DNA of 64,000 nt, taken from positions 434,001-498,000 of the forward strand of contig NZ_CP108109.1 in assembly GCF_036199905.1 (NCBI RefSeq), in the 5' to 3' direction. The position numbers and the translations under genes were made by a program. The notes beneath the pieces are model-generated. The model did not search any database and was not told the DNA's origin. It was given only the letters and a program-made list of their open reading frames with translations. Shown piece after piece: positions 1-64,000 of this stretch (positions within the stretch are counted from its first letter, which is position 1; every line of letters starts with the position of its first letter). Origin of the DNA: Streptomyces sp. NBC_00223 (lineage in GTDB: Bacteria; Actinomycetota; Actinomycetes; Streptomycetales; Streptomycetaceae).

Positions 1-347
1 CGCCCCAGCACGCCCACGTCCATCGGCCCCATCCACACCCGCGCGCCCGCGCGCCTCGCGGCCTCGGCCGTGACGTCGGCGTCGGTGGTGGAGAACGCGA
101 GCTGCCACTGCACCGGCTGCTGCGGGTTCATCAGCGGGGCGACGGCGGCGGCGGGGGCTCCGTCGAGGGAAAAGGTCGTATAACCGCCGTACTGCGGGTC
201 CGGGTCGGTCTCGGCGGTCCAGCCGAACAGCTGCCCGTAGAACCGCTGGGCCGCCTCCGGGTCGAGGGCGCTCAGCTGCGCCCAGCAGGGGGAGCCCGGG
301 AGGTTTCCGGTCACCTTCAACGCAATGCCTCTCGACGTCGGGTTCAC
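1..347 (-). CDS. VOC (glyoxalase-like) family protein, 3' end cut by window edge
   Basis: The minus strand reads GSPCWAQLSALDPEAAQRFY, followed by a GWTAET segment and a second strand ending WMGPMDVGVLG. This is the N-terminal half of a vicinal-oxygen-chelate protein of the two-module type (same GTPCW...DLLGW layout as the neighbour at 1385-2164). The C-terminal part lies outside the window. I chose the GTG at 347; a GTG at 315 (VTGNLPGSPCW) is an alternative and neither has a strong ribosome binding site. Members are metal-dependent dioxygenases, lyases or binding proteins; no substrate can be assigned. Confidence 0.75.
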   Translation of the reverse strand, partial: MNPTSRGIALKVTGNLPGSPCWAQLSALDPEAAQRFYGQLFGWTAETDPDPQYGGYTTFSLDGAPAAAVAPLMNPQQPVQWQLAFSTTDADVTAEAARRAGARVWMGPMDVGVLG

Positions 348-504
348 GAGCCAGGCCCTGTCTAATCGCTCCTGGGCGACGAAGCGAGGAGGCACCGCAG
401 GTGTGCCGTGCGCCTTCACCCGCCTGCACCGATTCGGCCGGGAGCGGCGCGAGGCCCTGAATAATCGCGTGCCACGCCATGAGTGACAGGGGCAGACTTG
501 CTCC
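348..504. other. intergenic
   Basis: Gap between two divergently oriented genes. It must hold both promoters, but I see no convincing -10/-35 pair or operator. Confidence 0.4.
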
Positions 505-1121
505 ATGGCGGAGATGCGGGCGTTCCGGGACGCGGTCGGTGCCTGGGCGGCCGGCGGGCCCGGCGGACCGGCGAGCGAACTGGCTGAGCGACTACGGGTG
601 CGCACCGCGGTGCTGCTGGAAGGGCTGAGCGATCTCGCGGCCGTTGAGGCGCTGGCCGCCCGGCGCGGCCGGGACCTGGCCGCCGAGGGGGTGTGCGTCG
701 TGCCGATGGGCGGGCGATGAGCGTCGGCCGTTACGCCGGCCTCCTCGGGCCGCCCGGCCTCGGCCTGCGCCTGGCCGGGCTGTGCGACGAGGGCGAACGG
801 GACTTCTACGACCGCGGCCTGGAGCGGGCAGGGGCGCCGCGCCGGGGCTTCTTCGTGTGCGCGGCGGACCTGGAGGACGAACTCATCCGCGCGCTGGGCA
901 CGGCGAGGGTCGAGGAGGTCATCGGGGCGGAGGGCGACCTTCGCGCCTGGCAGACCTTCGTCCAGCAGCCAGCGCAGCACGGTCGGCCCCCGCAGCAGCA
1001 GTTGCGGCGCTTCCTCGGTACGAAGAAGGGCCGCAAGATCCGTTACGGCCGCGTCCTGGTCGAGGCCCTGGCCCCCGACCAGGTACCGGCCCCGCTCGCC
1101 GACCTCCTCACCAGCGTGTGA
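505..1121 (+). pseudogene. TOPRIM (OLD-like) domain protein, broken by a one-base frameshift
   Basis: Two adjacent frames together make one protein. The first (505-720) contains TAVLLEGLSDLAAVEALAARR and ends VPMGGR; the second continues from 717 with MSVGRYAGLLGPPGLGLRLA, then GLCDEGERDFY and a C-terminal tail ending APLADLLTSV. This matches Streptomyces single-domain TOPRIM nucleotidyl transferase/hydrolase proteins, where the glutamate in LLEGxSD and the acidic residues after GLCD bind metal. Inserting one G in the G-run near 709-714 restores a single frame. The resulting ATGA at 717-720 mimics translational coupling, but neither half has a complete domain. Either a real inactivating deletion or a homopolymer sequencing error. 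Confidence 0.75.
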
Positions 1122-1384
1122 CGCGGTGGACGCGGTGGACACGGCGGCTTCGGTGAGGGCCGCTCAGGTCAGCGTCAGGTGACGGGTCACGGCCTTGAGG
1201 CTGGGGGAATTCGTCCGTCGTGCGGCCCCTGGCCCAACTGCTCGTTGCCGGCGGCGGAGAACTCCGCGTCGTGGCCGAGACCGCGTTCCGACCTGTGGCA
1301 GGGGCGAGGGTGCGGCCTCCCGGGCGGACGGCGCCCGCCCGGGAGGTGCCGGGCGGGCGGGGCGAGGATGCGGGGTGGCGAGGG
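1122..1384. other. intergenic, convergent genes
   Basis: Space between two converging genes. It contains G+C-rich inverted segments (for example around 1318-1366, gcccgcccgg-type repeats) that could terminate transcription, but no gene is evident. Confidence 0.35.
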
Positions 1385-2164
1385 TTACCTCGGGGTCGGC
1401 TTGATCAGCGCGAACGGCGCGCCCTGCGGATCGGCGACCACCGCCATCCGGCCGGCCGTCATGTCGAACGGCGGCGCGAGAACCGTGCCCTCGCGCTTGA
1501 CCAGGGCGTCCACGGTGGAGTCCACGTCGTCGACCGCGAAGTAGGTCAGCCAGTGCGCCGGCGTGCCGGGCGGGTCGTTGGCGAGCAGCGTGGCACCACC
1601 GACCGTACGGCCGGCGACCCGCAGCTCCCAGTACGAATCCGCGCCCTCCAGCGGCACGATGTCGATACCGAACACATCGCCGTAGAAAGACGCGGCGGCG
1701 AGTACGTCGCTGGTGTGCAGCTCGTTCCAGATCAGGGCGCCGGGCTGGTTGACCACCTGGGCGCCGTGGAATTCGCCGGGCTGCCAGACACCGAAGGCCG
1801 CTCCCTGCGGGTCGGCGGCGATCAGCATGCGGCCGAGGCCGCCGACATCCACCACCGGAACGAGCAGGCTGCCGCCGGCGGCGACGATCGCGTCCTGGGT
1901 GGCCTGGGCGTCGGTGCTGGCCAGGTAGCTGGTCCACACGGTCGGCGGGGTCGGCAGCCCCTCGGGGGCCGTGGCCGGGCCGATACCGGCCACGGCCTTG
2001 CCTTCGAGCTCGCAGACCGCGTACCCGCCGAACTCGGCCGGGCCGGGCCGTCCCTGCCAGCCGAGCAGGTCGCGGTAGAAGTCCAGCGCCGCCTGCTGGT
2101 CCTTCGCCATCAGGTCGACCCAGCACGGCGTGCCGGTCGCGTACGGGGTGGTGGCTTCAGGCAT
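1385..2164 (-). CDS. two-domain VOC family protein (Cfp30B-like)
   Basis: A 259-residue protein with two tandem VOC modules. The first opens with TPYATGTPCWVDLMAKDQQA and ends near GAAFGVWQPGEF; the second runs from GALIWNELHTSDVLAAASFY to the C-terminal PQGAPFALIKPTPR. The arrangement matches the mycobacterial 27 kDa antigen Cfp30B (Rv0577) family and many Streptomyces 'hydroxylase/glyoxalase' proteins, for which no enzymatic reaction is settled. I start at the ATG at 2164 (MPEATTPY) because it has a purine-rich GAAAGAGCGAGAG just upstream and aligns with the family start; the frame stays open upstream to 2233. Monocistronic as far as I can see. Confidence 0.85.
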   Translation of the reverse strand: MPEATTPYATGTPCWVDLMAKDQQAALDFYRDLLGWQGRPGPAEFGGYAVCELEGKAVAGIGPATAPEGLPTPPTVWTSYLASTDAQATQDAIVAAGGSLLVPVVDVGGLGRMLIAADPQGAAFGVWQPGEFHGAQVVNQPGALIWNELHTSDVLAAASFYGDVFGIDIVPLEGADSYWELRVAGRTVGGATLLANDPPGTPAHWLTYFAVDDVDSTVDALVKREGTVLAPPFDMTAGRMAVVADPQGAPFALIKPTPR

Positions 2165-2443
2165 CTCTCGCTCTTTCTCGTGGGGTCCGTCCGTCACCAT
2201 TGCCTCACGGACCGTCATTCCGCCACCCGACACGCCGCCGCGCTCACCCAGGCGAAGGGGCTCCTCAGCGGGTGCCGAACGAGGGGCTTGCCCTCACGTT
2301 CACCCATTTGGCGAGGGCATTCCGCGCGCCGGGCCGGAGCATCGGCGGTCCACCGGGTCGGGGGTCGGCGGCGGTGCTCCTGCCGACGCCGTCGGACGGT
2401 ACGTCGACAGAGACTTGGGATCACGCCTCGTCAAAGTCGCCGC

Positions 2444-2560
2444 TCACGTGGGACGTCCCGTACCGTCCTGCTCGCTCACCATGGCGGCGGCGTACCAGTC
2501 GGGCCAGTTCTCGTCTTCCTCACCAGTGAGCTTCTCGTGTTCACCGTAGGCGGCCGCCGC
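2444..2560 (-). pseudogene. C-terminal remnant of a small hypothetical protein
   Basis: The minus strand encodes YGEHEKLTGEEDENWPDWY followed by AAAMVSEQDGTGRPT and a stop. This acidic, tryptophan-rich ending resembles the C-terminus of small Streptomyces proteins of the 'HEK-G-x-DENWPDWYAxYMV' type. The upstream part is missing and the sequence runs directly into the oppositely oriented hydrolase remnant, so this is a fragment rather than an expressed gene. Confidence 0.5.
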
Positions 2561-2570
2561 GCGCCGGCCG

Positions 2571-2786
2571 GACGAGAGCCGGCTGGTCCGGCTCGCCGCC
2601 ATCACCCAGCCGACGCTGGTGGCCAACGGCGACAACGACCGCGTCATCCCGACCCAGAACACCTACCTGCTCGCCGACCGCATCCCCAACGCCAAGCTCA
2701 GCATCTATCCGGACGCCGGTCATGGCTTCCTCTGGCAGTACCCGGCCGACTTCGCGGCAGAGGTGAACGCGTTCCTGGGCCACTGA
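2571..2786 (+). pseudogene. alpha/beta hydrolase, C-terminal remnant
   Basis: The plus strand reads DESRLVRLAAITQPTLVANG, then DNDRVIPTQNTYLLADRIPN and a C-terminal YPDAGHGFLWQYPADFAAEV ending in VNAFLGH. This is the last third of an alpha/beta hydrolase: the catalytic aspartate (GDND) and histidine (AGHG) are present, but the oxyanion loop and nucleophile elbow are missing and there is no start codon or ribosome binding site. It abuts the remnant at 2444-2560, implying a deletion junction at about 2560-2570. Confidence 0.7.
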
Positions 2787-2853
2787 CGTCCCGTCGTTCA
2801 TTGGCCGCTGGAGGCCGGAGCGCGGCGGGTGGTGCCGCGCTCCGGTCCGCCGG

Positions 2854-3216
2854 TCAGTTGATGTGGATGAAGGTGACGGTGCCGTTGACCGCCACGTTCC
2901 GCTGGTCCTTGAGGAAGTTCACCTGAAACGCCCTGCCGTTGTTGTCCACCCGGACGTAGCCCGCGTTGTTGCCCGAGTTGAGGTAGGTGACGTCGTAGAC
3001 GGCGACGGGGAGGTCTCCCGCGTTGGCGAAGCAGAGTTCCTCACCGGATGGCTGCTTCCACAGCTGGAAGAAGTCCGACCGGTTGTTGCAGTCCGTACGG
3101 TTGATGAACGCGCTCGACGGCGCGGCCACTGCCGACACGGCCGATCCCGCGACCATCGCCGCGGCGAACGTGACGGCCACGGCCGCCTTGAAGGTCTTGT
3201 TACGGTGAGAACGCAT
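2854..3216 (-). CDS. secreted beta/gamma-crystallin-like (SKLP-type) protein
   Basis: A 120-residue protein with a clear Sec signal peptide (MRSHRNK, a hydrophobic stretch, then VSAVAAP at about residue 30). The mature part carries INRTDCNNRSDFFQLWKQ, ELCFANAGDLPVAVYDVTYL and a short C-terminal strand region. This is the layout of the Streptomyces killer-toxin-like protein family (beta/gamma-crystallin fold), including two conserved cysteines. Function in the producer is unknown; relatives were described as yeast-toxic or antifungal. The ATG at 3216 has GAAGGAGCAGC directly upstream. Confidence 0.8.
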   Translation of the reverse strand: MRSHRNKTFKAAVAVTFAAAMVAGSAVSAVAAPSSAFINRTDCNNRSDFFQLWKQPSGEELCFANAGDLPVAVYDVTYLNSGNNAGYVRVDNNGRAFQVNFLKDQRNVAVNGTVTFIHIN

Positions 3217-3859
3217 GCTGCTCCTTCGGGTTTTCGTGCCGCGCACGACTTTTACCGTGTCCTCTCCCACCGCCCGCCCGACAGGACCGGACGGATAAGC
3301 GCGAGAGGTTGAACGGGCACAGAAAGAATGCGCGTCGCCACTGCGGACTCGGTGGCCACGGCACATGGTTATTGCCGTGGCCGTGAAGTGAGCGCCACAG
3401 CAGGTGAGAAGGCCCTCGCCGACCGGATCGGACGGCGAGAAGGGGAACGGAAGGGGACCGTGAGCGAACAGCCATTGGCACATCTGTACGCAACACTCAC
3501 TTTAGCGTGAGAGATAAGAGACGTCATTACTTTTCCCGCAAAGAATTCATTCGGCGCAATAAAGTGAAAAATAGAATTAACCATTTCTCTCAAGAACGCC
3601 ACGGATTCCTGGCCACCGTCCCGGTGCCGGCCTCCGGCGCGCGCCCGGCACGGCCAGGGAACGGCCCGGCACGGTTCAGGGAACGGCCCGGCGCGGTCGG
3701 AGAACGGCCAACGGCCTTACCTCGTCCGCGGCTTGCGGAACATCGACGGCTCGCCGAGGGATGTGCGTACGACGACGGCCGCCCGTCGGAGCCGAGGCTC
3801 CGACGGGCGGCCGTGGGAGGCTTCCGGCCGGACCCGGCCGACGCCTCGAAGCGGGTGGA
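3217..3859. other. long intergenic region with an A+T-rich block
   Basis: 643 bases without a convincing gene. The part at 3495-3600 is markedly A+T-richer than the surroundings and lies upstream of the crystallin-like gene, so it may contain its promoter or be foreign DNA. Short tandem 'cggcacgg/gaacggcccggc' repeats occur at about 3645-3710. The strong hairpin at 3775-3814 is listed separately. Confidence 0.4.
3775..3814. terminator. perfect 19-bp inverted repeat, probable terminator
   Basis: Arms at 3775-3793 and 3796-3814 are perfectly complementary (ACGGCCGCCCGTCGGAGCC and its complement). It lies 45 bases beyond the stop of the EF-hand gene on the minus strand. There is no U-tract, as is common in Streptomyces terminators. 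Confidence 0.7.
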
Positions 3860-4411
3860 TCAGATGTGTCCGAAGAACAGGCTGCCCGGTACGTCCGGGT
3901 CGTTCGACAGGAAGTGCTCCCGCACCGCACGGATGAACTCGTGGCGCGAGATCGAGCCGTCCCCGTCGGTGTCCAGCTTGGTGAACGAGTCCATCCCGTC
4001 GGGCGCGTCGCTCCTCCACACGTCCCTCAGGAAGCGGGCGAACTCGTCCTTGGTGATCTCGTTGTCGCCATTGACGTCGATGACGTCGAAGATCGCGTGG
4101 CCGCCGCCCTCGGTCACATTGAGCCGACTGGTGTCGATGACCGCGAGGCGGTTGGCCGCCACGAACTGGTCCTTCGTGAGCCGATCCCCATCTGCGCCCG
4201 CGTGGCGCAGCAGCTCCAGCCAGTAGATCTGGTTGAAGCTCTGGAGTGCCCTGGCCCGGCGGTCGTCCTTGTCGAGCCGGTAGGCCTGGATGTAGCGGTC
4301 GGCGAGCTTCTGGTAGTCCGACCAGTCCAGATAGCCGTCGTTGTTGGCGTCCAAGGCGTCAAATGAACGCTCAAGCTTGATGCTGATGACGTCCTGCGCC
4401 GTTGTAGTCAT
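3860..4411 (-). CDS. EF-hand calcium-binding protein (calerythrin-like)
   Basis: A 183-residue soluble protein with four EF-hand positions. Loops visible are DANNDGYLDWSDY (about residue 20), a degenerate one at AGADGDRLTKDQF, then DVNGDNEITKDEF and DTDGDGSISRHEF near the C-terminus. Size and loop spacing match bacterial sarcoplasmic-type EF-hand proteins such as calerythrin and Streptomyces CabD-type proteins, which buffer Ca2+ in the cytoplasm. The second loop lacks some oxygen ligands and is probably non-binding. Start ATG at 4411 is preceded by AAAGGACC; the frame is open further upstream but without a better site. Confidence 0.85.
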   Translation of the reverse strand: MTTTAQDVISIKLERSFDALDANNDGYLDWSDYQKLADRYIQAYRLDKDDRRARALQSFNQIYWLELLRHAGADGDRLTKDQFVAANRLAVIDTSRLNVTEGGGHAIFDVIDVNGDNEITKDEFARFLRDVWRSDAPDGMDSFTKLDTDGDGSISRHEFIRAVREHFLSNDPDVPGSLFFGHI

Positions 4412-4589
4412 GAGTGCCGGGGGTCCTTTCGTGATCTTGTCTCCTGGCTCCCTCAGCATGGGGCGAGATCGTCCGGCGAGGCACCGATCCACGTATAAGC
4501 CACTCGATCCGGTGATCATCTCCGCGGCCCACCGCATGTCGCACGCCACGACCGGCCGTTCCGGCATGTCCGGGTCGGGCCGCCGGCCC

Positions 4590-5240
4590 GGTGTCCCGCT
4601 GGCCCGGATCAGGGACATCCTGGCCCTGGAACCGGCGGCGGCCGCCGAGGAGATCCGCGCCCACTGGACCGAGGCCGAAGCGGAGCACGCCGCCCAGCGC
4701 GTCCTGATCGACCGCCTCGTCGACCGCTTTCACGGGAAGAAGTCCGCCATGTACGAGGTCACCGTCCGCGACATCCCCGAGCGCAGCGTGCTCAGCCTGG
4801 TCAGCAGGGTGCATCAGGACGAGTTGGAGCCCAGGACACGGGAGCTGTTCATCCACCGGTTGCGCGGTGGCGGTGTCCCGCGCGTCGAGGGGATCGCCGG
4901 TGCGCCGTTCACGATCTACCACGGGGAGGTGAGCGGGGACAGCGACGGCCCGGTCGAGTGGTGCCGGCCCGTACCCGGGGACCGGGCAGCCGAGATCGCG
5001 GCCGGGTTCCCCGATCTCACCCTGCGCACCGAGCCCGCGCACCAGGAAGCGTTCGTCCGCCCGCAGACGCCCGGTCGGTGGGCCGGCGGAACCCAGGTCG
5101 AAGTCGCGGTCGGGGCCCTGTTCGCCTGGGCCGCGGAGCACCATCGCCATCCGTCCGGGGGTGTGCGCGGCGTGTTGGTCCCGGACCCCGCCGGCAGGGG
5201 AACCGGGCCGTACGTCGAATTCGCGCTGTCGCTTCGTTGA
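4590..5240 (+). pseudogene. MerR-family regulator lacking its DNA-binding domain
   Basis: The frame starts abruptly with GVPLARIRDILALEPAAAAE, which is the middle of a MerR protein: the end of the winged helix followed by the coiled-coil linker (EIRAHWTEAEAEHAAQRVLI). It then has a complete GyrI-like effector-binding domain (MYEVTVRDIPERSVLSLVSR to YVEFALSLR). The first about 60 residues with the helix-turn-helix are absent from the DNA upstream. A short ATG-initiated product from about 4566 is possible, which would be an effector-binding domain without DNA binding; I call it a 5'-truncated gene. Confidence 0.7.
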
Positions 5241-5286
5241 ACCGACACGCGAAAACCGGCGCCCACGGCGGTCCGGTGGAACGTGT

Positions 5287-5323
5287 CCCGGCCGGGACCG
5301 TCTCGGTGACGGCCCCGGCCGGG
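5287..5323 (+). terminator. strong hairpin after the MerR-type gene
   Basis: A 16-bp stem (arms 5287-5302 and 5308-5323, one G-T pair) closed by the five-base loop TCGGT. It lies between two converging genes and can serve both. Confidence 0.75.
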
Positions 5324-5376
5324 AGATGAGGGCTGCGGTCGTGCCGACGGGCGTACCCGACGTCACGCACCCGCTG

Positions 5377-5691
5377 TCACGAGTTGCTGTATTCGATCCA
5401 GACATTGGCGATGGTCCACGACGGGTACGTGATGGTGGAGGACTCCCCCGGAGCCGCCCAGTTGCCCACGAGAGGCATCTGCCCGTTTCTCGGGTCAAGG
5501 GCGTTGAGCACCATGTGGAGCCGCTGGTGCCCGGTGCCGGTGGTACACACGCTGGCGATGTGGTTCGAACTCGGGTACGTGATCGTGCAGTTGCCGGGAT
5601 CGGCCTGGGCAGAGCCGGCCGCGGCCAGCATCATTCCGGCCGAGGCCACCGCGAGGGCGGCGGCACCGGTCACGCTTCTCATTTTGCGCAT
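5377..5691 (-). CDS. small secreted protein of unknown function
   Basis: A 104-residue protein with a Sec signal peptide (MRKMRSVTGAA, hydrophobic run, cleavage near GSAQADPG at about residue 31). The mature part has two cysteines and an internal repeat: CTITYPSSNHIASV near its start and STITYPSWTIANV near its end. I do not recognise the family; the repeated T-I-T-Y-P-S strand suggests a small beta-sandwich. ATG at 5691 is preceded by AGGAG with five bases spacing. Confidence 0.7.
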   Translation of the reverse strand: MRKMRSVTGAAALAVASAGMMLAAAGSAQADPGNCTITYPSSNHIASVCTTGTGHQRLHMVLNALDPRNGQMPLVGNWAAPGESSTITYPSWTIANVWIEYSNS

Positions 5692-6190
5692 GGGGACTCC
5701 TTGATCCGATGACGTGTTGATCCGATGACGTGGAGTTGCTCGATCCGAGCCGTCTGCCGTGACGGTCCGGTGATTCGCGCGGTGGAGCGGTGGAACGTCA
5801 TTCCGGCTTCGGCTGACCCGGCGGGGCGGTGCTGATCGAGCACGCACGAAGATTCGCCGCAAAGTGGTCTATAAACGCTCAAAGCCCGTGAAGACGTCGC
5901 AAAGATAGCGTCACCGTTGACCCCTCCACAAGACCTTTCCCGAACTTGGTCCAGACCAATCGGAGCGCCACTGGCGGGCGACCGCCACCCTGCGGGGCAC
6001 GGGCCAACCTCGGCTTGACGTCGCCGAGTTGCCGAGTTGCCGACCGTCGAACACGACGTCCGGCCTCCGGACGCGAGGCCGCGACAGTGCTTCAGCCGCC
6101 AGGGACCAGCCGCGCCCCAGCAGGGGCCAGCAGTTCGCGTATGACAGAGCCGACGATGCACATAAGAGCATACGAGGTAGGATAAGGAGC
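5692..6190. other. intergenic region with a short direct repeat
   Basis: About 500 bases with no supported gene. At 5702-5732 the octamer-plus tgatccgatgacgtg occurs twice in tandem, directly upstream of the small secreted protein gene, and may be a regulator site. The right end (6166-6190) carries the leader of the toxin-antitoxin operon, which is repeated at 16243. Confidence 0.4.
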
Positions 6191-6463
6191 ATGAGCGAGC
6201 CTACTCAGAAGTACTCGATCACCATGCCACGTGACATCGCCGAAGCCGCCCGCGCCCGGAGCGGCCACTCCGGACTCTCCGCCTACGTCGCCGCAGCCGT
6301 CGCCCGGCAGGTCGAGCGGGACAATCTCAGCGAACTCATCGCTGTCGCCGAAGCCGAACACGGCCCCGTCACAGACGAGGAAATCCAGGCCAAGCGCGAC
6401 CAACTCCACCAGGCCCGCCAGGCCCAGGCACTGGCCGACGGAACGGATTCGCACGCCGCATGA
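6191..6463 (+). CDS. type II antitoxin (VapB-like)
   Basis: A 90-residue protein beginning MSEPTQKYSITMPRDIAEAA, a ribbon-helix-helix-like N-terminus, followed by a helical region (GHSGLSAYVAAAVARQVERD) and a charged C-terminal tail that would wrap the toxin. It overlaps the PIN-domain gene by four bases (ATGA), the standard antitoxin-first arrangement. Such pairs normally autorepress from the upstream promoter. The ribosome binding site TAAGGAG is unusually close to the ATG. The leader plus first 13 codons recur at 16243-16308. Confidence 0.85.
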   Translation: MSEPTQKYSITMPRDIAEAARARSGHSGLSAYVAAAVARQVERDNLSELIAVAEAEHGPVTDEEIQAKRDQLHQARQAQALADGTDSHAA

Positions 6464-6876
6464 CCCGCTCCCCCGCCGTCCCCGGCGGCAGCCTCATCCT
6501 GGACAGCGAGGGCCTGGCCAAAGCCGTGCTGCGCGACCGCGAAGTCACCGGCTGGCTCGCCCTTGCCCTCGCCGACGACATGCGTGTCGTCACCAGCGCC
6601 GCCACCCTCGTCGAAGTCGTCCACCCGCGCATCAACCGCCCCGCCCTCGAGTGGACTCTCTCCCGCCTCGTCGTCGAACCCGTCACCGAAGCCATCGCTC
6701 GCCGCGCGTCGGCACTCCTCGCGGACGCGGGCCTTCACGGCCACAAACACGCCATCGACGCAATTCTGACGGCCACCGCGCTCGCCGCCCCCGGCCCGGT
6801 CACGGTCCTCACCTCCGACCCCGAAGACCTCACCACTTTGGGCAACGGCCACCGGATAACTGTGATCAAGGTCTGA
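6460..6876 (+). CDS. PIN-domain toxin (VapC-like ribonuclease)
   Basis: A 138-residue PIN domain. The four acidic metal-binding residues are visible: D15 in SLILDSEGLA, E52 in TSAATLVEVVH, D100 in HKHAIDAILTATAL and D120 in TVLTSDPEDL. The fold order and length match VapC toxins, which cleave tRNA or rRNA and are blocked by the upstream antitoxin. All catalytic positions are intact, so the toxin is probably active. ATG overlaps the antitoxin stop. Confidence 0.88.
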   Translation: MTRSPAVPGGSLILDSEGLAKAVLRDREVTGWLALALADDMRVVTSAATLVEVVHPRINRPALEWTLSRLVVEPVTEAIARRASALLADAGLHGHKHAIDAILTATALAAPGPVTVLTSDPEDLTTLGNGHRITVIKV

Positions 6877-7042
6877 GTACCTGACGCTGTCGGGGATCTT
6901 GAAAAGTCCCGATCTGACGGGCGACGGGAACGGGGTTGGTGATCTTGTGAGCTGTCACCGCATTTCAGAGGCACACCCGCGCTGTTCTGCCGGCGGTGAA
7001 CACCACCCCAACCGGGCTCGACGATCACTACCGTCCAGTCTC

Positions 7043-7768
7043 ATGACGACGGTTACCACACGCACGGTCGCGTACCCGGCCGACGGCCTGACGATGATCG
7101 GGCACCTCGCGCTCCCCGCCGGTGCCGACCCCCGGCCCGCGGTGCTGCTCGGACCAGAGGGCCCGGGACTCAGCGACGTCGAGCGCCGCCGGGCCGATGC
7201 GCTCGCCGAGCTGGGATACGTAGTGCTGGCCTTCGACCTCCACGGCGGGCGCTACTTGGGCGACCCGGACGAGATGCTGGCCCGTTGCATGCCGCTCCTC
7301 GCCGACCCCGACCGGATGCGGGGCATAGGCCACGCGGCGCTCGACGTGTTGCGCGCCGAACCGCGGACCGACCCCGACCGGATCGCCGCCGTCGGCTACG
7401 GCACCGGAGGCGCCATCGGGCTGGAACTCGGGCGCGACGGCGTCAACCTACGCGCGATCGGCACAGTCAACGCACTGACCACAGGCCGACCGGGCGAGAC
7501 GGCGCGCATCCGCTGCCCAGTGTGGGCCGGGGTCGGGTCGGAAGACCCGATCATGCCGCCCGCGCAACGGGACGCGTTCACCGCCGAGATGCAGGCCGCG
7601 GGCGTCGACTGGCGCCTCGCGGTCTACGGCGGCGCCTTGCACGCCTTCCACCACCCGACGGTCGACCACCCCGTGGTCCCCGGCGTCGGCTACCATCCAC
7701 GGCACGCGCAGCGAGCCTGGCGCGACGTCGTCGGCCTGCTCGCCGAGTGCCTGCCGGTGACGGAGTGA
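7043..7768 (+). CDS. dienelactone-hydrolase-family protein without the usual nucleophile
   Basis: A 241-residue alpha/beta-hydrolase. MTTVTTRTVAYPADGLTMIG starts a DLH-type first strand; AVLLGPEGPGLSDVERRRAD corresponds to the oxyanion region, with D in GVGSEDPIMP and H in YGGALHAFHHP as the acid-histidine pair. Dienelactone hydrolases have a cysteine in a G-x-C-x-G-G elbow; here the elbow reads GYGTGG, so the nucleophile position is glycine. The protein is otherwise well conserved, so it may be a non-hydrolytic or differently catalysing branch. The ATG at 7043 matches the family start; the frame is open to 6899. Confidence 0.8.
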   Translation: MTTVTTRTVAYPADGLTMIGHLALPAGADPRPAVLLGPEGPGLSDVERRRADALAELGYVVLAFDLHGGRYLGDPDEMLARCMPLLADPDRMRGIGHAALDVLRAEPRTDPDRIAAVGYGTGGAIGLELGRDGVNLRAIGTVNALTTGRPGETARIRCPVWAGVGSEDPIMPPAQRDAFTAEMQAAGVDWRLAVYGGALHAFHHPTVDHPVVPGVGYHPRHAQRAWRDVVGLLAECLPVTE

Positions 7769-7886
7769 TCTGGTCAGAAAACCGCAAGATGATTGACCGA
7801 CAACATCGGGATACAGACCGCAATTCGTGGCCAAGACGGTCGCGACCGCGGCACGATCCGCACAACAGAGGCCGACCTCGCTGGGG

Positions 7887-8732
7887 TCACGTGGCAGGGG
7901 TCCTGATCAGCACCGAGTTGGACACGATGGGGACCGGCGAAGGGAGTTGGACATAGTCCGTCTCGGGGTCCCTTGTCTTCTTGGCGTTCTGGTACGCGTC
8001 GCTGTCCATCAGCACCACGAACACTGATCGCTCGGACCCTGGCGTGGTCTTGTCGAGAAGAGCCGGGTACGGGTATTTGCCGGGCCCGTCGCTCAGGTCG
8101 TATCTCAACGTGTAGTGCACGTGCGGATCGGCCGCGGTACCGGCGACTTTGCGCACGACCCAGGAGAGATAGTGACCGGGCGCGAGCACACACGACACCG
8201 TGGCCGTGACGTGCGCCGCGGAACGCGTCGGCGGGCCGTCCAGCTTGAGAACGACGTCCTTGCTCGACGTGCCGCACACGGGAACGGAACCGGACGGGGG
8301 GACGGCGGACTCCGTCGGGTTGGCGGCCGACGTCCCGTTCGGGCTGCTCACATACGTCGGCTTGTTCTCTGCTTGGGTCCGGCCGTCGCTGCCGGATCCG
8401 GAGACGAGGGGAACCACGATGGCGGTGACCAACGTCCCGAAGAGCGTGATCAACGCAGCCAGCACCGTGCTCTTCCCGCCGGCGCCCAGGCTGTCGTACT
8501 GGTCTGCCAGCCGTCGCCATAAGGATCTGCGTGGCGGGCTGCCGCTCCCACTGCCGGCGGACCCGGACGGACCGACCCCGGCCCGTGTCCGCCGTGGGTT
8601 CCGGAACCTGCACGCACGGCTGCCTTCGTAGGCGGCTGTTCCCAAACCCTCCCGCCCAGGCCCCGGACGGCCGCCCGGCTCGAAGAACCGCCACCCGGCA
8701 ACACGCCACGACGTCGGCCTCGGACTTGTCAC
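7887..8732 (-). CDS. membrane-anchored protein of unknown function
   Basis: One transmembrane segment (KSTVLAALITLFGTLVTAIV) separates a short basic cytoplasmic part (RRSLWRRLADQYDSLGAGG) from an extracytoplasmic domain of about 150 residues with a Ser/Pro-rich linker and two cysteines (VPVCGTSS, ATVSCVLAPG). I do not recognise the domain. The start is uncertain: a GTG at 8732 and a TTG at 8645 are both possible, and the frame remains open to 8888, where it would overlap the divergent gene at 8836. The conserved-looking part begins near 8580. Confidence 0.5.
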   Translation of the reverse strand: MTSPRPTSWRVAGWRFFEPGGRPGPGREGLGTAAYEGSRACRFRNPRRTRAGVGPSGSAGSGSGSPPRRSLWRRLADQYDSLGAGGKSTVLAALITLFGTLVTAIVVPLVSGSGSDGRTQAENKPTYVSSPNGTSAANPTESAVPPSGSVPVCGTSSKDVVLKLDGPPTRSAAHVTATVSCVLAPGHYLSWVVRKVAGTAADPHVHYTLRYDLSDGPGKYPYPALLDKTTPGSERSVFVVLMDSDAYQNAKKTRDPETDYVQLPSPVPIVSNSVLIRTPAT

Positions 8733-8835
8733 CGGCCGGCCCCGCCGCCGACCTGCCCACCACAAGACAGGCACCAGGCCCCGACGCACTGCTTGAACAA
8801 GAAACCCGTAGGCCCGGGCGCCGCTACCCGGCAAT

Positions 8836-9219
8836 ATGGGTCCGATGAAGGATCTGCCCCCCGGCCTTCCGCCGGAAGACTCCCGCAAGTGGCACCGCCG
8901 CCGATGGTGGGACCAGCTGGGCTATCTGCGTGTGCGTTCCCTGGCAAACCCGAGTTGGGTCAGAGACATGCCGTGGCTGATCACGTGGTTGCGACGCGAG
9001 CGCTCAACCGCCCTCCCAACAGATCACGCCCTCTACGACAAAGCAATCACCGCAGCTCTGAGCTATGCACGGACTCCCAGCCGCAGCCAGTCACCAGAAG
9101 CAGAACGCGCCTGGGATCAAGTACTCGAACCCATCGATGAGTTGCTGACGCGACGGCAGGCAAGGCACCTTGAGGAAGTCCACAAAGCTCAAGCCGAGCA
9201 ACGCAACCCAAGTTCCTGA
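8836..9219 (+). CDS. hypothetical protein
   Basis: A 127-residue hydrophilic protein rich in Trp, Arg and Glu (DSRKWHRRRWWDQLGYLRVR; C-terminal RQARHLEEVHKAQAEQRNPSS). No signal peptide, membrane segment or motif that I recognise. The amino-acid composition is that of a folded, helical protein rather than a GC-rich shadow frame, and no competing frame is better. Start chosen at the first ATG; a second ATG lies four codons in. Confidence 0.45.
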   Translation: MGPMKDLPPGLPPEDSRKWHRRRWWDQLGYLRVRSLANPSWVRDMPWLITWLRRERSTALPTDHALYDKAITAALSYARTPSRSQSPEAERAWDQVLEPIDELLTRRQARHLEEVHKAQAEQRNPSS

Positions 9220-9254
9220 CCTCGTCACGAGCGCTCAGATGTCAAACGACAAGC

Positions 9255-9443
9255 TCAAGTCACCCCTCGGGGGGCGGAGTCGTTGTGGAAGTTGTCCGGG
9301 GACACCACCTGCGAGACGGACGGCTTGTGCGCCGGAGCGCCGGCGACCTCGGGGGCGGCCGGGACTTCCGGAGCGATGTCGTTGAACTGGTTGTCGGGGT
9401 TGACGGTTGCGGCGTTCTCCGCCGGCGGGATGTCGGTGCTCAC
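9255..9443 (-). CDS. small acidic peptide with a two-copy PDN repeat
   Basis: A 62-residue peptide starting MSTDIPPAENAATVNPDNQ. It contains two diverged copies of a motif: VNPDNQFNDIAPE and VSPDNFHNDSAPR. A textbook ribosome binding site (AGGAGG, then five bases, then GTG at 9443) supports expression. Short Streptomyces proteins with serial 'DNHMP' repeats, often annotated as 'sigma-like', have the same style; they and some RiPP precursors share short repeats in a disordered peptide. No modifying enzyme is adjacent, so function is open. Confidence 0.55.
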   Translation of the reverse strand: MSTDIPPAENAATVNPDNQFNDIAPEVPAAPEVAGAPAHKPSVSQVVSPDNFHNDSAPRGVT

Positions 9444-9680
9444 GATGTCCTCCTACGCCTGGGGGCATGACGGTGCCGTACCTCCGGCGGCGACCCCGTG
9501 GACCGCCGAACGGCATTTCATCGCAGCGATGCAGTCGTTCGGATAGACGCCGTCCGACCGGCGACCGGTTCCGTGGCACGATGCCCTCGGCCACCACGAC
9601 ACGGAGGTCCGAACGCCCACTCGTAAGCGGGATCAGAAAACAGGTTCTGACCTTGACTCTGTCGGTGATCTTGGACGCGG

Positions 9681-9881
9681 TCAGGTGCCGAGGGTGCGCC
9701 AGGACTTGGGCCGGGGTAACCCCTGCTGGTCCAGGAGGGTCTGGAAGGCGGTCGGCGGTCTCGGTGATGAGGCTTCCTCGGTCGCTGACAGGCTGCTGAG
9801 TCGTTCGATATTCACGGCGATGGCCGTGAGGACGTGTTGCAGGTGGGCTTTCGGCCGGCCTCGGTAGCGGCAGTGGCGCAT
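9681..9881 (-). pseudogene. transposase C-terminal remnant (IS1182-type)
   Basis: The minus strand encodes MRHCRYRGRPKAHLQHVLTA, then IAVNIERLSSLS and a C-terminal FQTLLDQQGLPRPKSWRTLGT. This is the end of an IS1182/IS5-type transposase (R-x-RGRPKAHLQHVLTAIAVNIERL). The DDE catalytic part is absent. The frame continues upstream into unrelated coding sequence (9882-10060), so the insertion sequence decayed and recombined. Confidence 0.7.
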
Positions 9882-10060
9882 CCTTGAGGGCGAATCGGGT
9901 GAGCAATTCGCGCGGAACGATGACGAATCCCTCGTTCGGGGCGGTGTCCTTGAGTTGCGCGACATCATCCGGATCGGTGGCGGCCTCGCCCTGTACGAGG
10001 ATCTCGCCGCTGTCCAGATCCGTGCGCCGTGAGATGCTGGAAACAGCGGTACGGGCTGGG
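9882..10060 (-). pseudogene. fragment of an unrelated hypothetical protein
   Basis: In the same minus frame as the transposase remnant, the sequence reads ISRRTDLDSGEILVQGEAAT, then DPDDVAQLKDTAPNEGFVIV and PRELLTRFALKDA. It looks like the C-terminal part of a small folded protein of unknown family, cut at its 3' side by the transposase remnant. Confidence 0.35.
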
Positions 10061-10068
10061 CGGACAGT

Positions 10069-10419
10069 GTGCAGAGGTTCGTAGGGACAGCGGTCCTCGG
10101 GGGACGAGTGGGAGGCAGCAGGCTTCCTGTGGAGAATGCGGGCGACCACGATCTTTGTCTCTTCATCGAGCCGTACGGTGAGTACTACTGGCTGAAACCC
10201 GGGGAAGTCTTCACCGTCGTACCGGATGTCGACGGAATCGATGTCTGGTTCTCCACTGTCGTCTGGCGCGAGGGCATCACGGTGTGGCTCTACGAGGAGG
10301 GCGACCCGGCCAAGGTCGTCCTGGAGTACACGGTGATCGACTCCAATGGCACCCGGTTGGAGTGCGGCCACCAGAAGCCGCCGGGGTCAGCTGACTCCCA
10401 CGTGGCTGAGCCGGGTTGA
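10069..10419 (+). CDS. small hypothetical protein
   Basis: A frame of 116 residues whose central part (LCLFIEPYGEYYWLKPGEVF, VWFSTVVWREGITVWLYEEG) is clearly protein-like: alternating hydrophobic strands with conserved-looking glycine and acidic turns. Similar small beta-rich proteins accompany SMI1-type genes in Streptomyces, but I cannot name a family. The true start is probably a GTG downstream of 10069 (for example the codon before ENAGDHD). It overlaps the 5' side of the remnant frame on the other strand. Confidence 0.5.
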   Translation: MQRFVGTAVLGGRVGGSRLPVENAGDHDLCLFIEPYGEYYWLKPGEVFTVVPDVDGIDVWFSTVVWREGITVWLYEEGDPAKVVLEYTVIDSNGTRLECGHQKPPGSADSHVAEPG

Positions 10420-10607
10420 ACCTGTCGGTCACCCGGGGCACTTGAACGCCGTTACGGGACAGCCCGTACTCCGGCGTGCCGGAAATCGGTGATCACGCCG
10501 TGGACGGCCACGTCCTCGGTGAGCCAGGCGCGCCGGGCGGCGGCCGGGGCCGTCACCGGCCCTTGCCCGCCGCCACCGGACGCCCTCGTGGTTCGAACTG
10601 CCCGGTT
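10420..10607. other. region downstream of the lasso methyltransferase gene
   Basis: Nothing gene-like is visible here; it is the 3' flank of the lasso operon on the minus strand. Confidence 0.3.
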
Positions 10608-11654
10608 CTACCAGGTGAGCCGCAGTCTCCAGCCCGCCCCGTCCGGCCCGTCGACCGGGGTGAGGGTGGGGGTGTAGTCGTCGCGGGCCGGGCGTCCAGC
10701 GGTGTTCCAGCCGTTGATCCAGCCGCGGACGATGTCCAGGGAAAGGGAGTTCGGGGAGTCGGCGATGAGCCGGCCGCCTTTGGTGAGGGCGGCGGCGGAG
10801 CTGGGGGTGGAGTGTCCGAACGCCGTCTCCCCGTCGAGCCGGGCGACGGTGAGACCAGGGTCTGCGGTCGCGGCAGCCCAGTACTGGAGCGGCTTCCAAG
10901 GCGCCTCAGTGGCGGCGGGTTCGGTGTGGGCGGGGTCACTGAGACGTTCCAGGGTGGCGCGGGCACCGGAATGGTGCCAGTCGTCGCGGTCCCGCCAGGC
11001 GATAGAGACCCAGCGGTGATCGGGCACCCGGGTTTCCCAGTCGATCCAGCGGCCGGGAAGCTCCAGGTCGGCTTTCGGGGAAGGGGTGGCGTCGATGTAG
11101 TTGCCGCCGGTGATGGCCTCGACCTCGGGGCGGCCGCCAGTGACACGGATGACGGCGAGCACGGTCAGGTCGGGTACGGGGGCGACGGGAAGGGTGGAAA
11201 CGATCCGGCCCTCCTCGGCGCTCTGGTCCACCCATGCCTTCGGCAGGAGCGGCGGCGCGCACCAGGCGCCGATCCGGTCGTACGGTGCTGCGGCCGGGTA
11301 CCCGGCGGTGCCGTCGGCGGTGTGGCAGCGGATCTGGGTGAGACCGCGCCGGTGGTGGATGAGGTTGGCCCAGCGGGTGAGGTAGCCGTTGATGTCCGCG
11401 CTGGTCACCGACCCCGCCGGGCCGACGAGGTGGGCGATGAGGGCGCCCGAGTAGCCCGAACCGGTGCCGATCTCCAGCACGTTCATGCCTTCGGCGACGG
11501 CCAGGTGGGAGACGTCGCGGTGGACGAAGACGGGGTTGGTGCGGTGCACAGTGGGGCCGCGCCCGTCGTGGTGGGTGTAGTGCTTCTCCGGCACGGCCTC
11601 GGCGGCCTGGGCAACCTCCGGGGCGATCGGGACATCGACGGCGGGTGCGCTCAA
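10608..11654 (-). CDS. PIMT-like O-methyltransferase of a lasso peptide cluster
   Basis: A 348-residue protein. Residues 1-220 resemble protein-L-isoaspartate O-methyltransferase: THHDGRGPTVHRTNPVFV, then the SAM-binding motif NVLEIGTGSGYSGAL (58-72) and SVTSADINGYLTRWA. A further 120 residues follow, longer than repair PIMTs of about 210-230 residues. PIMT homologues encoded with lasso peptides (cellulonodin-2, lihuanodin) methyl-esterify a ring aspartate, which then closes to an aspartimide. The precursor here has D-T in the predicted ring, supporting the same role. Last gene of the minus-strand lasso operon, 85 bases after B2. ATG at 11654. Confidence 0.88.
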   Translation of the reverse strand: MSAPAVDVPIAPEVAQAAEAVPEKHYTHHDGRGPTVHRTNPVFVHRDVSHLAVAEGMNVLEIGTGSGYSGALIAHLVGPAGSVTSADINGYLTRWANLIHHRRGLTQIRCHTADGTAGYPAAAPYDRIGAWCAPPLLPKAWVDQSAEEGRIVSTLPVAPVPDLTVLAVIRVTGGRPEVEAITGGNYIDATPSPKADLELPGRWIDWETRVPDHRWVSIAWRDRDDWHHSGARATLERLSDPAHTEPAATEAPWKPLQYWAAATADPGLTVARLDGETAFGHSTPSSAAALTKGGRLIADSPNSLSLDIVRGWINGWNTAGRPARDDYTPTLTPVDGPDGAGWRLRLTW

Positions 11655-11739
11655 CGCTGTTCACTCCTTCGAGTGGTTGGGGAACTCGTGTGCTCAACCG
11701 GCCCGGCCGGGTGAAAGACACGTCCGGGCGGCGTCTTGA

Positions 11740-12171
11740 TCAGATCGAGAGAGCGGTGTGGTGGTGCCAGCCACCTTCCGTGTATTCGCCGACCGGGCCG
11801 TGACCGGGGAGTTCGGCCCAGGCGTGGTACTCCACCGGCGGAGGGGTGAAGCGGGCACCTAGGCACCAGGTGAGGTGCCGACGCAGGATCGCCGCGGCCA
11901 GCACGGCGCCAAGGCTCGACTCCATGCAGGCGATCCTCACTGGCCAGCGTCGGCCGACGTACCGCACCGCCGCCACCAACTCCTCGGCGTGCCCAGGGGT
12001 GAGGGGGCGGCGGCCGAAGCGCCGGGCGAAGCGTACGACACGGGCGGTGTGCCGAAACGGCAGCCGCAGCAGCACCACAGCGGCCGCCAGGCCGATCCGG
12101 GCCGCCGACCGCTCGGCGAAGGTTCCGGATCGGAAGGCCGTGTACACCTGAATGACTGTCACTGCCACCAC
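11740..12171 (-). CDS. lasso peptide leader peptidase B2 (transglutaminase-like)
   Basis: A 143-residue protein of the lasso B2 / transglutaminase-core family. The catalytic cysteine is C82 in PVRIACMESSLGAVLAAAIL and the histidine is H116 in VEYHAWAELPGHG, with the acidic partner likely in the following VGEYTEGG segment. It removes the leader peptide from precursor A, delivered by the RRE protein B1. The start overlaps the B1 stop by 13 bases, so the two are translationally coupled. GTG at 12171 or one of the in-frame GTGs just after it. Confidence 0.9.
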   Translation of the reverse strand: MVAVTVIQVYTAFRSGTFAERSAARIGLAAAVVLLRLPFRHTARVVRFARRFGRRPLTPGHAEELVAAVRYVGRRWPVRIACMESSLGAVLAAAILRRHLTWCLGARFTPPPVEYHAWAELPGHGPVGEYTEGGWHHHTALSI

Positions 12172-12464
12172 CCCCAGCGGAACCGGCGTCGTCGCGAGGT
12201 GGTGAGCTGCCCGTCCGTGGCCAGCCCGGCGGCGGTCAGGGCGTCGGCCACCGTGGTGATGTCGGCCGCCGCCCGACTGGAGGTGAGGCCGTAGTGCTCG
12301 GCGTACTGCTCGGCCGCCTCCTCACGGGTGACGGAGGCGCAGAGGAGCATCACGGCCGCCGCGGCGGTCGAGGTCAGGTGCGTCCATCGGCCTGTGTGCT
12401 CATTCAAAACGGCGCCGCCATCGTCGGTCAGGACCAGGTGGGCTTCCTCACGCAGCTGCCACAC
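12159..12464 (-). CDS. lasso peptide RRE protein B1 (PqqD-like)
   Basis: A 101-residue PqqD-fold RiPP recognition element: LVLTDDGGAVLNEHTGRWTH gives the beta-strand ladder and wHTH helices follow (AAAVMLLCASVTREEAAEQY). In split lasso systems this binds the leader through its YxxP motif and hands it to B2. It overlaps the C gene end by 17 bases and B2 by 13, so B1, B2 and C form one compact unit. The ATG at 12464 is in the body of the C gene. Confidence 0.88.
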   Translation of the reverse strand: MWQLREEAHLVLTDDGGAVLNEHTGRWTHLTSTAAAAVMLLCASVTREEAAEQYAEHYGLTSSRAAADITTVADALTAAGLATDGQLTTSRRRRFRWGWWQ

Positions 12465-14280
12465 GGCCGATCGCCTCCTCCCACCACTCGGTGGGGCGGA
12501 TGTCGAGCTGCCGCAGCCACACCTCGGCCGTAACTGCCAGGTGCACCGATCCCTGTGGGGCGCGCTGCCCCTCTGCGGCCCGCTGGACCGCTGCGGCGAC
12601 CGCCCCGGAGCCGGCCAGGCCGAGGGCGGCCAAGCGAGAGGCGGGGCCGAGCAGTGCGCCGATGACAGCGGCGTGCTCGCGCAGGCCGGCGTAGGAGACG
12701 CCGTTGAAGCCGCCCTTCGTCACCCGCTCCAACACAAAGGTAGGGACGGGCCCAGCAGGGAAGGCAGAGGCCAGCAGCGGCTTGAACCGGCCCGGGGCGC
12801 AGCGCTGTTCAGGCGGGACGGCCAGGCAGGCGCGGATAACCTCGTTGTCCAGATAGGGGGCGGCAAGCTCGGTGCCGAACTCTCCCTCGGCCAGGGCCCG
12901 CCACCCACCCATGTCGGCACCGAGGCGGAGCAGGTCCTGACGGTCCGTCCATGCGGCCAGCCGTCCTGCCGCCGCGGTGAGGCTGTCGGCGGCCTGGTCC
13001 AAGGCGTCGGCGAGCTGGGCGCGGGCCTGCGGGGCCATCCAAGTGGCAGTGGCCAGCAGCGGCGTCCAGGTCTGCGGCGGCCGGTGGTCCGGGTCCCAAG
13101 GGCGGGCCGGGCGTCGCAGCTCAACAGCGGCAAGCCGGAGCGAGCCGGCCCCGGTCGTACGGGCCGCGGGGCGGGCCCGGCGCAGCACCCTCCACACCGA
13201 GGTGCGGCCGATGCGGGCGCGGGCCTGTGCGTGGGCGAAAGCCGCTCGGTACGAGCGTTGGCGCAGCAGGTCGGGCAGGTAACCGGTCGCGGACAGCACG
13301 GTGTCCCCGCCCGTACCGGTGAAGTGCAGCCCAGGGCCCCGGTCGGCAGCGGCGGCGGCCAACACCGCGCGCTTGATCGCCGCGGTGGCCGCGTAGGGGT
13401 TCGGGGCATCGGTGGCGGGCAGGTGGCGGATGTCATGCAGACCGCTGTAATAGACGGTGTCCGCGCTGCCCGTGACGACGCGGTGCCGCAGGCCCGGAAC
13501 GGCTGCGGCGGTGCGGCGGGCGAAGGAGAGGTCATCGTTGCGGATGCGCGGATCGGAGAACGTCGTCGCTGTCACCGGTCCGTGCCCGGCCGCCAAGCAG
13601 GCCAGGGTGGTGGAGTCCAGCCCGGCCAGATCGGAGCTCACCGGTCGGCGGCCGTCGAGGCGGGCCGCGACCGCGAGCCGCAGCGCCGCCCCGACCGCCG
13701 GGGCCGCCTCCTCCAGCGAGACCGGCTCGTATTCGGCGGGCTCATACCGTTCGAGGGTCGGGACGCCGACGTCGATGCGCAGCAAGCATCCGGGCGGGAC
13801 TCGGTGCACGTCGCGGAAGAACGACCGCTCGGCGAGGATGTCCGGCTGCCCGAGGGCCAGATACGCCGCCAGCGCCACCGGATCGACCGGCGCGGCGTCA
13901 AGAGCGGCCAGTGCGGAGGCCGCGCTTGCCCACCATGTCCCGCCGCCCAAGGCCCGCCAATAGACCGGGTGCTGCCCTGCCAGATCCCCGCACACCACGG
14001 TGAGCGGCCCATACTCCGCAACCACCAGGTAGGAGCCGGGCCAGCCGGTGAGCTCCCGCCAGCGGCCCGTCCGTACCGCCCCCAGGGCGGAGGCGAGCTG
14101 AACGTCATCGGCCCCGCACTGTCCGACCACAGCCAGCGCGGTATCTCCCGCGCGAACTGTTCTCACCCGGTCTGCAGGCCGGCCCACGGACCACACCGCG
14201 TCCAAGTCAGGCACTTTCCGGCCGGCCAGCGGCCGGACGGCGGGTGCCGAACGGCCCGCCCACCCTGTACACCACCTCAC
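12448..14280 (-). CDS. lasso cyclase C (asparagine-synthetase-like)
   Basis: A 610-residue protein with an N-terminal glutaminase-like fold lacking the catalytic Cys2 and a C-terminal AsnB synthetase domain. The PP-loop is SSDLAGLDSTT (215-225), slightly shorter than the usual SGGLDS, and the second nucleotide element is FTGTGGDTVLS. The enzyme adenylates the side-chain carboxylate of the acceptor Asp in the core and forms the isopeptide bond with Gly1. GTG at 14280 is preceded by GGGGTGAG. Gene lies 95 bases behind precursor A with a hairpin between. Confidence 0.9.
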   Translation of the reverse strand: MRWCTGWAGRSAPAVRPLAGRKVPDLDAVWSVGRPADRVRTVRAGDTALAVVGQCGADDVQLASALGAVRTGRWRELTGWPGSYLVVAEYGPLTVVCGDLAGQHPVYWRALGGGTWWASAASALAALDAAPVDPVALAAYLALGQPDILAERSFFRDVHRVPPGCLLRIDVGVPTLERYEPAEYEPVSLEEAAPAVGAALRLAVAARLDGRRPVSSDLAGLDSTTLACLAAGHGPVTATTFSDPRIRNDDLSFARRTAAAVPGLRHRVVTGSADTVYYSGLHDIRHLPATDAPNPYAATAAIKRAVLAAAAADRGPGLHFTGTGGDTVLSATGYLPDLLRQRSYRAAFAHAQARARIGRTSVWRVLRRARPAARTTGAGSLRLAAVELRRPARPWDPDHRPPQTWTPLLATATWMAPQARAQLADALDQAADSLTAAAGRLAAWTDRQDLLRLGADMGGWRALAEGEFGTELAAPYLDNEVIRACLAVPPEQRCAPGRFKPLLASAFPAGPVPTFVLERVTKGGFNGVSYAGLREHAAVIGALLGPASRLAALGLAGSGAVAAAVQRAAEGQRAPQGSVHLAVTAEVWLRQLDIRPTEWWEEAIGRVAAA

Positions 14281-14315
14281 GTCAACTCACCCCAAATTTC
14301 TCTGTCCTGGAAGCG

Positions 14316-14344
14316 GGCGGGCCGGGCCCGGGGCACGGCCCGCC
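14316..14344 (-). terminator. hairpin between lasso precursor and cyclase genes (attenuator)
   Basis: A perfect 9-bp stem (GGCGGGCCG at 14316-14324, complement at 14336-14344) with an 11-base loop in the 95-base gap between genes A and C. Precursor genes are often followed by a leaky terminator that raises precursor mRNA over enzyme mRNA; that role here is inferred. Confidence 0.5.
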
Positions 14345-14375
14345 TCCCCGGACCCGGCCCTGAATCGTGTCGGCG

Positions 14376-14507
14376 TCAGTCGTCCTGCGACTTGACGTAC
14401 TGGGTGTCGTCCGCGGTGTCGAAGTTGTTCGACCCCAGCGTCACTTCGGCAACGGCGCCGGCGTCCAGCACGACGGGCGCGACGTAGACCGGAACGTTCT
14501 GCTCCAT
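14376..14507 (-). CDS. lasso peptide precursor A
   Basis: A 43-residue precursor too small for most gene callers. The leader is 24 residues and has the B1-binding YxxP motif (Y8-V-A-P11), a glycine at 17 and the conserved Thr at -2 (VTL before the cut). The predicted core is GSNNFDTADDTQYVKSQDD, 19 residues: Gly1 would be joined to Asp9, giving a 9-residue ring. The ring contains D6-T7, the type of site made into an aspartimide by PIMT-like enzymes; a second D-T pair (D10-T11) follows the ring. Ribosome binding site GGAGGTGAG precedes the ATG at 14507. Cut site and ring size are predictions. Confidence 0.88.
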   Translation of the reverse strand: MEQNVPVYVAPVVLDAGAVAEVTLGSNNFDTADDTQYVKSQDD

Positions 14508-14620
14508 GGCACTCACCTCCCTCGCAAGCTCTCTCGATGGCGGACTGTCCGTCACCGGTGTTCTGCGAAGAGTGAATCGCGCGGAGGGATCGGCCGGTAC
14601 CGTGGAGGACGAGCGGAGCG

Positions 14621-14635
14621 GTATATCCGGTATAC
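14621..14635. promoter_or_regulatory. GTATA-N5-TATAC inverted repeat between lasso operon and regulator
   Basis: Perfect 5-bp arms (14621-14625 and 14631-14635) centred 20 bases before the regulator's ATG and 120 bases before precursor A. The position suits an operator or the -10 region of the regulator gene. A role in cluster control is inferred. Confidence 0.4.
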
Positions 14636-14648
14636 GAGGCGGGCACCG

Positions 14649-16025
14649 ATGCCGAAGCGCACACCGAACCACCAACTCAAAGGCCTCTTGGACGAGGCCA
14701 GGCTGACGTACGAGTCCACCGCCCGGACGATCCGTGCCGTCGCAGCCGAACTCGGTGAGGACCTACAGACCAACAAGTCCGGCGTGCACCACTGGGTGAG
14801 CTACGGCGCTGTACCCGAGGAACCCGCGGCCCGCTGCCTCGCCGAAGCCCTCTCCCGCCGCCTTGGCCGCCGCATCACCCTCCACGATCTGGGAGTTCCT
14901 TCCCTGACCCCGCGTGAGGATGACAGCATCGGACTGGCCCTCGGCCCGGACCCGGTCGAGGTACTCGCGACGATCGGAGAGGCTGACGTGCGCCGACGCC
15001 GGTTCCTGACCGCCTCCGCCTACTCCATGGCTGCCACCGTGCTGCCGCTGGGCTACGTCGAGGAGATGGCCGAGCGCACCGCCGCAGCCCGCCGGGGAGC
15101 GACCGTCGGTGCCGCGGAGGTCACCGCGGTACGCGACATGGTGGCGATGTTCACCGAGATGGACGAACGTCTCGGCGGTCGGCACGGCCGCTCCGCATTC
15201 GTGCAGTACCTCATCACCGATGTCGCTCCGCTCTGCCGGAGCCGCTTCCACAACGAGGAACTGCGGCGCCGAATGCTCTCCGTTGCCTCCTCCGCCGCCC
15301 ACCTCGCAGGATGGAAGGCGTACGACTCCGGGGAGCAGGGGCTCGCGCAGCGCTACTACATGCAGTCCTTCGCCCTGGCCGTCGAGTCCGGCGAGCCCGG
15401 GCAGGACGGGTTCGTCATGCGCACCATGTCCCAGCAAGGCATGAAACTCCACCGGCCCGAACGTTGCCTGGACCTGGCGGAGACCGGGCTGGCCAGGGCC
15501 GCAGGGTACGTTCCCGCCCGCGTCGAGGCGCTGTTTCACATCACCCGAGCCCACGCTCTGGCCAATGCCGGCCGGCGCACGGCAGCCGTCGCCGAAATCG
15601 AAGCCGCCCGGGCCGCCCTGGATGCCGGCCGCGGAGAGGACGTGCCGTTCTGGGCCCTGGCCTGGGGTCCGCCGGAGGCCACCGTCACCTCCCGAACGGC
15701 CAAGGTCCTCGAAGCCCTGGGCGATCATCGCCGCGCCGGACAGCACTACGTTCGCGCCGCAGCCTCTCGTCCGGTCGGCACCTACGCGCGCATCGTCGCC
15801 CTGGACCTCGTGGCCGCTGCCGAGTCCCAGCTCAAGCAGGGCGGCGTCGAAGAAGCCTGCGCCACCTGGTCGCGGGCAATGGACCACATGGACGGTGTCG
15901 CCTCCGCCCGCACCCGCAGAGCGGTTCGCACGATGCGCCGCGGTCTGGCCCCCTACCGCACCCGTGGGCTGCGCTGCGCAGCCGAACTCGATGAACGCGC
16001 CATCAGCTTCCTCGCCTCCGTCTGA
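14649..16025 (+). CDS. Streptomyces-type transcriptional regulator with TPR-like domain
   Basis: A 458-residue protein. The N-terminus (NHQLKGLLDEARLTYESTAR, then TNKSGVHHWVSYGAVPEEPA) is an XRE-like helix-turn-helix variant typical of Streptomyces; a linker with a hydrophobic RRRFLTASAYSMAATVLPLG segment follows, and residues of about 130-458 form TPR-like helical repeats (FALAVESGEPGQDGFVMRTM, HRPERCLDLAETGLARAAGY). It is divergent from the lasso operon with 141 bases between starts, so it is the candidate pathway regulator. Start ATG at 14649 with GAGGCGGG upstream. Confidence 0.75.
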   Translation: MPKRTPNHQLKGLLDEARLTYESTARTIRAVAAELGEDLQTNKSGVHHWVSYGAVPEEPAARCLAEALSRRLGRRITLHDLGVPSLTPREDDSIGLALGPDPVEVLATIGEADVRRRRFLTASAYSMAATVLPLGYVEEMAERTAAARRGATVGAAEVTAVRDMVAMFTEMDERLGGRHGRSAFVQYLITDVAPLCRSRFHNEELRRRMLSVASSAAHLAGWKAYDSGEQGLAQRYYMQSFALAVESGEPGQDGFVMRTMSQQGMKLHRPERCLDLAETGLARAAGYVPARVEALFHITRAHALANAGRRTAAVAEIEAARAALDAGRGEDVPFWALAWGPPEATVTSRTAKVLEALGDHRRAGQHYVRAAASRPVGTYARIVALDLVAAAESQLKQGGVEEACATWSRAMDHMDGVASARTRRAVRTMRRGLAPYRTRGLRCAAELDERAISFLASV

Positions 16026-16389
16026 CCGGCCCTCAGCTTCTCCAACTCATCCTCAGGAGTCCTGTACCGCCGGGGGTCGATCCACTCCATGACGTGCCTC
16101 CTGTCGGAACGACCAGGCCACCCATACGGCGGCGCGGCGGCGGGCGCGAGGCCGCTCCCGGGCTTCGGCGGGCGGGGAATCGGCCTGCGCCCGGCAGGAC
16201 CCGCAGGTCGCGCACGACAAAGCTCGCGATCCGACAGCCGGAGAGCATACGAGGCAGGATAAGGAGCATGAGCGAGCCCACTCGGACGTACTCGATCACC
16301 ATGCCACGCCGCAAGCCCCGCGCCGTCCCCGGCAGCGGCCTCCCCGTCGGGAGGCGGCCATCGTCCACGAGTTTCGGAACCACATCCTC
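16026..16389. other. intergenic region with duplicated antitoxin leader
   Basis: No intact gene. The 66 bases at 16243-16308 copy the toxin-antitoxin leader (separate entry). From the copied ATG at 16268 a chimeric frame reads MSEPTRTYSITMPRRKPRAV and then loses any family similarity. Confidence 0.45.
16243..16308 (+). repeat. copy of the antitoxin leader and first codons (6166-6231)
   Basis: 62 of 66 bases match 6166-6231: the promoter-proximal gagcatacgag, the ribosome binding site, the ATG and 13 codons (MSEPTxxYSITMP). Similarity stops abruptly on both sides. This is either a relic of a second toxin-antitoxin operon or a segment moved by recombination. Confidence 0.75.
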
Positions 16390-17709
16390 ATGCTGCAGGC
16401 AGTTTTCGCTGGACACGGACGCTTCGTCGTCTTGGCTCTCTTACTTGTCGTCATCGTCATGGCTGCAACGTATATTTGGGCACGCCGACATTGTTCTCGG
16501 ACCTTGACCACCACCGGTCTGACGGGGAGTTTATCCGCGGTCCTTCTGCTGACCTTCTGGGGATCGGGGAGCGGATACGTAGGGAATTGCACGGTCAACC
16601 GGCAGATCAGCGAGGCGTTTCTCAACGATCAGGGTCTGCTGAACGTTGCCCTGTTTGTTCCGCTCGGGTTCTTCGGTGTCCTCGCGCTGCGTCAGCCGCT
16701 CGCCGTCATCATCGGCAGCAGCGCCCTGAGCCTCACCATCGAGATCGTCCAGGCGACCGTGCCCGCGGTGGCGCGTACGTGTGACAGTTCGGACTGGGTC
16801 GCCAACTCCGCCGGAGGGCTGATCGGCGCCGCTGTCGGCTGGGGCCTGGTCCGGGCAGGGGCCGGCCACCGAATTCCGGCATGGACAGGAAACCCCCGTC
16901 CCTTGGTGTGGGGGCTGGCCGGCACACTTGCCGCAAACGCCGCCGCAGGCGCTCTGCTGGTGACTCCTGTTTTCATGGACTCGACGAGCGTTCAGTACGG
17001 GAGCAGCGCGATGCGCGAAGCGGTCGAGGCCCGGGTGCGTGAGGCATTCGGAGAGGGCGTCGGCGTGGGACGTGTGCAGTACGTCAGTTCCGGGAAATTC
17101 GTCGTCGCGTCTGTCGGAAAGGGGTCACTTCAACTGGCGTGGCCCGACAACGGACAATTCAGTGCCAGCTTTCCCCCGTACCAGTCAGGCGTCGACCCCT
17201 CCGCCGTGGGGTCGATATCCGTCACCGAAGGACTCTCCGCGCCGAGAAACGAGCAGGATGCCCGGAAGATCGCCACACAGTACGTTCGAGAGCACTTCCC
17301 ATGGGCTCTGCCCGGGTCCAAGATCGCCGGCTATCCGGTGGCTGACGGCCGCCTCGGTTGGAGTGTGAGCTGGCGCCGGACCGTCAAGGGAGTGCTCATG
17401 CCGATGCGCCTCGATGTGGAGATCGACCGGCGTGGAAACCTCTCCCAACTTCTCGTCCGTGAAGTCGCGGACCCGGCCCTTCCCACTCCCCCGAAGCTCA
17501 CGGAAGCTCAGGCGCAAGACGCGGCCCGGCACAGTCCGCGCGTTCCGCCGGACGTCACGATCGGCAAAGGGACGCTCGCCATGGTGAGCGTCGACGGGAG
17601 TTGGCGCGCCGCGTGGCTCTTCCCCACGGGTATCGGCAGCGATGCCGGTCCCGTTGTCGGAATCGACGCGGTGACAGGTGAGTTCACTCCGCCTCAGGCG
17701 CAGGGCTGA
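16390..17709 (+). CDS. VanZ-like membrane protein with C-terminal extracellular domain
   Basis: A 439-residue protein. Residues 1-160 form a VanZ-like membrane domain with helices at about 10-28, 45-60, 85-100, 105-125 and 140-150; the diagnostic pieces are LLNVALFVPLGFFGVLALRQ, SLTIEIVQATV and CDSSDWVANSAGGLIGAAVG. Another helix (LVWGLAGTLAANAAAGALLV) leads to about 240 residues outside the membrane with PepSY-like stretches (DARKIATQYVREHFPW). VanZ confers low-level teicoplanin resistance in enterococci; actinobacterial homologues have no known role. Isolated gene; its upstream region carries the antitoxin-leader copy. Confidence 0.8.
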   Translation: MLQAVFAGHGRFVVLALLLVVIVMAATYIWARRHCSRTLTTTGLTGSLSAVLLLTFWGSGSGYVGNCTVNRQISEAFLNDQGLLNVALFVPLGFFGVLALRQPLAVIIGSSALSLTIEIVQATVPAVARTCDSSDWVANSAGGLIGAAVGWGLVRAGAGHRIPAWTGNPRPLVWGLAGTLAANAAAGALLVTPVFMDSTSVQYGSSAMREAVEARVREAFGEGVGVGRVQYVSSGKFVVASVGKGSLQLAWPDNGQFSASFPPYQSGVDPSAVGSISVTEGLSAPRNEQDARKIATQYVREHFPWALPGSKIAGYPVADGRLGWSVSWRRTVKGVLMPMRLDVEIDRRGNLSQLLVREVADPALPTPPKLTEAQAQDAARHSPRVPPDVTIGKGTLAMVSVDGSWRAAWLFPTGIGSDAGPVVGIDAVTGEFTPPQAQG

Positions 17710-17925
17710 GACAGATCCCCGGCCGACCCGCCGTGTCCCTGTCGAGCGTGACCGATCAACCCTCCTGCGAGTGGGCCCACTCGATGAGGGAGGCCGCGAC
17801 GTTGCGGCGGCGCGACGAGTGGCCGGTCGTGCCAGGTCGCGTGCCGCGAGCGGTGGCCGGTTCGCGGCCGGACAGGCCGGCCGCGGTGACGGACCACGTG
17901 GGACGCGGTGGGTGTGGGGTCGGGG

Positions 17926-18138
17926 TCAGAGTGGGAAGTGGCCGGACTTCAGGGCGGTGAGGAAGGTGGACCAGGTCGGCGTCGGGAAGAGCAACGCCGG
18001 GCCCTCGGGGTTCTTGCTGTCGCGGACCGGGGCGACGCCGGAGATGCCCACGCCGACCTCGACGCAGTCGCCCCCGTTGGGGCCGCTGTAGCTGGACTTA
18101 CGCCATGCCGCTACCGGCAAGTTGCTGGCCGAAGTCAT
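17926..18138 (-). CDS. DUF397 protein
   Basis: A 70-residue DUF397 protein with the family signature AAWRKSSYSGPNGGDCVEV and the C-terminal PTPTWSTFLTALKSGHFPL. DUF397 proteins are small partners of DUF5753 helix-turn-helix regulators and belong to the developmental BldB/WhiJ-type systems of Streptomyces. Start codon overlaps the stop of the regulator gene upstream (TGATG), so the two are co-translated. Confidence 0.92.
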   Translation of the reverse strand: MTSASNLPVAAWRKSSYSGPNGGDCVEVGVGISGVAPVRDSKNPEGPALLFPTPTWSTFLTALKSGHFPL

Positions 18139-18971
18139 CAGTTCAGTTCCTTCATGACGGTGTGGATCAGATCAACCGACGCGCTCGGGGACAGAGCCAC
18201 GGCTTGAAGGAGATCATAGGTGCGCAGTGCGGCCTTCACGACCTCCGGATCGGCCAGGATCTGACCCTGCGCGAACCCGTCGACGTACAGCACGTCCGGG
18301 CCCTCTTCCATCGTCAGAGCGGAGAACGGACCCCCCAATCCCGCGTGGGCGCCCGCCCCGTACGGCACCACCTGGATCAGCGTGCTCGGCTTCTCGGACT
18401 CCTCGATCAGCCTGGCCAGTTGCCCGGCGAACGCCTTGGACGGCGCCACCTGTCGACGCAGCACGTTCTCGTCCAGTACCGCCCACAGGTCCGGCGGGGT
18501 GTCCCGGGTGAGGATGCGCTGCCGTTCCATTCGGGCGGTCAGCAGCACCTCGACGCGCTCAGCGGTCAGGCGGCCGCAGGACAGTACGGCCCGCGCGTAG
18601 TCCTCCGTCTGCAACAGGCCAGGTACGAGCTGCACTTGGAAGGACCTGATCGCCGTCGCCGCTTCCTCCAGCACGACCCACGGCCGGAACCATGTCGGGT
18701 ACGCGTGCTTGATGACGAGTTGCCACAACCGCTCGAAGCGCCCGTACGAGTGCGGGAACGCGCGGTCGCACGACTCGGCGAAGTAGAGCGTGGGGACGCG
18801 CTCGCCGACCTCGATCTTGGCGACCAGCGAGTAGCCGCAGTGGGCGTGCGTGCCCAACTCGGCGCGCGACATGCCCACACGCTCACGCGCGAGCCGCACT
18901 TCGTGGCCGAAGTGCTGGAGCGGAGAGGTGGTGGGGTCGAACAGATCCGTGGTCGCTTCTTCGACACTCAT
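18138..18971 (-). CDS. helix-turn-helix regulator with DUF5753 domain (WhiJ-like)
   Basis: A 277-residue protein: XRE helix-turn-helix at residues 15-75 (LQHFGHEVRLARERVGMSRA, LGTHAHCGYSLVAKIEVGER), followed by the DUF5753 ligand-binding-like domain (FQVQLVPGLLQTEDYARAVL to TYDLLQAVALSPSASVDLIH). It pairs with the DUF397 gene downstream and the divergent ATP-binding protein at 19098; such triads occur in many copies in Streptomyces and modulate development and antibiotic production. ATG at 18971 has AGGAG five bases upstream. Confidence 0.92.
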   Translation of the reverse strand: MSVEEATTDLFDPTTSPLQHFGHEVRLARERVGMSRAELGTHAHCGYSLVAKIEVGERVPTLYFAESCDRAFPHSYGRFERLWQLVIKHAYPTWFRPWVVLEEAATAIRSFQVQLVPGLLQTEDYARAVLSCGRLTAERVEVLLTARMERQRILTRDTPPDLWAVLDENVLRRQVAPSKAFAGQLARLIEESEKPSTLIQVVPYGAGAHAGLGGPFSALTMEEGPDVLYVDGFAQGQILADPEVVKAALRTYDLLQAVALSPSASVDLIHTVMKELN

Positions 18972-19097
18972 GCGTACTCCTGGGGTAGTGCTGGACCTGT
19001 GTTGCGGTCCCGGAGTGGGCTCTATCACTCCTTGCGGTCATGAGACAGCCTAGGAGTAGCCAAAGGGGCATGAGGCAAAAACGGCGAAAGGTCAGCC

Positions 19098-19601
19098 ATG
19101 GGAGCACCACCACCGACGCGGAACTGTCTTGACGAACTGGTGGTCTCGCGCTGGCCGAGCACCCCTCGTTCCGTCGCCCGCGCGCGTCATCACCTCCGTG
19201 ACGTGCTGCGGAGCTGGAATCTGTCCGAACTCTCGGACACGGCGGAGCTGGTGCTGACGGAACTCGCGACCAACGCGGTTGTCCACGGCAAGGTGCGGGG
19301 CCGTCAGATCGAGACGAAGTTCTTCCGGCGCGGGGGCGGCGTACGGATCGAGGTCCACGACGCCAGTTACGACCGGCCCGAGCGGCGTCGGCCGGCCGAA
19401 GAGGACGAGCAGGGAAGGGGGTTGGCGCTGGTGAACGCGTTGGTCGGGCCCGAGCAGTGGGGGGTCAGCGAGCGCGAGGGCGTCGGCAAGTCGGTGTGGG
19501 CGCAGGTGAATTCTGGCGGTTCGGACGGCTTTGGTACGTCGATCTGCGCTATGGACGTTGTTAGTACGGTTTCGGCGATCACTACGAGTGAGGGCGCGTA
19601 G
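19098..19601 (+). CDS. ATP-binding protein (anti-sigma-factor-like histidine kinase fold)
   Basis: A 167-residue GHKL ATPase of the RsbW-like class. The N box is ELVLTELATNAVVHG, the G1 region lies around IEVHDASYDRPERRRP, and the G2-like loop is EDEQGRGLALVNALV. Proteins of this type in Streptomyces are encoded next to DUF5753/DUF397 pairs and may act as anti-sigma or switch kinases. The C-terminal 30 residues after WAQVNSGG are not part of the domain. It is followed directly by the gene at 19604. ATG at 19098, AAGG upstream. Confidence 0.87.
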   Translation: MGAPPPTRNCLDELVVSRWPSTPRSVARARHHLRDVLRSWNLSELSDTAELVLTELATNAVVHGKVRGRQIETKFFRRGGGVRIEVHDASYDRPERRRPAEEDEQGRGLALVNALVGPEQWGVSEREGVGKSVWAQVNSGGSDGFGTSICAMDVVSTVSAITTSEGA

Positions 19602-19603
19602 TC

Positions 19604-20143
19604 GTGCGTAGCTCTGAACTTCACTGGCACACTTCGGTGGTCACGGGCATCGCGATACCGATGGAGCCGTGCGGGGTGTCGCCGCTGGTCGTGCGCGAAT
19701 GGCGATTCACGGCGCGGAGCATGGTGGCGGCGACGTTCGACGAACCCGACTACGCGCTGGCCTGGCTGGAAGCGACCCTTGACAACGTTCCTTCGGCGCA
19801 AGGGGACTTGAGGCCGGTGGAGCGGGCCGCGTACGCGCGGGAACGGCTCGCCCACTACCCGCCGGACGCACGCCCGGGGTGCTCGGCGAGCGGCTATCTC
19901 GTACCGGATCTCGTGGGGTGCCGCACGGAGCACGGGCCTGGGCGGGTGCCGCCTGAGTCGGTGTACGGGGTCGGGTCGGCGTACGGGTCCGGGTCCGGGT
20001 CCGCGCTCGGGTCGCCGTACGTGGCCGGGTCGCCGTACGCGGCGGGATCGGCGAACGCGGCGGGATCGCCGTACGGACGCGCGCAGGCGTTGCGCGAAAG
20101 CTCCTCGCCGTGGCGGGAGAAGAGGTTCGCCCCGCCGAGGTGA
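19604..20143 (+). CDS. hypothetical protein with Gly/Ser/Tyr-rich repeats
   Basis: A 179-residue protein starting with GTG two bases after the previous stop, hence an operon partner of the ATP-binding protein. Residues 1-100 look globular (HTSVVTGIAIPMEPCGVSPL, FDEPDYALAWLEATLDNVPS). Residues 115-165 are low complexity: repeated 'GSPYxAGS'-type units. I do not recognise a family. The repeats may vary in number between strains. Confidence 0.65.
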   Translation: MRSSELHWHTSVVTGIAIPMEPCGVSPLVVREWRFTARSMVAATFDEPDYALAWLEATLDNVPSAQGDLRPVERAAYARERLAHYPPDARPGCSASGYLVPDLVGCRTEHGPGRVPPESVYGVGSAYGSGSGSALGSPYVAGSPYAAGSANAAGSPYGRAQALRESSSPWREKRFAPPR

Positions 20144-20210
20144 GGGGGTCTCCTCCGGCTTGACTCGACGGCTGCCCCCGTGGCCGTCGTGCGGAGAGGC
20201 CCGCTTGGGA

Positions 20211-20246
20211 CCGTTCCTCCTGTCCACCGGTGGGCAGGAGGGACGG
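20211..20246 (+). terminator. quasi-palindromic hairpin after the plus-strand operon
   Basis: A 36-base near-palindrome centred on ACCGGT, with G-T pairs but no bulges, about 70 bases beyond the stop at 20143. It is a plausible terminator for the 19098-20143 operon. Confidence 0.6.
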
Positions 20247-20301
20247 TTCCGTCGTATCCGCGTCAGGAGTCGTGGCGGGGGCGGGGGCTTCGCGTACAAC
20301 G

Positions 20302-20340
20302 CGTTTCTCCGCCCGCCGGTGGACGGCGGGCGGAGAAACG
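20302..20340 (-). terminator. 16-bp perfect hairpin between converging genes
   Basis: Arms 20302-20317 and 20325-20340 are perfectly complementary (outer part CGTTTCTCC) with a seven-base loop. It lies 70 bases past the stop of the minus-strand gene at 20411. Confidence 0.75.
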
Positions 20341-20410
20341 GAGGGCGGTTCACGGAAGAGGCTCCGCCCTTGTGCCACGCCTTCGCGGCACGCCTTGTGG
20401 CAAGCGGGGG

Positions 20411-20881
20411 TCAGTGCACTGTGACCTTGACCGTCGGGGAGTGGGCCTTGCCGTCCTTCACCCGGAGGTGCTGCGTTCCCTTGCTGGAGAACTTGGTGGT
20501 CAGCGAGTAGAGGCCACCCACCTTCACGGTGGTCTTGGCCTTGAGCGAGGTCCACTTGTTGTTGACCTTGTGCTGGAGCTGGACCGTGCTTCCCTCGGGC
20601 AGATTCTTGGTCGTGCCGCTCACGGTGACGATGGTGTTCACTATCGTCGTGGTGGGGATGACCTTGATCGTGATCTTCGGGTGTGTACTCGCGGTCGAGC
20701 TCGTGCTCGGGCTGGCGCTCGGGCTTGAGGTCGACGTGGCCGCCGAGATCGCGGTTCCGGAGTGCTGCGTGGGCGCCGACGCGAACGCCACGCCGCTTGC
20801 CGCACCGCCGGCTACCAGTGCCGTGGTCAGGGCACCTACAGTGAACCCGCGTCCCCAGTGATTACGGAACGTACCGGTCAT
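20411..20881 (-). CDS. secreted protein with Ser/Thr linker and Ig-like domain
   Basis: A 156-residue protein: Sec or Tat-like signal (MTGTFRNHWGRGFTVGALTT, then a hydrophobic run to VAFASA), a Ser/Thr/Pro linker (residues 40-65), and an all-beta domain of about 90 residues (ITIKVIPTTTIVNTIVTVSG, VQLQHKVNNKWTSLKAKTTV, GTQHLRVKDGKAHSPTVKVT). The strand pattern looks like an Ig- or Big-type domain common in surface proteins. No cysteine or enzyme motif. The ATG at 20881 has AGGAG six bases upstream. Confidence 0.75.
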   Translation of the reverse strand: MTGTFRNHWGRGFTVGALTTALVAGGAASGVAFASAPTQHSGTAISAATSTSSPSASPSTSSTASTHPKITIKVIPTTTIVNTIVTVSGTTKNLPEGSTVQLQHKVNNKWTSLKAKTTVKVGGLYSLTTKFSSKGTQHLRVKDGKAHSPTVKVTVH

Positions 20882-21139
20882 AGTGGACTCCTGTTTGTTG
20901 ACTCATCCCCTTTAGGGGCATTTCGACCCTTTTTCGACGTTACGAGTGAGGGTTGGCTTCCGCCACTGGAGGGGGTGGGGGCGCGGGGGCGGGTGTGCGC
21001 CGTGGCGCGTTTGCGACGGCGTGCCCTCCGGGCCTGCGGAGGGGGGCGCGGCGCGCGAGGCGGCCCTGCGGGGGCGGCGGGGTGACGTACGGGACGAGGG
21101 GACGCCCGGGCCGCGTACGGGCTGGGCCGGTGGGAGACG

Positions 21140-21859
21140 CTAGCGCGTGGTGAATGCGCCGCCGTTGACGTGGATGGTTTGGCCGGTGATGTGTGCGGCG
21201 CCGGGGGACGTGAGGAAGTAGGCGGTCTCGGTGATGTCGTCCGGGGTGCCCGGCCGCTTGTTGTGGGTCTCCTGGACGAGTGCGTCGTGGCGTTCGTCCG
21301 TCATCTGCCCGCGGAAGAAGTCGGTGCCCGCGATGTAGCCGGCCGAGATGACGTTGCAGGTGATACCGCGTGGGCCGAGTTCGTGGGAGAGCGAGGCGTT
21401 CCAGGCGGCGAGGGCGGCCTTGGCCGTGCCGTAGGAGCCGCCGCGCCGCTCGGCTCCGATCGAGCCGATGCTGACGACCGAGCCGCCGGGGGCAAGCTTG
21501 TCCTGCACCGAGGCGGTGGTCAGGACCGCGCCGAGCAGATTCCGGGCCAGGCTGTCCTGCCACTGGGCGAGCAGCGACTCCAGGGGCGGGACGTCGGTGG
21601 GTGCCGCGTCGGGCAGGCCACCGGCCGCGTTGACGAGCACGTCGAGGGTTCCGCCGAGTCGGGCGCTCAGCGCGGCGACCTGCCCGGGGTGGGTCGCGTC
21701 GCAGACGACGCCGCGCACGCCCAACTCCTTCGCGGTCCGCTCGACGGTGTCGGCGTGGCGTCCGGTGATGTAGACCTCGGCCCGGTCGGCGGCGAACCGC
21801 GCGGCGATGGCGCGGCCGATGCCGCTGGTGGCTCCGGTGACGAGCACGATGCGGGTCAA
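21140..21859 (-). CDS. SDR family oxidoreductase
   Basis: A 239-residue classical short-chain dehydrogenase: NAD(P) motif VTGATSGIGRAIA (7-19), NAAGG (about 93), catalytic Ser in VVSIGSIGAE and the Y-x-x-x-K motif YGTAKAALAAWN, C-terminal ITGQTIHVNGGAFTTR. It reduces or oxidises an unknown carbonyl or alcohol substrate; the closest style is 3-oxoacyl-ACP reductase-like. It is transcribed away from a MarR gene with a palindrome between them, so MarR control is likely. Confidence 0.9.
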   Translation of the reverse strand: MTRIVLVTGATSGIGRAIAARFAADRAEVYITGRHADTVERTAKELGVRGVVCDATHPGQVAALSARLGGTLDVLVNAAGGLPDAAPTDVPPLESLLAQWQDSLARNLLGAVLTTASVQDKLAPGGSVVSIGSIGAERRGGSYGTAKAALAAWNASLSHELGPRGITCNVISAGYIAGTDFFRGQMTDERHDALVQETHNKRPGTPDDITETAYFLTSPGAAHITGQTIHVNGGAFTTR

Positions 21860-21878
21860 GGTTCCTCCTGGCTGCTAC

Positions 21879-21892
21879 GTTTAGACCTAAAC
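21879..21892. promoter_or_regulatory. GTTTAG-N2-CTAAAC palindrome, probable MarR operator
   Basis: A perfect inverted repeat in the 61-base gap between the divergent SDR and MarR starts. It is A+T-rich in G+C-rich surroundings, as many MarR operators and their overlapping promoters are. Confidence 0.65.
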
Positions 21893-21920
21893 ATAACCGA
21901 CGCCGACAGGGGTTCACACC

Positions 21921-22502
21921 GTGGTTGACACCGTTCCGGCAACGGGGGACGCCGCTGTCCCGTACGGCGGGGTGGGGGACGCCGCCGTCCCCCACCCCTA
22001 CCCCGCGGCTCGGATCGCGGCGGCCTGGCGACGGGAACGGCCGGGCACCCCGACCGACTCGATCGAGATCGTGACGCCCATCTGGCGCCTGGCGAAACTG
22101 TTCGCGGACGACCGCAACCGGGTCCTGCGCGCGGCGGGGATCGACGCGGCCACCCTCGACCTGCTGTCCGTCATCCGCCGCTCCGGGCCGCCGTACTCGC
22201 TCAGCACCCGCGAGATCGCCCAACGGACGCTGGTGACCGCCGGCGCCGTCTCCCAGCGCGTCGCACGGGCCGAACGCGACGGACTCGTACGGCGAGGACC
22301 GGGAACGACCGGGCGGCGAACCGTACTTGTCTCGCTTACGGACGAAGGGCACGCCCTCATCGAGCGTTCCGTCGACGCGGTGCTCGGCCGCGAAGCCTCA
22401 CTCGTCAGCGGCCTGTCCGAAGCCGAACGCGCCGCGCTCATGGCGTTGTTGGACAAGCTGATGAGCGATGTCAGGCACCGTACATCGGACTCCGGGAGTT
22501 GA
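21921..22502 (+). CDS. MarR family transcriptional regulator
   Basis: A 193-residue protein whose winged helix is intact: DLLSVIRRSGPPYSLSTREI, AQRTLVTAGAVSQRVARAER as recognition helix, and the wing DGLVRRGPGTTGRRTVLVSL. Flanking helices form the dimer interface. The first 50 residues are a disordered extension with a repeated 'GDAAVP' unit. Divergent from the SDR gene with a shared palindrome; likely represses itself and the SDR until a ligand binds. GTG at 21921, AGGGG upstream. Confidence 0.88.
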   Translation: MVDTVPATGDAAVPYGGVGDAAVPHPYPAARIAAAWRRERPGTPTDSIEIVTPIWRLAKLFADDRNRVLRAAGIDAATLDLLSVIRRSGPPYSLSTREIAQRTLVTAGAVSQRVARAERDGLVRRGPGTTGRRTVLVSLTDEGHALIERSVDAVLGREASLVSGLSEAERAALMALLDKLMSDVRHRTSDSGS

Positions 22503-22587
22503 GCCGCGCCCCCGGGGTCTGGGTGGTTGCTCAGGGGGTGGAGCGGGGAGCTGTCATTCCTGACCTGCGCGAGAGGAATTCGGGATC

Positions 22588-23127
22588 ATGCGGCGGTACG
22601 TGCTGACCGGTACGCCGGGGGCGGGCAAGACGTCCATCCTGCGGGGCCTGGCCCAACTCGGCTACGGAGTCGTCGAGGAGGCCGCGACGGCGGTCATCGC
22701 GCGGGCCCAGACCGGGGGCGAGGACGAGCCCTGGAGGCGGGCGTCCTTCATCGACGACATCGTCGCCCTCCAGCGGAACTGGCAGGTGGCGGCCACCAAC
22801 TCCGTTACGGTGTTCGACCGTTCACCGGTCTGCACGCACGCCCTCGCCACGTACCTGGGGTGGCCCGTCTCCCCCGCGCTGGCCGCCGAGCTGGAACGGA
22901 TCACCTCCGAAGGCGTCTACGAGCGGCAGGTCCTCTTCGTCCGCAACCTCGGCTTCTGCGAACCGACTTCGGCCCGGCGGATCAGTTTCGAGGAATCGCT
23001 CGCCTTCGAGAAGATCCACGAGGAGAGCTATCGGACGTTCGGATACGAGTTGATCGACGTCCCGGCCGGGGAACTGAACCGCCGTGTGAGTGTGGTCAGT
23101 TCGCTGATCGCGGGTGCCGGTTCGTGA
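22588..23127 (+). CDS. P-loop ATP/GTP-binding protein (intact copy)
   Basis: A 179-residue protein with Walker A TGTPGAGKTS (8-17) at its very start and a hhhhD motif in VTVFDRSPVC (about 75). The overall layout (YGVVEEAATAVIARAQTGGE, C-terminal GYELIDVPAGELNRRVSVVS) matches the 'predicted ATPase' COG3911 group, small kinase-like P-loop proteins of unknown substrate. A second, damaged copy lies at 27101-27423. ATG at 22588 with AGGA upstream. Confidence 0.82.
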   Translation: MRRYVLTGTPGAGKTSILRGLAQLGYGVVEEAATAVIARAQTGGEDEPWRRASFIDDIVALQRNWQVAATNSVTVFDRSPVCTHALATYLGWPVSPALAAELERITSEGVYERQVLFVRNLGFCEPTSARRISFEESLAFEKIHEESYRTFGYELIDVPAGELNRRVSVVSSLIAGAGS

Positions 23128-23218
23128 CGGGCTTTTTGCCGTGGACCGGCCGCCGGGGCCGTACCGTACCGCCGCGTGCCGCCGGGCGCGGCGACGTCGC
23201 GTCGATAGGATCGCGGCC

Positions 23219-23959
23219 ATGACGGCACCTGAACCGACCATCGTCGCGACCTCCGGCGGGCACCGGGCCGGGAGACGTACGAGGGTCGAGTTCGACGCTC
23301 TCGTGCATCACGCCGTCGACCTCTCCGGGGCGCACGGTCGGCGTCCGCGCGTCATGTACGTCGGGACCGCGATCGGGGACGCCGAGCACTTCACGGCCCG
23401 TATGACGGAGGCCGCGCGGGTGGCGGGGTTCGACCTGACGCCGCTGGAGCTGTTCCCCATGCCCAACGTCGAGGACGTCGAGGGCGCGGTGCTCGACCAG
23501 GACGTCGTGTGGGTCATGGGCGGCTCGGTGGCGAACCTGCTCGCCGTCTGGCGCGTCCACGGCCTGGACGCGATCCTGCGCCGCGCCTGGCAGGCCGGGG
23601 TCGTGCTGAGCGGGGTCAGCGCGGGGTCCATCTGCTGGTTCGAGGGCGGGACGACCGACTCGTTCGGGCCGGAACTGCGGCCGCTGACGAACGCGCTCGG
23701 CTTCCTGCCGTACGGCAACGGCGTGCACTACGACGTGGACAGGGGCCGACGGCCGCTGATCCACCGCCTCGTCGCGGACGGGACCTTGCCCACGTCCCAC
23801 TGCACCGACGACGGGGTCGGACTGGTCTACCGGGGAACGGAGTTGGTCGAGGCGGTGACGGAGATCCCGGGCAAGGCCGCGTATCTCGTCACGCGCGAGG
23901 GCGAGCGGGCGGTCGAAGTACGCGTCGAGCCCCGGAAGTTGCGGGCAGCGCCGCGCTGA
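23219..23959 (+). CDS. peptidase E-like serine peptidase (family S51)
   Basis: A 246-residue protein of the class I glutaminase-like fold. VVWVMGGSVANLLAVWRVHG carries the glycine-rich turn and the nucleophile lies in VLSGVSAGSICWF (S134). The C-terminal SHCTDDGVGLVYRG region supplies further active-site residues. S51 peptidases cleave N-terminal Asp-X dipeptides or related substrates in the cytoplasm. The ATG at 23219 was chosen by alignment to the family start (PTIVATSGGHR); the frame opens earlier. A second S51 gene is at 44845. Confidence 0.87.
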   Translation: MTAPEPTIVATSGGHRAGRRTRVEFDALVHHAVDLSGAHGRRPRVMYVGTAIGDAEHFTARMTEAARVAGFDLTPLELFPMPNVEDVEGAVLDQDVVWVMGGSVANLLAVWRVHGLDAILRRAWQAGVVLSGVSAGSICWFEGGTTDSFGPELRPLTNALGFLPYGNGVHYDVDRGRRPLIHRLVADGTLPTSHCTDDGVGLVYRGTELVEAVTEIPGKAAYLVTREGERAVEVRVEPRKLRAAPR

Positions 23960-24112
23960 TTCGTCGGGGCCGGGTGGGGCGGGGGTGGTTCACCGGGCGC
24001 GGGGCGGGTGCGGGGCGGGGGTCGTTCACCGCGTGCGGGGCGGGTGCGTAAGGTACCAGCGGTCCCGGTCGTGAAGACGGCGCGGCCGGGGGCCTCGGAA
24101 CGGGGGTGCGGG

Positions 24113-25726
24113 ATGGCGGACGCGGCGGAATTGGGCCGGGCGGACGAGGTGGACGCGGCTGGAGCGGGCCGGGCGGGCGCGGGCCGGGCGGGCGCGGCCG
24201 ATGTGGGGCCCGGGGACTCGGCCGAGGGGGACGGCGGGGGGCTCGTACCGCTGGACCGGCGGGTGTTCGCCGTCGCGGCAGCCGTCTTCGCCGTGCTGAT
24301 GGCGCTGTCCACGCGTTACGGCTTCCACCGCGACGAGCTGTACTTCCTCGACAGCGCCCGGCACCTCCAGGCGAGTTACGTCGACCAGCCGGCGCTGGCG
24401 CCGCTGCTGGCCCGGGTCTCGCTGTCGCTGTTCGGGGTCTCGGCGGCGGGCCTGCGGCTGTGGGCCGCGCTGGCCGCCGCGGGCACGGTGGTCGTGGGCG
24501 CCCTGACCGCGCGGGAGTTCGGCGGCGCGCGGCGCGCCCAACTGCTCGCGGCGATCGCTACGGCCACCATGCCCGTACTGCTGGGCGGCGCGCACGTCGC
24601 CAACACGACGTCGTACGAAATGCTGGCGTGGGCGTCGATCGCGCTCGTCGTCGTACGCATCGGCCGTACCGGGGACACGCGGTGGTGGCTCGCCGTGGGC
24701 GCGCTGGTCGGCGTCGGCGCGGAGTTCAACCACCTCGCGGGGATCTTCGGGGCCGTTCTGCTCGCCGCCGCGCTGACCGGCCCGGCCCGCCGGACCGTGG
24801 TCGACCTCCGGCTGCTCGCGGGCGTCGTCATCGCCGTGCTGCTCGTACTGCCCGACCTGTGGTGGCAGTCGCGGCACGGCTGGGCCATGTTCGAGATGAC
24901 CCGGGCGCTGAACGGCGAGAACGGCGGCCCGGGGAACATCCCCACCTGGATCGTCGGCCAGCTCGGCATGGCCTGCCTGGCGACGGCGGTGCTGTGGTTC
25001 GCGGGCCTACGGTTCCTGTGGCGGTCCGGCCGACCGCTGTGGCGATGCCTGCCGATCGCGTACGCCGTGCTGTTCGTGCTGTTCGCCGTCACGACCGGGG
25101 CGCAGGTGTACTACCTGGGCGGGCTCTACGTGTGCCTGCTGGCGGCCGGCGCGGTGGACCTCGACGCGTGGGTGCACTCCAGTCGGGAGCGGCTGCGCGG
25201 CATCGTGATCGGAACCTGCGTCTCGACCGCGCTGGCGGCTGTGATCGTACTGCCGGTGCTGCCGCCGTCCGACGCGGCCTGGACGTACGGCGTCAACACG
25301 AATTCGGGGGAATCCCTGGGCTGGCCCCAACTGGTCGGCACCGTACGGCAGGTGTGGACCGGGCTCCCGGCCGAGCAGCGCGCGAACGCGGTGATCTTCG
25401 CGGCCGACTACGGCGAGGCCGGCGCCGTCAACGAACTGGGCCGCGGCACCGGGCTGCCCACCGCCGTGGGCGCGCAGAACACCAACTGGTGGTGGGGGCC
25501 CGGCAATCCGCACGCCACGACCGTGGTGGCCATCGCCCCCGGCCCCGAGCATCTGCCCGGGTACGAGGCGGAGTTGCGCGAGCACTTCCGGAACGTGCGG
25601 GTGGCCGCGACCCTCACCAACCCCGAGGGCGTGCACAACATCGAGTGGGGCGGGCACGTCTACGTATGCACGGGGCCGCGGGAGCCGTGGGGCGAGATGT
25701 GGGGCGAACTGCGCCACTACGCGTGA
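24113..25726 (+). CDS. GT39-like (PMT/ArnT-type) membrane glycosyltransferase
   Basis: A 537-residue integral membrane protein with about 11 hydrophobic segments. The first loop carries the GT-C acidic motif FHRDELYFLDSARHLQ, followed by YVDQPALAPLLARVSLSLFG, as in the Streptomyces 'glycosyltransferase family 39' group. These use polyprenyl-phosphate sugars outside the membrane; acceptor unknown. The C-terminal soluble part (GTGLPTAVGAQNTNWWWGPG to YVCTGPREPWGEMWGELRHY) is conserved in this group. The start at 24113 (MADAAELG) is preceded by GGGTGCGGG; the first 45 residues are disordered. Confidence 0.85.
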   Translation: MADAAELGRADEVDAAGAGRAGAGRAGAADVGPGDSAEGDGGGLVPLDRRVFAVAAAVFAVLMALSTRYGFHRDELYFLDSARHLQASYVDQPALAPLLARVSLSLFGVSAAGLRLWAALAAAGTVVVGALTAREFGGARRAQLLAAIATATMPVLLGGAHVANTTSYEMLAWASIALVVVRIGRTGDTRWWLAVGALVGVGAEFNHLAGIFGAVLLAAALTGPARRTVVDLRLLAGVVIAVLLVLPDLWWQSRHGWAMFEMTRALNGENGGPGNIPTWIVGQLGMACLATAVLWFAGLRFLWRSGRPLWRCLPIAYAVLFVLFAVTTGAQVYYLGGLYVCLLAAGAVDLDAWVHSSRERLRGIVIGTCVSTALAAVIVLPVLPPSDAAWTYGVNTNSGESLGWPQLVGTVRQVWTGLPAEQRANAVIFAADYGEAGAVNELGRGTGLPTAVGAQNTNWWWGPGNPHATTVVAIAPGPEHLPGYEAELREHFRNVRVAATLTNPEGVHNIEWGGHVYVCTGPREPWGEMWGELRHYA

Positions 25727-25788
25727 GGCGGCACTGCGCGGGGGCGGGGCTTACCGGGGGCGGCTCGCGTGCTCGCGTGGGGCGGGGC

Positions 25789-26649
25789 TCAGAGCAGGAC
25801 CGCGCCCGTCACCGTCGCAGCGGCGCCGAGCAGCAGGCACGTGAGGACGAAGGCGATGTCCCAGGTGTTGGAGCGTCGGGCGACGGCGACGTCCAGCGTG
25901 TACTTCTCGGGGGCGTCGGGGGCGTAGTGGACGGTGACTTCCCGGCCGTACGCGGTGGCCCGTTCCTCCGGCTCGATCCGGAAACGGGCGGTGACCACCG
26001 TGTTGTCGCGCGTGGTGAAGGTGAGGACCGCCGCGTAACTGGTCCAGGCGGACCCGCCGTCGTCGTGGTCGGTCGTGAGGACGGCCACGACACGGCCCGG
26101 AACGGCGACTGCGGCGTCCAGCCTGGCGGCGTCACGGCATGCCCGGCGGAGATCGTCGCGCAGGAAGAACACGATGACGACGGCCAGCGGCACTCCCGCG
26201 CCGAGGAGGACCCACGGGTAGCCGTACCTGATCGTGGTGTCGGCGACCAGTCCGGCGTACAGCAGGAAGACCAGGAAGTGGGGCCAGGCAAGGCCACGCC
26301 GGTTGTCCCCGAGGTCGTACGCGATCCTGAAACGGCCGGGGTCGCCGGGCGGGTGGAGCACTGCCGGCTCGCGGCCGACCCACACCGTGTCCAGCCGGAT
26401 GCCCCTGTCCCCGGCCACGTAGGGCAGGACGTGCTCCTGTCCGGTGGCGGGGTCGGGGAAGGCGATCGTCACGGGTATCCCGGCCCGGCCGTCGCCTCCG
26501 TGGGGCGGGGTCCCCACCTCGGCTATCCGCCCGGGGACGCGCACGGCCCGCTGCGCCCGGGTGGTGCCGGCGAGCGACCGGCCATAACCGATCAGGGCGA
26601 GTGCGGCGCAGGCCGCGCACCACAGCAGCAGGGCTCCGTGCCAGCTCAT
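25789..26649 (-). CDS. DUF3592-type membrane protein
   Basis: A 286-residue protein with membrane segments near residues 5-20, 115-130, 138-155 and at the C-terminus (IAFVLTCLLLGAAATVTGAV). Two similar extracytoplasmic beta regions (RAVRVPGRIAEV to VWVGREPAVLHPP, and AVAVPGRVVAVLTTDHD to VTVHYAPDAPEKYTLD) each resemble a DUF3592 domain, so this is an internal duplication. Function unknown. The ATG at 26649 has AAGGGGAC upstream. Confidence 0.75.
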   Translation of the reverse strand: MSWHGALLLWCAACAALALIGYGRSLAGTTRAQRAVRVPGRIAEVGTPPHGGDGRAGIPVTIAFPDPATGQEHVLPYVAGDRGIRLDTVWVGREPAVLHPPGDPGRFRIAYDLGDNRRGLAWPHFLVFLLYAGLVADTTIRYGYPWVLLGAGVPLAVVIVFFLRDDLRRACRDAARLDAAVAVPGRVVAVLTTDHDDGGSAWTSYAAVLTFTTRDNTVVTARFRIEPEERATAYGREVTVHYAPDAPEKYTLDVAVARRSNTWDIAFVLTCLLLGAAATVTGAVLL

Positions 26650-27100
26650 GCCCGCGTCCCCTTGTCGGCTGCACGCGTCATCAGGTGCAAGATCTACCAC
26701 GGCCGGTGTCCACGTTCGGCGTGCGTGCCTGAGGTCCGCGCCCGGGGTCCGCGCCCGTCGTACGTGGTCGGCGTACGCGCCCGTCGTGGCCGGGAGCGGC
26801 CCCGCACTCGCTGTCCGGTGGCACCTCACCTTGAGCGTTTCCGCCTGCCGGTCACAGCGCCGGGTATGAGCCCTGACTGCGTTGCCGAGGGACCGGGCGG
26901 GGGCTGTAATAGGAGGGACGTTGGCGGTCCGGCCGTGGTTGCCTTGTTCGACGTCTTGGGTTCAGGGGTGTCCCCGGCGCGTGAGCCGTTCGACCACCTC
27001 CCTTCCCCACCACCAACCCCAGTGCCCTGTTGGCGCGTTGCCTCCGGAGGGGGCCGTGGGCTGTGGGTCGTTCCGAATTGTGCGAAGGGATTCTTGAAGC
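26650..27100. other. long intergenic region
   Basis: About 450 bases without a supported gene. Short direct repeats of 'gtccgcgcccg' and 'gtacgcgcccgtcgt' occur at 26735-26790. Its right end leads into the degenerate P-loop gene. Confidence 0.4.
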
Positions 27101-27526
27101 ATGCGGCGATACGTTCCCACCGGTACGCCGGGAGCGGGCAAGACGTCCATCCTGCGGTGCCTGGCCCAACTCAGCTACGGCGTTCTCAAGGAGGCCGCGA
27201 CGGCGGTCATCGCGCAGGCCCAGGCCGGGGGCGAGGACAAGCCCTGGATGCGAGCGACCTTCATCGACGACATCGTCGCCCTCCAACGGGAGCCGCAGGT
27301 GGCGGCCACCAACCCCGTCACTGTGTTCGACCGTTCACCGATCTGCGCCCACGCCCTCGCCACGTACCTGAGGTGGCCGTCTCCCCCACACTGGCCGCCG
27401 AACTCGAACGGATCGCCCTTTGAGCGGGACCTCCGGGCACTCCTGCGGGAGACGTCACCCGACAACCGCTTCGCGGAGTGCCTGCTGGCGACCGAGATCA
27501 AGAGTTGGCGCAAGCCACGCGGGTGA
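27101..27526 (+). pseudogene. second copy of the P-loop protein, frameshifted and truncated
   Basis: The first 90 codons copy the gene at 22588: MRRYVPTGTPGAGKTSILRC and FIDDIVALQREPQVAATNPV are near-identical, with a few substitutions. At about 27377 one C of the run in 'tggcccgtctcc' is lost, so the frame turns into WPSPPHWPPNSNGSP; the original frame (VSPTLAAELERIAL) then ends in a stop at 27421-27423. The C-terminal third has no counterpart. Walker A is intact, but the product is unlikely to fold. Confidence 0.85.
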
Positions 27527-27742
27527 TCAGTGACGCCGATCCCTCGACGGGCTGCCGCGTAGCCTTCCCGGCCAGGCCGTACCGACGGCGGCCGGATACT
27601 CGTCCAGGGTGCCCGAGGCATCGGCGACATCAAGTCAAAATACGGGATTGCACAAGTCCTGAAATCCCCTTGTGCCAACTTCAAATCGCTTGCAACACTT
27701 TGATGTTTGTATAGTAAACACAATCGAAAACAGGGGGAAGCT

Positions 27743-30700
27743 GTGATACCCAGAAAAATGCGGCGCGGGCTGGCAAGATTGGCATCATTTATTGCCTTTG
27801 TCTGCATCGCATGCCTGGTTATTTCCCCTACGGCATCCGCCACTCCGCTGAAGAAGGAAGCAAAGAGCAGCCAGGCCACCCACGTTCGAGGGCAGCAGCC
27901 GGCACCGGCGCCAAGCACCAAGGTGGGTCCCTACCACGCAGTCCGGCCAAGCACTTCAGAACTGAACGCCGCAAAGAAGGCAAAATCCGCCACGCCAGAT
28001 TTTGGGCCCGGCGAGCACATCGTCAGCGGATGGTCGGCGCACAAGTTGTCCATTGACCAGATGGTGCGCTATGGAATTAATTCCATCATTCAACCCGATG
28101 CCGTTCCCGAGGAGTGGCGTCCCACAGGTGCTCTGAGTGAATTGGCTCCCCTGTATCTGACTTACCTCATCGGCAAGTCGAAGCAGACGTCACCGGCTAC
28201 CCGCTCGTGGGTGGAATCGCTGACGAAGAACCTGGCAGCCGATCCCTCAGCGACCTCCGAGGTCCACCCCAAGTACTCACCCGTCCACCTGGAGCCCGCA
28301 AAGGCCACCGGGTCGGCGCAAAAACTCACTGCCGACGACAGCACCGATCCCAGCTGCGGCGATTCCTCCGTCTATGACTGGCCGGACCTGCCAACACAGC
28401 ACCACCGGTACTACTGCGACTACATCACGCCCGACTTCAACGTCCTTTACAACCACGGCACGGACCTGCCGGAATCCCATGGCGCAAACGGAATACCTTC
28501 GGCAATCATTACGATCGCCAACGCAGCAGAGGAGGCATACGGGCTGTACACCACCGGGGATGGGCTGCCCGGAGTCTCGGGTATGGGATATCAGGAGCCG
28601 TCCGGTCGGCTCACCATTTTCGTCGGAGACTGGATTCACGACCACTCGGACGACGGGGCAGCGTTCACCCTGCCGGTCGGACCCGGAAGTCAGCCGTCGA
28701 TCTGGATGCCGGCCGACCCACACGACTACGACGCGCTCGTCCGGCACGAACTTTTTCACGCATTTCAATACCAGTACATTTCCCAAATCGGCATAGTCTT
28801 GGATCCGTTCGCCGGATCTATCAATCTCTCCAGCGACTTCGCCGCCCTGAACTGGTGGATGGAATCAACAGCACAGTGGGCCACTCACCGGACCTACGTA
28901 CTCAACCCGTACTGGTACTTTGATTTCGACCCTGGCTGGACCTATTGGGACGGATATACGGCGAACGATTACGCAGACTATCAGCGCAGCTACTACGCCC
29001 AGGAACTTCCAGATTTCTTCACGGCGCCCGAACATGCCGTGAATTCATGGGCCGGACTCGGCTCCGGAAGACAGTACGGCGAGTTCGGTCTTGCTGAATA
29101 TCTGAGCGAACAGACCGACGACTCCGACGCGGTACTGAGGACCTGGCAGTCCATCAAGCAGGACGACCTCCTGCCGATGGACGCGATCAATACGGTCTTC
29201 GCGGGTTACGGTCTGGACTTCAAACAGGAACTGCTCGGTTTCGCGGCGGCGAACTACCGGATGGCCGGACCTGCCTCCTTCGACGGTTTCGGCGAAAGTG
29301 ACACCGAAAGCCTCTGGCCCTCGGTCCTGGAGAACAGCACATACGCCAATACGCACGCCGATTCGCATGGCCAGGCACGCCCTGCCCGGAATACCGCCAA
29401 CGTGACCACGACGGCCGGCGGAGATGTCATCCTCCAGCCCGGAGGTGCCGGATATGTGGATCTCATCCCCACCTCGGCGAGTGGAGGCCGGCGCATCACC
29501 GTCGCGGTTCACGCCGTCACCGGCACCGGCTCCCCCTCCGACACCCGATTCGGGCTGATTCCGTGGTACGGGTCGGTGCCTGGGCACCTGATCCAAGGGG
29601 ATTCCTCCGGCCATGTGTCAGCGGTGGTGGGAAACGGCGTCACCTTCGTGACTCTGGTGGTGGAGCGGTCGGACTACGTCAACTCCGCGGACTCCGTCCC
29701 GGCCAACTCACAGGCGGACGTGAGCTGGTACGCGACGTCGGAAGCCCCCGCACGCACCGCCGCCCAGCCCGATCCCGCAGCTGCCGGGCGGCTGGGGGGG
29801 TCGTTCATTCAGCCCGACCTGGTGGACCAGTGGTCGGACGCGACGCTGGCCGACGAGATGGCGGACATGAAGAACCTGCACATCTCGCGCCTGATCCTCC
29901 AATGGAGCGCGAACACGGCCGACAGCCACCGCAACGGGGCCAAGACCGCGGTCTATCCCACCAATCAGCCGGGCTACCTCCAAGTCACCTCCACGGACGT
30001 CGTCCAGCGGCTGTTGTCCGCCGCGGACACGGCAGGAGTGGAGGTGTGGGTCGGGCTCCCCACCAGTGACACATGGTGGTCGGTCTACGCCGGCGACTCG
30101 AGTTGGCTGGGTTACCAGGGAACCTCGGACCTGGCCGTCGCACATGAGTTGTGGAGCCGTTACCACAGTCACAGCTCTTTCAAGGGCTGGTATCTGCCCC
30201 TGGAAATGGACAACGTCCATTTCAGCAGCAGCTACGACCAGAACAACATGATTGATTTCTACAACCAGGTGATCGGCGGGTTGCGTACCGTCGACGACAC
30301 CATGCCCGTGGCCGTGGCACCGTTCTACAATGCCGTCAACACCGCACTCACCGGCTGGCAGTCGGCCAGCGCCTGGAGTGACATGTGGGAGAACATCCTC
30401 AGTCACACCGACATCGACGTCGTCGCGCTCCAGGACGGCGTCGGAGCGGGCCACGCGGACGCGGGCATGCTCCCGACCTGGTTCGCGGCCATGAAGGACG
30501 CCATCACCGCCGGGCATCCCAGCACTGTCCTGTATTCCGACAGTGAGACCTACATCATGGCGCTGCCGGGGCTGGAACCCATGCCGGCCAAAACGCTGGT
30601 CGCCGACCTGCACGCAGTCGAGAATTCCGTGGCCGGTTTCTGGTCGTTCTCTTTCAACCACTACCTCTCACTGAATTCTTCCTTGCCCACCGCGGCCTAC

Positions 30701-31513
30701 TTCAACGCCTACCAGTCGTGGGCACGGACCCCGACCGGCGACGGAGACGACGGCGACACACCGTCCACGCCGCCGCAGCCCAGCGCGACGGTGATGGGCC
30801 CGCAAACAGTCGCGCTCTCATGGCCGGACTCCACCGATACGGGAAGCGGAGTGGCCGGTTATCACATATACCGCAATGGTGAGCTGGTCACCGACAAACT
30901 CGGATCGTCCGGATCTTACTGGGACCGCCAACTCGACGGTGGCACCACCTATACCTACGGAATCCAGGCGTTCGACGGTTCCGGCAACACCTCCGCCATG
31001 AGCACCCTGGTGTCGGCCACCACCCCCGCGCTGCCGGCGGCCCCGGTGAACTACGCGCGCTGCGGCGCTCCCGACGGTCAGCCCGGCTGCTCCTACACCA
31101 GCGACACACCCGCCGACTTCAGCTACCCCGACACCGACGGCACCTCGCTGACGGACGGGCTGTACGGTGCCGACCTCTACGGGCCTCAGTGGCAGGGCCG
31201 CAACAACCCCGGCACATACAGCTTCACCGTCGACCTCGGCTCGGAGCGCGCCATCAAGGAGATCGACAGTTCCTGGTTCCAGGTCCGCCAGGACTACGTC
31301 TTCCTGCCCCCTCAGATACGGTACCTGGTGTCCGAGAACGGAGTGGATTACGGCCTGGTCAGCAGCATCGACCAGCCTGCCATCAGCGCCGGCATTCAGT
31401 CCAAGACCTACCGCGCCATCAACGTGGCGACGACCGGACGGTATGTGAGGATCGAGGTGGACGGCGGCACGGCATGGAGCATGGTCAACGAAGTGGAGGT
31501 TCGCGGGTCATGA
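27743..31513 (+). CDS. large secreted multidomain protein: HExxH metalloprotease, DUF4434-like, Fn3, discoidin-like
   Basis: 1256 residues from the GTG at 27743 (GGGGGAAG upstream; A+T-rich leader). A signal peptide (RRGLARLASFIAFVCIACLV ... SASATP) is followed by a metallopeptidase-like region: the zinc motif is H335-E-L-F-H339 (LVRHELFHAFQYQYI) and E374 in WWMESTAQWATH is the likely third ligand. From about residue 687 (GGSFIQPDLVDQWSDATLAD) to about 990 it resembles DUF4434, a TIM-barrel glycosidase-like domain. Then come an Fn3 domain (about 1010-1100, VAGYHIYRNGELV) and a discoidin-like domain to the end. It probably binds and degrades extracellular glycoprotein or polymer. Domain names are by visible motifs only. 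Confidence 0.8.
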   Translation: MIPRKMRRGLARLASFIAFVCIACLVISPTASATPLKKEAKSSQATHVRGQQPAPAPSTKVGPYHAVRPSTSELNAAKKAKSATPDFGPGEHIVSGWSAHKLSIDQMVRYGINSIIQPDAVPEEWRPTGALSELAPLYLTYLIGKSKQTSPATRSWVESLTKNLAADPSATSEVHPKYSPVHLEPAKATGSAQKLTADDSTDPSCGDSSVYDWPDLPTQHHRYYCDYITPDFNVLYNHGTDLPESHGANGIPSAIITIANAAEEAYGLYTTGDGLPGVSGMGYQEPSGRLTIFVGDWIHDHSDDGAAFTLPVGPGSQPSIWMPADPHDYDALVRHELFHAFQYQYISQIGIVLDPFAGSINLSSDFAALNWWMESTAQWATHRTYVLNPYWYFDFDPGWTYWDGYTANDYADYQRSYYAQELPDFFTAPEHAVNSWAGLGSGRQYGEFGLAEYLSEQTDDSDAVLRTWQSIKQDDLLPMDAINTVFAGYGLDFKQELLGFAAANYRMAGPASFDGFGESDTESLWPSVLENSTYANTHADSHGQARPARNTANVTTTAGGDVILQPGGAGYVDLIPTSASGGRRITVAVHAVTGTGSPSDTRFGLIPWYGSVPGHLIQGDSSGHVSAVVGNGVTFVTLVVERSDYVNSADSVPANSQADVSWYATSEAPARTAAQPDPAAAGRLGGSFIQPDLVDQWSDATLADEMADMKNLHISRLILQWSANTADSHRNGAKTAVYPTNQPGYLQVTSTDVVQRLLSAADTAGVEVWVGLPTSDTWWSVYAGDSSWLGYQGTSDLAVAHELWSRYHSHSSFKGWYLPLEMDNVHFSSSYDQNNMIDFYNQVIGGLRTVDDTMPVAVAPFYNAVNTALTGWQSASAWSDMWENILSHTDIDVVALQDGVGAGHADAGMLPTWFAAMKDAITAGHPSTVLYSDSETYIMALPGLEPMPAKTLVADLHAVENSVAGFWSFSFNHYLSLNSSLPTAAYFNAYQSWARTPTGDGDDGDTPSTPPQPSATVMGPQTVALSWPDSTDTGSGVAGYHIYRNGELVTDKLGSSGSYWDRQLDGGTTYTYGIQAFDGSGNTSAMSTLVSATTPALPAAPVNYARCGAPDGQPGCSYTSDTPADFSYPDTDGTSLTDGLYGADLYGPQWQGRNNPGTYSFTVDLGSERAIKEIDSSWFQVRQDYVFLPPQIRYLVSENGVDYGLVSSIDQPAISAGIQSKTYRAINVATTGRYVRIEVDGGTAWSMVNEVEVRGS

Positions 31514-31920
31514 CGTCGCACCGCCCCCGCCCCACGAACCCCGCCCCGGACGCGGCGGTCCGGAAGCGCCGGGCGCGGCTGTTCGCCGGTGCGGTCGCCG
31601 CTGCTGTTCTCACAGCCCCGCTTACCGCGTGCCAGCCCAAGTCGCAGTTCACCATCCACAACAACACCCACGAACGCCTGGTGATCAGCCATCTCGTCCT
31701 GGATCGCCCGGGCGCCGAGCCGATCAGGTATCCCGGCGGGAGCATCCCCCCGGGCAAGGCCAATATCTGGGCCATCCGTCTCGGGTCCGACGGCGATTGC
31801 GCCACGCAGTACCAGCTGATCGCCACCGCGCCCTCCGGCAGGACCTACACGTACGGGCCGCCTGTCTGCACAGGCGGAAGCTGGACGATCACCGACACCC
31901 CGGCCCCCACCGGAACCTGA
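31510..31920 (+). CDS. lipoprotein coupled to the metalloprotease gene
   Basis: A 136-residue protein with a lipoprotein signal: basic start (RKRRARLFAGAV), hydrophobic core and the lipobox LTAC with Cys41. The mature part is all-beta (KSQFTIHNNTHERLVISHLV, GDCATQYQLIATAPSGRTYT) with two more cysteines. I do not recognise the domain. Its ATG overlaps the stop of the preceding gene (ATGA), so the two are translated together; it may anchor or inhibit the large protein at the surface. Confidence 0.75.
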   Translation: MTSHRPRPTNPAPDAAVRKRRARLFAGAVAAAVLTAPLTACQPKSQFTIHNNTHERLVISHLVLDRPGAEPIRYPGGSIPPGKANIWAIRLGSDGDCATQYQLIATAPSGRTYTYGPPVCTGGSWTITDTPAPTGT

Positions 31921-32202
31921 CCTCCCCCGTGACGGTCACAGCCGCGCAGTCCGAGGGCTTCCGGGGGTCCAGGAGGCGGGCGTTACGGTGCCAGTGCCCG
32001 GTCAGGGCGGTCGGGAACACGGTCGCGTCCTGCGGTCGGCACCGAATGCGGCTGGCAGTGACCGTCCTGGGGGGCAGCACCCGGCCGGGGCGCAGGCGGC
32101 GGGGCGAGGCCCGAACAGGCGCGTGCGGGATCACCTTGTGGTCCGAATTGCCATCAACCGAGCCCCTGGGGTGGTTCCCACGTCCTGAAGGCTGCGGTTG
32201 TC
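31921..32202. other. intergenic
   Basis: No gene or clear hairpin seen; it precedes the decayed transporter. Confidence 0.3.
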
Positions 32203-32796
32203 GTGGGCGCGCCTGCCGGGCCGGGGCTGCGGGCGGAGCTCGTACAGCTTCGGCGTCCGCGGCTGCTTCTCGTCATGCTGCTCGGCGCGCTGGTGAACGC
32301 GGCGGCCTTCGGGAGCTTCACCTTTCTCGCCCCCGTCGTGACGGGCACCGCCGGGCTGGGCGAACTGTGGGTTTCCGTCGTACTGATGCTCTTCGGTGCG
32401 GGTTTCGTTCGCCGGTGTCGCGCTGGCGGGCCGGTACTCCGACCGGCGTCCCGGCCTGGTCGTCGCAGTCGGCGGGCTGCTGCTCGCCGGCTGGGCAGCC
32501 TGGCCGACAAGCCGGCCGCTCTGCTCGTACTCGTCTTCGCGCAGGGCGCGTTGTCGTTCGCGCTGGGCAGCACGCTCATCACGCAGGTCCTCTACAAGAC
32601 GGCCGGCGCTCCCACCATGGCGGGCTCGTACGCGACGGCGGCGGTCATCGCGGCGGGCACGTTGAGCGGTGGGGCCGGGGAGCTCGGCCCGCTCTGGGCG
32701 AGCGGACTCCTGGTCGCGGTCGCACTGCTCGTCGCCCTCCCCTTCCGGGACGCGCTCACGCCCGGGTGGTCGGGGGTTCGTCGCCGAGCGGACTGA
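32203..32796 (+). pseudogene. MFS drug-efflux transporter remnant (Cmx/CmlR-like), C-terminal half
   Basis: Three pieces in two frames reconstruct helices 7-12 of an MFS permease: LVMLLGALVNAAAFGSFTFL...VLMLFGAGF, then in another frame FAGVALAGRYSDRRPGLVVA, then back in the first frame ALLVLVFAQGALSFALGSTL to ALLVALPFRDAL. The shifts are near 32400 and 32510 and compensate, so the frame stays open although the middle is nonsense. The N-terminal half is missing. Similar to chloramphenicol-efflux type transporters of Streptomyces. Confidence 0.8.
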
Positions 32797-32808
32797 CAAG
32801 GCGGTCCG

Positions 32809-34050
32809 TCAGGGGCTGGTCCAGGTGCCGAGGAGGATGTCCTCGGACTTCGGCTCCGCCGGTATCCCGTGCGCCGCACGGAACTCCTCGATGGCCGGGT
32901 CGGTGATCTCAGCGGCGAACGTCAGGCCGCTGCTCGTACCCGGCCCCACTCGCTGCCCGTCCAGTCTCACCGGCAGCAGCGGCCAGGGCACCGGCACCTC
33001 CAGGACAAGTGGCATGTCCTCCCGGACGACCATGGCAGCCGGCGCACCACCGGCACCGAGGACCGGCACGGGATCGACGGTGGCGGAGTGGCTCCGCATC
33101 CCGGGGCCCACGACCGTCACCTCCACGCGGAGTGATGCGGGCAGGGTGAGGTCGGCGGCGCCTTCGACGCCAAGTTCGATCACCACCGTCATCAACACCA
33201 CGCCGTCGCCGTCGCCCTCGTGCAGGCCCAGCACCGACAACGTCGGCGCCGAAGGCGCGGAAAGCGCCGCGATCCGCTCCGGGCTGAGCCAGAGCTCGCT
33301 CAGCCCGCGGCCAGGCTCCGGGTCGGGTCGCGGCACCGGCGGCGGCTGGATCTCGCAGGATTCCGGCGGAGTGGTGACGCCCGGGAAAACCGTCATGGTC
33401 CCGTCCGGCTGGACGACGACCAGTCCGCCCTCGGACAGCTCATCGGCGGCCTCATTCGCCTGGTACAGCTCCTCCAGGTACTCCCAGGGGTCCGTGCCCG
33501 CCTTCTTCAGCAGCCGCTCCTCGACCGGCCCGAGGAATCGCGAGTTGGGAGCACCGTAGAGCGTAGGGCTTTCCAGCGGACGCTCCCCCCTGGGCCCGAG
33601 CATCCGGCACAGGAACTCGACCATGCCGCAGCCGTGTTGGATGAAGTCTCCTTCGTGGCTGTGGGACACCACCGTCCACAGGTCGGGGTCCGGCGCCGAG
33701 GTGTCCCAGTACAGGTCGATGACGTCGGCGGTGGCCCTCCAGCCGAGCAGCGCACCGGACTGCGGCCAGAGCGGATACGGCCACTCCGCCCGGAGCCGTG
33801 CCGTCCGCATCGATGTCGGCGTCCGTCGGCGGACCGTCAGCACACCTCTGTCCTCGTGGTCGGCAGGGGTGGCGACCCAAATGTGGTTATCGATCGAGCC
33901 CGCCCCGTAGACCGCCAGGAACTCATGGTAGTCCGCGGGGAAACCGGTCCCCCATGCCTCGGCGACAGCGTCCCAGTCAGACGGATCTCCGACAGGCTCG
34001 CGCGGCGGCGCGAGGAGCGCGATCAGGGACTGCAACAACGGGCTTGCCAT
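32809..34050 (-). CDS. SMI1/KNR4 family protein with C-terminal extension
   Basis: A 413-residue protein. Residues 1-180 form an SMI1/KNR4-like (SUKH) domain: DWDAVAEAWGTGFPADYHEF, LAVYGAGSIDNHIWVATPAD, ALLGWRATADVIDLYWDTSA and HEGDFIQHGCGMVEFLCRML. Residues 220-413 are a second, beta-rich part of unknown family. SUKH domains are widespread immunity proteins against contact-dependent or polymorphic toxins. Two more genes of the family lie at 34258 and 36652; the C-terminus GMVEFL-RML is shared with the one at 36652, so these are paralogues. The ATG at 34050 has GGAGGA upstream. Confidence 0.85.
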   Translation of the reverse strand: MASPLLQSLIALLAPPREPVGDPSDWDAVAEAWGTGFPADYHEFLAVYGAGSIDNHIWVATPADHEDRGVLTVRRRTPTSMRTARLRAEWPYPLWPQSGALLGWRATADVIDLYWDTSAPDPDLWTVVSHSHEGDFIQHGCGMVEFLCRMLGPRGERPLESPTLYGAPNSRFLGPVEERLLKKAGTDPWEYLEELYQANEAADELSEGGLVVVQPDGTMTVFPGVTTPPESCEIQPPPVPRPDPEPGRGLSELWLSPERIAALSAPSAPTLSVLGLHEGDGDGVVLMTVVIELGVEGAADLTLPASLRVEVTVVGPGMRSHSATVDPVPVLGAGGAPAAMVVREDMPLVLEVPVPWPLLPVRLDGQRVGPGTSSGLTFAAEITDPAIEEFRAAHGIPAEPKSEDILLGTWTSP

Positions 34051-34257
34051 GGGGTGGTCGTTTCCTCCGGGGTCGGCGTCCGCAGCCGTGCGGCTGCCGG
34101 GGCGTCAGCTTCGGTGCTCCGGCTCGCCCATCCGGCAGGCCCTCACGACGTCAGCAAGATACCGCCGCTGGTCCGCGAGCCAGCCGCCGGGGAGACGGAC
34201 GGGAACGGTGACCGAGATCTGTGAATCAGCCGCGTCGAAGACACACACCTTCTCGCC

Positions 34258-34785
34258 TCAGGGACCGAAGACCAAGTACCGGGCGCCGCCGAGTTGTTCC
34301 ATCGTCGGCTGCCCAGTCGGCTGGACGGTGCCGCCCAGCCATGCCGCCAGGAACTCCGACAGGCTGCCGGGGAACTCCCAGAAATCGTCGCTACGGCTGC
34401 CGGTGACGATGGCCACCGGGCGCTGATCCTCGATTCGCCAGTAGTAGCGGTCCCCCGAGGACGACTCGCCCCACGGCAGCAGGCCGCCGTCCTCGGGAGC
34501 GGGATGCGGCCGGTAGGTGGTCATCTCGGCGTCGTAGCTCTCCTGAAGGTCTTCCAGGTCCGAGAGGATCGAGTCGAGGAACGCGCGCTCACCACCGGGC
34601 CGGGGCCCGCCGACCCGGAAGAAGTCGCACACCTCGAAGGCCGGGTAGAACCCGGCGAGTTCCTTGTAGTCATCGGGGAAGACGACACCGAGGGCTTCTT
34701 CGAGGCAGCGCCAGTCGATGCCCCTGGCCCGCGTCCTGCGGTGCGCGTGGAGTCCCGGCAGCACACGTTCCACCTCGGACATCAT
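34258..34785 (-). CDS. SMI1/KNR4 family protein
   Basis: A 175-residue SUKH-like protein: IDWRCLEEALGVVFPDDYKE, LAGFYPAFEVCDFFRVGGPR, then DGGLLPWGESSSGDRYYWRI (the W-G-x-S-x-x-G-D-x-x-x-W strand pair) and DFWEFPGSLSEFLAAWLGGT. Probable toxin-immunity or uncharacterised adaptor. No toxin gene is visible beside it. Two adjacent ATGs (34785, 34782); AGGTGA upstream favours the first. Confidence 0.85.
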   Translation of the reverse strand: MMSEVERVLPGLHAHRRTRARGIDWRCLEEALGVVFPDDYKELAGFYPAFEVCDFFRVGGPRPGGERAFLDSILSDLEDLQESYDAEMTTYRPHPAPEDGGLLPWGESSSGDRYYWRIEDQRPVAIVTGSRSDDFWEFPGSLSEFLAAWLGGTVQPTGQPTMEQLGGARYLVFGP

Positions 34786-34967
34786 CAGCAAGTCACCTGC
34801 CGCACGGGAACGTTGCACACATACACGTCGAAGAACTGATCGGCTGGAGTGTACGCCGGGTCTCTTCCCCACTGAGCCGGTATGGCTTTGACCTAAGGTC
34901 TTGTGTGACTTCCGGGCCCGGTTCACGTCCCTGGGACTTCTCAGGGACTTCCGGCGGGCCCGGCCCG

Positions 34968-35062
34968 TCAGCCCCGGTCGAGGCCCGAGAACCACGACTC
35001 GATGGCGGACAGTCCGCGCGCGCCGGCTTGCGGCATGAAGTGCGTGTAGGTCCGGCGTGAAC
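34968..35062 (-). pseudogene. tyrosine recombinase C-terminal remnant
   Basis: The minus strand encodes RTYTHFMPQAGARGLSAIES followed by WFSGLDRG and a stop. The Y-T-H-x-x-P-x-A motif carries the catalytic tyrosine of phage-type integrases (usual form DxYTHLMP). Nothing upstream belongs to it. It marks an old integrated element. Confidence 0.6.
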
Positions 35063-35099
35063 GCCGGTGCCGACACCTGGTACGCCCGCTGGAACAGCC

Positions 35100-35320
35100 G
35101 ACACCTCGCCCGCACCTTGCTGGACAACGAGGCAGCCAGCCAGCCGCCCAGAACCGCTGATCCAGGCGACCAGTGCCGAAGAACTCCCGTACGGCCCGGA
35201 GCCGTTGACTTCCGCACTCGCGGAACTGGGCACCGTGCTGCACCTGCCTGCGCCCCAGACCTGTGGGACGCCCTCACCGCCAGATCCTTCAATCAGCCAG
35301 CCGCGACCGGCGAGGGCCGA
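35100..35320 (+). pseudogene. degenerate coding remnant, possibly DNA-glycosylase-like
   Basis: The plus strand reads PEPLIQATSAEELPYGPEPL, TSALAELGTVLHLPAPQ, then after a shift APDLWDALTARSFNQPA. This is protein-like over two frames with no start codon. The style resembles the N-terminal part of helix-hairpin-helix DNA glycosylases of Streptomyces, but that is only an impression. Confidence 0.3.
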
Positions 35321-35348
35321 CCGGCCGATCAGCCGTCCTTCCGGCGTG

Positions 35349-36542
35349 TCAGGCGCTCACGGCCCCGCCGTGAGCGTCGATGGACGGTGGCAGTGCGCGT
35401 ACGCGCTCGCGCAGGTCGGCGACACCGGCGGCGTCAACTCCGGCAAGGGCCGAGGCGAGCTGCGTGAGGCGGGCGCGCGAGGGGGAGCGCAGCCGTGTGG
35501 CGAGGATGCGCGTCAGTACGTGGTCGGCGCGCTGCGCGGCGTCGGTGGGTGCGGTGGTGGCCTCGGTCTGGGCCATGAGCAGGGAGGCGGCGGCCCATGC
35601 CGGTGTGCCGGGCGTGGCGGTGCTCAGGGACTGTTCGGCGCAGGCCGTGGCGCGTTCGGTGCGCCGCAGGGCGCGGTGGGCGTCGGCTTCGTGGAGGGCG
35701 TGTTCGGCCGCGTCGTAGCCGAAGCGTCCGGGTGCCCATCCGTGGGCGTCGGCTTCCAGTTCCCGGGTCGCCGTCGCGAGCGCTGCGTCGGCTTCTCGTT
35801 CCCGGCCGAGTGCGGCGAGGGACGGGAGCCGTGCCCAGGCGTGTGCTTGGGCGCGTGGCAGGCCGGCGGGTGCGCAGGCAACCGCCCGCTCGGCATGGGC
35901 CAGGGCCGCGGTGTGCCGGCCGGTGGCGCGGGCGACCATCGCCTGGGCGCCCCAGGCCCAGGCCGACAGGCGGGCATCACCTGCGCGGTCGCCATAGGTG
36001 ACGGCGGTGGCGAGGTGGACCCGGGCCCCGGTGGGGTCGTCGAGGTGGAAAGCGAGGTTGCCCAGCAGGGCGGAGAGCCAGCCGATCCCCCGGCGCAGCT
36101 CGGCCTCCACGGGTACCGCCACAGGCGTGCCGCTGGTGAGGGCGCGCATCAACAGACCGCGCGCGCCGTGCACTTCGGTGAATAGTACGTGCGGCGGGTG
36201 CTTGCTGTAGCCGAGGGCGTAGTGCTCGACCGCGGCCTCGGTGAGGTCGACCACCGCCGGGCTGCCCGCGGGGTCGGCGAGCAGTGCAAGGTGCAGCGAG
36301 TCCCGGACGGCCGGCAGACCGGCAGAGGTCGTCATGGTCACCATGCTTTCCCGTGCGGGCAGCACGCACGCTTCAGGCCCGGAAGCACTGTATCCACCAG
36401 CACGCCCCCGATCAGCCCCGTCACGGCCGGTGGCGCGGCCCAGTCCGAGCGATGCCGGCGGTGCCTGGTACACGGTGCACAGAGCTTCGACGTACTCCTG
36501 GCTGGGGTGCTCGTAGGCGCGGTGTTCCCACCGGCAGAGCAT
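35349..36542 (-). CDS. HTH/TPR transcriptional regulator with truncated N-terminus
   Basis: A 397-residue frame. It begins MLCRWEHRAYEHPSQEYVEA, which corresponds to the recognition-helix end of an XRE helix-turn-helix (usual form ExVCRWExGxxxP); the preceding codons (CACRASES) end at an in-frame stop. The remainder is a complete TPR-like helical domain (HLALLADPAGSPAVVDLTEA, HPPHVLFTEVHGARGLLMRA, RLSAWAWGAQAMVARATGRH). Without the first about 35 residues it probably cannot bind DNA normally. Either a pseudogene or a protein-interaction remnant. Confidence 0.65.
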   Translation of the reverse strand: MLCRWEHRAYEHPSQEYVEALCTVYQAPPASLGLGRATGRDGADRGRAGGYSASGPEACVLPARESMVTMTTSAGLPAVRDSLHLALLADPAGSPAVVDLTEAAVEHYALGYSKHPPHVLFTEVHGARGLLMRALTSGTPVAVPVEAELRRGIGWLSALLGNLAFHLDDPTGARVHLATAVTYGDRAGDARLSAWAWGAQAMVARATGRHTAALAHAERAVACAPAGLPRAQAHAWARLPSLAALGREREADAALATATRELEADAHGWAPGRFGYDAAEHALHEADAHRALRRTERATACAEQSLSTATPGTPAWAAASLLMAQTEATTAPTDAAQRADHVLTRILATRLRSPSRARLTQLASALAGVDAAGVADLRERVRALPPSIDAHGGAVSA

Positions 36543-36651
36543 CGACTCCGACGCGCGGCAGGCACATCAATTCATCAGTCAACGTGGGCAGGCCCACACG
36601 CGGCCAGACGTATCAGCGGCTCCAGCCCACCGTACTGGGGATCAGGGTCCG

Positions 36652-37263
36652 TCAGCCCCAGCGTCGGCCGGCGAAGGGATCGGGCTCGCCCGTCCACGGG
36701 TCCAGACCCTGTGCCAGCAACCGTTCCTTTTCACGTTCGTTGAGGAAAAGCGCAGGTTGTTTTCCCCACAGAGACAGCCCACCCAGCGGACATTCGGAGA
36801 ATTCCTCCCGCAACATGCGCACAAGAAATTCCACCATTCCGCAGTCGTAGCGACTCCACAGGAGGTCGTCTCTGTTCCAGACGAGGACGGGCCATGCTTC
36901 GGGATCACTACCGGAAGCATCCCAACACAGAAGGTCCGCACTGGAATCACCGCCCCATGCGATCAGCTCGGGGGCCGCCCCTTGCAGTTCGGGGGATTTT
37001 TCATAGTCCACCCAGGCGCCTTCGGCATCGAGCGTGGAAGGAATCATGCCTCCGTAATCCGACTCCGGCTGTCCGCCTTTAAATTCCGGCTTGAAGATCA
37101 CCAGGTAGTTTTCAATCACCCCAGCGCCATAAGTCTCGATGAATTTTCGATAGTCGGGCGGGAACGTTTTCCCCCACGACTCCTCCGCCCGACCCCAGTC
37201 GACCGAGGTGTCACTCTCGGCCGTGACCGGCATGAGCCCTCTCAGCAACTCCCATGCGCCCAT
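36652..37263 (-). CDS. SMI1/KNR4 family protein
   Basis: A 203-residue SUKH-family protein: VDWGRAEESWGKTFPPDYRK, FIETYGAGVIENYLVIFKPE, LIAWGGDSSADLLCWDASGS and WSRYDCGMVEFLVRMLREEF. It is a paralogue of the N-terminal domain at 32809-34050 (same GAG-I-[DE]N and CGMVEFL-RML motifs). Lower G+C than its neighbours suggests separate acquisition. Excellent ribosome binding site AGGAGGG before the ATG at 37263. Confidence 0.88.
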   Translation of the reverse strand: MGAWELLRGLMPVTAESDTSVDWGRAEESWGKTFPPDYRKFIETYGAGVIENYLVIFKPEFKGGQPESDYGGMIPSTLDAEGAWVDYEKSPELQGAAPELIAWGGDSSADLLCWDASGSDPEAWPVLVWNRDDLLWSRYDCGMVEFLVRMLREEFSECPLGGLSLWGKQPALFLNEREKERLLAQGLDPWTGEPDPFAGRRWG

Positions 37264-37687
37264 CTTGACGTCCCTCCTCTTTCACGAGCTCATCACCGCA
37301 GGGGTTCTTTCAACCCGGTAGAACCCGGCTCCGGTCAGCTCCTTCAGGGCCTTGCGGATCGCCCCACGGCCCTGGGGCCTGTGCCGGCCGTCCTCGCGCC
37401 AGCCATCGGAACCGTATCGGGAGTTCGCGCTCCTGGTGCCGGGCCCAGGGATGTTCGCGCATCGCCGGGGTCGCCGTGGATCTACGGGTGGGTCGCTCCG
37501 TGCTCCAGGTAGACGGTCTCGGACTGCGTCCTGGCGATACAGGCGGCGTGGACGCGGCGGGCGAGGCGCGGGATGCGGCCGATCGGCGGGGTGATGCCGA
37601 GTTCCTCCTTGACCTCGGGGGCCGGCTCCTCGGCGTCCGGATGATCACAGCATTCCGGCAAGAGGCTGACTCCGACAGCCTCCCCGG
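37264..37687. other. region of gene remnants
   Basis: Two minus-strand fragments are visible. At about 37270-37450 the sequence reads GRGAIRKALKELTGAGFYRV, like the winged-helix end of Streptomyces helix-turn-helix proteins. At about 37495-37640 EVKEELGITPPIGRIPRLA resembles the Nudix box (R-E-x-x-E-E). Neither has a start or complete domain. Confidence 0.4.
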
Positions 37688-38425
37688 TCAGCTGCGGACT
37701 CTCGGCTGTGGCTCGGCCTGCTGACGATGACTCCGTAGGTCGTCGGCGGCCTTCGACTGGCCGAACCGAGTGGCGAGAGAGATAACCTCGTCGAGGAGGT
37801 GGGCCCTTGTGTCCGCTTTCATGTCGCGGATGAGCTCCTGGAGGAGCTTGGCCGTTGCGACCCAGGAGGTGCCAGGGTCGCACGACGCGATCCTGACAAT
37901 GAGTCGGTCGATGTGATCGATGACCTGCGCCGACAGGTCCTGCGGGTGCCGAAGGGCAAGATGGGCGAGCGCCAGGCTCGGGTCCGTGCGCAGCACGTCC
38001 CGAAACGACTCGCTGAGTTCGATCTCTCGCCTGTGTTGTTCCTCCTTCAGGTTGTGCTCATGGACGCGTTGCAGGGACCGCGAGGCGCGAGCAACGTCTT
38101 CGGGTGTCCCCCACAGCCGTACGGATGCCCAGCTGAGGGATACCGGCATGCCAGGTACAGGGGTCGGCAGGCCGAGGCGGGCATTGACACGGTTCTCCAC
38201 GGTCAGCGCGTCGGACAGCGCGTGCGCTGCTGCGATCTCCCGGATGACGGCAAGGACGTGGTCGGTGGCGGCGGCCTCGGGATCGTGGTGGCGGTCGGGT
38301 CCGGGGAAGTCACGCCAATGACCGCTGCCCTCGAAGTGGAATCGATAACATTCAGCCGAGCTCGGCACCGTGCCGGCGACGTGCAGGAGACCTTCGCGCG
38401 GTTTGGGGTTACGCGTACGGAACAC
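37688..38425 (-). CDS. third gene of an NTPase operon, function unknown
   Basis: A 245-residue protein overlapping the NTPase gene by 17 bases (GTG at 38425, GGAG eight bases before). It has a beta-rich first half (ECYRFHFEGSGHWRDFPGPD, GMPVSLSWASVRLWGTPEDV) and a charged helical second half (LQRVHEHNLKEEQHRREIEL, then SFRDVLRTDPSLALAHLALR). The strand-then-coiled-coil order recalls band-7/SPFH proteins, without certainty. No membrane segment. The tight overlap argues that it works with the NTPase. Confidence 0.6.
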   Translation of the reverse strand: MFRTRNPKPREGLLHVAGTVPSSAECYRFHFEGSGHWRDFPGPDRHHDPEAAATDHVLAVIREIAAAHALSDALTVENRVNARLGLPTPVPGMPVSLSWASVRLWGTPEDVARASRSLQRVHEHNLKEEQHRREIELSESFRDVLRTDPSLALAHLALRHPQDLSAQVIDHIDRLIVRIASCDPGTSWVATAKLLQELIRDMKADTRAHLLDEVISLATRFGQSKAADDLRSHRQQAEPQPRVRS

Positions 38426-40587
38426 TGGAGCCGGCTCCGAGGTCGATGGGGTCCGCGGCCCTGACCCAGTCGACCAGTGAGTCGCGCAAGCGGGCACGGT
38501 CGGTGAGCGGCTTCCTCGGCTCGGACGGTTCCCAGTGGCTGGCCAGCCGGTTCAGGCTCAGGAAGCGGACAGCGCTGTTGTCCTCAGGGGCGTCGTGGAC
38601 CGCCCGGGCGAGAATGCCGAACACCGTGTCGCGTGTGTCCGGCACGGTGACGGACGCTTCCATCCACACCTTGAACGCGTCGATCGCGCTCTCGGGAGCG
38701 GGGTCGTACTCCAGGGCGGTGCGCCAGCTCTGGATGATCCAAGGGAGATCGTTCTCGTAGTCGTCCCCTGCGACCAGCAGGGACGGCGTGTTGTCCTCTT
38801 CCACGCGGCCGGCGAGGTGCAGGAACGCGTGGCTGCTGGAGCGGCGGAGCGATTCCGTGGCGCTCCCGGCCCATTTCCGCAGCACTTTCCGGGCCCTTTG
38901 CCGCTGGTCAGGGCGCTCCCACATGGCGTTGATCGCCTCACCCACCGCAGCGGTGACCGCAGGGTTACCGGTGGCAGCCAGTTCGCCCAGCCGAAGCAGT
39001 GCTTCCCTCGGGTAGACCTGGCTCACCTGCTGGCACACCCCGGCCAAGGCGGCTCGAAGGGTGTCGGGCTCCTTGTCGTCGCGAGCCCATACAAGGCTCT
39101 GCTCCCGTACGAGGCGGCCGATCTTGCTGTCCACGGCCGCGATCGACAGGAGGTCCCGGGCGTGCCCCCGGAGGAGCTTGCCGGCAGACCACTCCTTGAC
39201 CACCGACTTGAGCACGTCCACGGAGCGGTTCTTCTGGGTATGGCGAATCACCCACACCGCGACACGGTCGGCGAGTTGCGTCCCGAGGTCGCCCTGGAGG
39301 CCGGCGGCCTGCTTGGCGGTCCACTCCGTGAAGCGGTCGACGAGATGGGCCCGGTCCATCAGAAAGTACTCGACGACGGCCTCGGCGTAGCCCTCGCTGG
39401 GCAGGGTGACCGTACCGTCGGCAGAGAGCTCGGCGCCGATCATGTAGACCAGCTCAATAATGCCCGGTCCCTGCTGGCCCAGCCTCGGCGTGGGCGTCTC
39501 TCCGAGGGTGCTGGCAAGGCTCTCCGAGGCACGGTAGATCAGTTCGACCGGGGTGCCGTCCATGGATGCGGCCGCGAGCAGGAAGTTGCGGTGATCGCTG
39601 TCAGGATGAGCGATGTGCCATGTACGCAGCTCGTTGCGCCAGTCGGCCATCGCCTCGATGACACGTTCGACCCGCTCGTTGAACTCCACCTGCTCATCGG
39701 CTGCGGCGGGAGCCAACGCGGCGACCGGCCGAGCCTCCTCAGCCATGACGGCATCGGCCCATCGCTTCACCTCGCCCGGCAACTTGCCGGCGATGGCCTG
39801 AGCGATCCGAGCATTCGCGATCCACTGCTCGGGGTTCCGGCACTCGGCCGCCCGCAGATGGGCCCGCAGGACATCCGGCGCCTCTGGTGCCTGGAGCCGG
39901 ACATCGACCTTGTCGCTGCCGCCGCTGATGGTCGCCCACACCTGTGGGCCGGCCAGCACCACAAGGTACGACGCCGCGGTCTTGAGCGCGGTGGTGTCCT
40001 GAAGCGAGTAGCCCAAGCCACCCGACACGGTGTCGCCCTCGGCCCTGAGGTCGAGAATCCAGCCGACGTTCTGCTGGCCGGTCAGGTCGGCGAGGGAGAA
40101 CGGATCCCCCGGCTCCCGGTGGAAACGCTTGAGCGTGAGTCCCTTGTTGAGCCGCCGCAGGAGGTCGAGACCAGTGGGTTCACGGCCCGCACCGTTCTCG
40201 CCGAGAAGTACGACGACGTGCTTCTCACGAAGCTTGTCGGCCGCGTCCTCCTCGTTCTTGGGCGGTACGTAGACGGCGAGTTGACGGTCGACCCAGTCGT
40301 CGCGCAGCTCGACGGTGCGCATTCCGTTGATGATGTTCTGGAACTGCATGCCGATGGCGACGCCGTTGTTCGTACCAAAGCTCTGCCGCACCGACTGCCG
40401 GGGGATGTCGGGCTGCCCGGACGACGGCGAGAGGGCCGTGGCTTCCTCGTGCGAGCCACTTTCCACTCGCGGGTCGTGATCGTGATGGGCCGGAACCTGG
40501 TCCGATTCCCCATGGTCCGCCGAGCCGGCAGTGCTGGGTGCCGGCGCTGCTGCCGGTGCCGGCGCCGGTCCTCCATGCTCCGGAACC
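38409..40587 (-). pseudogene. NTPase gene, 3' part, cut by IS3 element
   Basis: About 685 residues follow the first possible start (GTG at 40466), but the frame is open without any start codon back to the IS boundary at 40587, through a Pro/Ala-rich stretch (GGPAPAPAAAPAPSTAG). Near residue 30 is QSFGTNNGVAIGMQFQNII; a P-loop-like VVVLLGENGAGREPT (84-98) lacks the canonical GKS/T lysine. NVGWILDLRAEG (about 130) may be Walker B. The rest is helical repeat (VKRWADAVMAEEARPVAALA to RLASHWEPSEPRKPLTDRAR). It looks like a STAND/AAA-type sensor or effector NTPase of a conflict system. The 5' part is at 42158-42260. Confidence 0.7.
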
Positions 40588-40617
40588 TGTCAAAGCGATC
40601 AAGGCAGGTAGATCGTT

Positions 40618-41676
40618 CTAACGCTGTGCCGGGATCAGTGGGCCGTCTTGTGCCGGCTTGTTGATCCAGGCTGCTGCGGGGAGTTTCGGCGGCTCCGGCG
40701 GCTTGCGGACGAAGCGCTCGGGGTGCTTCGCGTAGACCGCCTGGAGGACGTCGGCACGCATCTCGCGGAGCTGCTCGGCGAGGCCGAAGTGCATGTCGTA
40801 GGGGGTGTGCAGGCCGATCCCGGAGTGCCGGTGCTCCTCGTTGTACCAGGTGAAGAAATGGGTGCACCATGCCCGGGCGTCCTCGAGGGAGCCGAAACGG
40901 TCCGGGAAGTCGTGCCGGTATTTCAGGGTCTTGTACTGGCTCTCGCTGTACGGGTTGTCGTTCGACGTCTTCGGCCGCGAATGCGACTTGGTGACGCCGA
41001 GAGCGGCCATCATCTGGGCGACGTTCTGCGCGACCATCGGGGACCCGCGGTCCGAGTGGATCGTCAACCGGCCTGGCCCGATGCCGTACTTGGCGATCGT
41101 CTCGGACAGGAACCGCCCGGCGAGGTCCTTGTTCTCCCGGTCGGCGATCATCCAGCCGACCGTGTAGCGGCTGAAGATGTCGATGATCGTGTAGAGGCAG
41201 TAGTAGACGCCCTTGACCGGCCCCTTCAGCTTCGTGATGTCCCAGCTCCAGACCCGGTTCGGGCCCTCGGCGATCAGCTCGGGCACCGCCCGGGGCGGGT
41301 GGACGGCCTGGCGGCGGCGTTCACGGACCTCGCCACGGCGTCGCAGGAGCCGATACATCGTCGACTCCGAGCACAGGTAGACACCCCGGTCCAGAAGGAT
41401 GGCGTAGATCTCGGCGGGCGCCATGTCGGCGAACTCCGGGCAGTGGAGCACGTCGAGGACCCGTATCTCCTCCTCCGGGGTGAGCGCGCGGGGGTGCCGG
41501 CGTCGTTTTTGCCGCGGCCTGGCCGGGGCGGGGCTCTGGCGGTGGTGGCGGTAGTAGGTGGCCCGGCTCACGCCGAGCGCGGCGCATGCCTGGACGCGTC
41601 CGACCAGCCCGGTGAGCTCTTCGAGGGCCTGGTAGCGGGCAGCGTCGAACCCGGCCGCGGGGTCGGCCCCGGTCAC
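40618..41676 (-). CDS. IS3 transposase OrfB (DDE integrase domain)
   Basis: A 352-residue transposase with an HTH_21-type region ([29 protein letters not shown]) and an rve integrase core. The DDE residues are D in [13 protein letters not shown] in [12 protein letters not shown] and E in [14 protein letters not shown]. All are present, so it is probably active. Its GTG start overlaps the OrfA stop (GTGA); the frame is also open upstream, which would permit an OrfAB fusion by frameshifting. Confidence 0.93.
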
Positions 41677-42086
41677 TGGTCCTTCTCGCCGTTCTGGTTC
41701 GGGGCGCTGTCCGTGGCGAACTGGTCGAGCAGCGCGGAGAGTTTTCCCTGAACCTCGATCACGGTGCGGGCCTTGGCGAGATCGGCCTCCAGCCGGTCCC
41801 TCTCCGCCTTCAGCTTCGCGATCTCCCTGTCCCGCGGGTCCGCCTTCGGCCGTCCGGCCGGCGCGGCGAGCGCGTCCAGGGCGCCCTTGTCCCGCTGCTG
41901 CCGCCACGTTGTGATCAACGACGAGTACAGGCCCTCCCGCCGCAGCAGGGCACCTTTGCCCTTCTTGTCCAACGTCTCGTACAAGGCGAGGATCCTCGCC
42001 TTGTACTCCGCGGTATACCGGCGCGGGCCGGTCGAGCGGGCTTCCACCTGCGGATCAGGGGTCCCGTGGTCATTCGTGCTGGCCAC
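41673..42086 (-). CDS. IS3 transposase OrfA
   Basis: About 137 residues. It starts near [18 protein letters not shown] and has the typical helix-turn-helix ([40 protein letters not shown]), then a leucine-zipper-like coiled coil ([20 protein letters not shown]). OrfA binds the terminal repeats. The frame stays open to 42119; AAGGAG lies upstream of the chosen GTG. Confidence 0.88.
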
Positions 42087-42157
42087 CCGGGCACTACTCC
42101 TTCTCCGCCCTCGACTCAATGAATCATCCAGTATGCCCGACTCGATCTACTTTGACA

Positions 42158-42260
42158 GAGAGGGCTCCGCCGGGTTGGGATGCGAAGGAGGCACAAGCGG
42201 CTGATCCGGCGACTGGTCGTCGGCTGGGTCATGACCCAGGAAACGGAAGGGCGAGTTCAT
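42158..42260 (-). pseudogene. 5' end of the NTPase gene, separated by the IS
   Basis: From an ATG at 42260 with a strong AGGAGAAG ribosome binding site, the minus strand reads MNSPFRFLGHDPADDQSPDQ and continues PLVPPSHPNPAEPS into the IS end. The Pro/Asp-rich style matches the start of the interrupted frame at 40587. The two parts contribute 1+1 surplus bases, so joining them directly leaves a frame mismatch: some bases were lost at the junction. Confidence 0.7.
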
Positions 42261-42328
42261 GACGGACTTCTCCTGGTGGTGGGCGAGTTGCGTGCCGGGG
42301 AGCGCTCGCGCGCCTGGGGGTCAGCCCT

Positions 42329-42871
42329 TCATGCGTCACCACCGATGACGGGGGCGGACATCCCGATCACCGTGGAGCCGCTGGTGACGGTCTTGAAGTC
42401 CTGCTCGACCGTTCCGGTGACGATCGCCTCATCCGCTCGCATGCCGGTCACCTTGCCGGTCACGTTGTCGATTCGCTGCACGACCAACGGGGCAGAGCGC
42501 TCGCGGTTCTCGCCGGTGAAGGTGAAACGGTGCGAGTAGATCTCTTCGAGTGCCGCGCGGAGCTGGCCGAGGACATCGGTCAGGATCGAGTCACTCGGCA
42601 CCACCAGAGTCGGGTCCTGCTGGTAGCGCGTGAGCACGGTCCTGGCCATGCGCAGCTGTGCGGCGTACTCACGCAGACGTTGGTCGTCGGCCACGAGCGG
42701 CAGGGCGACGGTCCCTACGAGCGTCGGCGGCAGGTCGGACTCGGTGAGTTCGTCAGTGGCGTCGCGTCCCTCGTGGCGGTTGAGGAGTGCGTCAAGGCGC
42801 CCGTAGAGGAAGGTGAAAGTCGGTTGGAAAGCCGCAGCGGCCACGGCAGAGAGGCTGAGGACTTCGGACAT
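42329..42871 (-). CDS. first gene of the NTPase operon, function unknown
   Basis: A 180-residue protein. The first half is helical (MSEVLSLSAVAAAAFQPTFT, FLYGRLDALLNRHEG); the second half contains FTGENRERSAPLVVQRIDNV and GKVTGMRADEAIVTGTVEQD, a strand-rich region with repeated x-G-x-V-T-G turns. Similar small proteins precede NTPase genes in actinobacterial conflict loci, but I cannot assign a family. It lies 68 bases before the NTPase start and has GGGGGA before the ATG at 42871, so the three genes form one operon. Confidence 0.6.
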   Translation of the reverse strand: MSEVLSLSAVAAAAFQPTFTFLYGRLDALLNRHEGRDATDELTESDLPPTLVGTVALPLVADDQRLREYAAQLRMARTVLTRYQQDPTLVVPSDSILTDVLGQLRAALEEIYSHRFTFTGENRERSAPLVVQRIDNVTGKVTGMRADEAIVTGTVEQDFKTVTSGSTVIGMSAPVIGGDA

Positions 42872-43615
42872 CGGATCCCCCGGAAAGATGCTGACTGATC
42901 GCCTGACAGCCATTCATACATCCGGAAAGGTGGGCGGCGCGCCGCGAATGAAGACGATGGCCGAATCCTCACCGTGGAACGTGGACGGCGATCATTCGAT
43001 TTTCCGACTTCTCGGTCACATTTTCGATCGCGCGAATATATTCGAACGCGAGCCGGTCACTCGCGCGGCGGGACGTCTCTCACTCCGTGCCCGTGGAGAA
43101 GAAACGGCAGCTCATCGGGGTTGAGGCACACACGGGCCATTTTCCAGGCCGCATCCGGATCAAGCAGGCCGTCGCAGGCGCGTACGAGTCGCAGGGCGTA
43201 CCAGCTCGTCAATGGAGACAGTATCCATCGATATAATGTCACTGGTGGAGTGTGGCATGCCGATGAACGGGGTCATGCGTCGAAATTCGGCCGATAGCCC
43301 AGGTGTTCGGATTTTCGAAGCCGCGCAATCCGGAATTCAGGCGCCACGCCTCGTGTGAATTGATCTTCAGTCCCAGGTGGCGCCGGCCAGTAGCCCGTCG
43401 AACGGAGGCGGCTGAGCGCCGGCTGTCAGGCCCTTACGGGGGGTCGGTGCGGGGTGCGGTGGGGAGGGGTTCTCTGTCGTCGTGGGGGACGGCGAGCTTG
43501 TTGCTCGACGTCCCCCACGGGACGTGTCGGCGCCGGAAGGATGAAGCTGGGCCGGGGGTGGCGGTTGGCGGAGCCGTGGGACGGGTCTTGGTGGCCTTGG
43601 GTCCCCCCAACCGGT
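42872..43615. other. long intergenic region with an A+T-rich part
   Basis: About 740 bases. The part at 42985-43040 is A+T-rich and may hold the promoter of the NTPase operon. A short minus-strand frame at 43057-43242 is listed separately. The remainder up to 43615 shows no gene. Confidence 0.4.
43057..43242 (-). CDS. possible small protein or fragment
   Basis: A 61-residue frame reading SWYALRLVRACDGLLDPDAA, then WKMARVCLNPDELPFLLHGH. The composition is that of a real helical protein, but there is no clear ribosome binding site and no recognised family. It may be the C-terminal end of a lost gene. Confidence 0.3.
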   Translation of the reverse strand: MTLYRWILSPLTSWYALRLVRACDGLLDPDAAWKMARVCLNPDELPFLLHGHGVRDVPPRE

Positions 43616-44368
43616 CTACCGCAGAGAGATATTGAGTTTCTCGCCGACCGTTCGGTAGCCGATCCGGGCGTAGATCCGCTCGATGCCCAGATCGCCTGGC
43701 TCCAGCCACACCGTCCGGCAGCCTCGGTCCAGGACCGCGGCGGTCAGGTAGGCGGCGACCGTGGCTCCGATGCCGAGCCGCCGGAAGCTCGCGGCGACCG
43801 CGAGGCCGGCCAGCTCGCTCAAGCCGTCGACCGGCGGTGAGCAGACGCCGGCGCCCACCGCCGTACCGACGCCGACTCTGGCCAGGGCGACCACACCGCC
43901 GCCCGCCATGGTGTCGCGCAGCCAGGCGGTCTCGCCCGATGTCGGCTCACCCGGCTGACCGAACCCGGCGTGCTGCACCGTCGCGGTGGCAAGGATCCCG
44001 GCGTCATCGGTCGGCTCGGTGATCAGGACATTGGTCGCCGCTCTGGGGGTGATCAGTGTTCCGGCTGAGCAGACCATGACCGAGGCGCGGTTCTCGGTCG
44101 TGAACCCGGCCGCGAGCAGGGCGGGTTCGACTTGCGGCGCGCAGGAGGGCAGATACTCCAGACGAGGCACCCGATCGAGTGCGCGAAACGCGCTGATGAG
44201 GGCGCTGACCTCGCTCGCGGTCGGTGTGGCCCCGTCATCCGGGATCGCGTAATTGGCGAACGGGCTCGACCAGGTGCGGTCGTAGCGCACCACGAACGGG
44301 CCGCTCCGCACATGGCCGTCGGAACGCAGGGCGCGCGTACGCGCATGGTTCTGGACGTCGAAGTCCAC
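43616..44368 (-). CDS. GNAT family N-acetyltransferase
   Basis: A 250-residue protein with an N-terminal half of unclear fold (FVVRYDRTWSSPFANYAIPD, RLEYLPSCAPQVEPALLAAG) and a C-terminal GNAT domain: LSELAGLAVAASFRRLGIGA contains the acetyl-CoA-binding R-R-x-G-I-G loop, and CRTVWLEPGDLGIERIYARI the following strand-helix. Substrate unknown. The start at 44368 (GTG, DFDVQNHARTRALRS) has AAGGA upstream; the frame is open much further, but without coding character. Confidence 0.82.
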   Translation of the reverse strand: MDFDVQNHARTRALRSDGHVRSGPFVVRYDRTWSSPFANYAIPDDGATPTASEVSALISAFRALDRVPRLEYLPSCAPQVEPALLAAGFTTENRASVMVCSAGTLITPRAATNVLITEPTDDAGILATATVQHAGFGQPGEPTSGETAWLRDTMAGGGVVALARVGVGTAVGAGVCSPPVDGLSELAGLAVAASFRRLGIGATVAAYLTAAVLDRGCRTVWLEPGDLGIERIYARIGYRTVGEKLNISLR

Positions 44369-44844
44369 AAGGAGATCCTTCTGAAGGCACGTAAGGCTCG
44401 GACTTGCCGCCGATATCGCCTGAGCCCGTGAGTAAGGGCGCGTCGGGCGACGTATTCGGTGCGTCGGCGGCTCAAGAAGAGAACTCGCCCGCGTCCACGT
44501 GGCTTCAGCTCCAGCTCTATGAGTGGGTGCAGTCAGCGGTGACTCTGGCACGCCCGCTGCCCGCCGGACAAGCGGGGCTCGTACCCGAGCGGATTCCGCC
44601 CTTCTGAACGCCGCCACATGTCGGGGTGTGTCAGGTGCGGGTGCGGGCTCCGTGGTCGTGGGCCCGGCGGGCGGGGAATCAGTGCTCGGCGGCTTCGCCG
44701 TCACGGCTCAGCCGGTCGATCACGTGGAAGCGCTGGGTGACCACGACTGTGTCGTCGTTGAGCTCGGGCACCCCCGAGGAACTGCGCGACGAAATCGCCC
44801 GGGGCCCGGCGCGGCGAGTTCGAGGACGGAAAGATCGTCGACGT
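44369..44844. other. intergenic region with possible fragments
   Basis: Contains the doubtful small frame at 44428-44607 and, near 44765-44870 on the plus strand, the words PEELRDEIARG and, after a shift, GEFEDGKIVDVHAAG, which look like the tail of a decayed gene. Confidence 0.35.
44428..44607 (+). CDS. possible small hypothetical protein
   Basis: A 59-residue frame: SKGASGDVFGASAAQEENSP, then STWLQLQLYEWVQSAVTLAR and LPAGQAGLVPERIPPF. The middle reads like a folded helix. GTG start without a convincing ribosome binding site. Not recognised; could be a gene fragment. Confidence 0.3.
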   Translation: MSKGASGDVFGASAAQEENSPASTWLQLQLYEWVQSAVTLARPLPAGQAGLVPERIPPF

Positions 44845-45519
44845 TCATGCTGCCGGGTTGAACAGCTTCCAGTGCCCCTCCGAGACGACCTCAACGCCGC
44901 CGTCGGTCACCTTGATGGCGGTCTGAGCGTCGATGGCGTACGCCGGTCCCCTGATCCCGGCGGCCCACCGTTCCGCCTCGGCCATGGTGTTCTCCGGAAA
45001 GCCCGGGCTGTCGAGGTGCGGGAAGAGGGAGAAATCGACGACTCCCAACGTGCGGTCGTCACCGGTGGGCGGCCTCCAGCCGACGAAGTGCTCCCCGATG
45101 CGAAGGGTCAGCACCATGCTCCCGGCACTGAGTCCGACATAGACCGTGTCGCGCAGCGACGGCAAGAGGTCGGCCAGTCCGGACTTGCGCATCCAGTGGC
45201 ACAGGTACAGCGCGTCGCCGCCGTTCACCAGCAGGGCGTCTGCCTCTCGGACCCAGGAGGTCCAGCGGTCCTTGTCGATGGTGGGCAGTGCGGTCAGTTC
45301 CAGCACGCCCACCGACTTCCACCCCAACTCGGTCATGGGGCTGGGGGACCGTCCGCTGATGAAACGCCATGGCCCGCCCGGTTCCCCGTATGGGCCCCCG
45401 TAGCCCGCGGTGGGGATGCAGAGGGCGTCGGCCTCGGCGATCGGTTTGCCCAGGAGCTCGACCAGTGCCGCCAGGATGCTCGCGTTCCTGACACCGGAGT
45501 CGGTAAGGAGAAGCTTCAT
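44845..45519 (-). CDS. peptidase E-like protein (family S51)
   Basis: A 224-residue protein beginning MKLLLTDSGVRNASILAALV. The glycine-rich turn is DALLVNGGDALYLCHWMRKS, and the nucleophile serine lies in VYVGLSAGSMVL (G-x-S-A-G). This is the PepE branch of family S51, a second member besides the gene at 23219, with low mutual similarity. It is probably cytoplasmic. ATG at 45519 follows GGGGGCGTG; the C-terminus HWKLFNPAA is complete. Confidence 0.87.
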   Translation of the reverse strand: MKLLLTDSGVRNASILAALVELLGKPIAEADALCIPTAGYGGPYGEPGGPWRFISGRSPSPMTELGWKSVGVLELTALPTIDKDRWTSWVREADALLVNGGDALYLCHWMRKSGLADLLPSLRDTVYVGLSAGSMVLTLRIGEHFVGWRPPTGDDRTLGVVDFSLFPHLDSPGFPENTMAEAERWAAGIRGPAYAIDAQTAIKVTDGGVEVVSEGHWKLFNPAA

Positions 45520-45794
45520 CACGCCCCCGCGCTGATCGCATAATGAACGTAAACCGAATGACGCTAACACAACCGACAGCGAAGCGGCGTCACCGTTCGA
45601 AGGCCGACGTGGGAGACCCTGTGCACGGTCGGGATGCCCGATCAGCCGGGCGGTCGAGGTGACGGGCGACCGGTGGTCGCCGGCGGTACGGCCTCAAGGC
45701 GGGCGGGCGGCATGAGGCTGCCTCGGCGGTGCACCCGGCGACCGAGATCAGGATCTGACACAACGCGGCTGCCGCCGCGGCTCACCCCTCGGCC

Positions 45795-46439
45795 TCAGCG
45801 CGGCATGAGCCCGGTCGGCTCGGGCAGTGCCAGGACCCGCGCGAGGGCGGCGGTGACAGGGGTGGAGTAGCCGTGCAGGTACCGGGACATCCAGTCGGCA
45901 GCCAGCGCCAGAAAGCTGTTCAGATCACGCTCGACGCCGTCAAGCAGGCGGCGAACCTCGGCGACGGTCAATTCGATCACCGGACTGTCGCTCTGTTCGC
46001 CGTCGACAGTCAGCCGGACCGTGTCGCCGAAACGCTCGGCAAGCGGGTCGGGGTCATGGCCGAAGGAGGCATGGCCGCTGCCGTCGACGATCTCGTACCA
46101 GTCGCGCCAGTCCTCCAGGCCGTTGCAGCAGCCGGGCGCGAACGTGATGCCCGTGGCGGTGTCCGTGACCCGCAGGCCGCCGGCTGCGAAAAGGTCTTCG
46201 AAGGTCAGCAGTCCGTGGAGGAAGGCACCGAGCGGGTCGGCTGGTCGCGGCGGGCGGTCGTCCCCCTGACCGGGTTCCATGTCGTTGCAGCCGGCGATAC
46301 GCATCACCGCTGTCCCGACCTCGGCATGGGAGAGCTCACCGTGCAGTGACAGGTGGCCGAACGGCTCGATATCGGCGACCGGCCAGAGGGCGAAACCGTC
46401 CGGCATGTATACCTCAAGGACGGGCTGCATCAGGATCAC
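45795..46439 (-). CDS. hypothetical protein
   Basis: A 214-residue soluble acidic protein. Recognisable pieces are FAPGCCNGLEDWRDWYEIVD, SGHASFGHDPDPLAERFGDT and a C-terminal helix ADWMSRYLHGYSTPVTAALA. Proteins of this kind occur singly in Streptomyces genomes; the W-x-x-W-Y-E and G-H-D-P pattern recalls immunity-type proteins, but I cannot place it. Start either GTG at 46439 or ATG at 46430. Confidence 0.65.
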   Translation of the reverse strand: MILMQPVLEVYMPDGFALWPVADIEPFGHLSLHGELSHAEVGTAVMRIAGCNDMEPGQGDDRPPRPADPLGAFLHGLLTFEDLFAAGGLRVTDTATGITFAPGCCNGLEDWRDWYEIVDGSGHASFGHDPDPLAERFGDTVRLTVDGEQSDSPVIELTVAEVRRLLDGVERDLNSFLALAADWMSRYLHGYSTPVTAALARVLALPEPTGLMPR

Positions 46440-46497
46440 CTGGGGAAGTGTTCCGCATCCGCCGCCCGGACCGCCTGTTCCCGCGTCACTTGGTGCG

Positions 46498-47028
46498 TCA
46501 GCCGTTCGGGCATGCCTCGGCCTTGAACTCCGTCACCGGGACCGAGATCGCGGAATCGTGGCCGTGGCCCGAGGTGCTGACGTAGCGCACGGTTCCCGGG
46601 GTGAGGCGGTCCCGGTCGGCCAGGGTGAAGGAAACGCTGCTCGCCGACCACGAGTTGTCCTTGGTCCAGCCGTACAGGATGTAGGTGGTGCCGGGGATGA
46701 GCGGAGTGAAGGGGCTGGTCGCGGTCCAGCCGGCCGAGGGAACGTCGAGGGTCCAGGTGCCGAGACCGGCCGCGAGAGGACGGTCGGCGGTCCATGAACC
46801 CACCACAGTCTCATGGTCGGGGTCCGGGGCGTCCACGTAGAGGGTCGCGCCGTCGATCCGGTGCCCGCAGACCATCATGACACCGAGCAAGTGGCCCTCG
46901 GCGGTGACGGAAATACCGGTGATCGCGTCAATGGGAACCGTGCATCCTGAGGTTGAGGCCAAAGCCGCGCCCACCGCGACAACGGCGGCGAAACGGCGGA
47001 AAGCCGGGCGTGAGACGGTCGACCGCAC
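46498..47028 (-). CDS. lipoprotein of unknown function
   Basis: A 176-residue protein with a basic start (RSTVSRPAFRRF), a hydrophobic run (AAVVAVGAALA) and a lipobox-like STSGC at Cys29. The mature part is beta-rich (ISVTAEGHLLGVMMVCGHRI, TLYVDAPDPDHETVVGSWTA, SWSASSVSFTLADRDRLTPG). Not recognised; a single-domain surface protein. GTG at 47028 was chosen because it gives a signal peptide of normal length. Confidence 0.7.
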   Translation of the reverse strand: MRSTVSRPAFRRFAAVVAVGAALASTSGCTVPIDAITGISVTAEGHLLGVMMVCGHRIDGATLYVDAPDPDHETVVGSWTADRPLAAGLGTWTLDVPSAGWTATSPFTPLIPGTTYILYGWTKDNSWSASSVSFTLADRDRLTPGTVRYVSTSGHGHDSAISVPVTEFKAEACPNG

Positions 47029-47595
47029 AAAGCCCCCTTGGCCCGGGGGATCGCCCTTCGCACCCCTGCACACCCGATGGTAGGGACGTCCCATGCCCGA
47101 GCGACAGCGCCGCTACCCATCCGTTGCGGCCTCGTTGCGGTCTCTTGGCCGCAAGCTCCGCGAGCCCCGCGGACACCGTGGGCCCGGTCGAGCCGGGCTT
47201 CACGCCTCGCCGGCCGCGGTCCCCGACCGCGCCGGCCCGTCGTCGGCGGGGATCTCGCGGGCCTGGAGGAAGGAAGGCCCGCCACCGATGCCGCGCAGCC
47301 CGGGGTCCAGGGCCCGGCTGCCATGCGGACTCCGCCCGCACCGCACGTCGAGTTCGGTACTGCCGCCTGCTCCACCGCCGCCACGGGCGTAAGGCTGAGC
47401 ACTTCCGCGCCCTCGGTCGGCACAGCCGCGCCCCTCATCGGCCGTCGGTGAAGAGTCGGCCGGCGGCCTTGTTCTCCGCCGGTCGCCCACCTTCCCACAC
47501 AGCCAGGTCGTAGGTCATGCCCAGAGCCTCGCACGCCGCTCTGACAACGTCCGAGCCGATAACACCGGACTCAACGGCCAAAAGAATCGGGGCGG
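47029..47595. other. intergenic region
   Basis: About 570 bases downstream of paaE. On the minus strand, 47449-47595 encodes ILLAVESGVIGSDVVRAACE and ALGMTYDLAVWEGGRPAENK up to a stop, in a protein-like manner but without a start codon; it may be the tail of a lost gene. Otherwise nothing seen. Confidence 0.4.
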
Positions 47596-48726
47596 TTACA
47601 CCACGTCGTAGTCGACGCTCACCGCGTCGGAGGTGGGGACCGCTTGGCAGGTGAGGATGTAGTCCTCGGCTGATTCCTGCGCGGTGAGGGTGTAGTTCGT
47701 GCGCATCGAGGCCGTGCCGGAGACGACCTTCGCGCGGCAGGTCGCGCATACGCCCGAGCGGCAGGAGAAGGGGAGTTCGGGGCGGATCGACAGGGCGGCC
47801 TCGAGGATGGTCTGGCCGGGCGTCGTCCGGACCGTGGACGTACGGCCCTCCAGGCGTACCGACAGCTCCGTGCCCCCGGCGGCAACCGCATCGTCCCCAG
47901 CGACGTCCGCGGGCGGCGCGGTGAGCGGTCCCGCGTGGAAGAGCTCCGTACGTACCGACGCGGCCGGCACCCCCGCCCGTTCCAGCGCCTGGCCGGCCCC
48001 GGTCACCATCGCGTACGGGCCGCAGAGGAACCACTCGTCCACCAGCGCGGGCGGCAGCAGGGAGGTGAGCACGCGGTCGAGGACGTCGGCGTCGAGGCGG
48101 CGGCCGGCCGGGCCGATGAGATGGGCCTCGCGGGAGAAGAAGTGGACGAGTTGGAGGCGGGGGCCGTAACGGTCCTTGAGGTCGGCCAGTTCCTCCATGA
48201 ACATCGCCGAGCGCATCGTACGGTTGCCGTACAGCACGGTGAAGACACTGTCCGGCTCGACCGCCAACGCCTCGGCCACCAGGGACAGTACGGGGGTGAT
48301 GCCGGAACCGGCCGCCACCGCCGCGTAACGCCGGGCCCGGCCGGGGGCGACGGGAGTGGTGAACCGGCCCTCGGGCGGCCGCAGTTCGAGCCGGTCGCCC
48401 GGGGTGAGCCGCTGGTGGACCCAGGAGGAGAAGCGCCCGCCGGTCACCGCGCGTACGCCCACCCGCAGTTCGCCCTCGCGGCGCAGGGCCTCGGGCGTGG
48501 AGCAGACCGAGTACGTGCGGCGCGGCGACTCGCCGTCCACTTCGGCGCGTACGGTCACGAACTGGCCGGGCGAGAAGGCGAAGCGCTCACGCAGGGGCTC
48601 GGGCACCCACAGTGTGACGGCCACCGCGCTCCCGTCGTCCGCCACCGGGGTGACCGCCGTAACTTCCAACGGGTGGAAGCCTGTTCGCGCGGCCACCGGC
48701 GGCAGGGTCGCCGTCTCGGCGCTCAT
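47596..48726 (-). CDS. paaE: phenylacetyl-CoA epoxidase reductase PaaE
   Basis: A 376-residue reductase with an FAD domain (FSPGQFVTVRAEVDGESPRR, TYSVCSTPE), an NAD(P) domain (RRYAAVAAGSGITPVLSLVA, EWFLCGPYAMVTGAGQAL) and a C-terminal plant-type [2Fe-2S] ferredoxin with CRSGVCATCRAKV and a later Cys in YILTCQAVP. PaaE delivers electrons from NADPH to the diiron site of PaaA. It is the last gene of the compact minus-strand operon A-B-C-D-E; its ATG overlaps the paaD stop (TGATG). Confidence 0.95.
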   Translation of the reverse strand: MSAETATLPPVAARTGFHPLEVTAVTPVADDGSAVAVTLWVPEPLRERFAFSPGQFVTVRAEVDGESPRRTYSVCSTPEALRREGELRVGVRAVTGGRFSSWVHQRLTPGDRLELRPPEGRFTTPVAPGRARRYAAVAAGSGITPVLSLVAEALAVEPDSVFTVLYGNRTMRSAMFMEELADLKDRYGPRLQLVHFFSREAHLIGPAGRRLDADVLDRVLTSLLPPALVDEWFLCGPYAMVTGAGQALERAGVPAASVRTELFHAGPLTAPPADVAGDDAVAAGGTELSVRLEGRTSTVRTTPGQTILEAALSIRPELPFSCRSGVCATCRAKVVSGTASMRTNYTLTAQESAEDYILTCQAVPTSDAVSVDYDVV

Positions 48727-49349
48727 CAGTGCTCCTTGAGATGGTCGAAGGGTTCGCGGCAGGACCGGCAGCGCCACAGCGCCTTGCAGGCGGTGGAGCC
48801 GAAACGGGTGACCTCCTCGGTGTCCGCCGCGCCGCAGCGGGGGCAGGGCGGTACGGCGACGGCGAGCGGCAGCAGCCGGCGGCCGTGCGGCGCGGCGGCT
48901 CCGGGGGCAGCGGGTACGGCGCCGCGCGCGACCGGCGGGGCGATGCCCGCGGCGGCGAGCTTGGCGCGTGCCGCGGGGCCGATCCAGTCGGTGGACCAGG
49001 CCGGCGACCACACCGTTTCGACCCGCACCTCGGGGTAGCCGGCGGCGAGTACGGCCGTACGGATGTCCGCGCGGATCACGTCCATCGCCGGGCAGCCGGT
49101 GTAGGTGGGGGTGACGGTGACGACGGGTACGCCGTCCGGCAGGACGGCCACGGACCGCAGGATGCCCAGTTCCTCCAGGGACAGCACGCGGATCTCCGGG
49201 TCGCGCACGGTGGACAGCACTTCGCGCAGTCGCCCGGCGGGGTCCCCGTACGCCAGGGGCGCCCGGCCCCCCACGCCCACCTCGCCCACCTCGCCCACCT
49301 CGTCCACCGGAGACGCCGCCCGCGCCCCGCCCGCCGGAATCCGCGTCAC
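48726..49349 (-). CDS. paaD: PaaD, iron-sulfur assembly-type protein of the epoxidase operon
   Basis: A 207-residue PaaD/DUF59 (MIP18-like) protein: LREVLSTVRDPEIRVLSLEE, VTVTPTYTGCPAMDVIRADI, and a C-terminal zinc-ribbon-like part with CPRCG and CRSCREPF. PaaD is needed for maturation of the diiron epoxidase. GTG at 49349 overlaps the paaC stop (GTGA). The N-terminal 30 residues carry tandem GEVGEVGEVG-type repeats. Confidence 0.92.
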   Translation of the reverse strand: MTRIPAGGARAASPVDEVGEVGEVGVGGRAPLAYGDPAGRLREVLSTVRDPEIRVLSLEELGILRSVAVLPDGVPVVTVTPTYTGCPAMDVIRADIRTAVLAAGYPEVRVETVWSPAWSTDWIGPAARAKLAAAGIAPPVARGAVPAAPGAAAPHGRRLLPLAVAVPPCPRCGAADTEEVTRFGSTACKALWRCRSCREPFDHLKEH

Positions 49350-50176
49350 CACGTCACCCCGGGGTGCGCGCGGTGCAGCGCCTGCATCTCCGCCAGCAGC
49401 GGGCCGAACGACTCGGTGTGCACACCCCGACGCCCGCCCGTCGGGGTCCACTTGTCGTCGGCGATGCTCAACGTGGCTGCTGTCAACACCCGTTGGACTT
49501 CGTTCAGCCACTCCTCGCGCAGCGCCGCCGGGTCCACGCCCACCCCCTCGGCCGCCACCCGCGCGTACAACGGGTCGCCGGCGAACAGATCGTGGGTGTA
49601 CGGCCAGACCGCCGCGACGGCGTCCCGCATCCGGCGGTGGGACTCCTCGGTGCCGTCGCCGAGCCGTTCGGTCCAGGCGGCGGCGTGGTCGAGGTGGTAG
49701 ACGCTCTCCTTGACGGCCTTGGCGGCGAGCGCGGCCAGTACCGGGTCCTGTGAGCCGGACAGCCGCTCGTACAGCAGCCGTTGGTAGGCGGCGAGGAAGA
49801 GCAGCTTGGCGATGGAGTGCGCGAAGTCGCCGTTGGGCAGCTCCACCAGCTGGACGTTGGTGAACTCCCGCTCCTCGCGCAGAAAGGCCAAGGCGTCCTC
49901 GTCACGGCCCCGGCCCTCCAGCGCGCCGGCGTGGCCCAGCAGCGTACGGGCCTGGCCCAGCAGGTCGAGCGCGATGTTCGCCAGCGCCACGTCCTCTTCC
50001 AACTGCGGTGCGTACGTGCACCATTGGGCCAGCCGCTGGGCGGCGATCAGCGCGTCGTCGGCGAGCCGCAGGACGTACGGGTACGTGGACGCGGCCCCGG
50101 CGGCGGGCGCGGTGTCCGGCGCACTCGCGGTGTCCGCTACGGCCCCGGGCGCCCCGGAGCGGGCGGGCGACGTCAC
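49346..50176 (-). CDS. paaC: phenylacetyl-CoA epoxidase structural subunit PaaC
   Basis: A 276-residue ferritin-like protein: RLADDALIAAQRLAQWCTYA, PQLEEDVALANIALDLLGQA, LRNxVx-type YHLDHAAAWTERLGDGTEES. PaaC pairs with PaaA in the alpha-beta heterodimer and lacks the diiron site. The first 30 residues are Ala/Pro-rich and unconserved. It overlaps paaB by four bases. Confidence 0.94.
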   Translation of the reverse strand: MTSPARSGAPGAVADTASAPDTAPAAGAASTYPYVLRLADDALIAAQRLAQWCTYAPQLEEDVALANIALDLLGQARTLLGHAGALEGRGRDEDALAFLREEREFTNVQLVELPNGDFAHSIAKLLFLAAYQRLLYERLSGSQDPVLAALAAKAVKESVYHLDHAAAWTERLGDGTEESHRRMRDAVAAVWPYTHDLFAGDPLYARVAAEGVGVDPAALREEWLNEVQRVLTAATLSIADDKWTPTGGRRGVHTESFGPLLAEMQALHRAHPGVTW

Positions 50177-50460
50177 AGGTGCTCAATCCCTTCGGGAAGC
50201 TCGAAGAACGTGGGGTGCCGGTAGGTCTTGTCGGCCGCCGGGTCGAAGAAGGGGTCCTTCTCGTCCGGGCTGGAGGCGACGACGGCGTCGGCCGGCACCA
50301 CCCACAGTGAGACGCCCTCGCCGCGCCGGGTGTACAGATCGCGGGCGTTGCGCAGCGCCAGGTGCGCGTCGGGGGCGTGCAGGCTCCCGGCGTGGGTGTG
50401 CGCGAGCCCGCGCCGGGCCCGTACGAAGACCTCCCACAGCGGCCAGTCGCGCTCGCTCAT
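50173..50460 (-). CDS. paaB: phenylacetyl-CoA epoxidase subunit PaaB
   Basis: A 95-residue Paa[56 protein letters not shown]. Small bridging subunit of the epoxidase complex, full family length. Overlaps paaA and paaC by four bases each. Confidence 0.95.
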
Positions 50461-51638
50461 GCCACCTGCTCCTCTTCGTCACGGGGTCCGGGCCCGGTCT
50501 CAGCGGCGGTCTCAGCGGCGGCCCGGCGTTTCGCGGCGTGCGCCGAAGCGGCCTCGCGCACCCACTCCCCCTCCTCGTGCGCCCGCCGCCGGTGTGCGAC
50601 GCGCTGCCGGCTGCACGGCCCGTTGCCCTTGATGACCTCGCGCAGCTCGGCGAAGTCCGGCTGGGTGAAGTCGTAGTGTCCGCGCTCGGCGTTCCAGCGC
50701 AGCTCGGGGTCGGGCAGGGTGACGCCCAGCGCGTCGGCCTGCGGGACGCAGATGTCGACGAACCGCTGGCGCAGTTCGTCGTTGGTGAACCGCTTGATCC
50801 GCCAGGCCATGGACCGTTCGGAGTGGGTGGAGGAGCTGTGCGGCGGGCCGAACATCGCCAGCGCCGGGTACCACCAGCGGTCCACCGCGTCCTGTGCCAT
50901 CTCGCGCTGCGCCGGGGAGCCGTGGGTCAGCGCCCACAGCGAGTCGAAGCCCTGCCGGTGGTGGAAGGACTCCTCCTTGCACACCCGGACCATCGCCCGC
51001 GCGTAGGGGCCGTAGGACGTACGGCACAGCGGCACCTGGTTGACGATGGCGGCGCCGTCGGTCAGCCAGGCCAGGGCGCCGGTGTCCGCCCAGGTCAGCG
51101 TGGGGTAGTTGATGAAGGACAGATAGCCCTGGCGGCCCTCGTGCAGCGCGTCGAGCAGATCGGAGCGGCGTACGCCCAGGGTCTCGGCCGCCGCGTAGAG
51201 ATAGAGGCCGTGCCCGGCCTCGTCCTGCACCTTGGCCAGCAGGACCGTCTTGCGGTGCAGGGAGGGGGCACGGGCGATCCAGTGGGCCTCGGGCTGCATG
51301 CCGACGACCTCGGAGTGGGCGTGCTGGGCGAGTTGGCGCACCAGCGAGGCCCGGTAGCCCTCGGGCATCCAGTCGCGCGGCTCGACCTTCTGGTCGGCGG
51401 CGATCATGGCTTCGAAGGCCGCCGCGAGCGCGGGCTCGTCCGAAGGGCCGGCAGCGGCCCCGGCGTCGGCCCGAGCCCCGGCCCCGGCCCCGGCCTCCGA
51501 AGTCTCCGAAGCGGCGGACGCGCTCACCGAAGTCCCGGCCGCTGCCGCCTCGTTCAGCGCGGACTCGGCCGCCTCGACCTCCGCCAGCAGCTCGGCGCCG
51601 CCCGGAATCGGGGGCGTCTGGGTAGTTCGCTCGGCCAC
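50457..51638 (-). CDS. paaA: phenylacetyl-CoA epoxidase catalytic subunit PaaA
   Basis: A 393-residue protein. The catalytic diiron ligands are visible: E110 in [21 protein letters not shown]140 and H143 in [14 protein letters not shown], and E223 and H226 in [16 protein letters not shown]. PaaA epoxidises the ring of phenylacetyl-CoA (or a related aryl-CoA) with O2 and PaaE. The first 65 residues are an Ala-rich extension not found in typical PaaA. GTG at 51638 fits AAGGAG spacing; another GTG is just before. First gene of the operon, divergent from the gene at 51822. Confidence 0.94.
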
Positions 51639-51706
51639 CACCAGTCTCCTTCCGCCAGTAGCCGCACCGTATTTCCTCCGCTGACCTGGGCAGTCGCGGC
51701 AGTCAG

Positions 51707-51742
51707 CTTGCTGCCAGTGGTGCGCGGGCGGGCGGCAGCAAG
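51707..51742. promoter_or_regulatory. inverted repeat in the divergent paaA / ligase promoter region
   Basis: CTTGCTGCC at 51707-51715 and its exact complement at 51734-51742, separated by 18 bases, in the 183-base gap between two divergent operons. Plausible operator for a regulator controlling both arms; no regulator gene is visible in the locus. Confidence 0.4.
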
Positions 51743-51821
51743 ATGTCAGTGGCCGTCGTCCGCCTCCCGGCACTCCCCCAGCATGTGACCACCACAGGAG
51801 TCAGCGAGGGGAGTGGACGAC

Positions 51822-53375
51822 GTGCCCAGGAGCAAGGGCTTCTACATCGGCTTGATGTTCGACCGCGCCGCGCGGCGGCACGCCGCGGCACCGGTCGTAC
51901 TCGACACCCCGTTGCAGCTGTCGCCGCAGGACGGCACCACGGTGACGGTCGGCCGACTGGCTGAACTCGTAAGGGAGTTGGCGGGTCGGCTGGTGACCGC
52001 CGGGGTACGGCCGGGCGACCGGGTCGCCGTCTACAAGACCAACAACTTCGACATCGCGCTGCTGGCCGCCGCGGTCCAGCGGGCCGGCGCGGTCCCCGCG
52101 CTGTTCTCACCGATGCTCACCGGCGAGACGGTCAGTGGGCTGCTGGAACGCCTGGACTCGCCGTGGCTGCTGACCGACGCGGACAAGTTCACCGCCACCG
52201 GGCTCGACGCCTCCGCCGCGCGCGGGGTGCTGCTGGTCGCGGGCGAGGAGCTGCCCGGCACCCAGTCGCTGAGCCGCCACCGGGCGGCCTCGCTGCGCGG
52301 CACGTCGGTGCCCGGACCGCACGAGCCGGGTCTGATCAGCCACACCTCGGGGACGACCGGACTGCCCAAGCTGGTCGTGCAGACGCCCAACGCGCTCTAC
52401 CACCGGCTGTGGCTCCAGAAGGTCGTCGGCTCCTGGGTGTGGCGGCACGAGACCGTCGCCCTCGCCGTCACCTTCGTCCACGCCCGCTTCTACAGCGCCC
52501 TCGACCTGGGCATCTCCTACGGCAACCCGCTGCTGATCGCGGTGGACACCGGCCCGGAGAACATCGGGCCGTTCTTCGCCCGGCACCGGCCCGGCGCGGT
52601 GGAGACCCAGCCCAACACCTTCATCGACTGGGAGGTGCTGGCCGATGCCGACGGCCGGCCGCTGTCCAGCGTGCGGTGCTACAGCGCCACCTTCGACGCG
52701 ATGCACCCGCGCACCATCCAGACCCTGCTGGGCGCGTCGGTCCGCCGCGGCCCGAAGTTCATCCAGCTGTACGGGCAGACCGAGACCGGGCCGGTCGCCG
52801 GCCGCTTCTACACCGCGCGCGGGCTGGCCCGGATGGACGGACGGTGTGTGGGCCGGCCGCTGCCCGGGGTGATCCGGATGCGTATCACCGACGACGAGGG
52901 CCGCCGGGTGAAGGCCGGCACGGTGGGTCACATAGAGGTCAACAGCCGTACGCGCGCGATCACTTACCTCAAGGAGGACGCCCGCTTCGCCGAGCAGCAG
53001 AACGGCTCCTGGTGGCGGATGGGCGACCTGGGCTATCTGGACCGGCTGGGGCGGCTGCATCTGCTGGACCGGGAGATCGACTCGGTCGGCACGGTCGACT
53101 CCAACCTGGAGATCGAGGACACCCTGATGGAGCGGCTGCCGGAGCTGCGCGAGGTCGTGGTCCTCGGCGGGCTCGGCCCCGTACCGGTGCCGGTGGTGTG
53201 CACCCGCGGGGACGAGCCGCTGGACGACGAGCGCTGGCGGCTGGCGCTGTCCGGACTGCCGGTACTGGCCGAGGTGGTGCAACTGCCCTTCGACCGGGTG
53301 CCGCGCACCTCGACCTGGAAGGTACGGCGGCCGGAGCTGATCCGGCTGCTGGAGAAGGAAGGCGTCCGTGACTGA
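51822..53375 (+). CDS. ANL-superfamily adenylate-forming enzyme
   Basis: A 517-residue acyl-adenylate ligase. Motifs: LISHTSGTTGLPKLVV (P-loop A3), YGQTETGP (A5), WWRMGDLGYLDRLGRLHLLD (A7-A8), and the catalytic lysine in PRTSTWKVRRPELI. It is not a canonical PaaK (which is about 430 residues with other motifs). In the cremeomycin locus an ANL enzyme of this general class (CreM) uses nitrite to diazotise an aryl amine, so a diazotase role is possible beside the CreE/CreD pair; aryl-CoA ligase is the alternative. First gene of the plus-strand operon. GTG at 51822 with GAGGGGAG. Confidence 0.85.
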   Translation: MPRSKGFYIGLMFDRAARRHAAAPVVLDTPLQLSPQDGTTVTVGRLAELVRELAGRLVTAGVRPGDRVAVYKTNNFDIALLAAAVQRAGAVPALFSPMLTGETVSGLLERLDSPWLLTDADKFTATGLDASAARGVLLVAGEELPGTQSLSRHRAASLRGTSVPGPHEPGLISHTSGTTGLPKLVVQTPNALYHRLWLQKVVGSWVWRHETVALAVTFVHARFYSALDLGISYGNPLLIAVDTGPENIGPFFARHRPGAVETQPNTFIDWEVLADADGRPLSSVRCYSATFDAMHPRTIQTLLGASVRRGPKFIQLYGQTETGPVAGRFYTARGLARMDGRCVGRPLPGVIRMRITDDEGRRVKAGTVGHIEVNSRTRAITYLKEDARFAEQQNGSWWRMGDLGYLDRLGRLHLLDREIDSVGTVDSNLEIEDTLMERLPELREVVVLGGLGPVPVPVVCTRGDEPLDDERWRLALSGLPVLAEVVQLPFDRVPRTSTWKVRRPELIRLLEKEGVRD

Positions 53376-53901
53376 CACCGGTCACCGGCCGTCGGCCGCC
53401 GTGGAGTTGGGCGTCGGCGTCCCCACCGGCGAGCCGGGCCTCGCCGTCCCCACCGGCGAGCCGGGCCTCGGCGCCCCCGACCACGATCCCGGCCTCAGCC
53501 TTCCCGCCGACGAGCCCACCGTCCCCGTCGGCGCCGGCGAACTGGGCGCCCGCCTCGGCATCGAGCTGATCTCCGCCGAACCCGGCCGCGTCGTCGGCTC
53601 GATGCCCGTGCTCGGCAACACCCAGCCCTTCGGGGTGCTGCACGGCGGCGCCTCCTGCGTACTGGCCGAGTCCCTTGCCTCGATCGGCGCCTGTCTGCAC
53701 TTCGCGGCCGACGGCGGTGTCGGAGTGGGCACCGAGATCAACGCCAGTCACCACCGGCCGGTGTCCACCGGGCGGGTCACGGGTGTGGCCACCGCCGTAC
53801 GTCTGGGCCGTACCCACGCCACGTACGAGATCGCCGTCGAGGACGAGCAGGGCCGCCGGGTGTGCAGCGCCCGGATGACCTGCGTGCGTTCGCGGGCCTG
53901 A
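53368..53901 (+). CDS. hotdog-fold thioesterase (PaaI-like)
   Basis: A 177-residue protein. The hotdog domain covers residues 55-175: TQPFGVLHGGASCVLAESLA holds the H92-G-G signature and a later acidic residue (AES), then VGVGTEINASHHRPVSTGRV. PaaI-type thioesterases hydrolyse stalled aryl-CoA thioesters. The first 50 residues are a low-complexity linker with two exact 'VPTGEPGL' repeats, encoded by a tandem DNA repeat. It overlaps the preceding gene by 8 bases. Confidence 0.87.
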   Translation: MTDTGHRPSAAVELGVGVPTGEPGLAVPTGEPGLGAPDHDPGLSLPADEPTVPVGAGELGARLGIELISAEPGRVVGSMPVLGNTQPFGVLHGGASCVLAESLASIGACLHFAADGGVGVGTEINASHHRPVSTGRVTGVATAVRLGRTHATYEIAVEDEQGRRVCSARMTCVRSRA

Positions 53902-53921
53902 GAGATCGAGGAGATCAGCCC

Positions 53922-55559
53922 ATGGTGCCGCCGACCCCCTCCGCCCACCGGGACACCTTCGCCCGCGACGGCCTGCCGCCCGCCGAGCAGTGGCCCGAAC
54001 TGGTCACCGATCTGCCCGAACTGCGCTATCCGCGGCTGCTCAACTGCGCCCACGAGCTGCTGGACACCACCATCGAGCGGTACGGCGCCGACCGGCCCGC
54101 CCTGTACGACCAGGACGGGCGGGAGTGGAGCTACGCCCGACTGCGCGACCGCGCCAACCGGATCGCCCATCTGCTGGTCGACGACCACGGTCTGGTGCCC
54201 GGCAACCGGGTGCTGCTGCGCGGCCCCAACTCCCCCTGGCTGGTGGCCTGCTGGCTGGCCGCGCTGAAGGCCGGGGCCGTCGTGGTGACGACGATGCCGC
54301 TGCTGCGGGCCGGTGAGCTGAAGCAGATCACCGACCGCGCCCAGGTCCAACTCGCCTTGTGCGAGCAGGACTTGACCGGTGAGCTGGAGGCCGCCGGCTT
54401 CCCCCGCGCACGCATCCTCACCTACACCGGCGCCGACGGGACGGACGGCGGGCCCGCCCCGCTGGCGGCCGACCGCTCCCCGCACTTCACCGCCGTGCGG
54501 ACCGCCGCAGACGACGTGGCGCTGATCGCCTTCACCTCCGGCACCAGCGGGGAGCCCAAGGCGACGCTGCACTTCCACCGCGATGTGCTCGCCATCGCCG
54601 ACACGTTCAGCGCGCATGTGCTGCGGCCCGACCCCGACGACGTGTTCATCGGCAGCCCGCCGCTGGCCTTCACCTTCGGCCTGGGCGGTCTGGTGGTCTT
54701 CCCGCTGCGGGCCGGCGCCTCGGCCGTCCTGCTGGAGAAGGCGCCGCCCGACGCGCTCTTCCGCGCCGTGGAACGGCACCGCGCGAGCGTGCTCTTCACC
54801 GCACCCACCGCCTACCGCAAGGCACTTGACGGGATCAAGGACTACGACCTGTCCTCGCTGCGGCGCTGTGTCTCGGCGGGCGAGGCGCTGCCCGCGTGGG
54901 TGTGGCGGGCCTTCCACGACGCCACCGGTCTGCGGATCATCGACGGTCTGGGCTCGACCGAGATGCTGCACATCTTCATCTCCGCGGCGGACGACGACAT
55001 CCGGGTGGGCGCCACCGGACGGCCGGTGCCCGGCTTCCGGGCCCGGGTCGTCGACGAGGGCGGCGCCGAGCTGCCCGACGGCACCCCCGGCCGGCTCGCC
55101 GTCCAGGGCCCGACCGGCTGCCGCTACCTCAGCGACGAGCGGCAGCGCACCCACGTACGGGACGGCTGGAACATCACCGGCGACATCTACATCCGGGACA
55201 CCGAAGGTTACTTCTGGTACCAGGCGCGTTCCGACGACATGATCGTGACCTCCGGCTACAACGTGGCCGCCCCCGAGGTCGAGCAGGCCGTCATACGGCA
55301 TCCCGCGGTGGCCGACTGCGGTGTCGTCGGCGTCCCCGACGACGAGCGCGGAGCCCTCGTCAAGTCCTATGTCGTACTGGCCCCCGGGCACTCTCCGTCC
55401 GGGCAACTGGCCAAGGACATACAGGAGTTCGTCAAGGCCACGATCGCTCCCTACAAGTACCCCCGACTGGTGGAATTCGTCACCGCTCTTCCGTCGAGCG
55501 CGACCGGAAAGCTCCAGCGCTCCGTGCTGCGGGATTCGGTGATGGCGCGCAGCGCGTGA
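53922..55559 (+). CDS. aminobenzoate-CoA ligase-like (benzoate-CoA ligase family)
   Basis: A 545-residue ANL enzyme resembling 2-aminobenzoate/benzoate-CoA ligases: PELRYPRLLNCAHELLDTTI, LIAFTSGTSGEPKATLHFHR (A3), IIDGLGSTEMLHIFISAADD (A5), GWNITGDIYIRDTEGYFWYQ (A7), SSATGKLQRSVLR with the catalytic lysine. It would make anthraniloyl- or benzoyl-CoA. With the anthranilate synthase next door the likely acid is anthranilate. ATG at 53922 has GAGGAG upstream; the frame opens earlier, within the preceding gene. Confidence 0.88.
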   Translation: MVPPTPSAHRDTFARDGLPPAEQWPELVTDLPELRYPRLLNCAHELLDTTIERYGADRPALYDQDGREWSYARLRDRANRIAHLLVDDHGLVPGNRVLLRGPNSPWLVACWLAALKAGAVVVTTMPLLRAGELKQITDRAQVQLALCEQDLTGELEAAGFPRARILTYTGADGTDGGPAPLAADRSPHFTAVRTAADDVALIAFTSGTSGEPKATLHFHRDVLAIADTFSAHVLRPDPDDVFIGSPPLAFTFGLGGLVVFPLRAGASAVLLEKAPPDALFRAVERHRASVLFTAPTAYRKALDGIKDYDLSSLRRCVSAGEALPAWVWRAFHDATGLRIIDGLGSTEMLHIFISAADDDIRVGATGRPVPGFRARVVDEGGAELPDGTPGRLAVQGPTGCRYLSDERQRTHVRDGWNITGDIYIRDTEGYFWYQARSDDMIVTSGYNVAAPEVEQAVIRHPAVADCGVVGVPDDERGALVKSYVVLAPGHSPSGQLAKDIQEFVKATIAPYKYPRLVEFVTALPSSATGKLQRSVLRDSVMARSA

Positions 55560-55680
55560 TCCGAGGGCCCTTCCGGTGCCGGGCGGCGCGACCCGCCCGG
55601 CCTCCGGGGCGCCCGCCGGGGCCCGCGCCCCGGGCTCCGCCCTTCCCTTCCCGACATCCGTGCAGGAAAGGCCCGTTGCC

Positions 55681-57987
55681 ATGTCACTGCTGGAGACCTC
55701 GACGGCCGCCGCGGCCGGCACCGCAGAAGCGGACGGAACCGCGGAAACAGCGAGCACCGTAGAAACAGCAGGCACCGCGGAAGCCGGCGGCCCGTCCGGT
55801 ACCGCGGACCGGCTCTGGACCACCCCCGCGGGCGTCCGCGTCCACCGCGTCAGCGAACCGGCCGGCCCCGCCCGCCTCGTCCGCGACGGCCTGGCGCGCG
55901 CCCTCGACCAGCGCCGCGGCATGCTGATCCACCGCGGCCACGACCGGGTCGTCGGCTACGTGGACCCGCCGCTCGAAGTGACGGTACGCGGCGATCTGAT
56001 CGCCGTGAGCGCCCTGAACCACCGCGGTCAGGTGCTGCTGCACGCCCTGGAACCCTTATTGGCCCGCTTGTTGACCCTCACCGAGAGCGGTCCTGGCACG
56101 GTCAGCGGCCGGGTGCCGGCCGGCGACCGGGTCTTCGCGGAGGAGGACCGCACCCGCCACGCCGGTGCCTTCGCCCCGGTCCGCGCCCTGCTCACGGCCA
56201 TGTCCGGCCCGCGGGACGAACTGCTGGGCCTGTACGGCGCGTTCGGCTACGACCTGATCTTCCACCTCGATCCCGTCCCCCTGCGTCAGCCGCGCGACCC
56301 GGGCGACCGCGACCTGGTGCTCCATCTGCCCGACGAGATCGTCGAGTTCGACCTGCGCCACGACCGGGCGGTACGCCACCGCTACGAGTTCGCCGCGGCC
56401 GGCCGCACCACCGAGGGCCTGCCCCGGACCACTCCCGCCCGCCCCTTCGTACCCGGCGTCCCCGACGCGCCGCGCGACCACGCGCCCGGCGAGTACGCCG
56501 AGGTGGTGACCCGCGCCAAGTCGCTCTTCCGCTCCGGCGACCTCTTCGAGGTGGTGCCCGGCCAGGTCTTCCGCCGCGCCTGCGCCCAGCCGCCCTCCGA
56601 ACTCTTCCGGCGGCTGCGCGCGTCCAACCCGGCCCCGCACAGCCTGCTGGCCAACCTCGGCGAGGGCGAGTACCTGGTCGGCGCCTCCCCCGAGATGTTC
56701 GTCAGGGTCCGGCACCGGGCGGCCGACGCCCGGGGCGGCCTGGTCGTGGAGTCCTCGCCGATCAGCGGCACGATCGCCCGCGGCGCCGACGTCCTGGAGG
56801 ACGCCGAGCGGGTCCGCGACCTGCTGGGCTCGGTCAAGGAGGAGTCCGAGCTGACCATGTGCACGGACGTGGACCGCAACGACAAGGCACGGGTGTGCGT
56901 GCCCGGCACCGTACGGGTCACCGCGCGCCGCCGGATCGAGATGTACTCCACGCTCATCCACACCGTCGACCATGTCGAGGGCCTGCTCTCCCCCGGCCGG
57001 GACGCGCTGGACGGCTTCCTCGCGCACCTGTGGGCGGTCACCGTCACCGGCGCCCCCAAGCTCGCCGCCGTGGAGTTCGTCGAGCGCGAGGAGCGGTCCG
57101 CCCGCCGCTGGTACGGCGGCGCGGCCGGGGTGCTGGCCTTCGACGGCACGCTGGACACCGTGCTGACGCTGCGGACGATCCAGGTGCGCGACGGGGTGGC
57201 CACCGTACGGGCCGGCGCGACGCTGCTGCACGACTCCGCGCCCGAGGCGGAGGAGGCCGAGACCGAACTGAAGGCCAAGGCGCTGCTGCGGGTCCTGGAG
57301 GCGCCGGCCGCACCGTACTCCCCGGGCCCCGGACGCGCCGACGGGAACGGCACCGACGCCGGGCGCCCCGGCGAGGGCCTGCGGGTGCTGATGGTCGACC
57401 ACCGGGACTCCTTCGCGCACACCCTGGCCGACTATCTGCGGCAGACCGGCGCCCGTGTGAGCACCTACCGGGCCGGCCGCCATCTGCCGCTGCTGACCAG
57501 TGAACGCCCCGATCTGCTCGTCCTGTCCCCCGGCCCGGGCCGGCCCGCCGACTTCGACCTGGCGGGCACCTTCGCCGAGGCCGAGAAGCTGGACCTCCCC
57601 GTCTTCGGGGTGTGCCTGGGCCTCCAGGGCCTGATCGAGTACTTCGGCGGCACCCTGTCCGTCCTGGACCTCCCGATGCACGGCAAGCCCTCGCGGGTCA
57701 GGGTCACCGACCCCGGCAGCGCGCTGCTGGCCGGGCTGCCGGCGGAGTTCGACGCGGGCCGCTACCACTCGCTGTACACTCCCACCGGCGACGTACCGGA
57801 CGAGCTGCGGGTGACCGCCGAGACCGACGACGGCGTGGCCATGGTCGTGGAGCACCGTGAACGACCGCTGGCCGCCGTCCAGTTCCACCCCGAATCGATC
57901 ATGACCACGCGTGGCGGGGCCGGCCATCTGATCATCGCCAACGCCGTCGCCTCGCTGACCCGCCTCGCCCGGGCCGGCCGGCCGTGA
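55681..57987 (+). CDS. fused anthranilate/ADIC synthase, TrpE-TrpG type
   Basis: A 768-residue fusion. Residues 60-550 are the chorismate-binding component: LGLYGAFGYDLIFHLDPVPL, FEVVPGQVFRRACAQPPSEL, SSPISGTIARGADVLEDAER and ELTMCTDVDRNDKARVCVPG, VTGAPK. Residues 570-768 are the class I glutaminase with C645 in FGVCLGLQGL and VQFHPESIM. The layout is shared by Streptomyces TrpEG and PhzE; I cannot tell anthranilate from aminodeoxyisochorismate synthase by eye, but a separate isochorismatase is absent, favouring anthranilate. The first 45 residues are Thr/Ala-rich. Confidence 0.9.
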   Translation: MSLLETSTAAAAGTAEADGTAETASTVETAGTAEAGGPSGTADRLWTTPAGVRVHRVSEPAGPARLVRDGLARALDQRRGMLIHRGHDRVVGYVDPPLEVTVRGDLIAVSALNHRGQVLLHALEPLLARLLTLTESGPGTVSGRVPAGDRVFAEEDRTRHAGAFAPVRALLTAMSGPRDELLGLYGAFGYDLIFHLDPVPLRQPRDPGDRDLVLHLPDEIVEFDLRHDRAVRHRYEFAAAGRTTEGLPRTTPARPFVPGVPDAPRDHAPGEYAEVVTRAKSLFRSGDLFEVVPGQVFRRACAQPPSELFRRLRASNPAPHSLLANLGEGEYLVGASPEMFVRVRHRAADARGGLVVESSPISGTIARGADVLEDAERVRDLLGSVKEESELTMCTDVDRNDKARVCVPGTVRVTARRRIEMYSTLIHTVDHVEGLLSPGRDALDGFLAHLWAVTVTGAPKLAAVEFVEREERSARRWYGGAAGVLAFDGTLDTVLTLRTIQVRDGVATVRAGATLLHDSAPEAEEAETELKAKALLRVLEAPAAPYSPGPGRADGNGTDAGRPGEGLRVLMVDHRDSFAHTLADYLRQTGARVSTYRAGRHLPLLTSERPDLLVLSPGPGRPADFDLAGTFAEAEKLDLPVFGVCLGLQGLIEYFGGTLSVLDLPMHGKPSRVRVTDPGSALLAGLPAEFDAGRYHSLYTPTGDVPDELRVTAETDDGVAMVVEHRERPLAAVQFHPESIMTTRGGAGHLIIANAVASLTRLARAGRP

Positions 57988-58093
57988 CGCGGACCGGCGC
58001 CGCCGCCGCTGCCGGCGCCGCCGCGCGGAACGCCCTGCCCGGCCCGGCGGGCACTCGTCCGGGTCCGCGGACCCGTGGAACAGGAGAGCCCGA

Positions 58094-60115
58094 GTGACCG
58101 GCACACATCTGCGCGTAGGACTCGTCGGCATGGGACCGCGGGGGCTGTCGGTGCTCGAACGGCTGTGTGCCAACGAGCGCAAGTCCCCCTCCCGCGACGC
58201 CGTCACCGTCCATGTCGTGGACCCCTACCCGCCCGGCGCCGGCCGGGTGTGGCGCACCGCCCAGTCCCGGCATCTGCTGATGAACACCGTCGCCTCGCAG
58301 ATCACCCTCTTCACCGACGACAGCGTCCGGATCGAGGGTCCCGTCGAGTCCGGCCCCAGCCTGTACGAGTGGGCCCGCTCACCGGCGCTGCTGAGCCACC
58401 CGGACGAGGACCCGCCCGGCGACCACGACGAACGGGTGCGCGCCGAGGCCCGCGCGCTCGGGCCCGACGACTACCCCACCCGCGCCTTCTACGGCCACTA
58501 CCTGGAGGCCGTCCACCGTTACCTCACCGCCGGCGCTCCCGCGCACGTCACCGTCGTCACCCACCGCGGCCTCGCCCTCGCCCTGGACGACGACGGCACC
58601 GGCGATCGCCTCCAGACGCTCACCCTGGAGGACGGCACCCGCCTCACCGGTCTGCACGCGGTGGTGCTCGCCCAGGGCCATGTGCCGGCCCGGCCCGACG
58701 CCGGGGAGGAGGAGTTCGCCCGGCGGGCGAGGGAGGCCGGACTGACGTACATCGCCCCGGCCAACCCCGCCGATGTGGACCTGGCCGCGATCGGCCCCGG
58801 CGCGGCCGTACTCCTGCGCGGCCTGGGCCTGAACTTCTTCGACCACATGGCGCTGTTCACCCACGGCCGCGGCGGCTCCTTCGAGCGGGCCGGCGACCGC
58901 CTGGTCTACCGCCCCTCCGGCCGCGAGCCGCGGCTGTACGCCGGATCGCGGCGAGGGGTGCCCTACCACGCGCGCGGCGAGAACGAGAAGGGAGCGCACG
59001 GCCGCCACCAGCCCGCCCTGCTGACCGTCGACACGGTCCGACGCCTGCGCGAACGCGTCCGGGGCGGCGGCCGGGTCACCTTCCGCGAGGACCTGTGGCC
59101 GCTGATCGCCACGGAGGTCGAGAGCGTCTACTACGGCACCCTGCTCACCTCCCTCGGCCGTGACGCCGAGCGGCCCGCGCTGGTCGCGCGCTACCTGGCC
59201 GCCCGGCGGGACGACGAGCGGCGGGCGCTGCTGGACTCGTACGGCATCGGCGCCGCAGACCGCTGGGAGTGGGCGGATCTGGCCCGCCCGCACGGCGACG
59301 TCACGTTCACCGGCCCCGGCGACTTCCACGCGTGGCTGCTCGACCGGCTGCGCCGCGATGTCCTCGACGCCCGCGCCGGGAACGTCGGCGGTCCCCTCAA
59401 GGCCGCCCTCGACGTGCTGCGCGACCTGCGCAACGAGATACGGCTCGCCGTCGACCACGCGGGGATAGACGGCGGGTCCTACCGCACGGAACTGCGGGAC
59501 TGGTACACCCCGCTCAACGCTTTCCTGTCCATCGGCCCGCCGACCTCCCGTATCGAGGAGATGACGGCCCTGATCGAGGCCGGGGTGCTGACCGTGCTCG
59601 GTCCCGGGGTACGGGTGCGGCTGGACGCGGACACACCGTCCTTCGTCGCCGAGTCCGATGTCCCGGGCAGCCGGGTGCGGGCCGGGGTCCTCATCGAGGC
59701 CCGGCTGCCCGAGCCGGACCTGCGCCGCACCGCGGACCCGCTGCTGCGCCATCTGCTGAGCACCGGTCAGTGCCGGCCCTACACGATCCCGGCCGGGTCC
59801 GGTGAGCCCTACGAGAGCGGCGGCCTGGCCGTCACCGAGCGGCCGTACCGCCTGCTGGACGCCAACGGCCGGGCCCACCCCAGGCGTTACGCCTACGGTG
59901 TCCCCACCGAGGCGGTGCACTGGGTCACCGCGGCGGGCATCCGCCCCGGCGTCGACTCGGTCACCCTCGGCGACTCCGACGCCATCGCCCGCGCCGTTCT
60001 CTCCTCGCGGTCCGCCCGGAACGACCCTCCGCCGGGCGCCCCGGGCGCGGCGGAAGGTACAAACGGTACCGACGGCAGCCAGACGGACAGTGACCTGAAC
60101 GGGGTGTACGCATGA
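58094..60115 (+). CDS. CreE-like FAD-dependent monooxygenase (aspartate to nitrosuccinate)
   Basis: A 673-residue FAD/NAD(P)-binding protein. The Rossmann motif is VGLVGMGPRGLSVLERLCAN (8-27), followed by VHVVDPYPPGAGRVWRTAQS and HLLMNTVASQITLF; ALLVxGLGLNFFDHMALFTH type sequence is near 250. This domain set (FAD_NAD_binding_9) and length are those of CreE/FzmM, which oxidise L-aspartate to nitrosuccinate. The directly overlapping lyase gene (ATGA at 60112) is CreD-like, which strengthens the assignment. GTG at 58094. Confidence 0.82.
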   Translation: MTGTHLRVGLVGMGPRGLSVLERLCANERKSPSRDAVTVHVVDPYPPGAGRVWRTAQSRHLLMNTVASQITLFTDDSVRIEGPVESGPSLYEWARSPALLSHPDEDPPGDHDERVRAEARALGPDDYPTRAFYGHYLEAVHRYLTAGAPAHVTVVTHRGLALALDDDGTGDRLQTLTLEDGTRLTGLHAVVLAQGHVPARPDAGEEEFARRAREAGLTYIAPANPADVDLAAIGPGAAVLLRGLGLNFFDHMALFTHGRGGSFERAGDRLVYRPSGREPRLYAGSRRGVPYHARGENEKGAHGRHQPALLTVDTVRRLRERVRGGGRVTFREDLWPLIATEVESVYYGTLLTSLGRDAERPALVARYLAARRDDERRALLDSYGIGAADRWEWADLARPHGDVTFTGPGDFHAWLLDRLRRDVLDARAGNVGGPLKAALDVLRDLRNEIRLAVDHAGIDGGSYRTELRDWYTPLNAFLSIGPPTSRIEEMTALIEAGVLTVLGPGVRVRLDADTPSFVAESDVPGSRVRAGVLIEARLPEPDLRRTADPLLRHLLSTGQCRPYTIPAGSGEPYESGGLAVTERPYRLLDANGRAHPRRYAYGVPTEAVHWVTAAGIRPGVDSVTLGDSDAIARAVLSSRSARNDPPPGAPGAAEGTNGTDGSQTDSDLNGVYA

Positions 60116-61590
60116 CCGGCCCGACCCTCCCTCCCCCTCCGCCCGGCCCGGCGCCGGGTGAAAGCCCCGGCCCGGGGGCCGGCGTCGCGCCGGACACCGG
60201 GTTGCTGTCACCCGTGCGGGCCGGAACCCCGGTGGAGGCGGCGGTCGACGACGCCGCCTGGCTGCGGGCGATGCTCGACGCCGAGGCGGCCCTCGCCCGC
60301 GCCCAGGCGCGGCTGGGCACGGTCCCGGAGGCGGCCGCCCGCGCGATCACCGAGGCGGCCGCCGCGTTCCCGCCCGACCCGCGTCCCCTCGCGCTGACCG
60401 CGCGGGAGACCGCCAACCCGGTCGTGGGCCTGGTCCAGGCGCTGACCCGCGCGGTCGCCGAACGCGCTCCGGACGCCGCCGAGTACGTGCACCGCGGCTC
60501 CACCAGCCAGGACATCTTCGACACCGGCGCCATGCTGGTCGCCTCGCGGGCGCTGCGCGTCGTCCGCGCGGACCTGGCCCGCGCGGCCGACGCCCTGGCC
60601 CGGCTGGCCGCCGACCACCGCGACACCACCATGGCCGGCCGTACCCTCGCGCTGCACGCGGTGCCCACCACCTTCGGTCTCAAGGCGGCCGGCTGGCGCG
60701 CGCTGGTGCTGGACGCGCTGGACCGTACCGACCGGCTCGTGGCGAGCGGGCTGCCCGTGGCCCTGGGCGGCGCCGCCGGCACCAGCGCCGGGTATCTGGA
60801 GTACGCCGACCTGGAGGCCGCCGGCCGCTCCGCCACCGGTCCCGGCCCCCGCGCGGACGGCGGTGTCTACCTCGACCGCCTCACCGACGCCTTCGCCGAG
60901 GAGACCGGGCTGGCCCGCCCCACCCTGCCCTGGCACTCCCTGCGCACCCCCCTTGCCGACCTCGGTGCCGTACTGGCCTTCACCACCGGGGCCCTGGGCA
61001 AGATCGCCGTCGACGTGCAGACCCTGGCCCGTACCGAGATCGGGGAACTCGCCGAGCCCGGACCGGCCGGGCGCGGGGTGTCCTCGGCCATGCCGCACAA
61101 GCGCAATCCCGTCCTGGCCGCGCTGATCCGCAGCGCCGCGCTCCAGGTGCCCGCGTACGCGACGGTGCTGACGCAGTCCCTGCTCACCGAGGACGAGCGG
61201 TCCGGCGGGGTCTGGCAGGCGGAGTGGCAGCCGCTGCGCGAGTGTCTGCGGCTGACCGGCGGCGCCGCGCACACGGCGGTCGAACTCCTGGAGGGTCTGG
61301 AGGTCCGGGTCGACCGCATGCGGCACAACCTCGGTCTGACCGGCGGCCAGATCGTCGCCGAACGGCTCGCCGCCCGCCTCACCCCGCTGCTCGGCCGGCT
61401 GCCCGCCCGGCAGTTGCTCACCCGGGCCTCCGCGCTGGCCGCCAGGGACGGCCGCCCGCTCGGCGACGTCCTGGCCGAGGACGCGGAGATCAAGGGCACG
61501 CTGTCGGCCGCCGAACTGGACGCCCTGCTCGACCCGGCGGGCTACACCGGCGCGGCGGGCCCCCTGGTGGACCGCGCCCTGCGTCCCTGA
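60112..61590 (+). CDS. CreD-like nitrosuccinate lyase (fumarase/aspartase superfamily)
   Basis: A 492-residue lyase. T131-S-Q-D134 in HRGSTSQDIFDTGAMLVASR and the flexible signature loop GVSSAMPHKRNPVLAALIRS (about 321-340) define the superfamily; the C-terminal domain resembles 3-carboxymuconate cycloisomerase. CreD homologues split nitrosuccinate into fumarate and nitrous acid. Alternatives are adenylosuccinate lyase or PcaB, but no other purine or protocatechuate gene is here. It is translationally coupled to the flavoprotein gene. The first 35 residues are Pro-rich. Confidence 0.83.
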   Translation: MTGPTLPPPPPGPAPGESPGPGAGVAPDTGLLSPVRAGTPVEAAVDDAAWLRAMLDAEAALARAQARLGTVPEAAARAITEAAAAFPPDPRPLALTARETANPVVGLVQALTRAVAERAPDAAEYVHRGSTSQDIFDTGAMLVASRALRVVRADLARAADALARLAADHRDTTMAGRTLALHAVPTTFGLKAAGWRALVLDALDRTDRLVASGLPVALGGAAGTSAGYLEYADLEAAGRSATGPGPRADGGVYLDRLTDAFAEETGLARPTLPWHSLRTPLADLGAVLAFTTGALGKIAVDVQTLARTEIGELAEPGPAGRGVSSAMPHKRNPVLAALIRSAALQVPAYATVLTQSLLTEDERSGGVWQAEWQPLRECLRLTGGAAHTAVELLEGLEVRVDRMRHNLGLTGGQIVAERLAARLTPLLGRLPARQLLTRASALAARDGRPLGDVLAEDAEIKGTLSAAELDALLDPAGYTGAAGPLVDRALRP

Positions 61591-61765
61591 CCCCGCTTTC
61601 CCGACCCCGGCCCGCGTCGTTCCTCCGGTCCCTGATCCCCGTCGCCCGCGACCCCGCACGGAACCGCCCCGACTGCTGAGGCCGCGCCGAAGGCGGCTCT
61701 CATCCGGCCGTCCCCACGCCACGGAAGGAAGCGCGACGGCGGGCCGGACGTCGCCCACCCCACCC
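61591..61765. other. short gap before the DAHP synthase gene
   Basis: No gene. GGAAGGAAGC at 61722-61731 is too far from the ATG at 61766 to be its ribosome binding site. Confidence 0.3.
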
Positions 61766-63007
61766 ATGACCGTCACCGAAGCGGGCTCACCGGATCTGCG
61801 GCCCGTCCCCGGCGCGCAGCAGCCCCGCTGGCCCGACCCCTTGGCGCTGCGCCGGGTCCTCGCCGACCTCGCGGCCGCCCCGCCGCTGACCTCGCCCGCG
61901 CGCAGCGACCGGCTGCGCGAGCGCCTGGCGGCCGTGGCCCGCGGTGAGGCGTTCCTGCTCCAGGGCGGGGACTGCGCGGAGACCTTCGACGGCAACGGCC
62001 CCGAGCGGGTGCGCGGCAAGCTGCGGACCCTGCGGGAGATGGCCGGTGTGCTCACCGCGGCCACGGGCGTGCCGGTGGTGCGGGTCGGGCGGATCGCCGG
62101 GCAGTACGCCAAGCCGCGGTCCGCGCCGACCGAGACCCGCGGCGGGCTGACCCTGCCCTCCTACCGGGGCGACGCGGTCAACGGCCCGGACTTCACCGCG
62201 TCGGCCCGCACCCCCGACCCCGGGCGGCTGCGGCGGATGTACGACGCCTCAGCGGAGACGATGAGTGTGCTGCGGGCGCTGTCCCCGGACGGCGGGCCCG
62301 GCCCGGGGCGGGCCGTACCGGACGACCTCGCCCAGGACGCGGCGGACGCGGAGTTGTTCACCAGCCACGAGGCACTGCTCCTGGAGTACGAGCACGCCCT
62401 GACCCGGATCGCCTCCGGCACCGGCCGCCCGTACGGGCTGTCCGGGCACATGCTGTGGATCGGCGAGCGGACCCGGGGGCTCGACGGCGAGCACATCGCG
62501 TTCGCCGCGCGGATCGGCAACCCGGTCGGGGTCAAGCTCGGGCCGACCGCGACCGCCGACGAGGCCCTCGCGCTGATCGACCGGATCGATCCTCGGCGTG
62601 AACCGGGCCGGCTCACCCTGATCACGCGCATGGGCGCCGACCGGGTGCGCGATCTGCTGCCCGGTCTGGTCGAGAAGGTCACGGCCTGCGGCGCCAGGGT
62701 GGTGTGGGTCTGCGACCCGATGCACGGCAACACCGTCCAGGCCCCCACCGGCCACAAGACCCGCGTGTACGACACGGTGCTCGACGAGATCCGGGGCTTC
62801 TTCGAGGTCCACCGCGCGCTGGGCACCCACCCCGGCGGCGTCCATCTGGAACTCACCGGCGAGGACGTCACCGAGTGCGTCGGCGGCCCGGAAGGGCTCG
62901 GCTTCGCCGACCTCCCGCTGCGGTACGAGACCGCCTGCGACCCCCGGCTCAATCGCGCCCAGGCGCGCGAACTGTCCCACGCGGTGGCCGAGTTACTGGC
63001 CGGCTGA
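61766..63007 (+). CDS. class II DAHP synthase
   Basis: A 413-residue class II (plant-type) 3-deoxy-D-arabino-heptulosonate 7-phosphate synthase: FLLQGGDCAETFDGNG with metal ligand C70, VVRVGRIAGQYAKPRSAPTE, GLSGHMLWIGERTRGLDGEH, VGVKLGPTA, VVWVCDPMHGNTVQAP, GGVHLELTGEDVTECVGG. It commits carbon to chorismate. Secondary-metabolite copies of this type, as in phenazine loci, are feedback-insensitive and lack the N-terminal regulatory segment; this one is shorter than the primary enzyme of about 450 residues. Last gene of the plus-strand operon. Confidence 0.93.
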   Translation: MTVTEAGSPDLRPVPGAQQPRWPDPLALRRVLADLAAAPPLTSPARSDRLRERLAAVARGEAFLLQGGDCAETFDGNGPERVRGKLRTLREMAGVLTAATGVPVVRVGRIAGQYAKPRSAPTETRGGLTLPSYRGDAVNGPDFTASARTPDPGRLRRMYDASAETMSVLRALSPDGGPGPGRAVPDDLAQDAADAELFTSHEALLLEYEHALTRIASGTGRPYGLSGHMLWIGERTRGLDGEHIAFAARIGNPVGVKLGPTATADEALALIDRIDPRREPGRLTLITRMGADRVRDLLPGLVEKVTACGARVVWVCDPMHGNTVQAPTGHKTRVYDTVLDEIRGFFEVHRALGTHPGGVHLELTGEDVTECVGGPEGLGFADLPLRYETACDPRLNRAQARELSHAVAELLAG

Positions 63008-63076
63008 ACGCGATCCGGCGACCGCGCGGAGGACTCGCGCCCGGGAGAACGCCGTCTCCCGGGCGGCAGCCCGTCC

Positions 63077-63928
63077 TCAGCCCTGGTGGGCGAACCCGGT
63101 CCGCCACGTGGTGTGCGCGGGCGTCCATCCCAGGCTCCGCGCCTTGGCGTTGACGGCCCCGCGCTCCCAGCCCGCGCCGCCCTCCGACGGCTCGGGCACG
63201 GCCAGGCCCAGGGCCGCGGCCAGCGCGGGCACCCACTCCCGGGCGGCCGCGGGCTCGTCGTCCACGACGTTGACCGGGCCGCTCGGCCAGCCCAGCGCGA
63301 GTACGGCGGCCCGGGCGGCGTCCTCGACGTGCACGAAGGAGGAGACGCCGGAGTGGGCGGGCAGCGCGCCGTCCGCGAGCTTGCCGGCCATCAGACCGCC
63401 GGGCGCGTACCAGGTGCCGGGGCCGTAGAAGGTCCCGTACCGCAGGACGACATGCTCCTCGATCTCCGCCGCCGCGTCCTCCAGGGCGACGATGCCGCCG
63501 ACGCTGGTCGCGCGGGGGTCGGGCGCGCCGGTGTCCAGCGGGGTCGTCTCGTCGGCGGGGACGCCGCCCTCCTCGTACGCCCAGGAGATGGACTGGGCGA
63601 CGATCCGCCGCACTCCGGCCTTCTTCGCCGCGTCCACCAGGTTGCGGGTGCCCTCGCGGCGGATACGGGCGTTGTCGACGGGGTTGCCGCCGGCCAGCGA
63701 GGTCAGCTGGTGGACGACGACCTCGGGGGCGGCGGCGGTCAGGGCGTCGGCCACCGCGTCGCGGTCGAAGACGTCGAGCCGTACTCCTTCGGCGCCGTGG
63801 GCGTGCAGGTCCTCCACCCCCTCGGCCGTACGGGTACCGCCCGTGACCTGGTGCCCGGCCTCGACCAGGAGCGGCACGAGCAGCCGCCCCACGGCCCCGG
63901 TGCCTCCAGCGACGAAGATGCGCGTCAT
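63077..63928 (-). CDS. NAD(P)-dependent epimerase/dehydratase-type protein (extended SDR)
   Basis: A 283-residue extended SDR: IFVAGGTGAVGRLLVPLLVE (N-terminal nucleotide-binding G-x-x-G-x-x-G), VVHQLTSLAGG, RIVAQSISWAYEEGG, and C-terminal VSSFVHVEDAARAAVLALGW. The usual Y-x-x-x-K is not obvious: the region reads ATSVGGIVALEDAAAEIE, so catalysis may be absent. Atypical SDRs of this kind bind NAD(P) or act as reductases. Convergent with the DAHP synthase gene, probably not part of the cluster. Confidence 0.82.
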   Translation of the reverse strand: MTRIFVAGGTGAVGRLLVPLLVEAGHQVTGGTRTAEGVEDLHAHGAEGVRLDVFDRDAVADALTAAAPEVVVHQLTSLAGGNPVDNARIRREGTRNLVDAAKKAGVRRIVAQSISWAYEEGGVPADETTPLDTGAPDPRATSVGGIVALEDAAAEIEEHVVLRYGTFYGPGTWYAPGGLMAGKLADGALPAHSGVSSFVHVEDAARAAVLALGWPSGPVNVVDDEPAAAREWVPALAAALGLAVPEPSEGGAGWERGAVNAKARSLGWTPAHTTWRTGFAHQG

Positions 63929-64000
63929 CGATTCTCCAAAAAGCGCTGCGTGAAAAGGGAGTCGTGAAAGGGAGTGTCGGACAGGTGGTTCAGTCGTGCG
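63929..64000. other. window end
   Basis: Upstream region of the SDR gene; nothing else seen. Confidence 0.3.

What the first reader, a model, noticed from the sequence alone, without database searches (positions are those of the whole stretch)
47596..63007. Divergent locus joining nitrous-acid biosynthesis, anthranilate supply, aryl-CoA ligation and the PaaABCDE ring epoxidase
Seen: complete paaABCDE on the minus strand and, divergently, two ANL enzymes, a hotdog thioesterase, a TrpEG fusion, a CreE-like flavoprotein overlapping a CreD-like lyase, and a class II DAHP synthase. Known: CreE and CreD of the cremeomycin pathway make nitrous acid from L-aspartate; PaaABCE epoxidises phenylacetyl-CoA; DAHP synthase plus TrpEG is a typical dedicated anthranilate supply. 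Inference: anthranilate could be diazotised by the first ANL enzyme (as CreM does) or activated as anthraniloyl-CoA and epoxidised by the Paa complex, giving a diazo, N-N-bonded, deaminated or ring-expanded product. I know of no characterised pathway with this set. paaZ, paaG, paaF and paaH are absent, so it is not the catabolic operon.
Basis: partly seen in the sequence, partly recalled or inferred. Interest (0 to 1): 0.92.

Follow-up and report, generated by a model that had tools for sequence, protein, structure and literature searches.

The report
Anthranilate epoxidase–diazotase gene cluster
A set of fifteen neighbouring bacterial genes, whose core is found together in seven other actinomycetes, encodes anthranilate synthase, a ring-epoxidase-type complex with an altered active site, nitrous-acid-pathway enzymes and a CreM-type enzyme, and is predicted to hydroxylate anthranilate and then likely turn its amino group into a diazo group that would be lost as nitrogen gas.

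Summary
In detail: every gene named is present, and CreE-, CreD- and CreM-type assignments survive tests. The cluster runs on to about 66865 with an AvaA7-related reductase, MFS transporter and MocR regulator. The arms belong together: PaaABCDE, ANL1, ANL2 and reductase are in 7 of 7 relatives examined with ANL1 at 64% or more; 76 of 76 loci below that show no PaaA in the DNA held; in 394 family genomes cluster-type ANL1 and PaaA occur in the same 3. PaaA keeps iron ligands and lysine bridge, but Phe108 is Ile in 8 of 8, against Phe in 31 of 31 catabolic-type. ANL2 has FTFGxGG like the anthranilate-CoA ligase 4wv3. Best model (inferred): anthranilate, anthraniloyl-CoA, Paa oxygenation, hydrolysis to an aminophenol acid, diazotisation with cluster-made HNO2, probably N2 loss. 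Weakest link: the reductase, nearest to stand-alone SDRs. Product unknown. New variant of diazotisation-dependent biosynthesis; no description found.

The parts
47596..48726 (-). PaaE-type reductase (FAD, NAD, 2Fe-2S)
   Evidence: Pfam Fer2/NAD_binding_1/FAD_binding_6; TIGR02160 369 bits, cut-off 420.8; 53-72% identical in 6 relatives, and annotated as a 2Fe-2S protein in L126
48726..49307 (-). PaaD-type Fe-S assembly protein
   Evidence: Zn_ribbon_PaaD and FeS_assembly_P
49346..50176 (-). PaaC-type structural subunit
   Evidence: PF05138 303.6 bits
50173..50460 (-). PaaB-type bridging subunit
   Evidence: PF06243 139.8 bits
50457..51641 (-). PaaA-type di-iron epoxidase subunit with altered substrate pocket (start 51641 or 51638)
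   Evidence: TIGR02156 458.7 bits, cut-off 280; start codon and upstream GGAAGGAG read from sequence; residue comparison
51642..51821 (.). intergenic stretch between the divergent arms, presumed promoter region
   Evidence: sequence read; no motif test made
51822..53375 (+). ANL1, CreM-clade diazotase (predicted)
   Evidence: 54-56% identical to ANL genes in cremeomycin-like loci L016/L018/L020; 26% to those near over-cut-off AvaA7 genes in L188/L189; P-loop, YGQTE Glu, A8 Asp and A10 Lys kept
53368..53901 (+). hotdog-fold thioesterase, 8-nt overlap with ANL1 if the first GTG is used
   Evidence: 4HBT; TIGR00369 100.2 bits over cut-off 36.6; EntH model 100.8 bits, under its cut-off 237
53922..55559 (+). 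ANL2, aryl-CoA ligase, predicted anthraniloyl-CoA ligase
   Evidence: TIGR02262 353.7 bits, cut-off 375.25; best PDB match 4wv3 anthranilate-CoA ligase; FTFGLGG in 8 of 8
55681..57987 (+). TrpEG fusion, anthranilate synthase
   Evidence: PRK13566 935.6 bits (cut-off 645), TIGR01815 873.2 (739.15)
58094..60115 (+). CreE-type L-aspartate N-hydroxylase (nitrosuccinate synthase)
   Evidence: PDB 8cp2, 673.4 bits, the only PDB sequence matched at E <= 0.001; identified as aspartate N-hydroxylase in PMC10404684
60112..61590 (+). CreD-type nitrosuccinate lyase
   Evidence: NF052556 760.9 bits, cut-off 650
61766..63007 (+). class II DAHP synthase
   Evidence: PF01474 536.5 bits
63077..63928 (-). Red, SDR related to the diazo reductase AvaA7 (role predicted)
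   Evidence: NF058621 204.6 bits, cut-off 400; present in 8 of 8 clusters, cut short by the end of the stretch in L011; tree
63990..64000 (-). end of the MFS transporter gene that runs to position 65276 outside the window; MocR-type regulator follows at 65366-66865 (+)

Best explanation
This is a co-conserved actinomycete gene cluster that is predicted to make anthranilate, activate it as anthraniloyl-CoA, oxygenate its ring with a PaaABCDE-type complex whose substrate pocket differs from the catabolic one, and then likely diazotise the amino group with nitrous acid that its own CreE/CreD pair would make. Inferred order: (1) DAHP synthase and TrpEG supply anthranilate. (2) ANL2 makes anthraniloyl-CoA. 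(3) PaaABC(D)E epoxidises the ring; an epoxide next to the amino-bearing carbon would collapse to a hydroxyanthraniloyl-CoA, most simply the 3-hydroxy isomer. (4) The hotdog thioesterase frees the acid, an ortho-aminophenol like the CreM substrate. (5) CreE oxidises L-aspartate to nitrosuccinate and CreD releases HNO2; ANL1 activates it with ATP and diazotises the amine. (6) The AvaA7-related SDR would replace the diazo group by hydride, releasing N2 and leaving a hydroxybenzoate-type acid, exported by the MFS protein under MocR control. Shown by sequence: gene set, co-conservation, family assignments, PaaA pocket changes, ANL2 signature. Inferred: substrates, step order, regiochemistry, product. 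Step 6 is the least certain.
For: Co-conservation: PaaABCDE, ANL1, ANL2 and Red occur together in the window and in 7 of 7 relatives examined whose ANL1 is at least 64% identical (L011-L014; G121 and G050; plasmid NZ_CP107949.1 = L126). 0 of 76 loci with ANL1 at 57% or less show PaaA in the DNA held, up to 10 kb each side. In the same 394 family genomes, ANL1 of 60% or more and PaaA of 79% or more both occur only in G000, G121 and G050, although 374 of 394 carry a PaaA at E <= 1e-145. Nitrous acid: CreD over its equivalog cut-off; CreE's one PDB match is 8cp2. Diazotase: ANL1 groups with CreM-position genes of cremeomycin-like loci. PaaA: ligands E42, E72, H75, D126, E155, H158 and bridge residues K68, E49 kept in 8 of 8; F108I, I107F, S105L, G122A, V125T, Q159H in 8 of 8 and 0 of 31 catabolic-type; Phe108 orients the phenylacetyl ring (PMC4498308, passages). 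ANL2: FTFGLGG in 8 of 8; 4wv3 has FTFGTGG, benzoate-CoA ligases FAYGLGN. A further Paa-containing locus in this genome sits beside Trp dioxygenase and kynureninase genes, an anthranilate source.
Against: No substrate or product was measured. Red scores half the AvaA7 cut-off; its nearest relatives seen (L205-L207, 60-65% identical) are SDRs with no ANL1, CreE, CreD, PaaA, TrpEG or ANL2 match in the 20 kb around them. Thioesterase, TrpEG and DAHPS are not found in L012, nor CreE/CreD in L014, so these functions in the cluster are dispensable or supplied elsewhere. Benzoyl-CoA would need a similar pocket change to anthraniloyl-CoA, so PaaA alone does not separate them. The further locus's PaaA keeps Phe108, and its kynureninase is not found on the related contig of G063. 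That the FTFGxGG stretch lines the aryl pocket is recalled, not tested; elsewhere (SAGEALP, GSTEMLHIF) ANL2 looks more like the benzoate ligases than 4wv3.
Confidence: 0.5

Rival explanations
1. Diazotisation would come first: ANL1 diazotises anthranilate itself, Red reduces the diazonium to benzoate, ANL2 makes benzoyl-CoA, and PaaABCE epoxidises benzoyl-CoA as BoxB does; the thioesterase then frees a hydroxybenzoate.
For: Same gene set; ANL2's best family model is the benzoate-CoA ligase family, just under its cut-off; outside the FTFGxGG stretch two motifs look benzoate-ligase-like; a diazotase for an aryl amine without ortho-hydroxyl, SpiA7, is described in PMC11705231 (passages).
Against: ANL2 carries the FTFGxGG stretch of the anthranilate ligase 4wv3, not the benzoate-ligase FAYGxGN; CreM works on an ortho-aminophenol acid; the further Paa locus pairs Paa with an anthranilate source, and no diazotase was seen among its scanned genes.
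Confidence: 0.17
2. The diazo or hydrazine group would be kept: the pathway ends in an ortho-quinone diazide or an N-N product derived from hydroxyanthranilate, and Red reduces something else, for example a ring epoxide, diene or hydrazone.
For: Red is closer to SDRs without diazo neighbours than to AvaA7; cremeomycin, the CreM product, keeps its diazo group.
Against: Red plus those three SDRs group with the AvaA7-type proteins (ultrafast bootstrap 89, FastTree support 0.73), and Red lies in the cluster in 8 of 8 cases.
Confidence: 0.2
3. The Paa arm is an ordinary phenylacetate-catabolic operon that merely lies beside a diazo cluster.
For: PaaA is over the catabolic equivalog cut-off and the iron site is intact.
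Against: The genome has a separate catabolic-type paaA at C1:558709; cluster-type PaaA occurs only with cluster-type ANL1 in 394 genomes; the pocket changes are fixed in 8 of 8 clusters; the Paa genes go with the rest even on a plasmid.
Confidence: 0.03

Closest known systems
ava (avenalumic acid) and cma (p-coumaric acid) clusters, diazotisation-dependent deamination (PMC10777205)
   Same: CreE/CreD nitrous acid, an ANL diazotase and an AvaA7-related SDR; the amino group is likely made only to be removed
   Different: Here the amine comes from anthranilate synthase, not 3,4-AHBA synthase; no type II PKS gene is among those scanned; there is a Paa-type epoxidase, a CoA ligase and a thioesterase; ANL1 is CreM-clade, only 26% identical to the ANL genes near over-cut-off AvaA7 genes, and 97.3 bits to the AvaA6 model (cut-off 975)
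Cremeomycin (cre) pathway
   Same: CreE, CreD and a CreM-type enzyme; predicted ortho-aminophenol acid as substrate
   Different: No 3,4-AHBA synthase, single-component flavin hydroxylase or O-methyltransferase among the scanned genes; oxygenation is predicted to be by a di-iron complex on a CoA thioester
PABA-type clusters with a CreM homologue (for example L077, Streptomyces viridochromogenes DSM 40736)
   Same: Aminobenzoate supply, benzoate-CoA-ligase-family enzyme, ring oxygenase and CreM-clade enzyme; a MocR-type gene in 28 of 73 such loci
   Different: pabA/B/C genes, a flavin monooxygenase instead of Paa, no CreE, CreD or Red match in the DNA held; ligase motif mostly FAYGFGN
PaaABCE phenylacetyl-CoA epoxidase and BoxAB benzoyl-CoA epoxidase
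   Same: All Paa subunits, iron ligands and lysine bridge
   Different: Phe108 region and residues next to two iron ligands are changed; BoxAB was not compared by sequence
AuaEII anthranilate-CoA ligase (PDB 4wv3; the name AuaEII is recalled)
   Same: Best PDB match of ANL2; shares FTFGxGG
   Different: Overall score only slightly above benzoate-CoA ligases (290 against 276 and 270 bits)
Tropolone (trl) clusters
   Same: Secondary use of Paa-type ring epoxidation plus a thioesterase (PMC11110157, passages)
   Different: Those start from phenylacetyl-CoA and need oxepin-CoA hydrolysis; no diazo genes appear in the passages seen

Membership tests
ANS nitrous-acid pathway (CreE/CreD) | aspartate N-hydroxylase of the CreE type | tested here: met
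   673.4 bits to 8cp2, an aspartate N-hydroxylase; no NCBIfam model hit
ANS nitrous-acid pathway (CreE/CreD) | nitrosuccinate lyase of the CreD type | tested here: met
   NF052556 760.9 bits, cut-off 650
ANS nitrous-acid pathway (CreE/CreD) | production of nitrite from L-aspartate | not testable with these tools
   needs an enzyme assay
CreM-type diazotase | sequence clade with ANL genes of cremeomycin-like loci | tested here: met
   54-56% identity to L016/L018/L020 and tree position; L016 and L018 carry 3,4-AHBA-synthase-like pairs (under the BagC/FevH cut-off, over the DHQ-synthase-II family cut-off). The CreM sequence itself was not fetched
CreM-type diazotase | Mg/ATP Glu and other adenylation motifs | tested here: met
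   YGQTE, P-loop, A8 Asp, A10 Lys
CreM-type diazotase | diazotisation of an aryl amine | not testable with these tools
   needs an assay
AvaA6 diazotase equivalog | NF058622 cut-off of 975 bits | tested here: not met
   97.3 bits
AvaA7 denitrifying reductase | NCBIfam NF058621 cut-off of 400 bits | tested here: not met
   204.6 bits; 6 of 394 family genomes hold a protein over the cut-off
AvaA7 denitrifying reductase | same SDR subfamily, sister position to AvaA7 | tested here: inconclusive
   bootstrap 89 and FastTree 0.73 for grouping with AvaA7-type proteins, but only together with three SDRs lacking diazo neighbours
Phenylacetyl-CoA epoxidase (PaaABCE) | all subunits, iron ligands, lysine bridge | tested here: met
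Phenylacetyl-CoA epoxidase (PaaABCE) | Phe108 that orients the phenylacetyl ring | tested here: not met
   Ile in 8 of 8 cluster PaaA, Phe in 31 of 31 catabolic-type
Anthraniloyl-CoA ligase | FTFGxGG stretch as in 4wv3 | tested here: met
   8 of 8; that it sets specificity is recalled, not tested
ava/cma-type cluster | 3,4-AHBA synthase genes and type II PKS | tested here: not met
   none among the genes scanned at 47596-66865

The most novel reading that the evidence does not exclude
The amine would act as a traceless handle: the cluster builds anthranilate so that its amino group directs a di-iron CoA-dependent epoxidase to a neighbouring ring position, then erases that amino group through a diazo intermediate as N2, giving a regioselectively hydroxylated benzoate. 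To my knowledge it would be the first Paa-type arene epoxidase acting on an anthraniloyl thioester.
Probability: 0.3. Interest if true: 0.88.

Novelty: new variant of a known kind. Interest (0 to 1): 0.72.

Why it matters
If right, it joins two chemistries that I found no report of working together: CoA-dependent arene epoxidation and enzymatic diazotisation. It would extend the reported diazotisation-dependent deamination from PKS products to a primary-metabolite amine, give a Paa-type epoxidase with a new substrate, and make testable why actinomycetes add and then remove amino groups. It also points to numerous PABA-type CreM-homologue clusters (73 of 80 loci), whose literature I did not search.

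Tried and rejected
Rejected: Paa arm as a bystander catabolic operon. Rejected as proof: absence of paaZ, since no PaaZ passes the cut-off in the whole genome. Weakened: Red as a certain AvaA7. I first took the NF058621 hit at face value. The family search then showed matches in 118 of 394 genomes at E <= 1e-30, with 6 of 394 over the cut-off. In 20 fetched contexts (examined) ANL1 matches of 80 bits or more were seen in 3: L188 and L189, which hold over-cut-off AvaA7 genes, and L191; L195 had a weak partial match (62 bits); 16 had none. Rejected: phenazine-type supply, because the TrpEG fusion passes anthranilate synthase models. Paper searches bearing on this gene combination: 12 papers, all listed; none; 3 listed; 15 of 55 listed; 1; 2; 10 of 30 listed; none of those listed is presented as describing this set, but I read only the papers cited here. 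sought structural papers; 74 was too broad to help. Not used: structure prediction, fold search, the remaining two protein searches.
Full report
What is there. The window lies at G000:C1:434001-498000 in a 7.96 Mb single-contig genome; its ANL1 relatives are actinomycetes. The locus continues to the right: 63077-63928 (-) is an SDR whose best NCBIfam model is the 3-diazoavenalumate denitrifying reductase (204.6 bits, cut-off 400), then an MFS transporter (63990-65276, -) and a MocR-type regulator (65366-66865, +), mostly or wholly beyond the window. Of five ORFs scanned just left of PaaE, three gave no Pfam family, one a peptidase S51 and one an acetyltransferase.

Nitrous acid. The CreD-like protein passes the nitrosuccinate lyase equivalog cut-off (760.9 against 650). 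The CreE-like protein hits no NCBIfam model but has one PDB relative, 8cp2 at 673.4 bits, which PMC10404684 (passages) identifies as an L-aspartate N-hydroxylase.

Diazotase. A search with ANL1 gave 776 relatives, of which 120 were listed. Three loci (L016, L018, L020) look like cremeomycin clusters, and their ANL genes are 54-56% identical to ANL1. L016 and L018 have a 3,4-AHBA-synthase-like pair: below the BagC/FevH cut-off (684.6 and 438.5 against 750) but above the DHQ-synthase-II family cut-off, with the aldolase partner above its subfamily cut-off. Both also hold CreE. In L018 the ANL gene follows a 3-hydroxybenzoate-6-monooxygenase-like gene and precedes an O-methyltransferase gene. L020 groups with them but was not scanned by family, and no CreE was found in its stretch. 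The ANL genes near over-cut-off AvaA7 genes in L188 and L189, which I take to be AvaA6, are 26% identical to ANL1, and ANL1 scores 97.3 bits on the AvaA6 model (cut-off 975). ANL1 keeps the adenylation motifs, including the YGQTE glutamate. I take that residue to match CreM Glu352, whose mutation abolished product according to PMC11705231 (passages). I did not fetch CreM itself.

Co-conservation. Among the 80 loci, the 4 with ANL1 at 64% or more (L011-L014) all have PaaABCDE, ANL2 and Red; the 76 at 57% or less show no PaaA in the DNA held, up to 10 kb each side and less where contigs are short. Three further copies were examined. G121 has all 15 genes. A linear plasmid, NZ_CP107949.1 (L126), has all 15 by annotation plus a FAD-binding oxidoreductase. 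G050 has the genes rearranged, without MocR in the stretch, with CreE running off the fetched end, so CreD was not seen. Other ANL1 relatives of 64% or more were not examined for context. Gaps told in full: L012 lacks thioesterase, TrpEG and DAHPS; L014 lacks CreE and CreD; L013 shows no MocR; L011 ends inside Red, so MFS and MocR could not be seen. L012, L013 and L014 carry a berberine-bridge-type or BagK/FevA1-like oxidase gene at the place of the plasmid's FAD oxidase, so 4 of 8 clusters have it there. In 394 family genomes ANL1 of 60% or more occurs in 3 including this one, and PaaA of 79% or more in the same 3, while 374 have some PaaA at E <= 1e-145, the next best 73% identical. In 394 genomes drawn from the class only this genome has ANL1 of 60% or more (one other match, 52%).

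A changed epoxidase. The genome has two other PaaA genes. I aligned 8 cluster PaaA, 31 catabolic-type PaaA (30 loci and this genome's own; 'catabolic-type' is my label from sequence), the third PaaA of this genome and E. coli PaaA. The iron ligands Glu42, Glu72, His75, Asp126, Glu155, His158 and the lysine-bridge residues Lys68 and Glu49, as listed in PMC4498308 (passages), are kept in all. [quoted passage not shown] It is Ile in 8 of 8 cluster enzymes and Phe in 31 of 31 others; I107F, S105L, G122A, V125T and Q159H are equally fixed. Residues 125 and 159 are next to two iron ligands. So the iron site is intact and the pocket is changed.

Anthranilate rather than benzoate. ANL2's best PDB match is an anthranilate-CoA ligase (290 bits) over benzoate-CoA ligases (276 and 270). 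The alignments show FTFGTGG in the former and FAYGLGN in the latter; two other motifs (SAGEALP, GSTEMLHIF) are closer to the benzoate ligases. ANL2 has FTFGLGG in 8 of 8 clusters. Of 73 best ligase matches in the other loci, 67 have [FY]AYG[FL]GN, 2 were not aligned there, 4 have other forms, none FTFGLGG. That this stretch lines the aryl pocket is recalled. Those other loci are mostly p-aminobenzoate clusters: in 73 of 80 loci a ligase, a CreM homologue and a flavin monooxygenase each over 38% identical to those of L077 were found. This shared plan of aminobenzoate supply, CoA ligase, ring oxygenase and CreM-type enzyme is why I place oxygenation before diazotisation.

A second pairing of Paa with anthranilate. 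Another locus in this genome (L010, G000:C1:955000-974999) has PaaA and PaaC, PaaB, PaaE and a PaaD-sized ORF, beside Trp 2,3-dioxygenase, an alpha/beta hydrolase and kynureninase, an adenylating enzyme, an ACP-sized ORF and a long gene whose start reads like a ketosynthase (the last read by eye only). G063 has most of it, but the kynureninase was not found on the contig. Its PaaA keeps Phe108 but shares A122 and T125 with the cluster type. It is suggestive support only.

The reductase. NF058621 hits at E <= 1e-30 are in 118 of 394 family genomes, with 6 of 394 over the cut-off. Red's nearest relatives in the sample are SDRs in L205-L207 (60-65%). In the tree, cluster Reds group (bootstrap 92), join L205-L207 (100), and that group joins the AvaA7-type proteins (89; FastTree 0.73). 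By eye, no protein in the alignment shows the YxxxK pair at the expected place (L011 Red is truncated there). So Red is a plausible but unproven diazo reductase. PMC10777205 (parts 1-3 of 4 read) describes the AvaA7 reaction and notes that 72 of 134 ava-like clusters lack their own nitrous-acid genes, which fits L014.

Conclusion. The finding is real, larger than described and coherent. Gene content, co-conservation, the PaaA change and the ANL2 signature are shown; substrates, order and product are inferred. Searches for a published description found none (an open-licence library, some lists capped). Papers seen only in passages: PMC11705231, PMC11429834, PMC13061610, PMC4498308, PMC11110157, PMC3534580, PMC10404684.

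Noticed in passing
L010 (G000:C1:955000-974999), positions 1828-17291: A further PaaABCE set with a PaaD-sized ORF beside Trp 2,3-dioxygenase, alpha/beta hydrolase, kynureninase, an adenylating enzyme with an ACP-sized ORF and long PKS/NRPS-like ORFs (read by eye); most of it is matched in G063 contig C107.
   Followed up: partly
L077 and 72 further loci among L011-L090: A frequent cluster type: pabA, pabB, benzoate-CoA-ligase-family enzyme, CreM homologue, FAD monooxygenase, pabC, two carboxymuconolactone-decarboxylase-family genes, sometimes MocR; no CreE/CreD match in the DNA held. I did not search papers for its product.
   Followed up: partly
L015 (Actinokineospora diospyrosa) 5087-11524: DAHP synthase, PabAB-like fusion, aryl-CoA ligase and CreM homologue in a row, without Paa.
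   Followed up: partly
L191 (G259:C26:23000-42999): A 45% ANL1 relative lies about 6 kb from an AvaA7-related SDR.
   Followed up: no
L012:13537-15087, L013:13739-15286, L014:13632-15173, L126:19268-20794: Four of eight clusters have an extra FAD-dependent oxidase gene after ANL2, so their products may differ.
   Followed up: partly
plasmid NZ_CP107949.1 (L126); G050:C1 about 60 kb from the contig end: The cluster lies on a linear plasmid in one strain and near the contig end in another, which suggests it moves between genomes.
   Followed up: no
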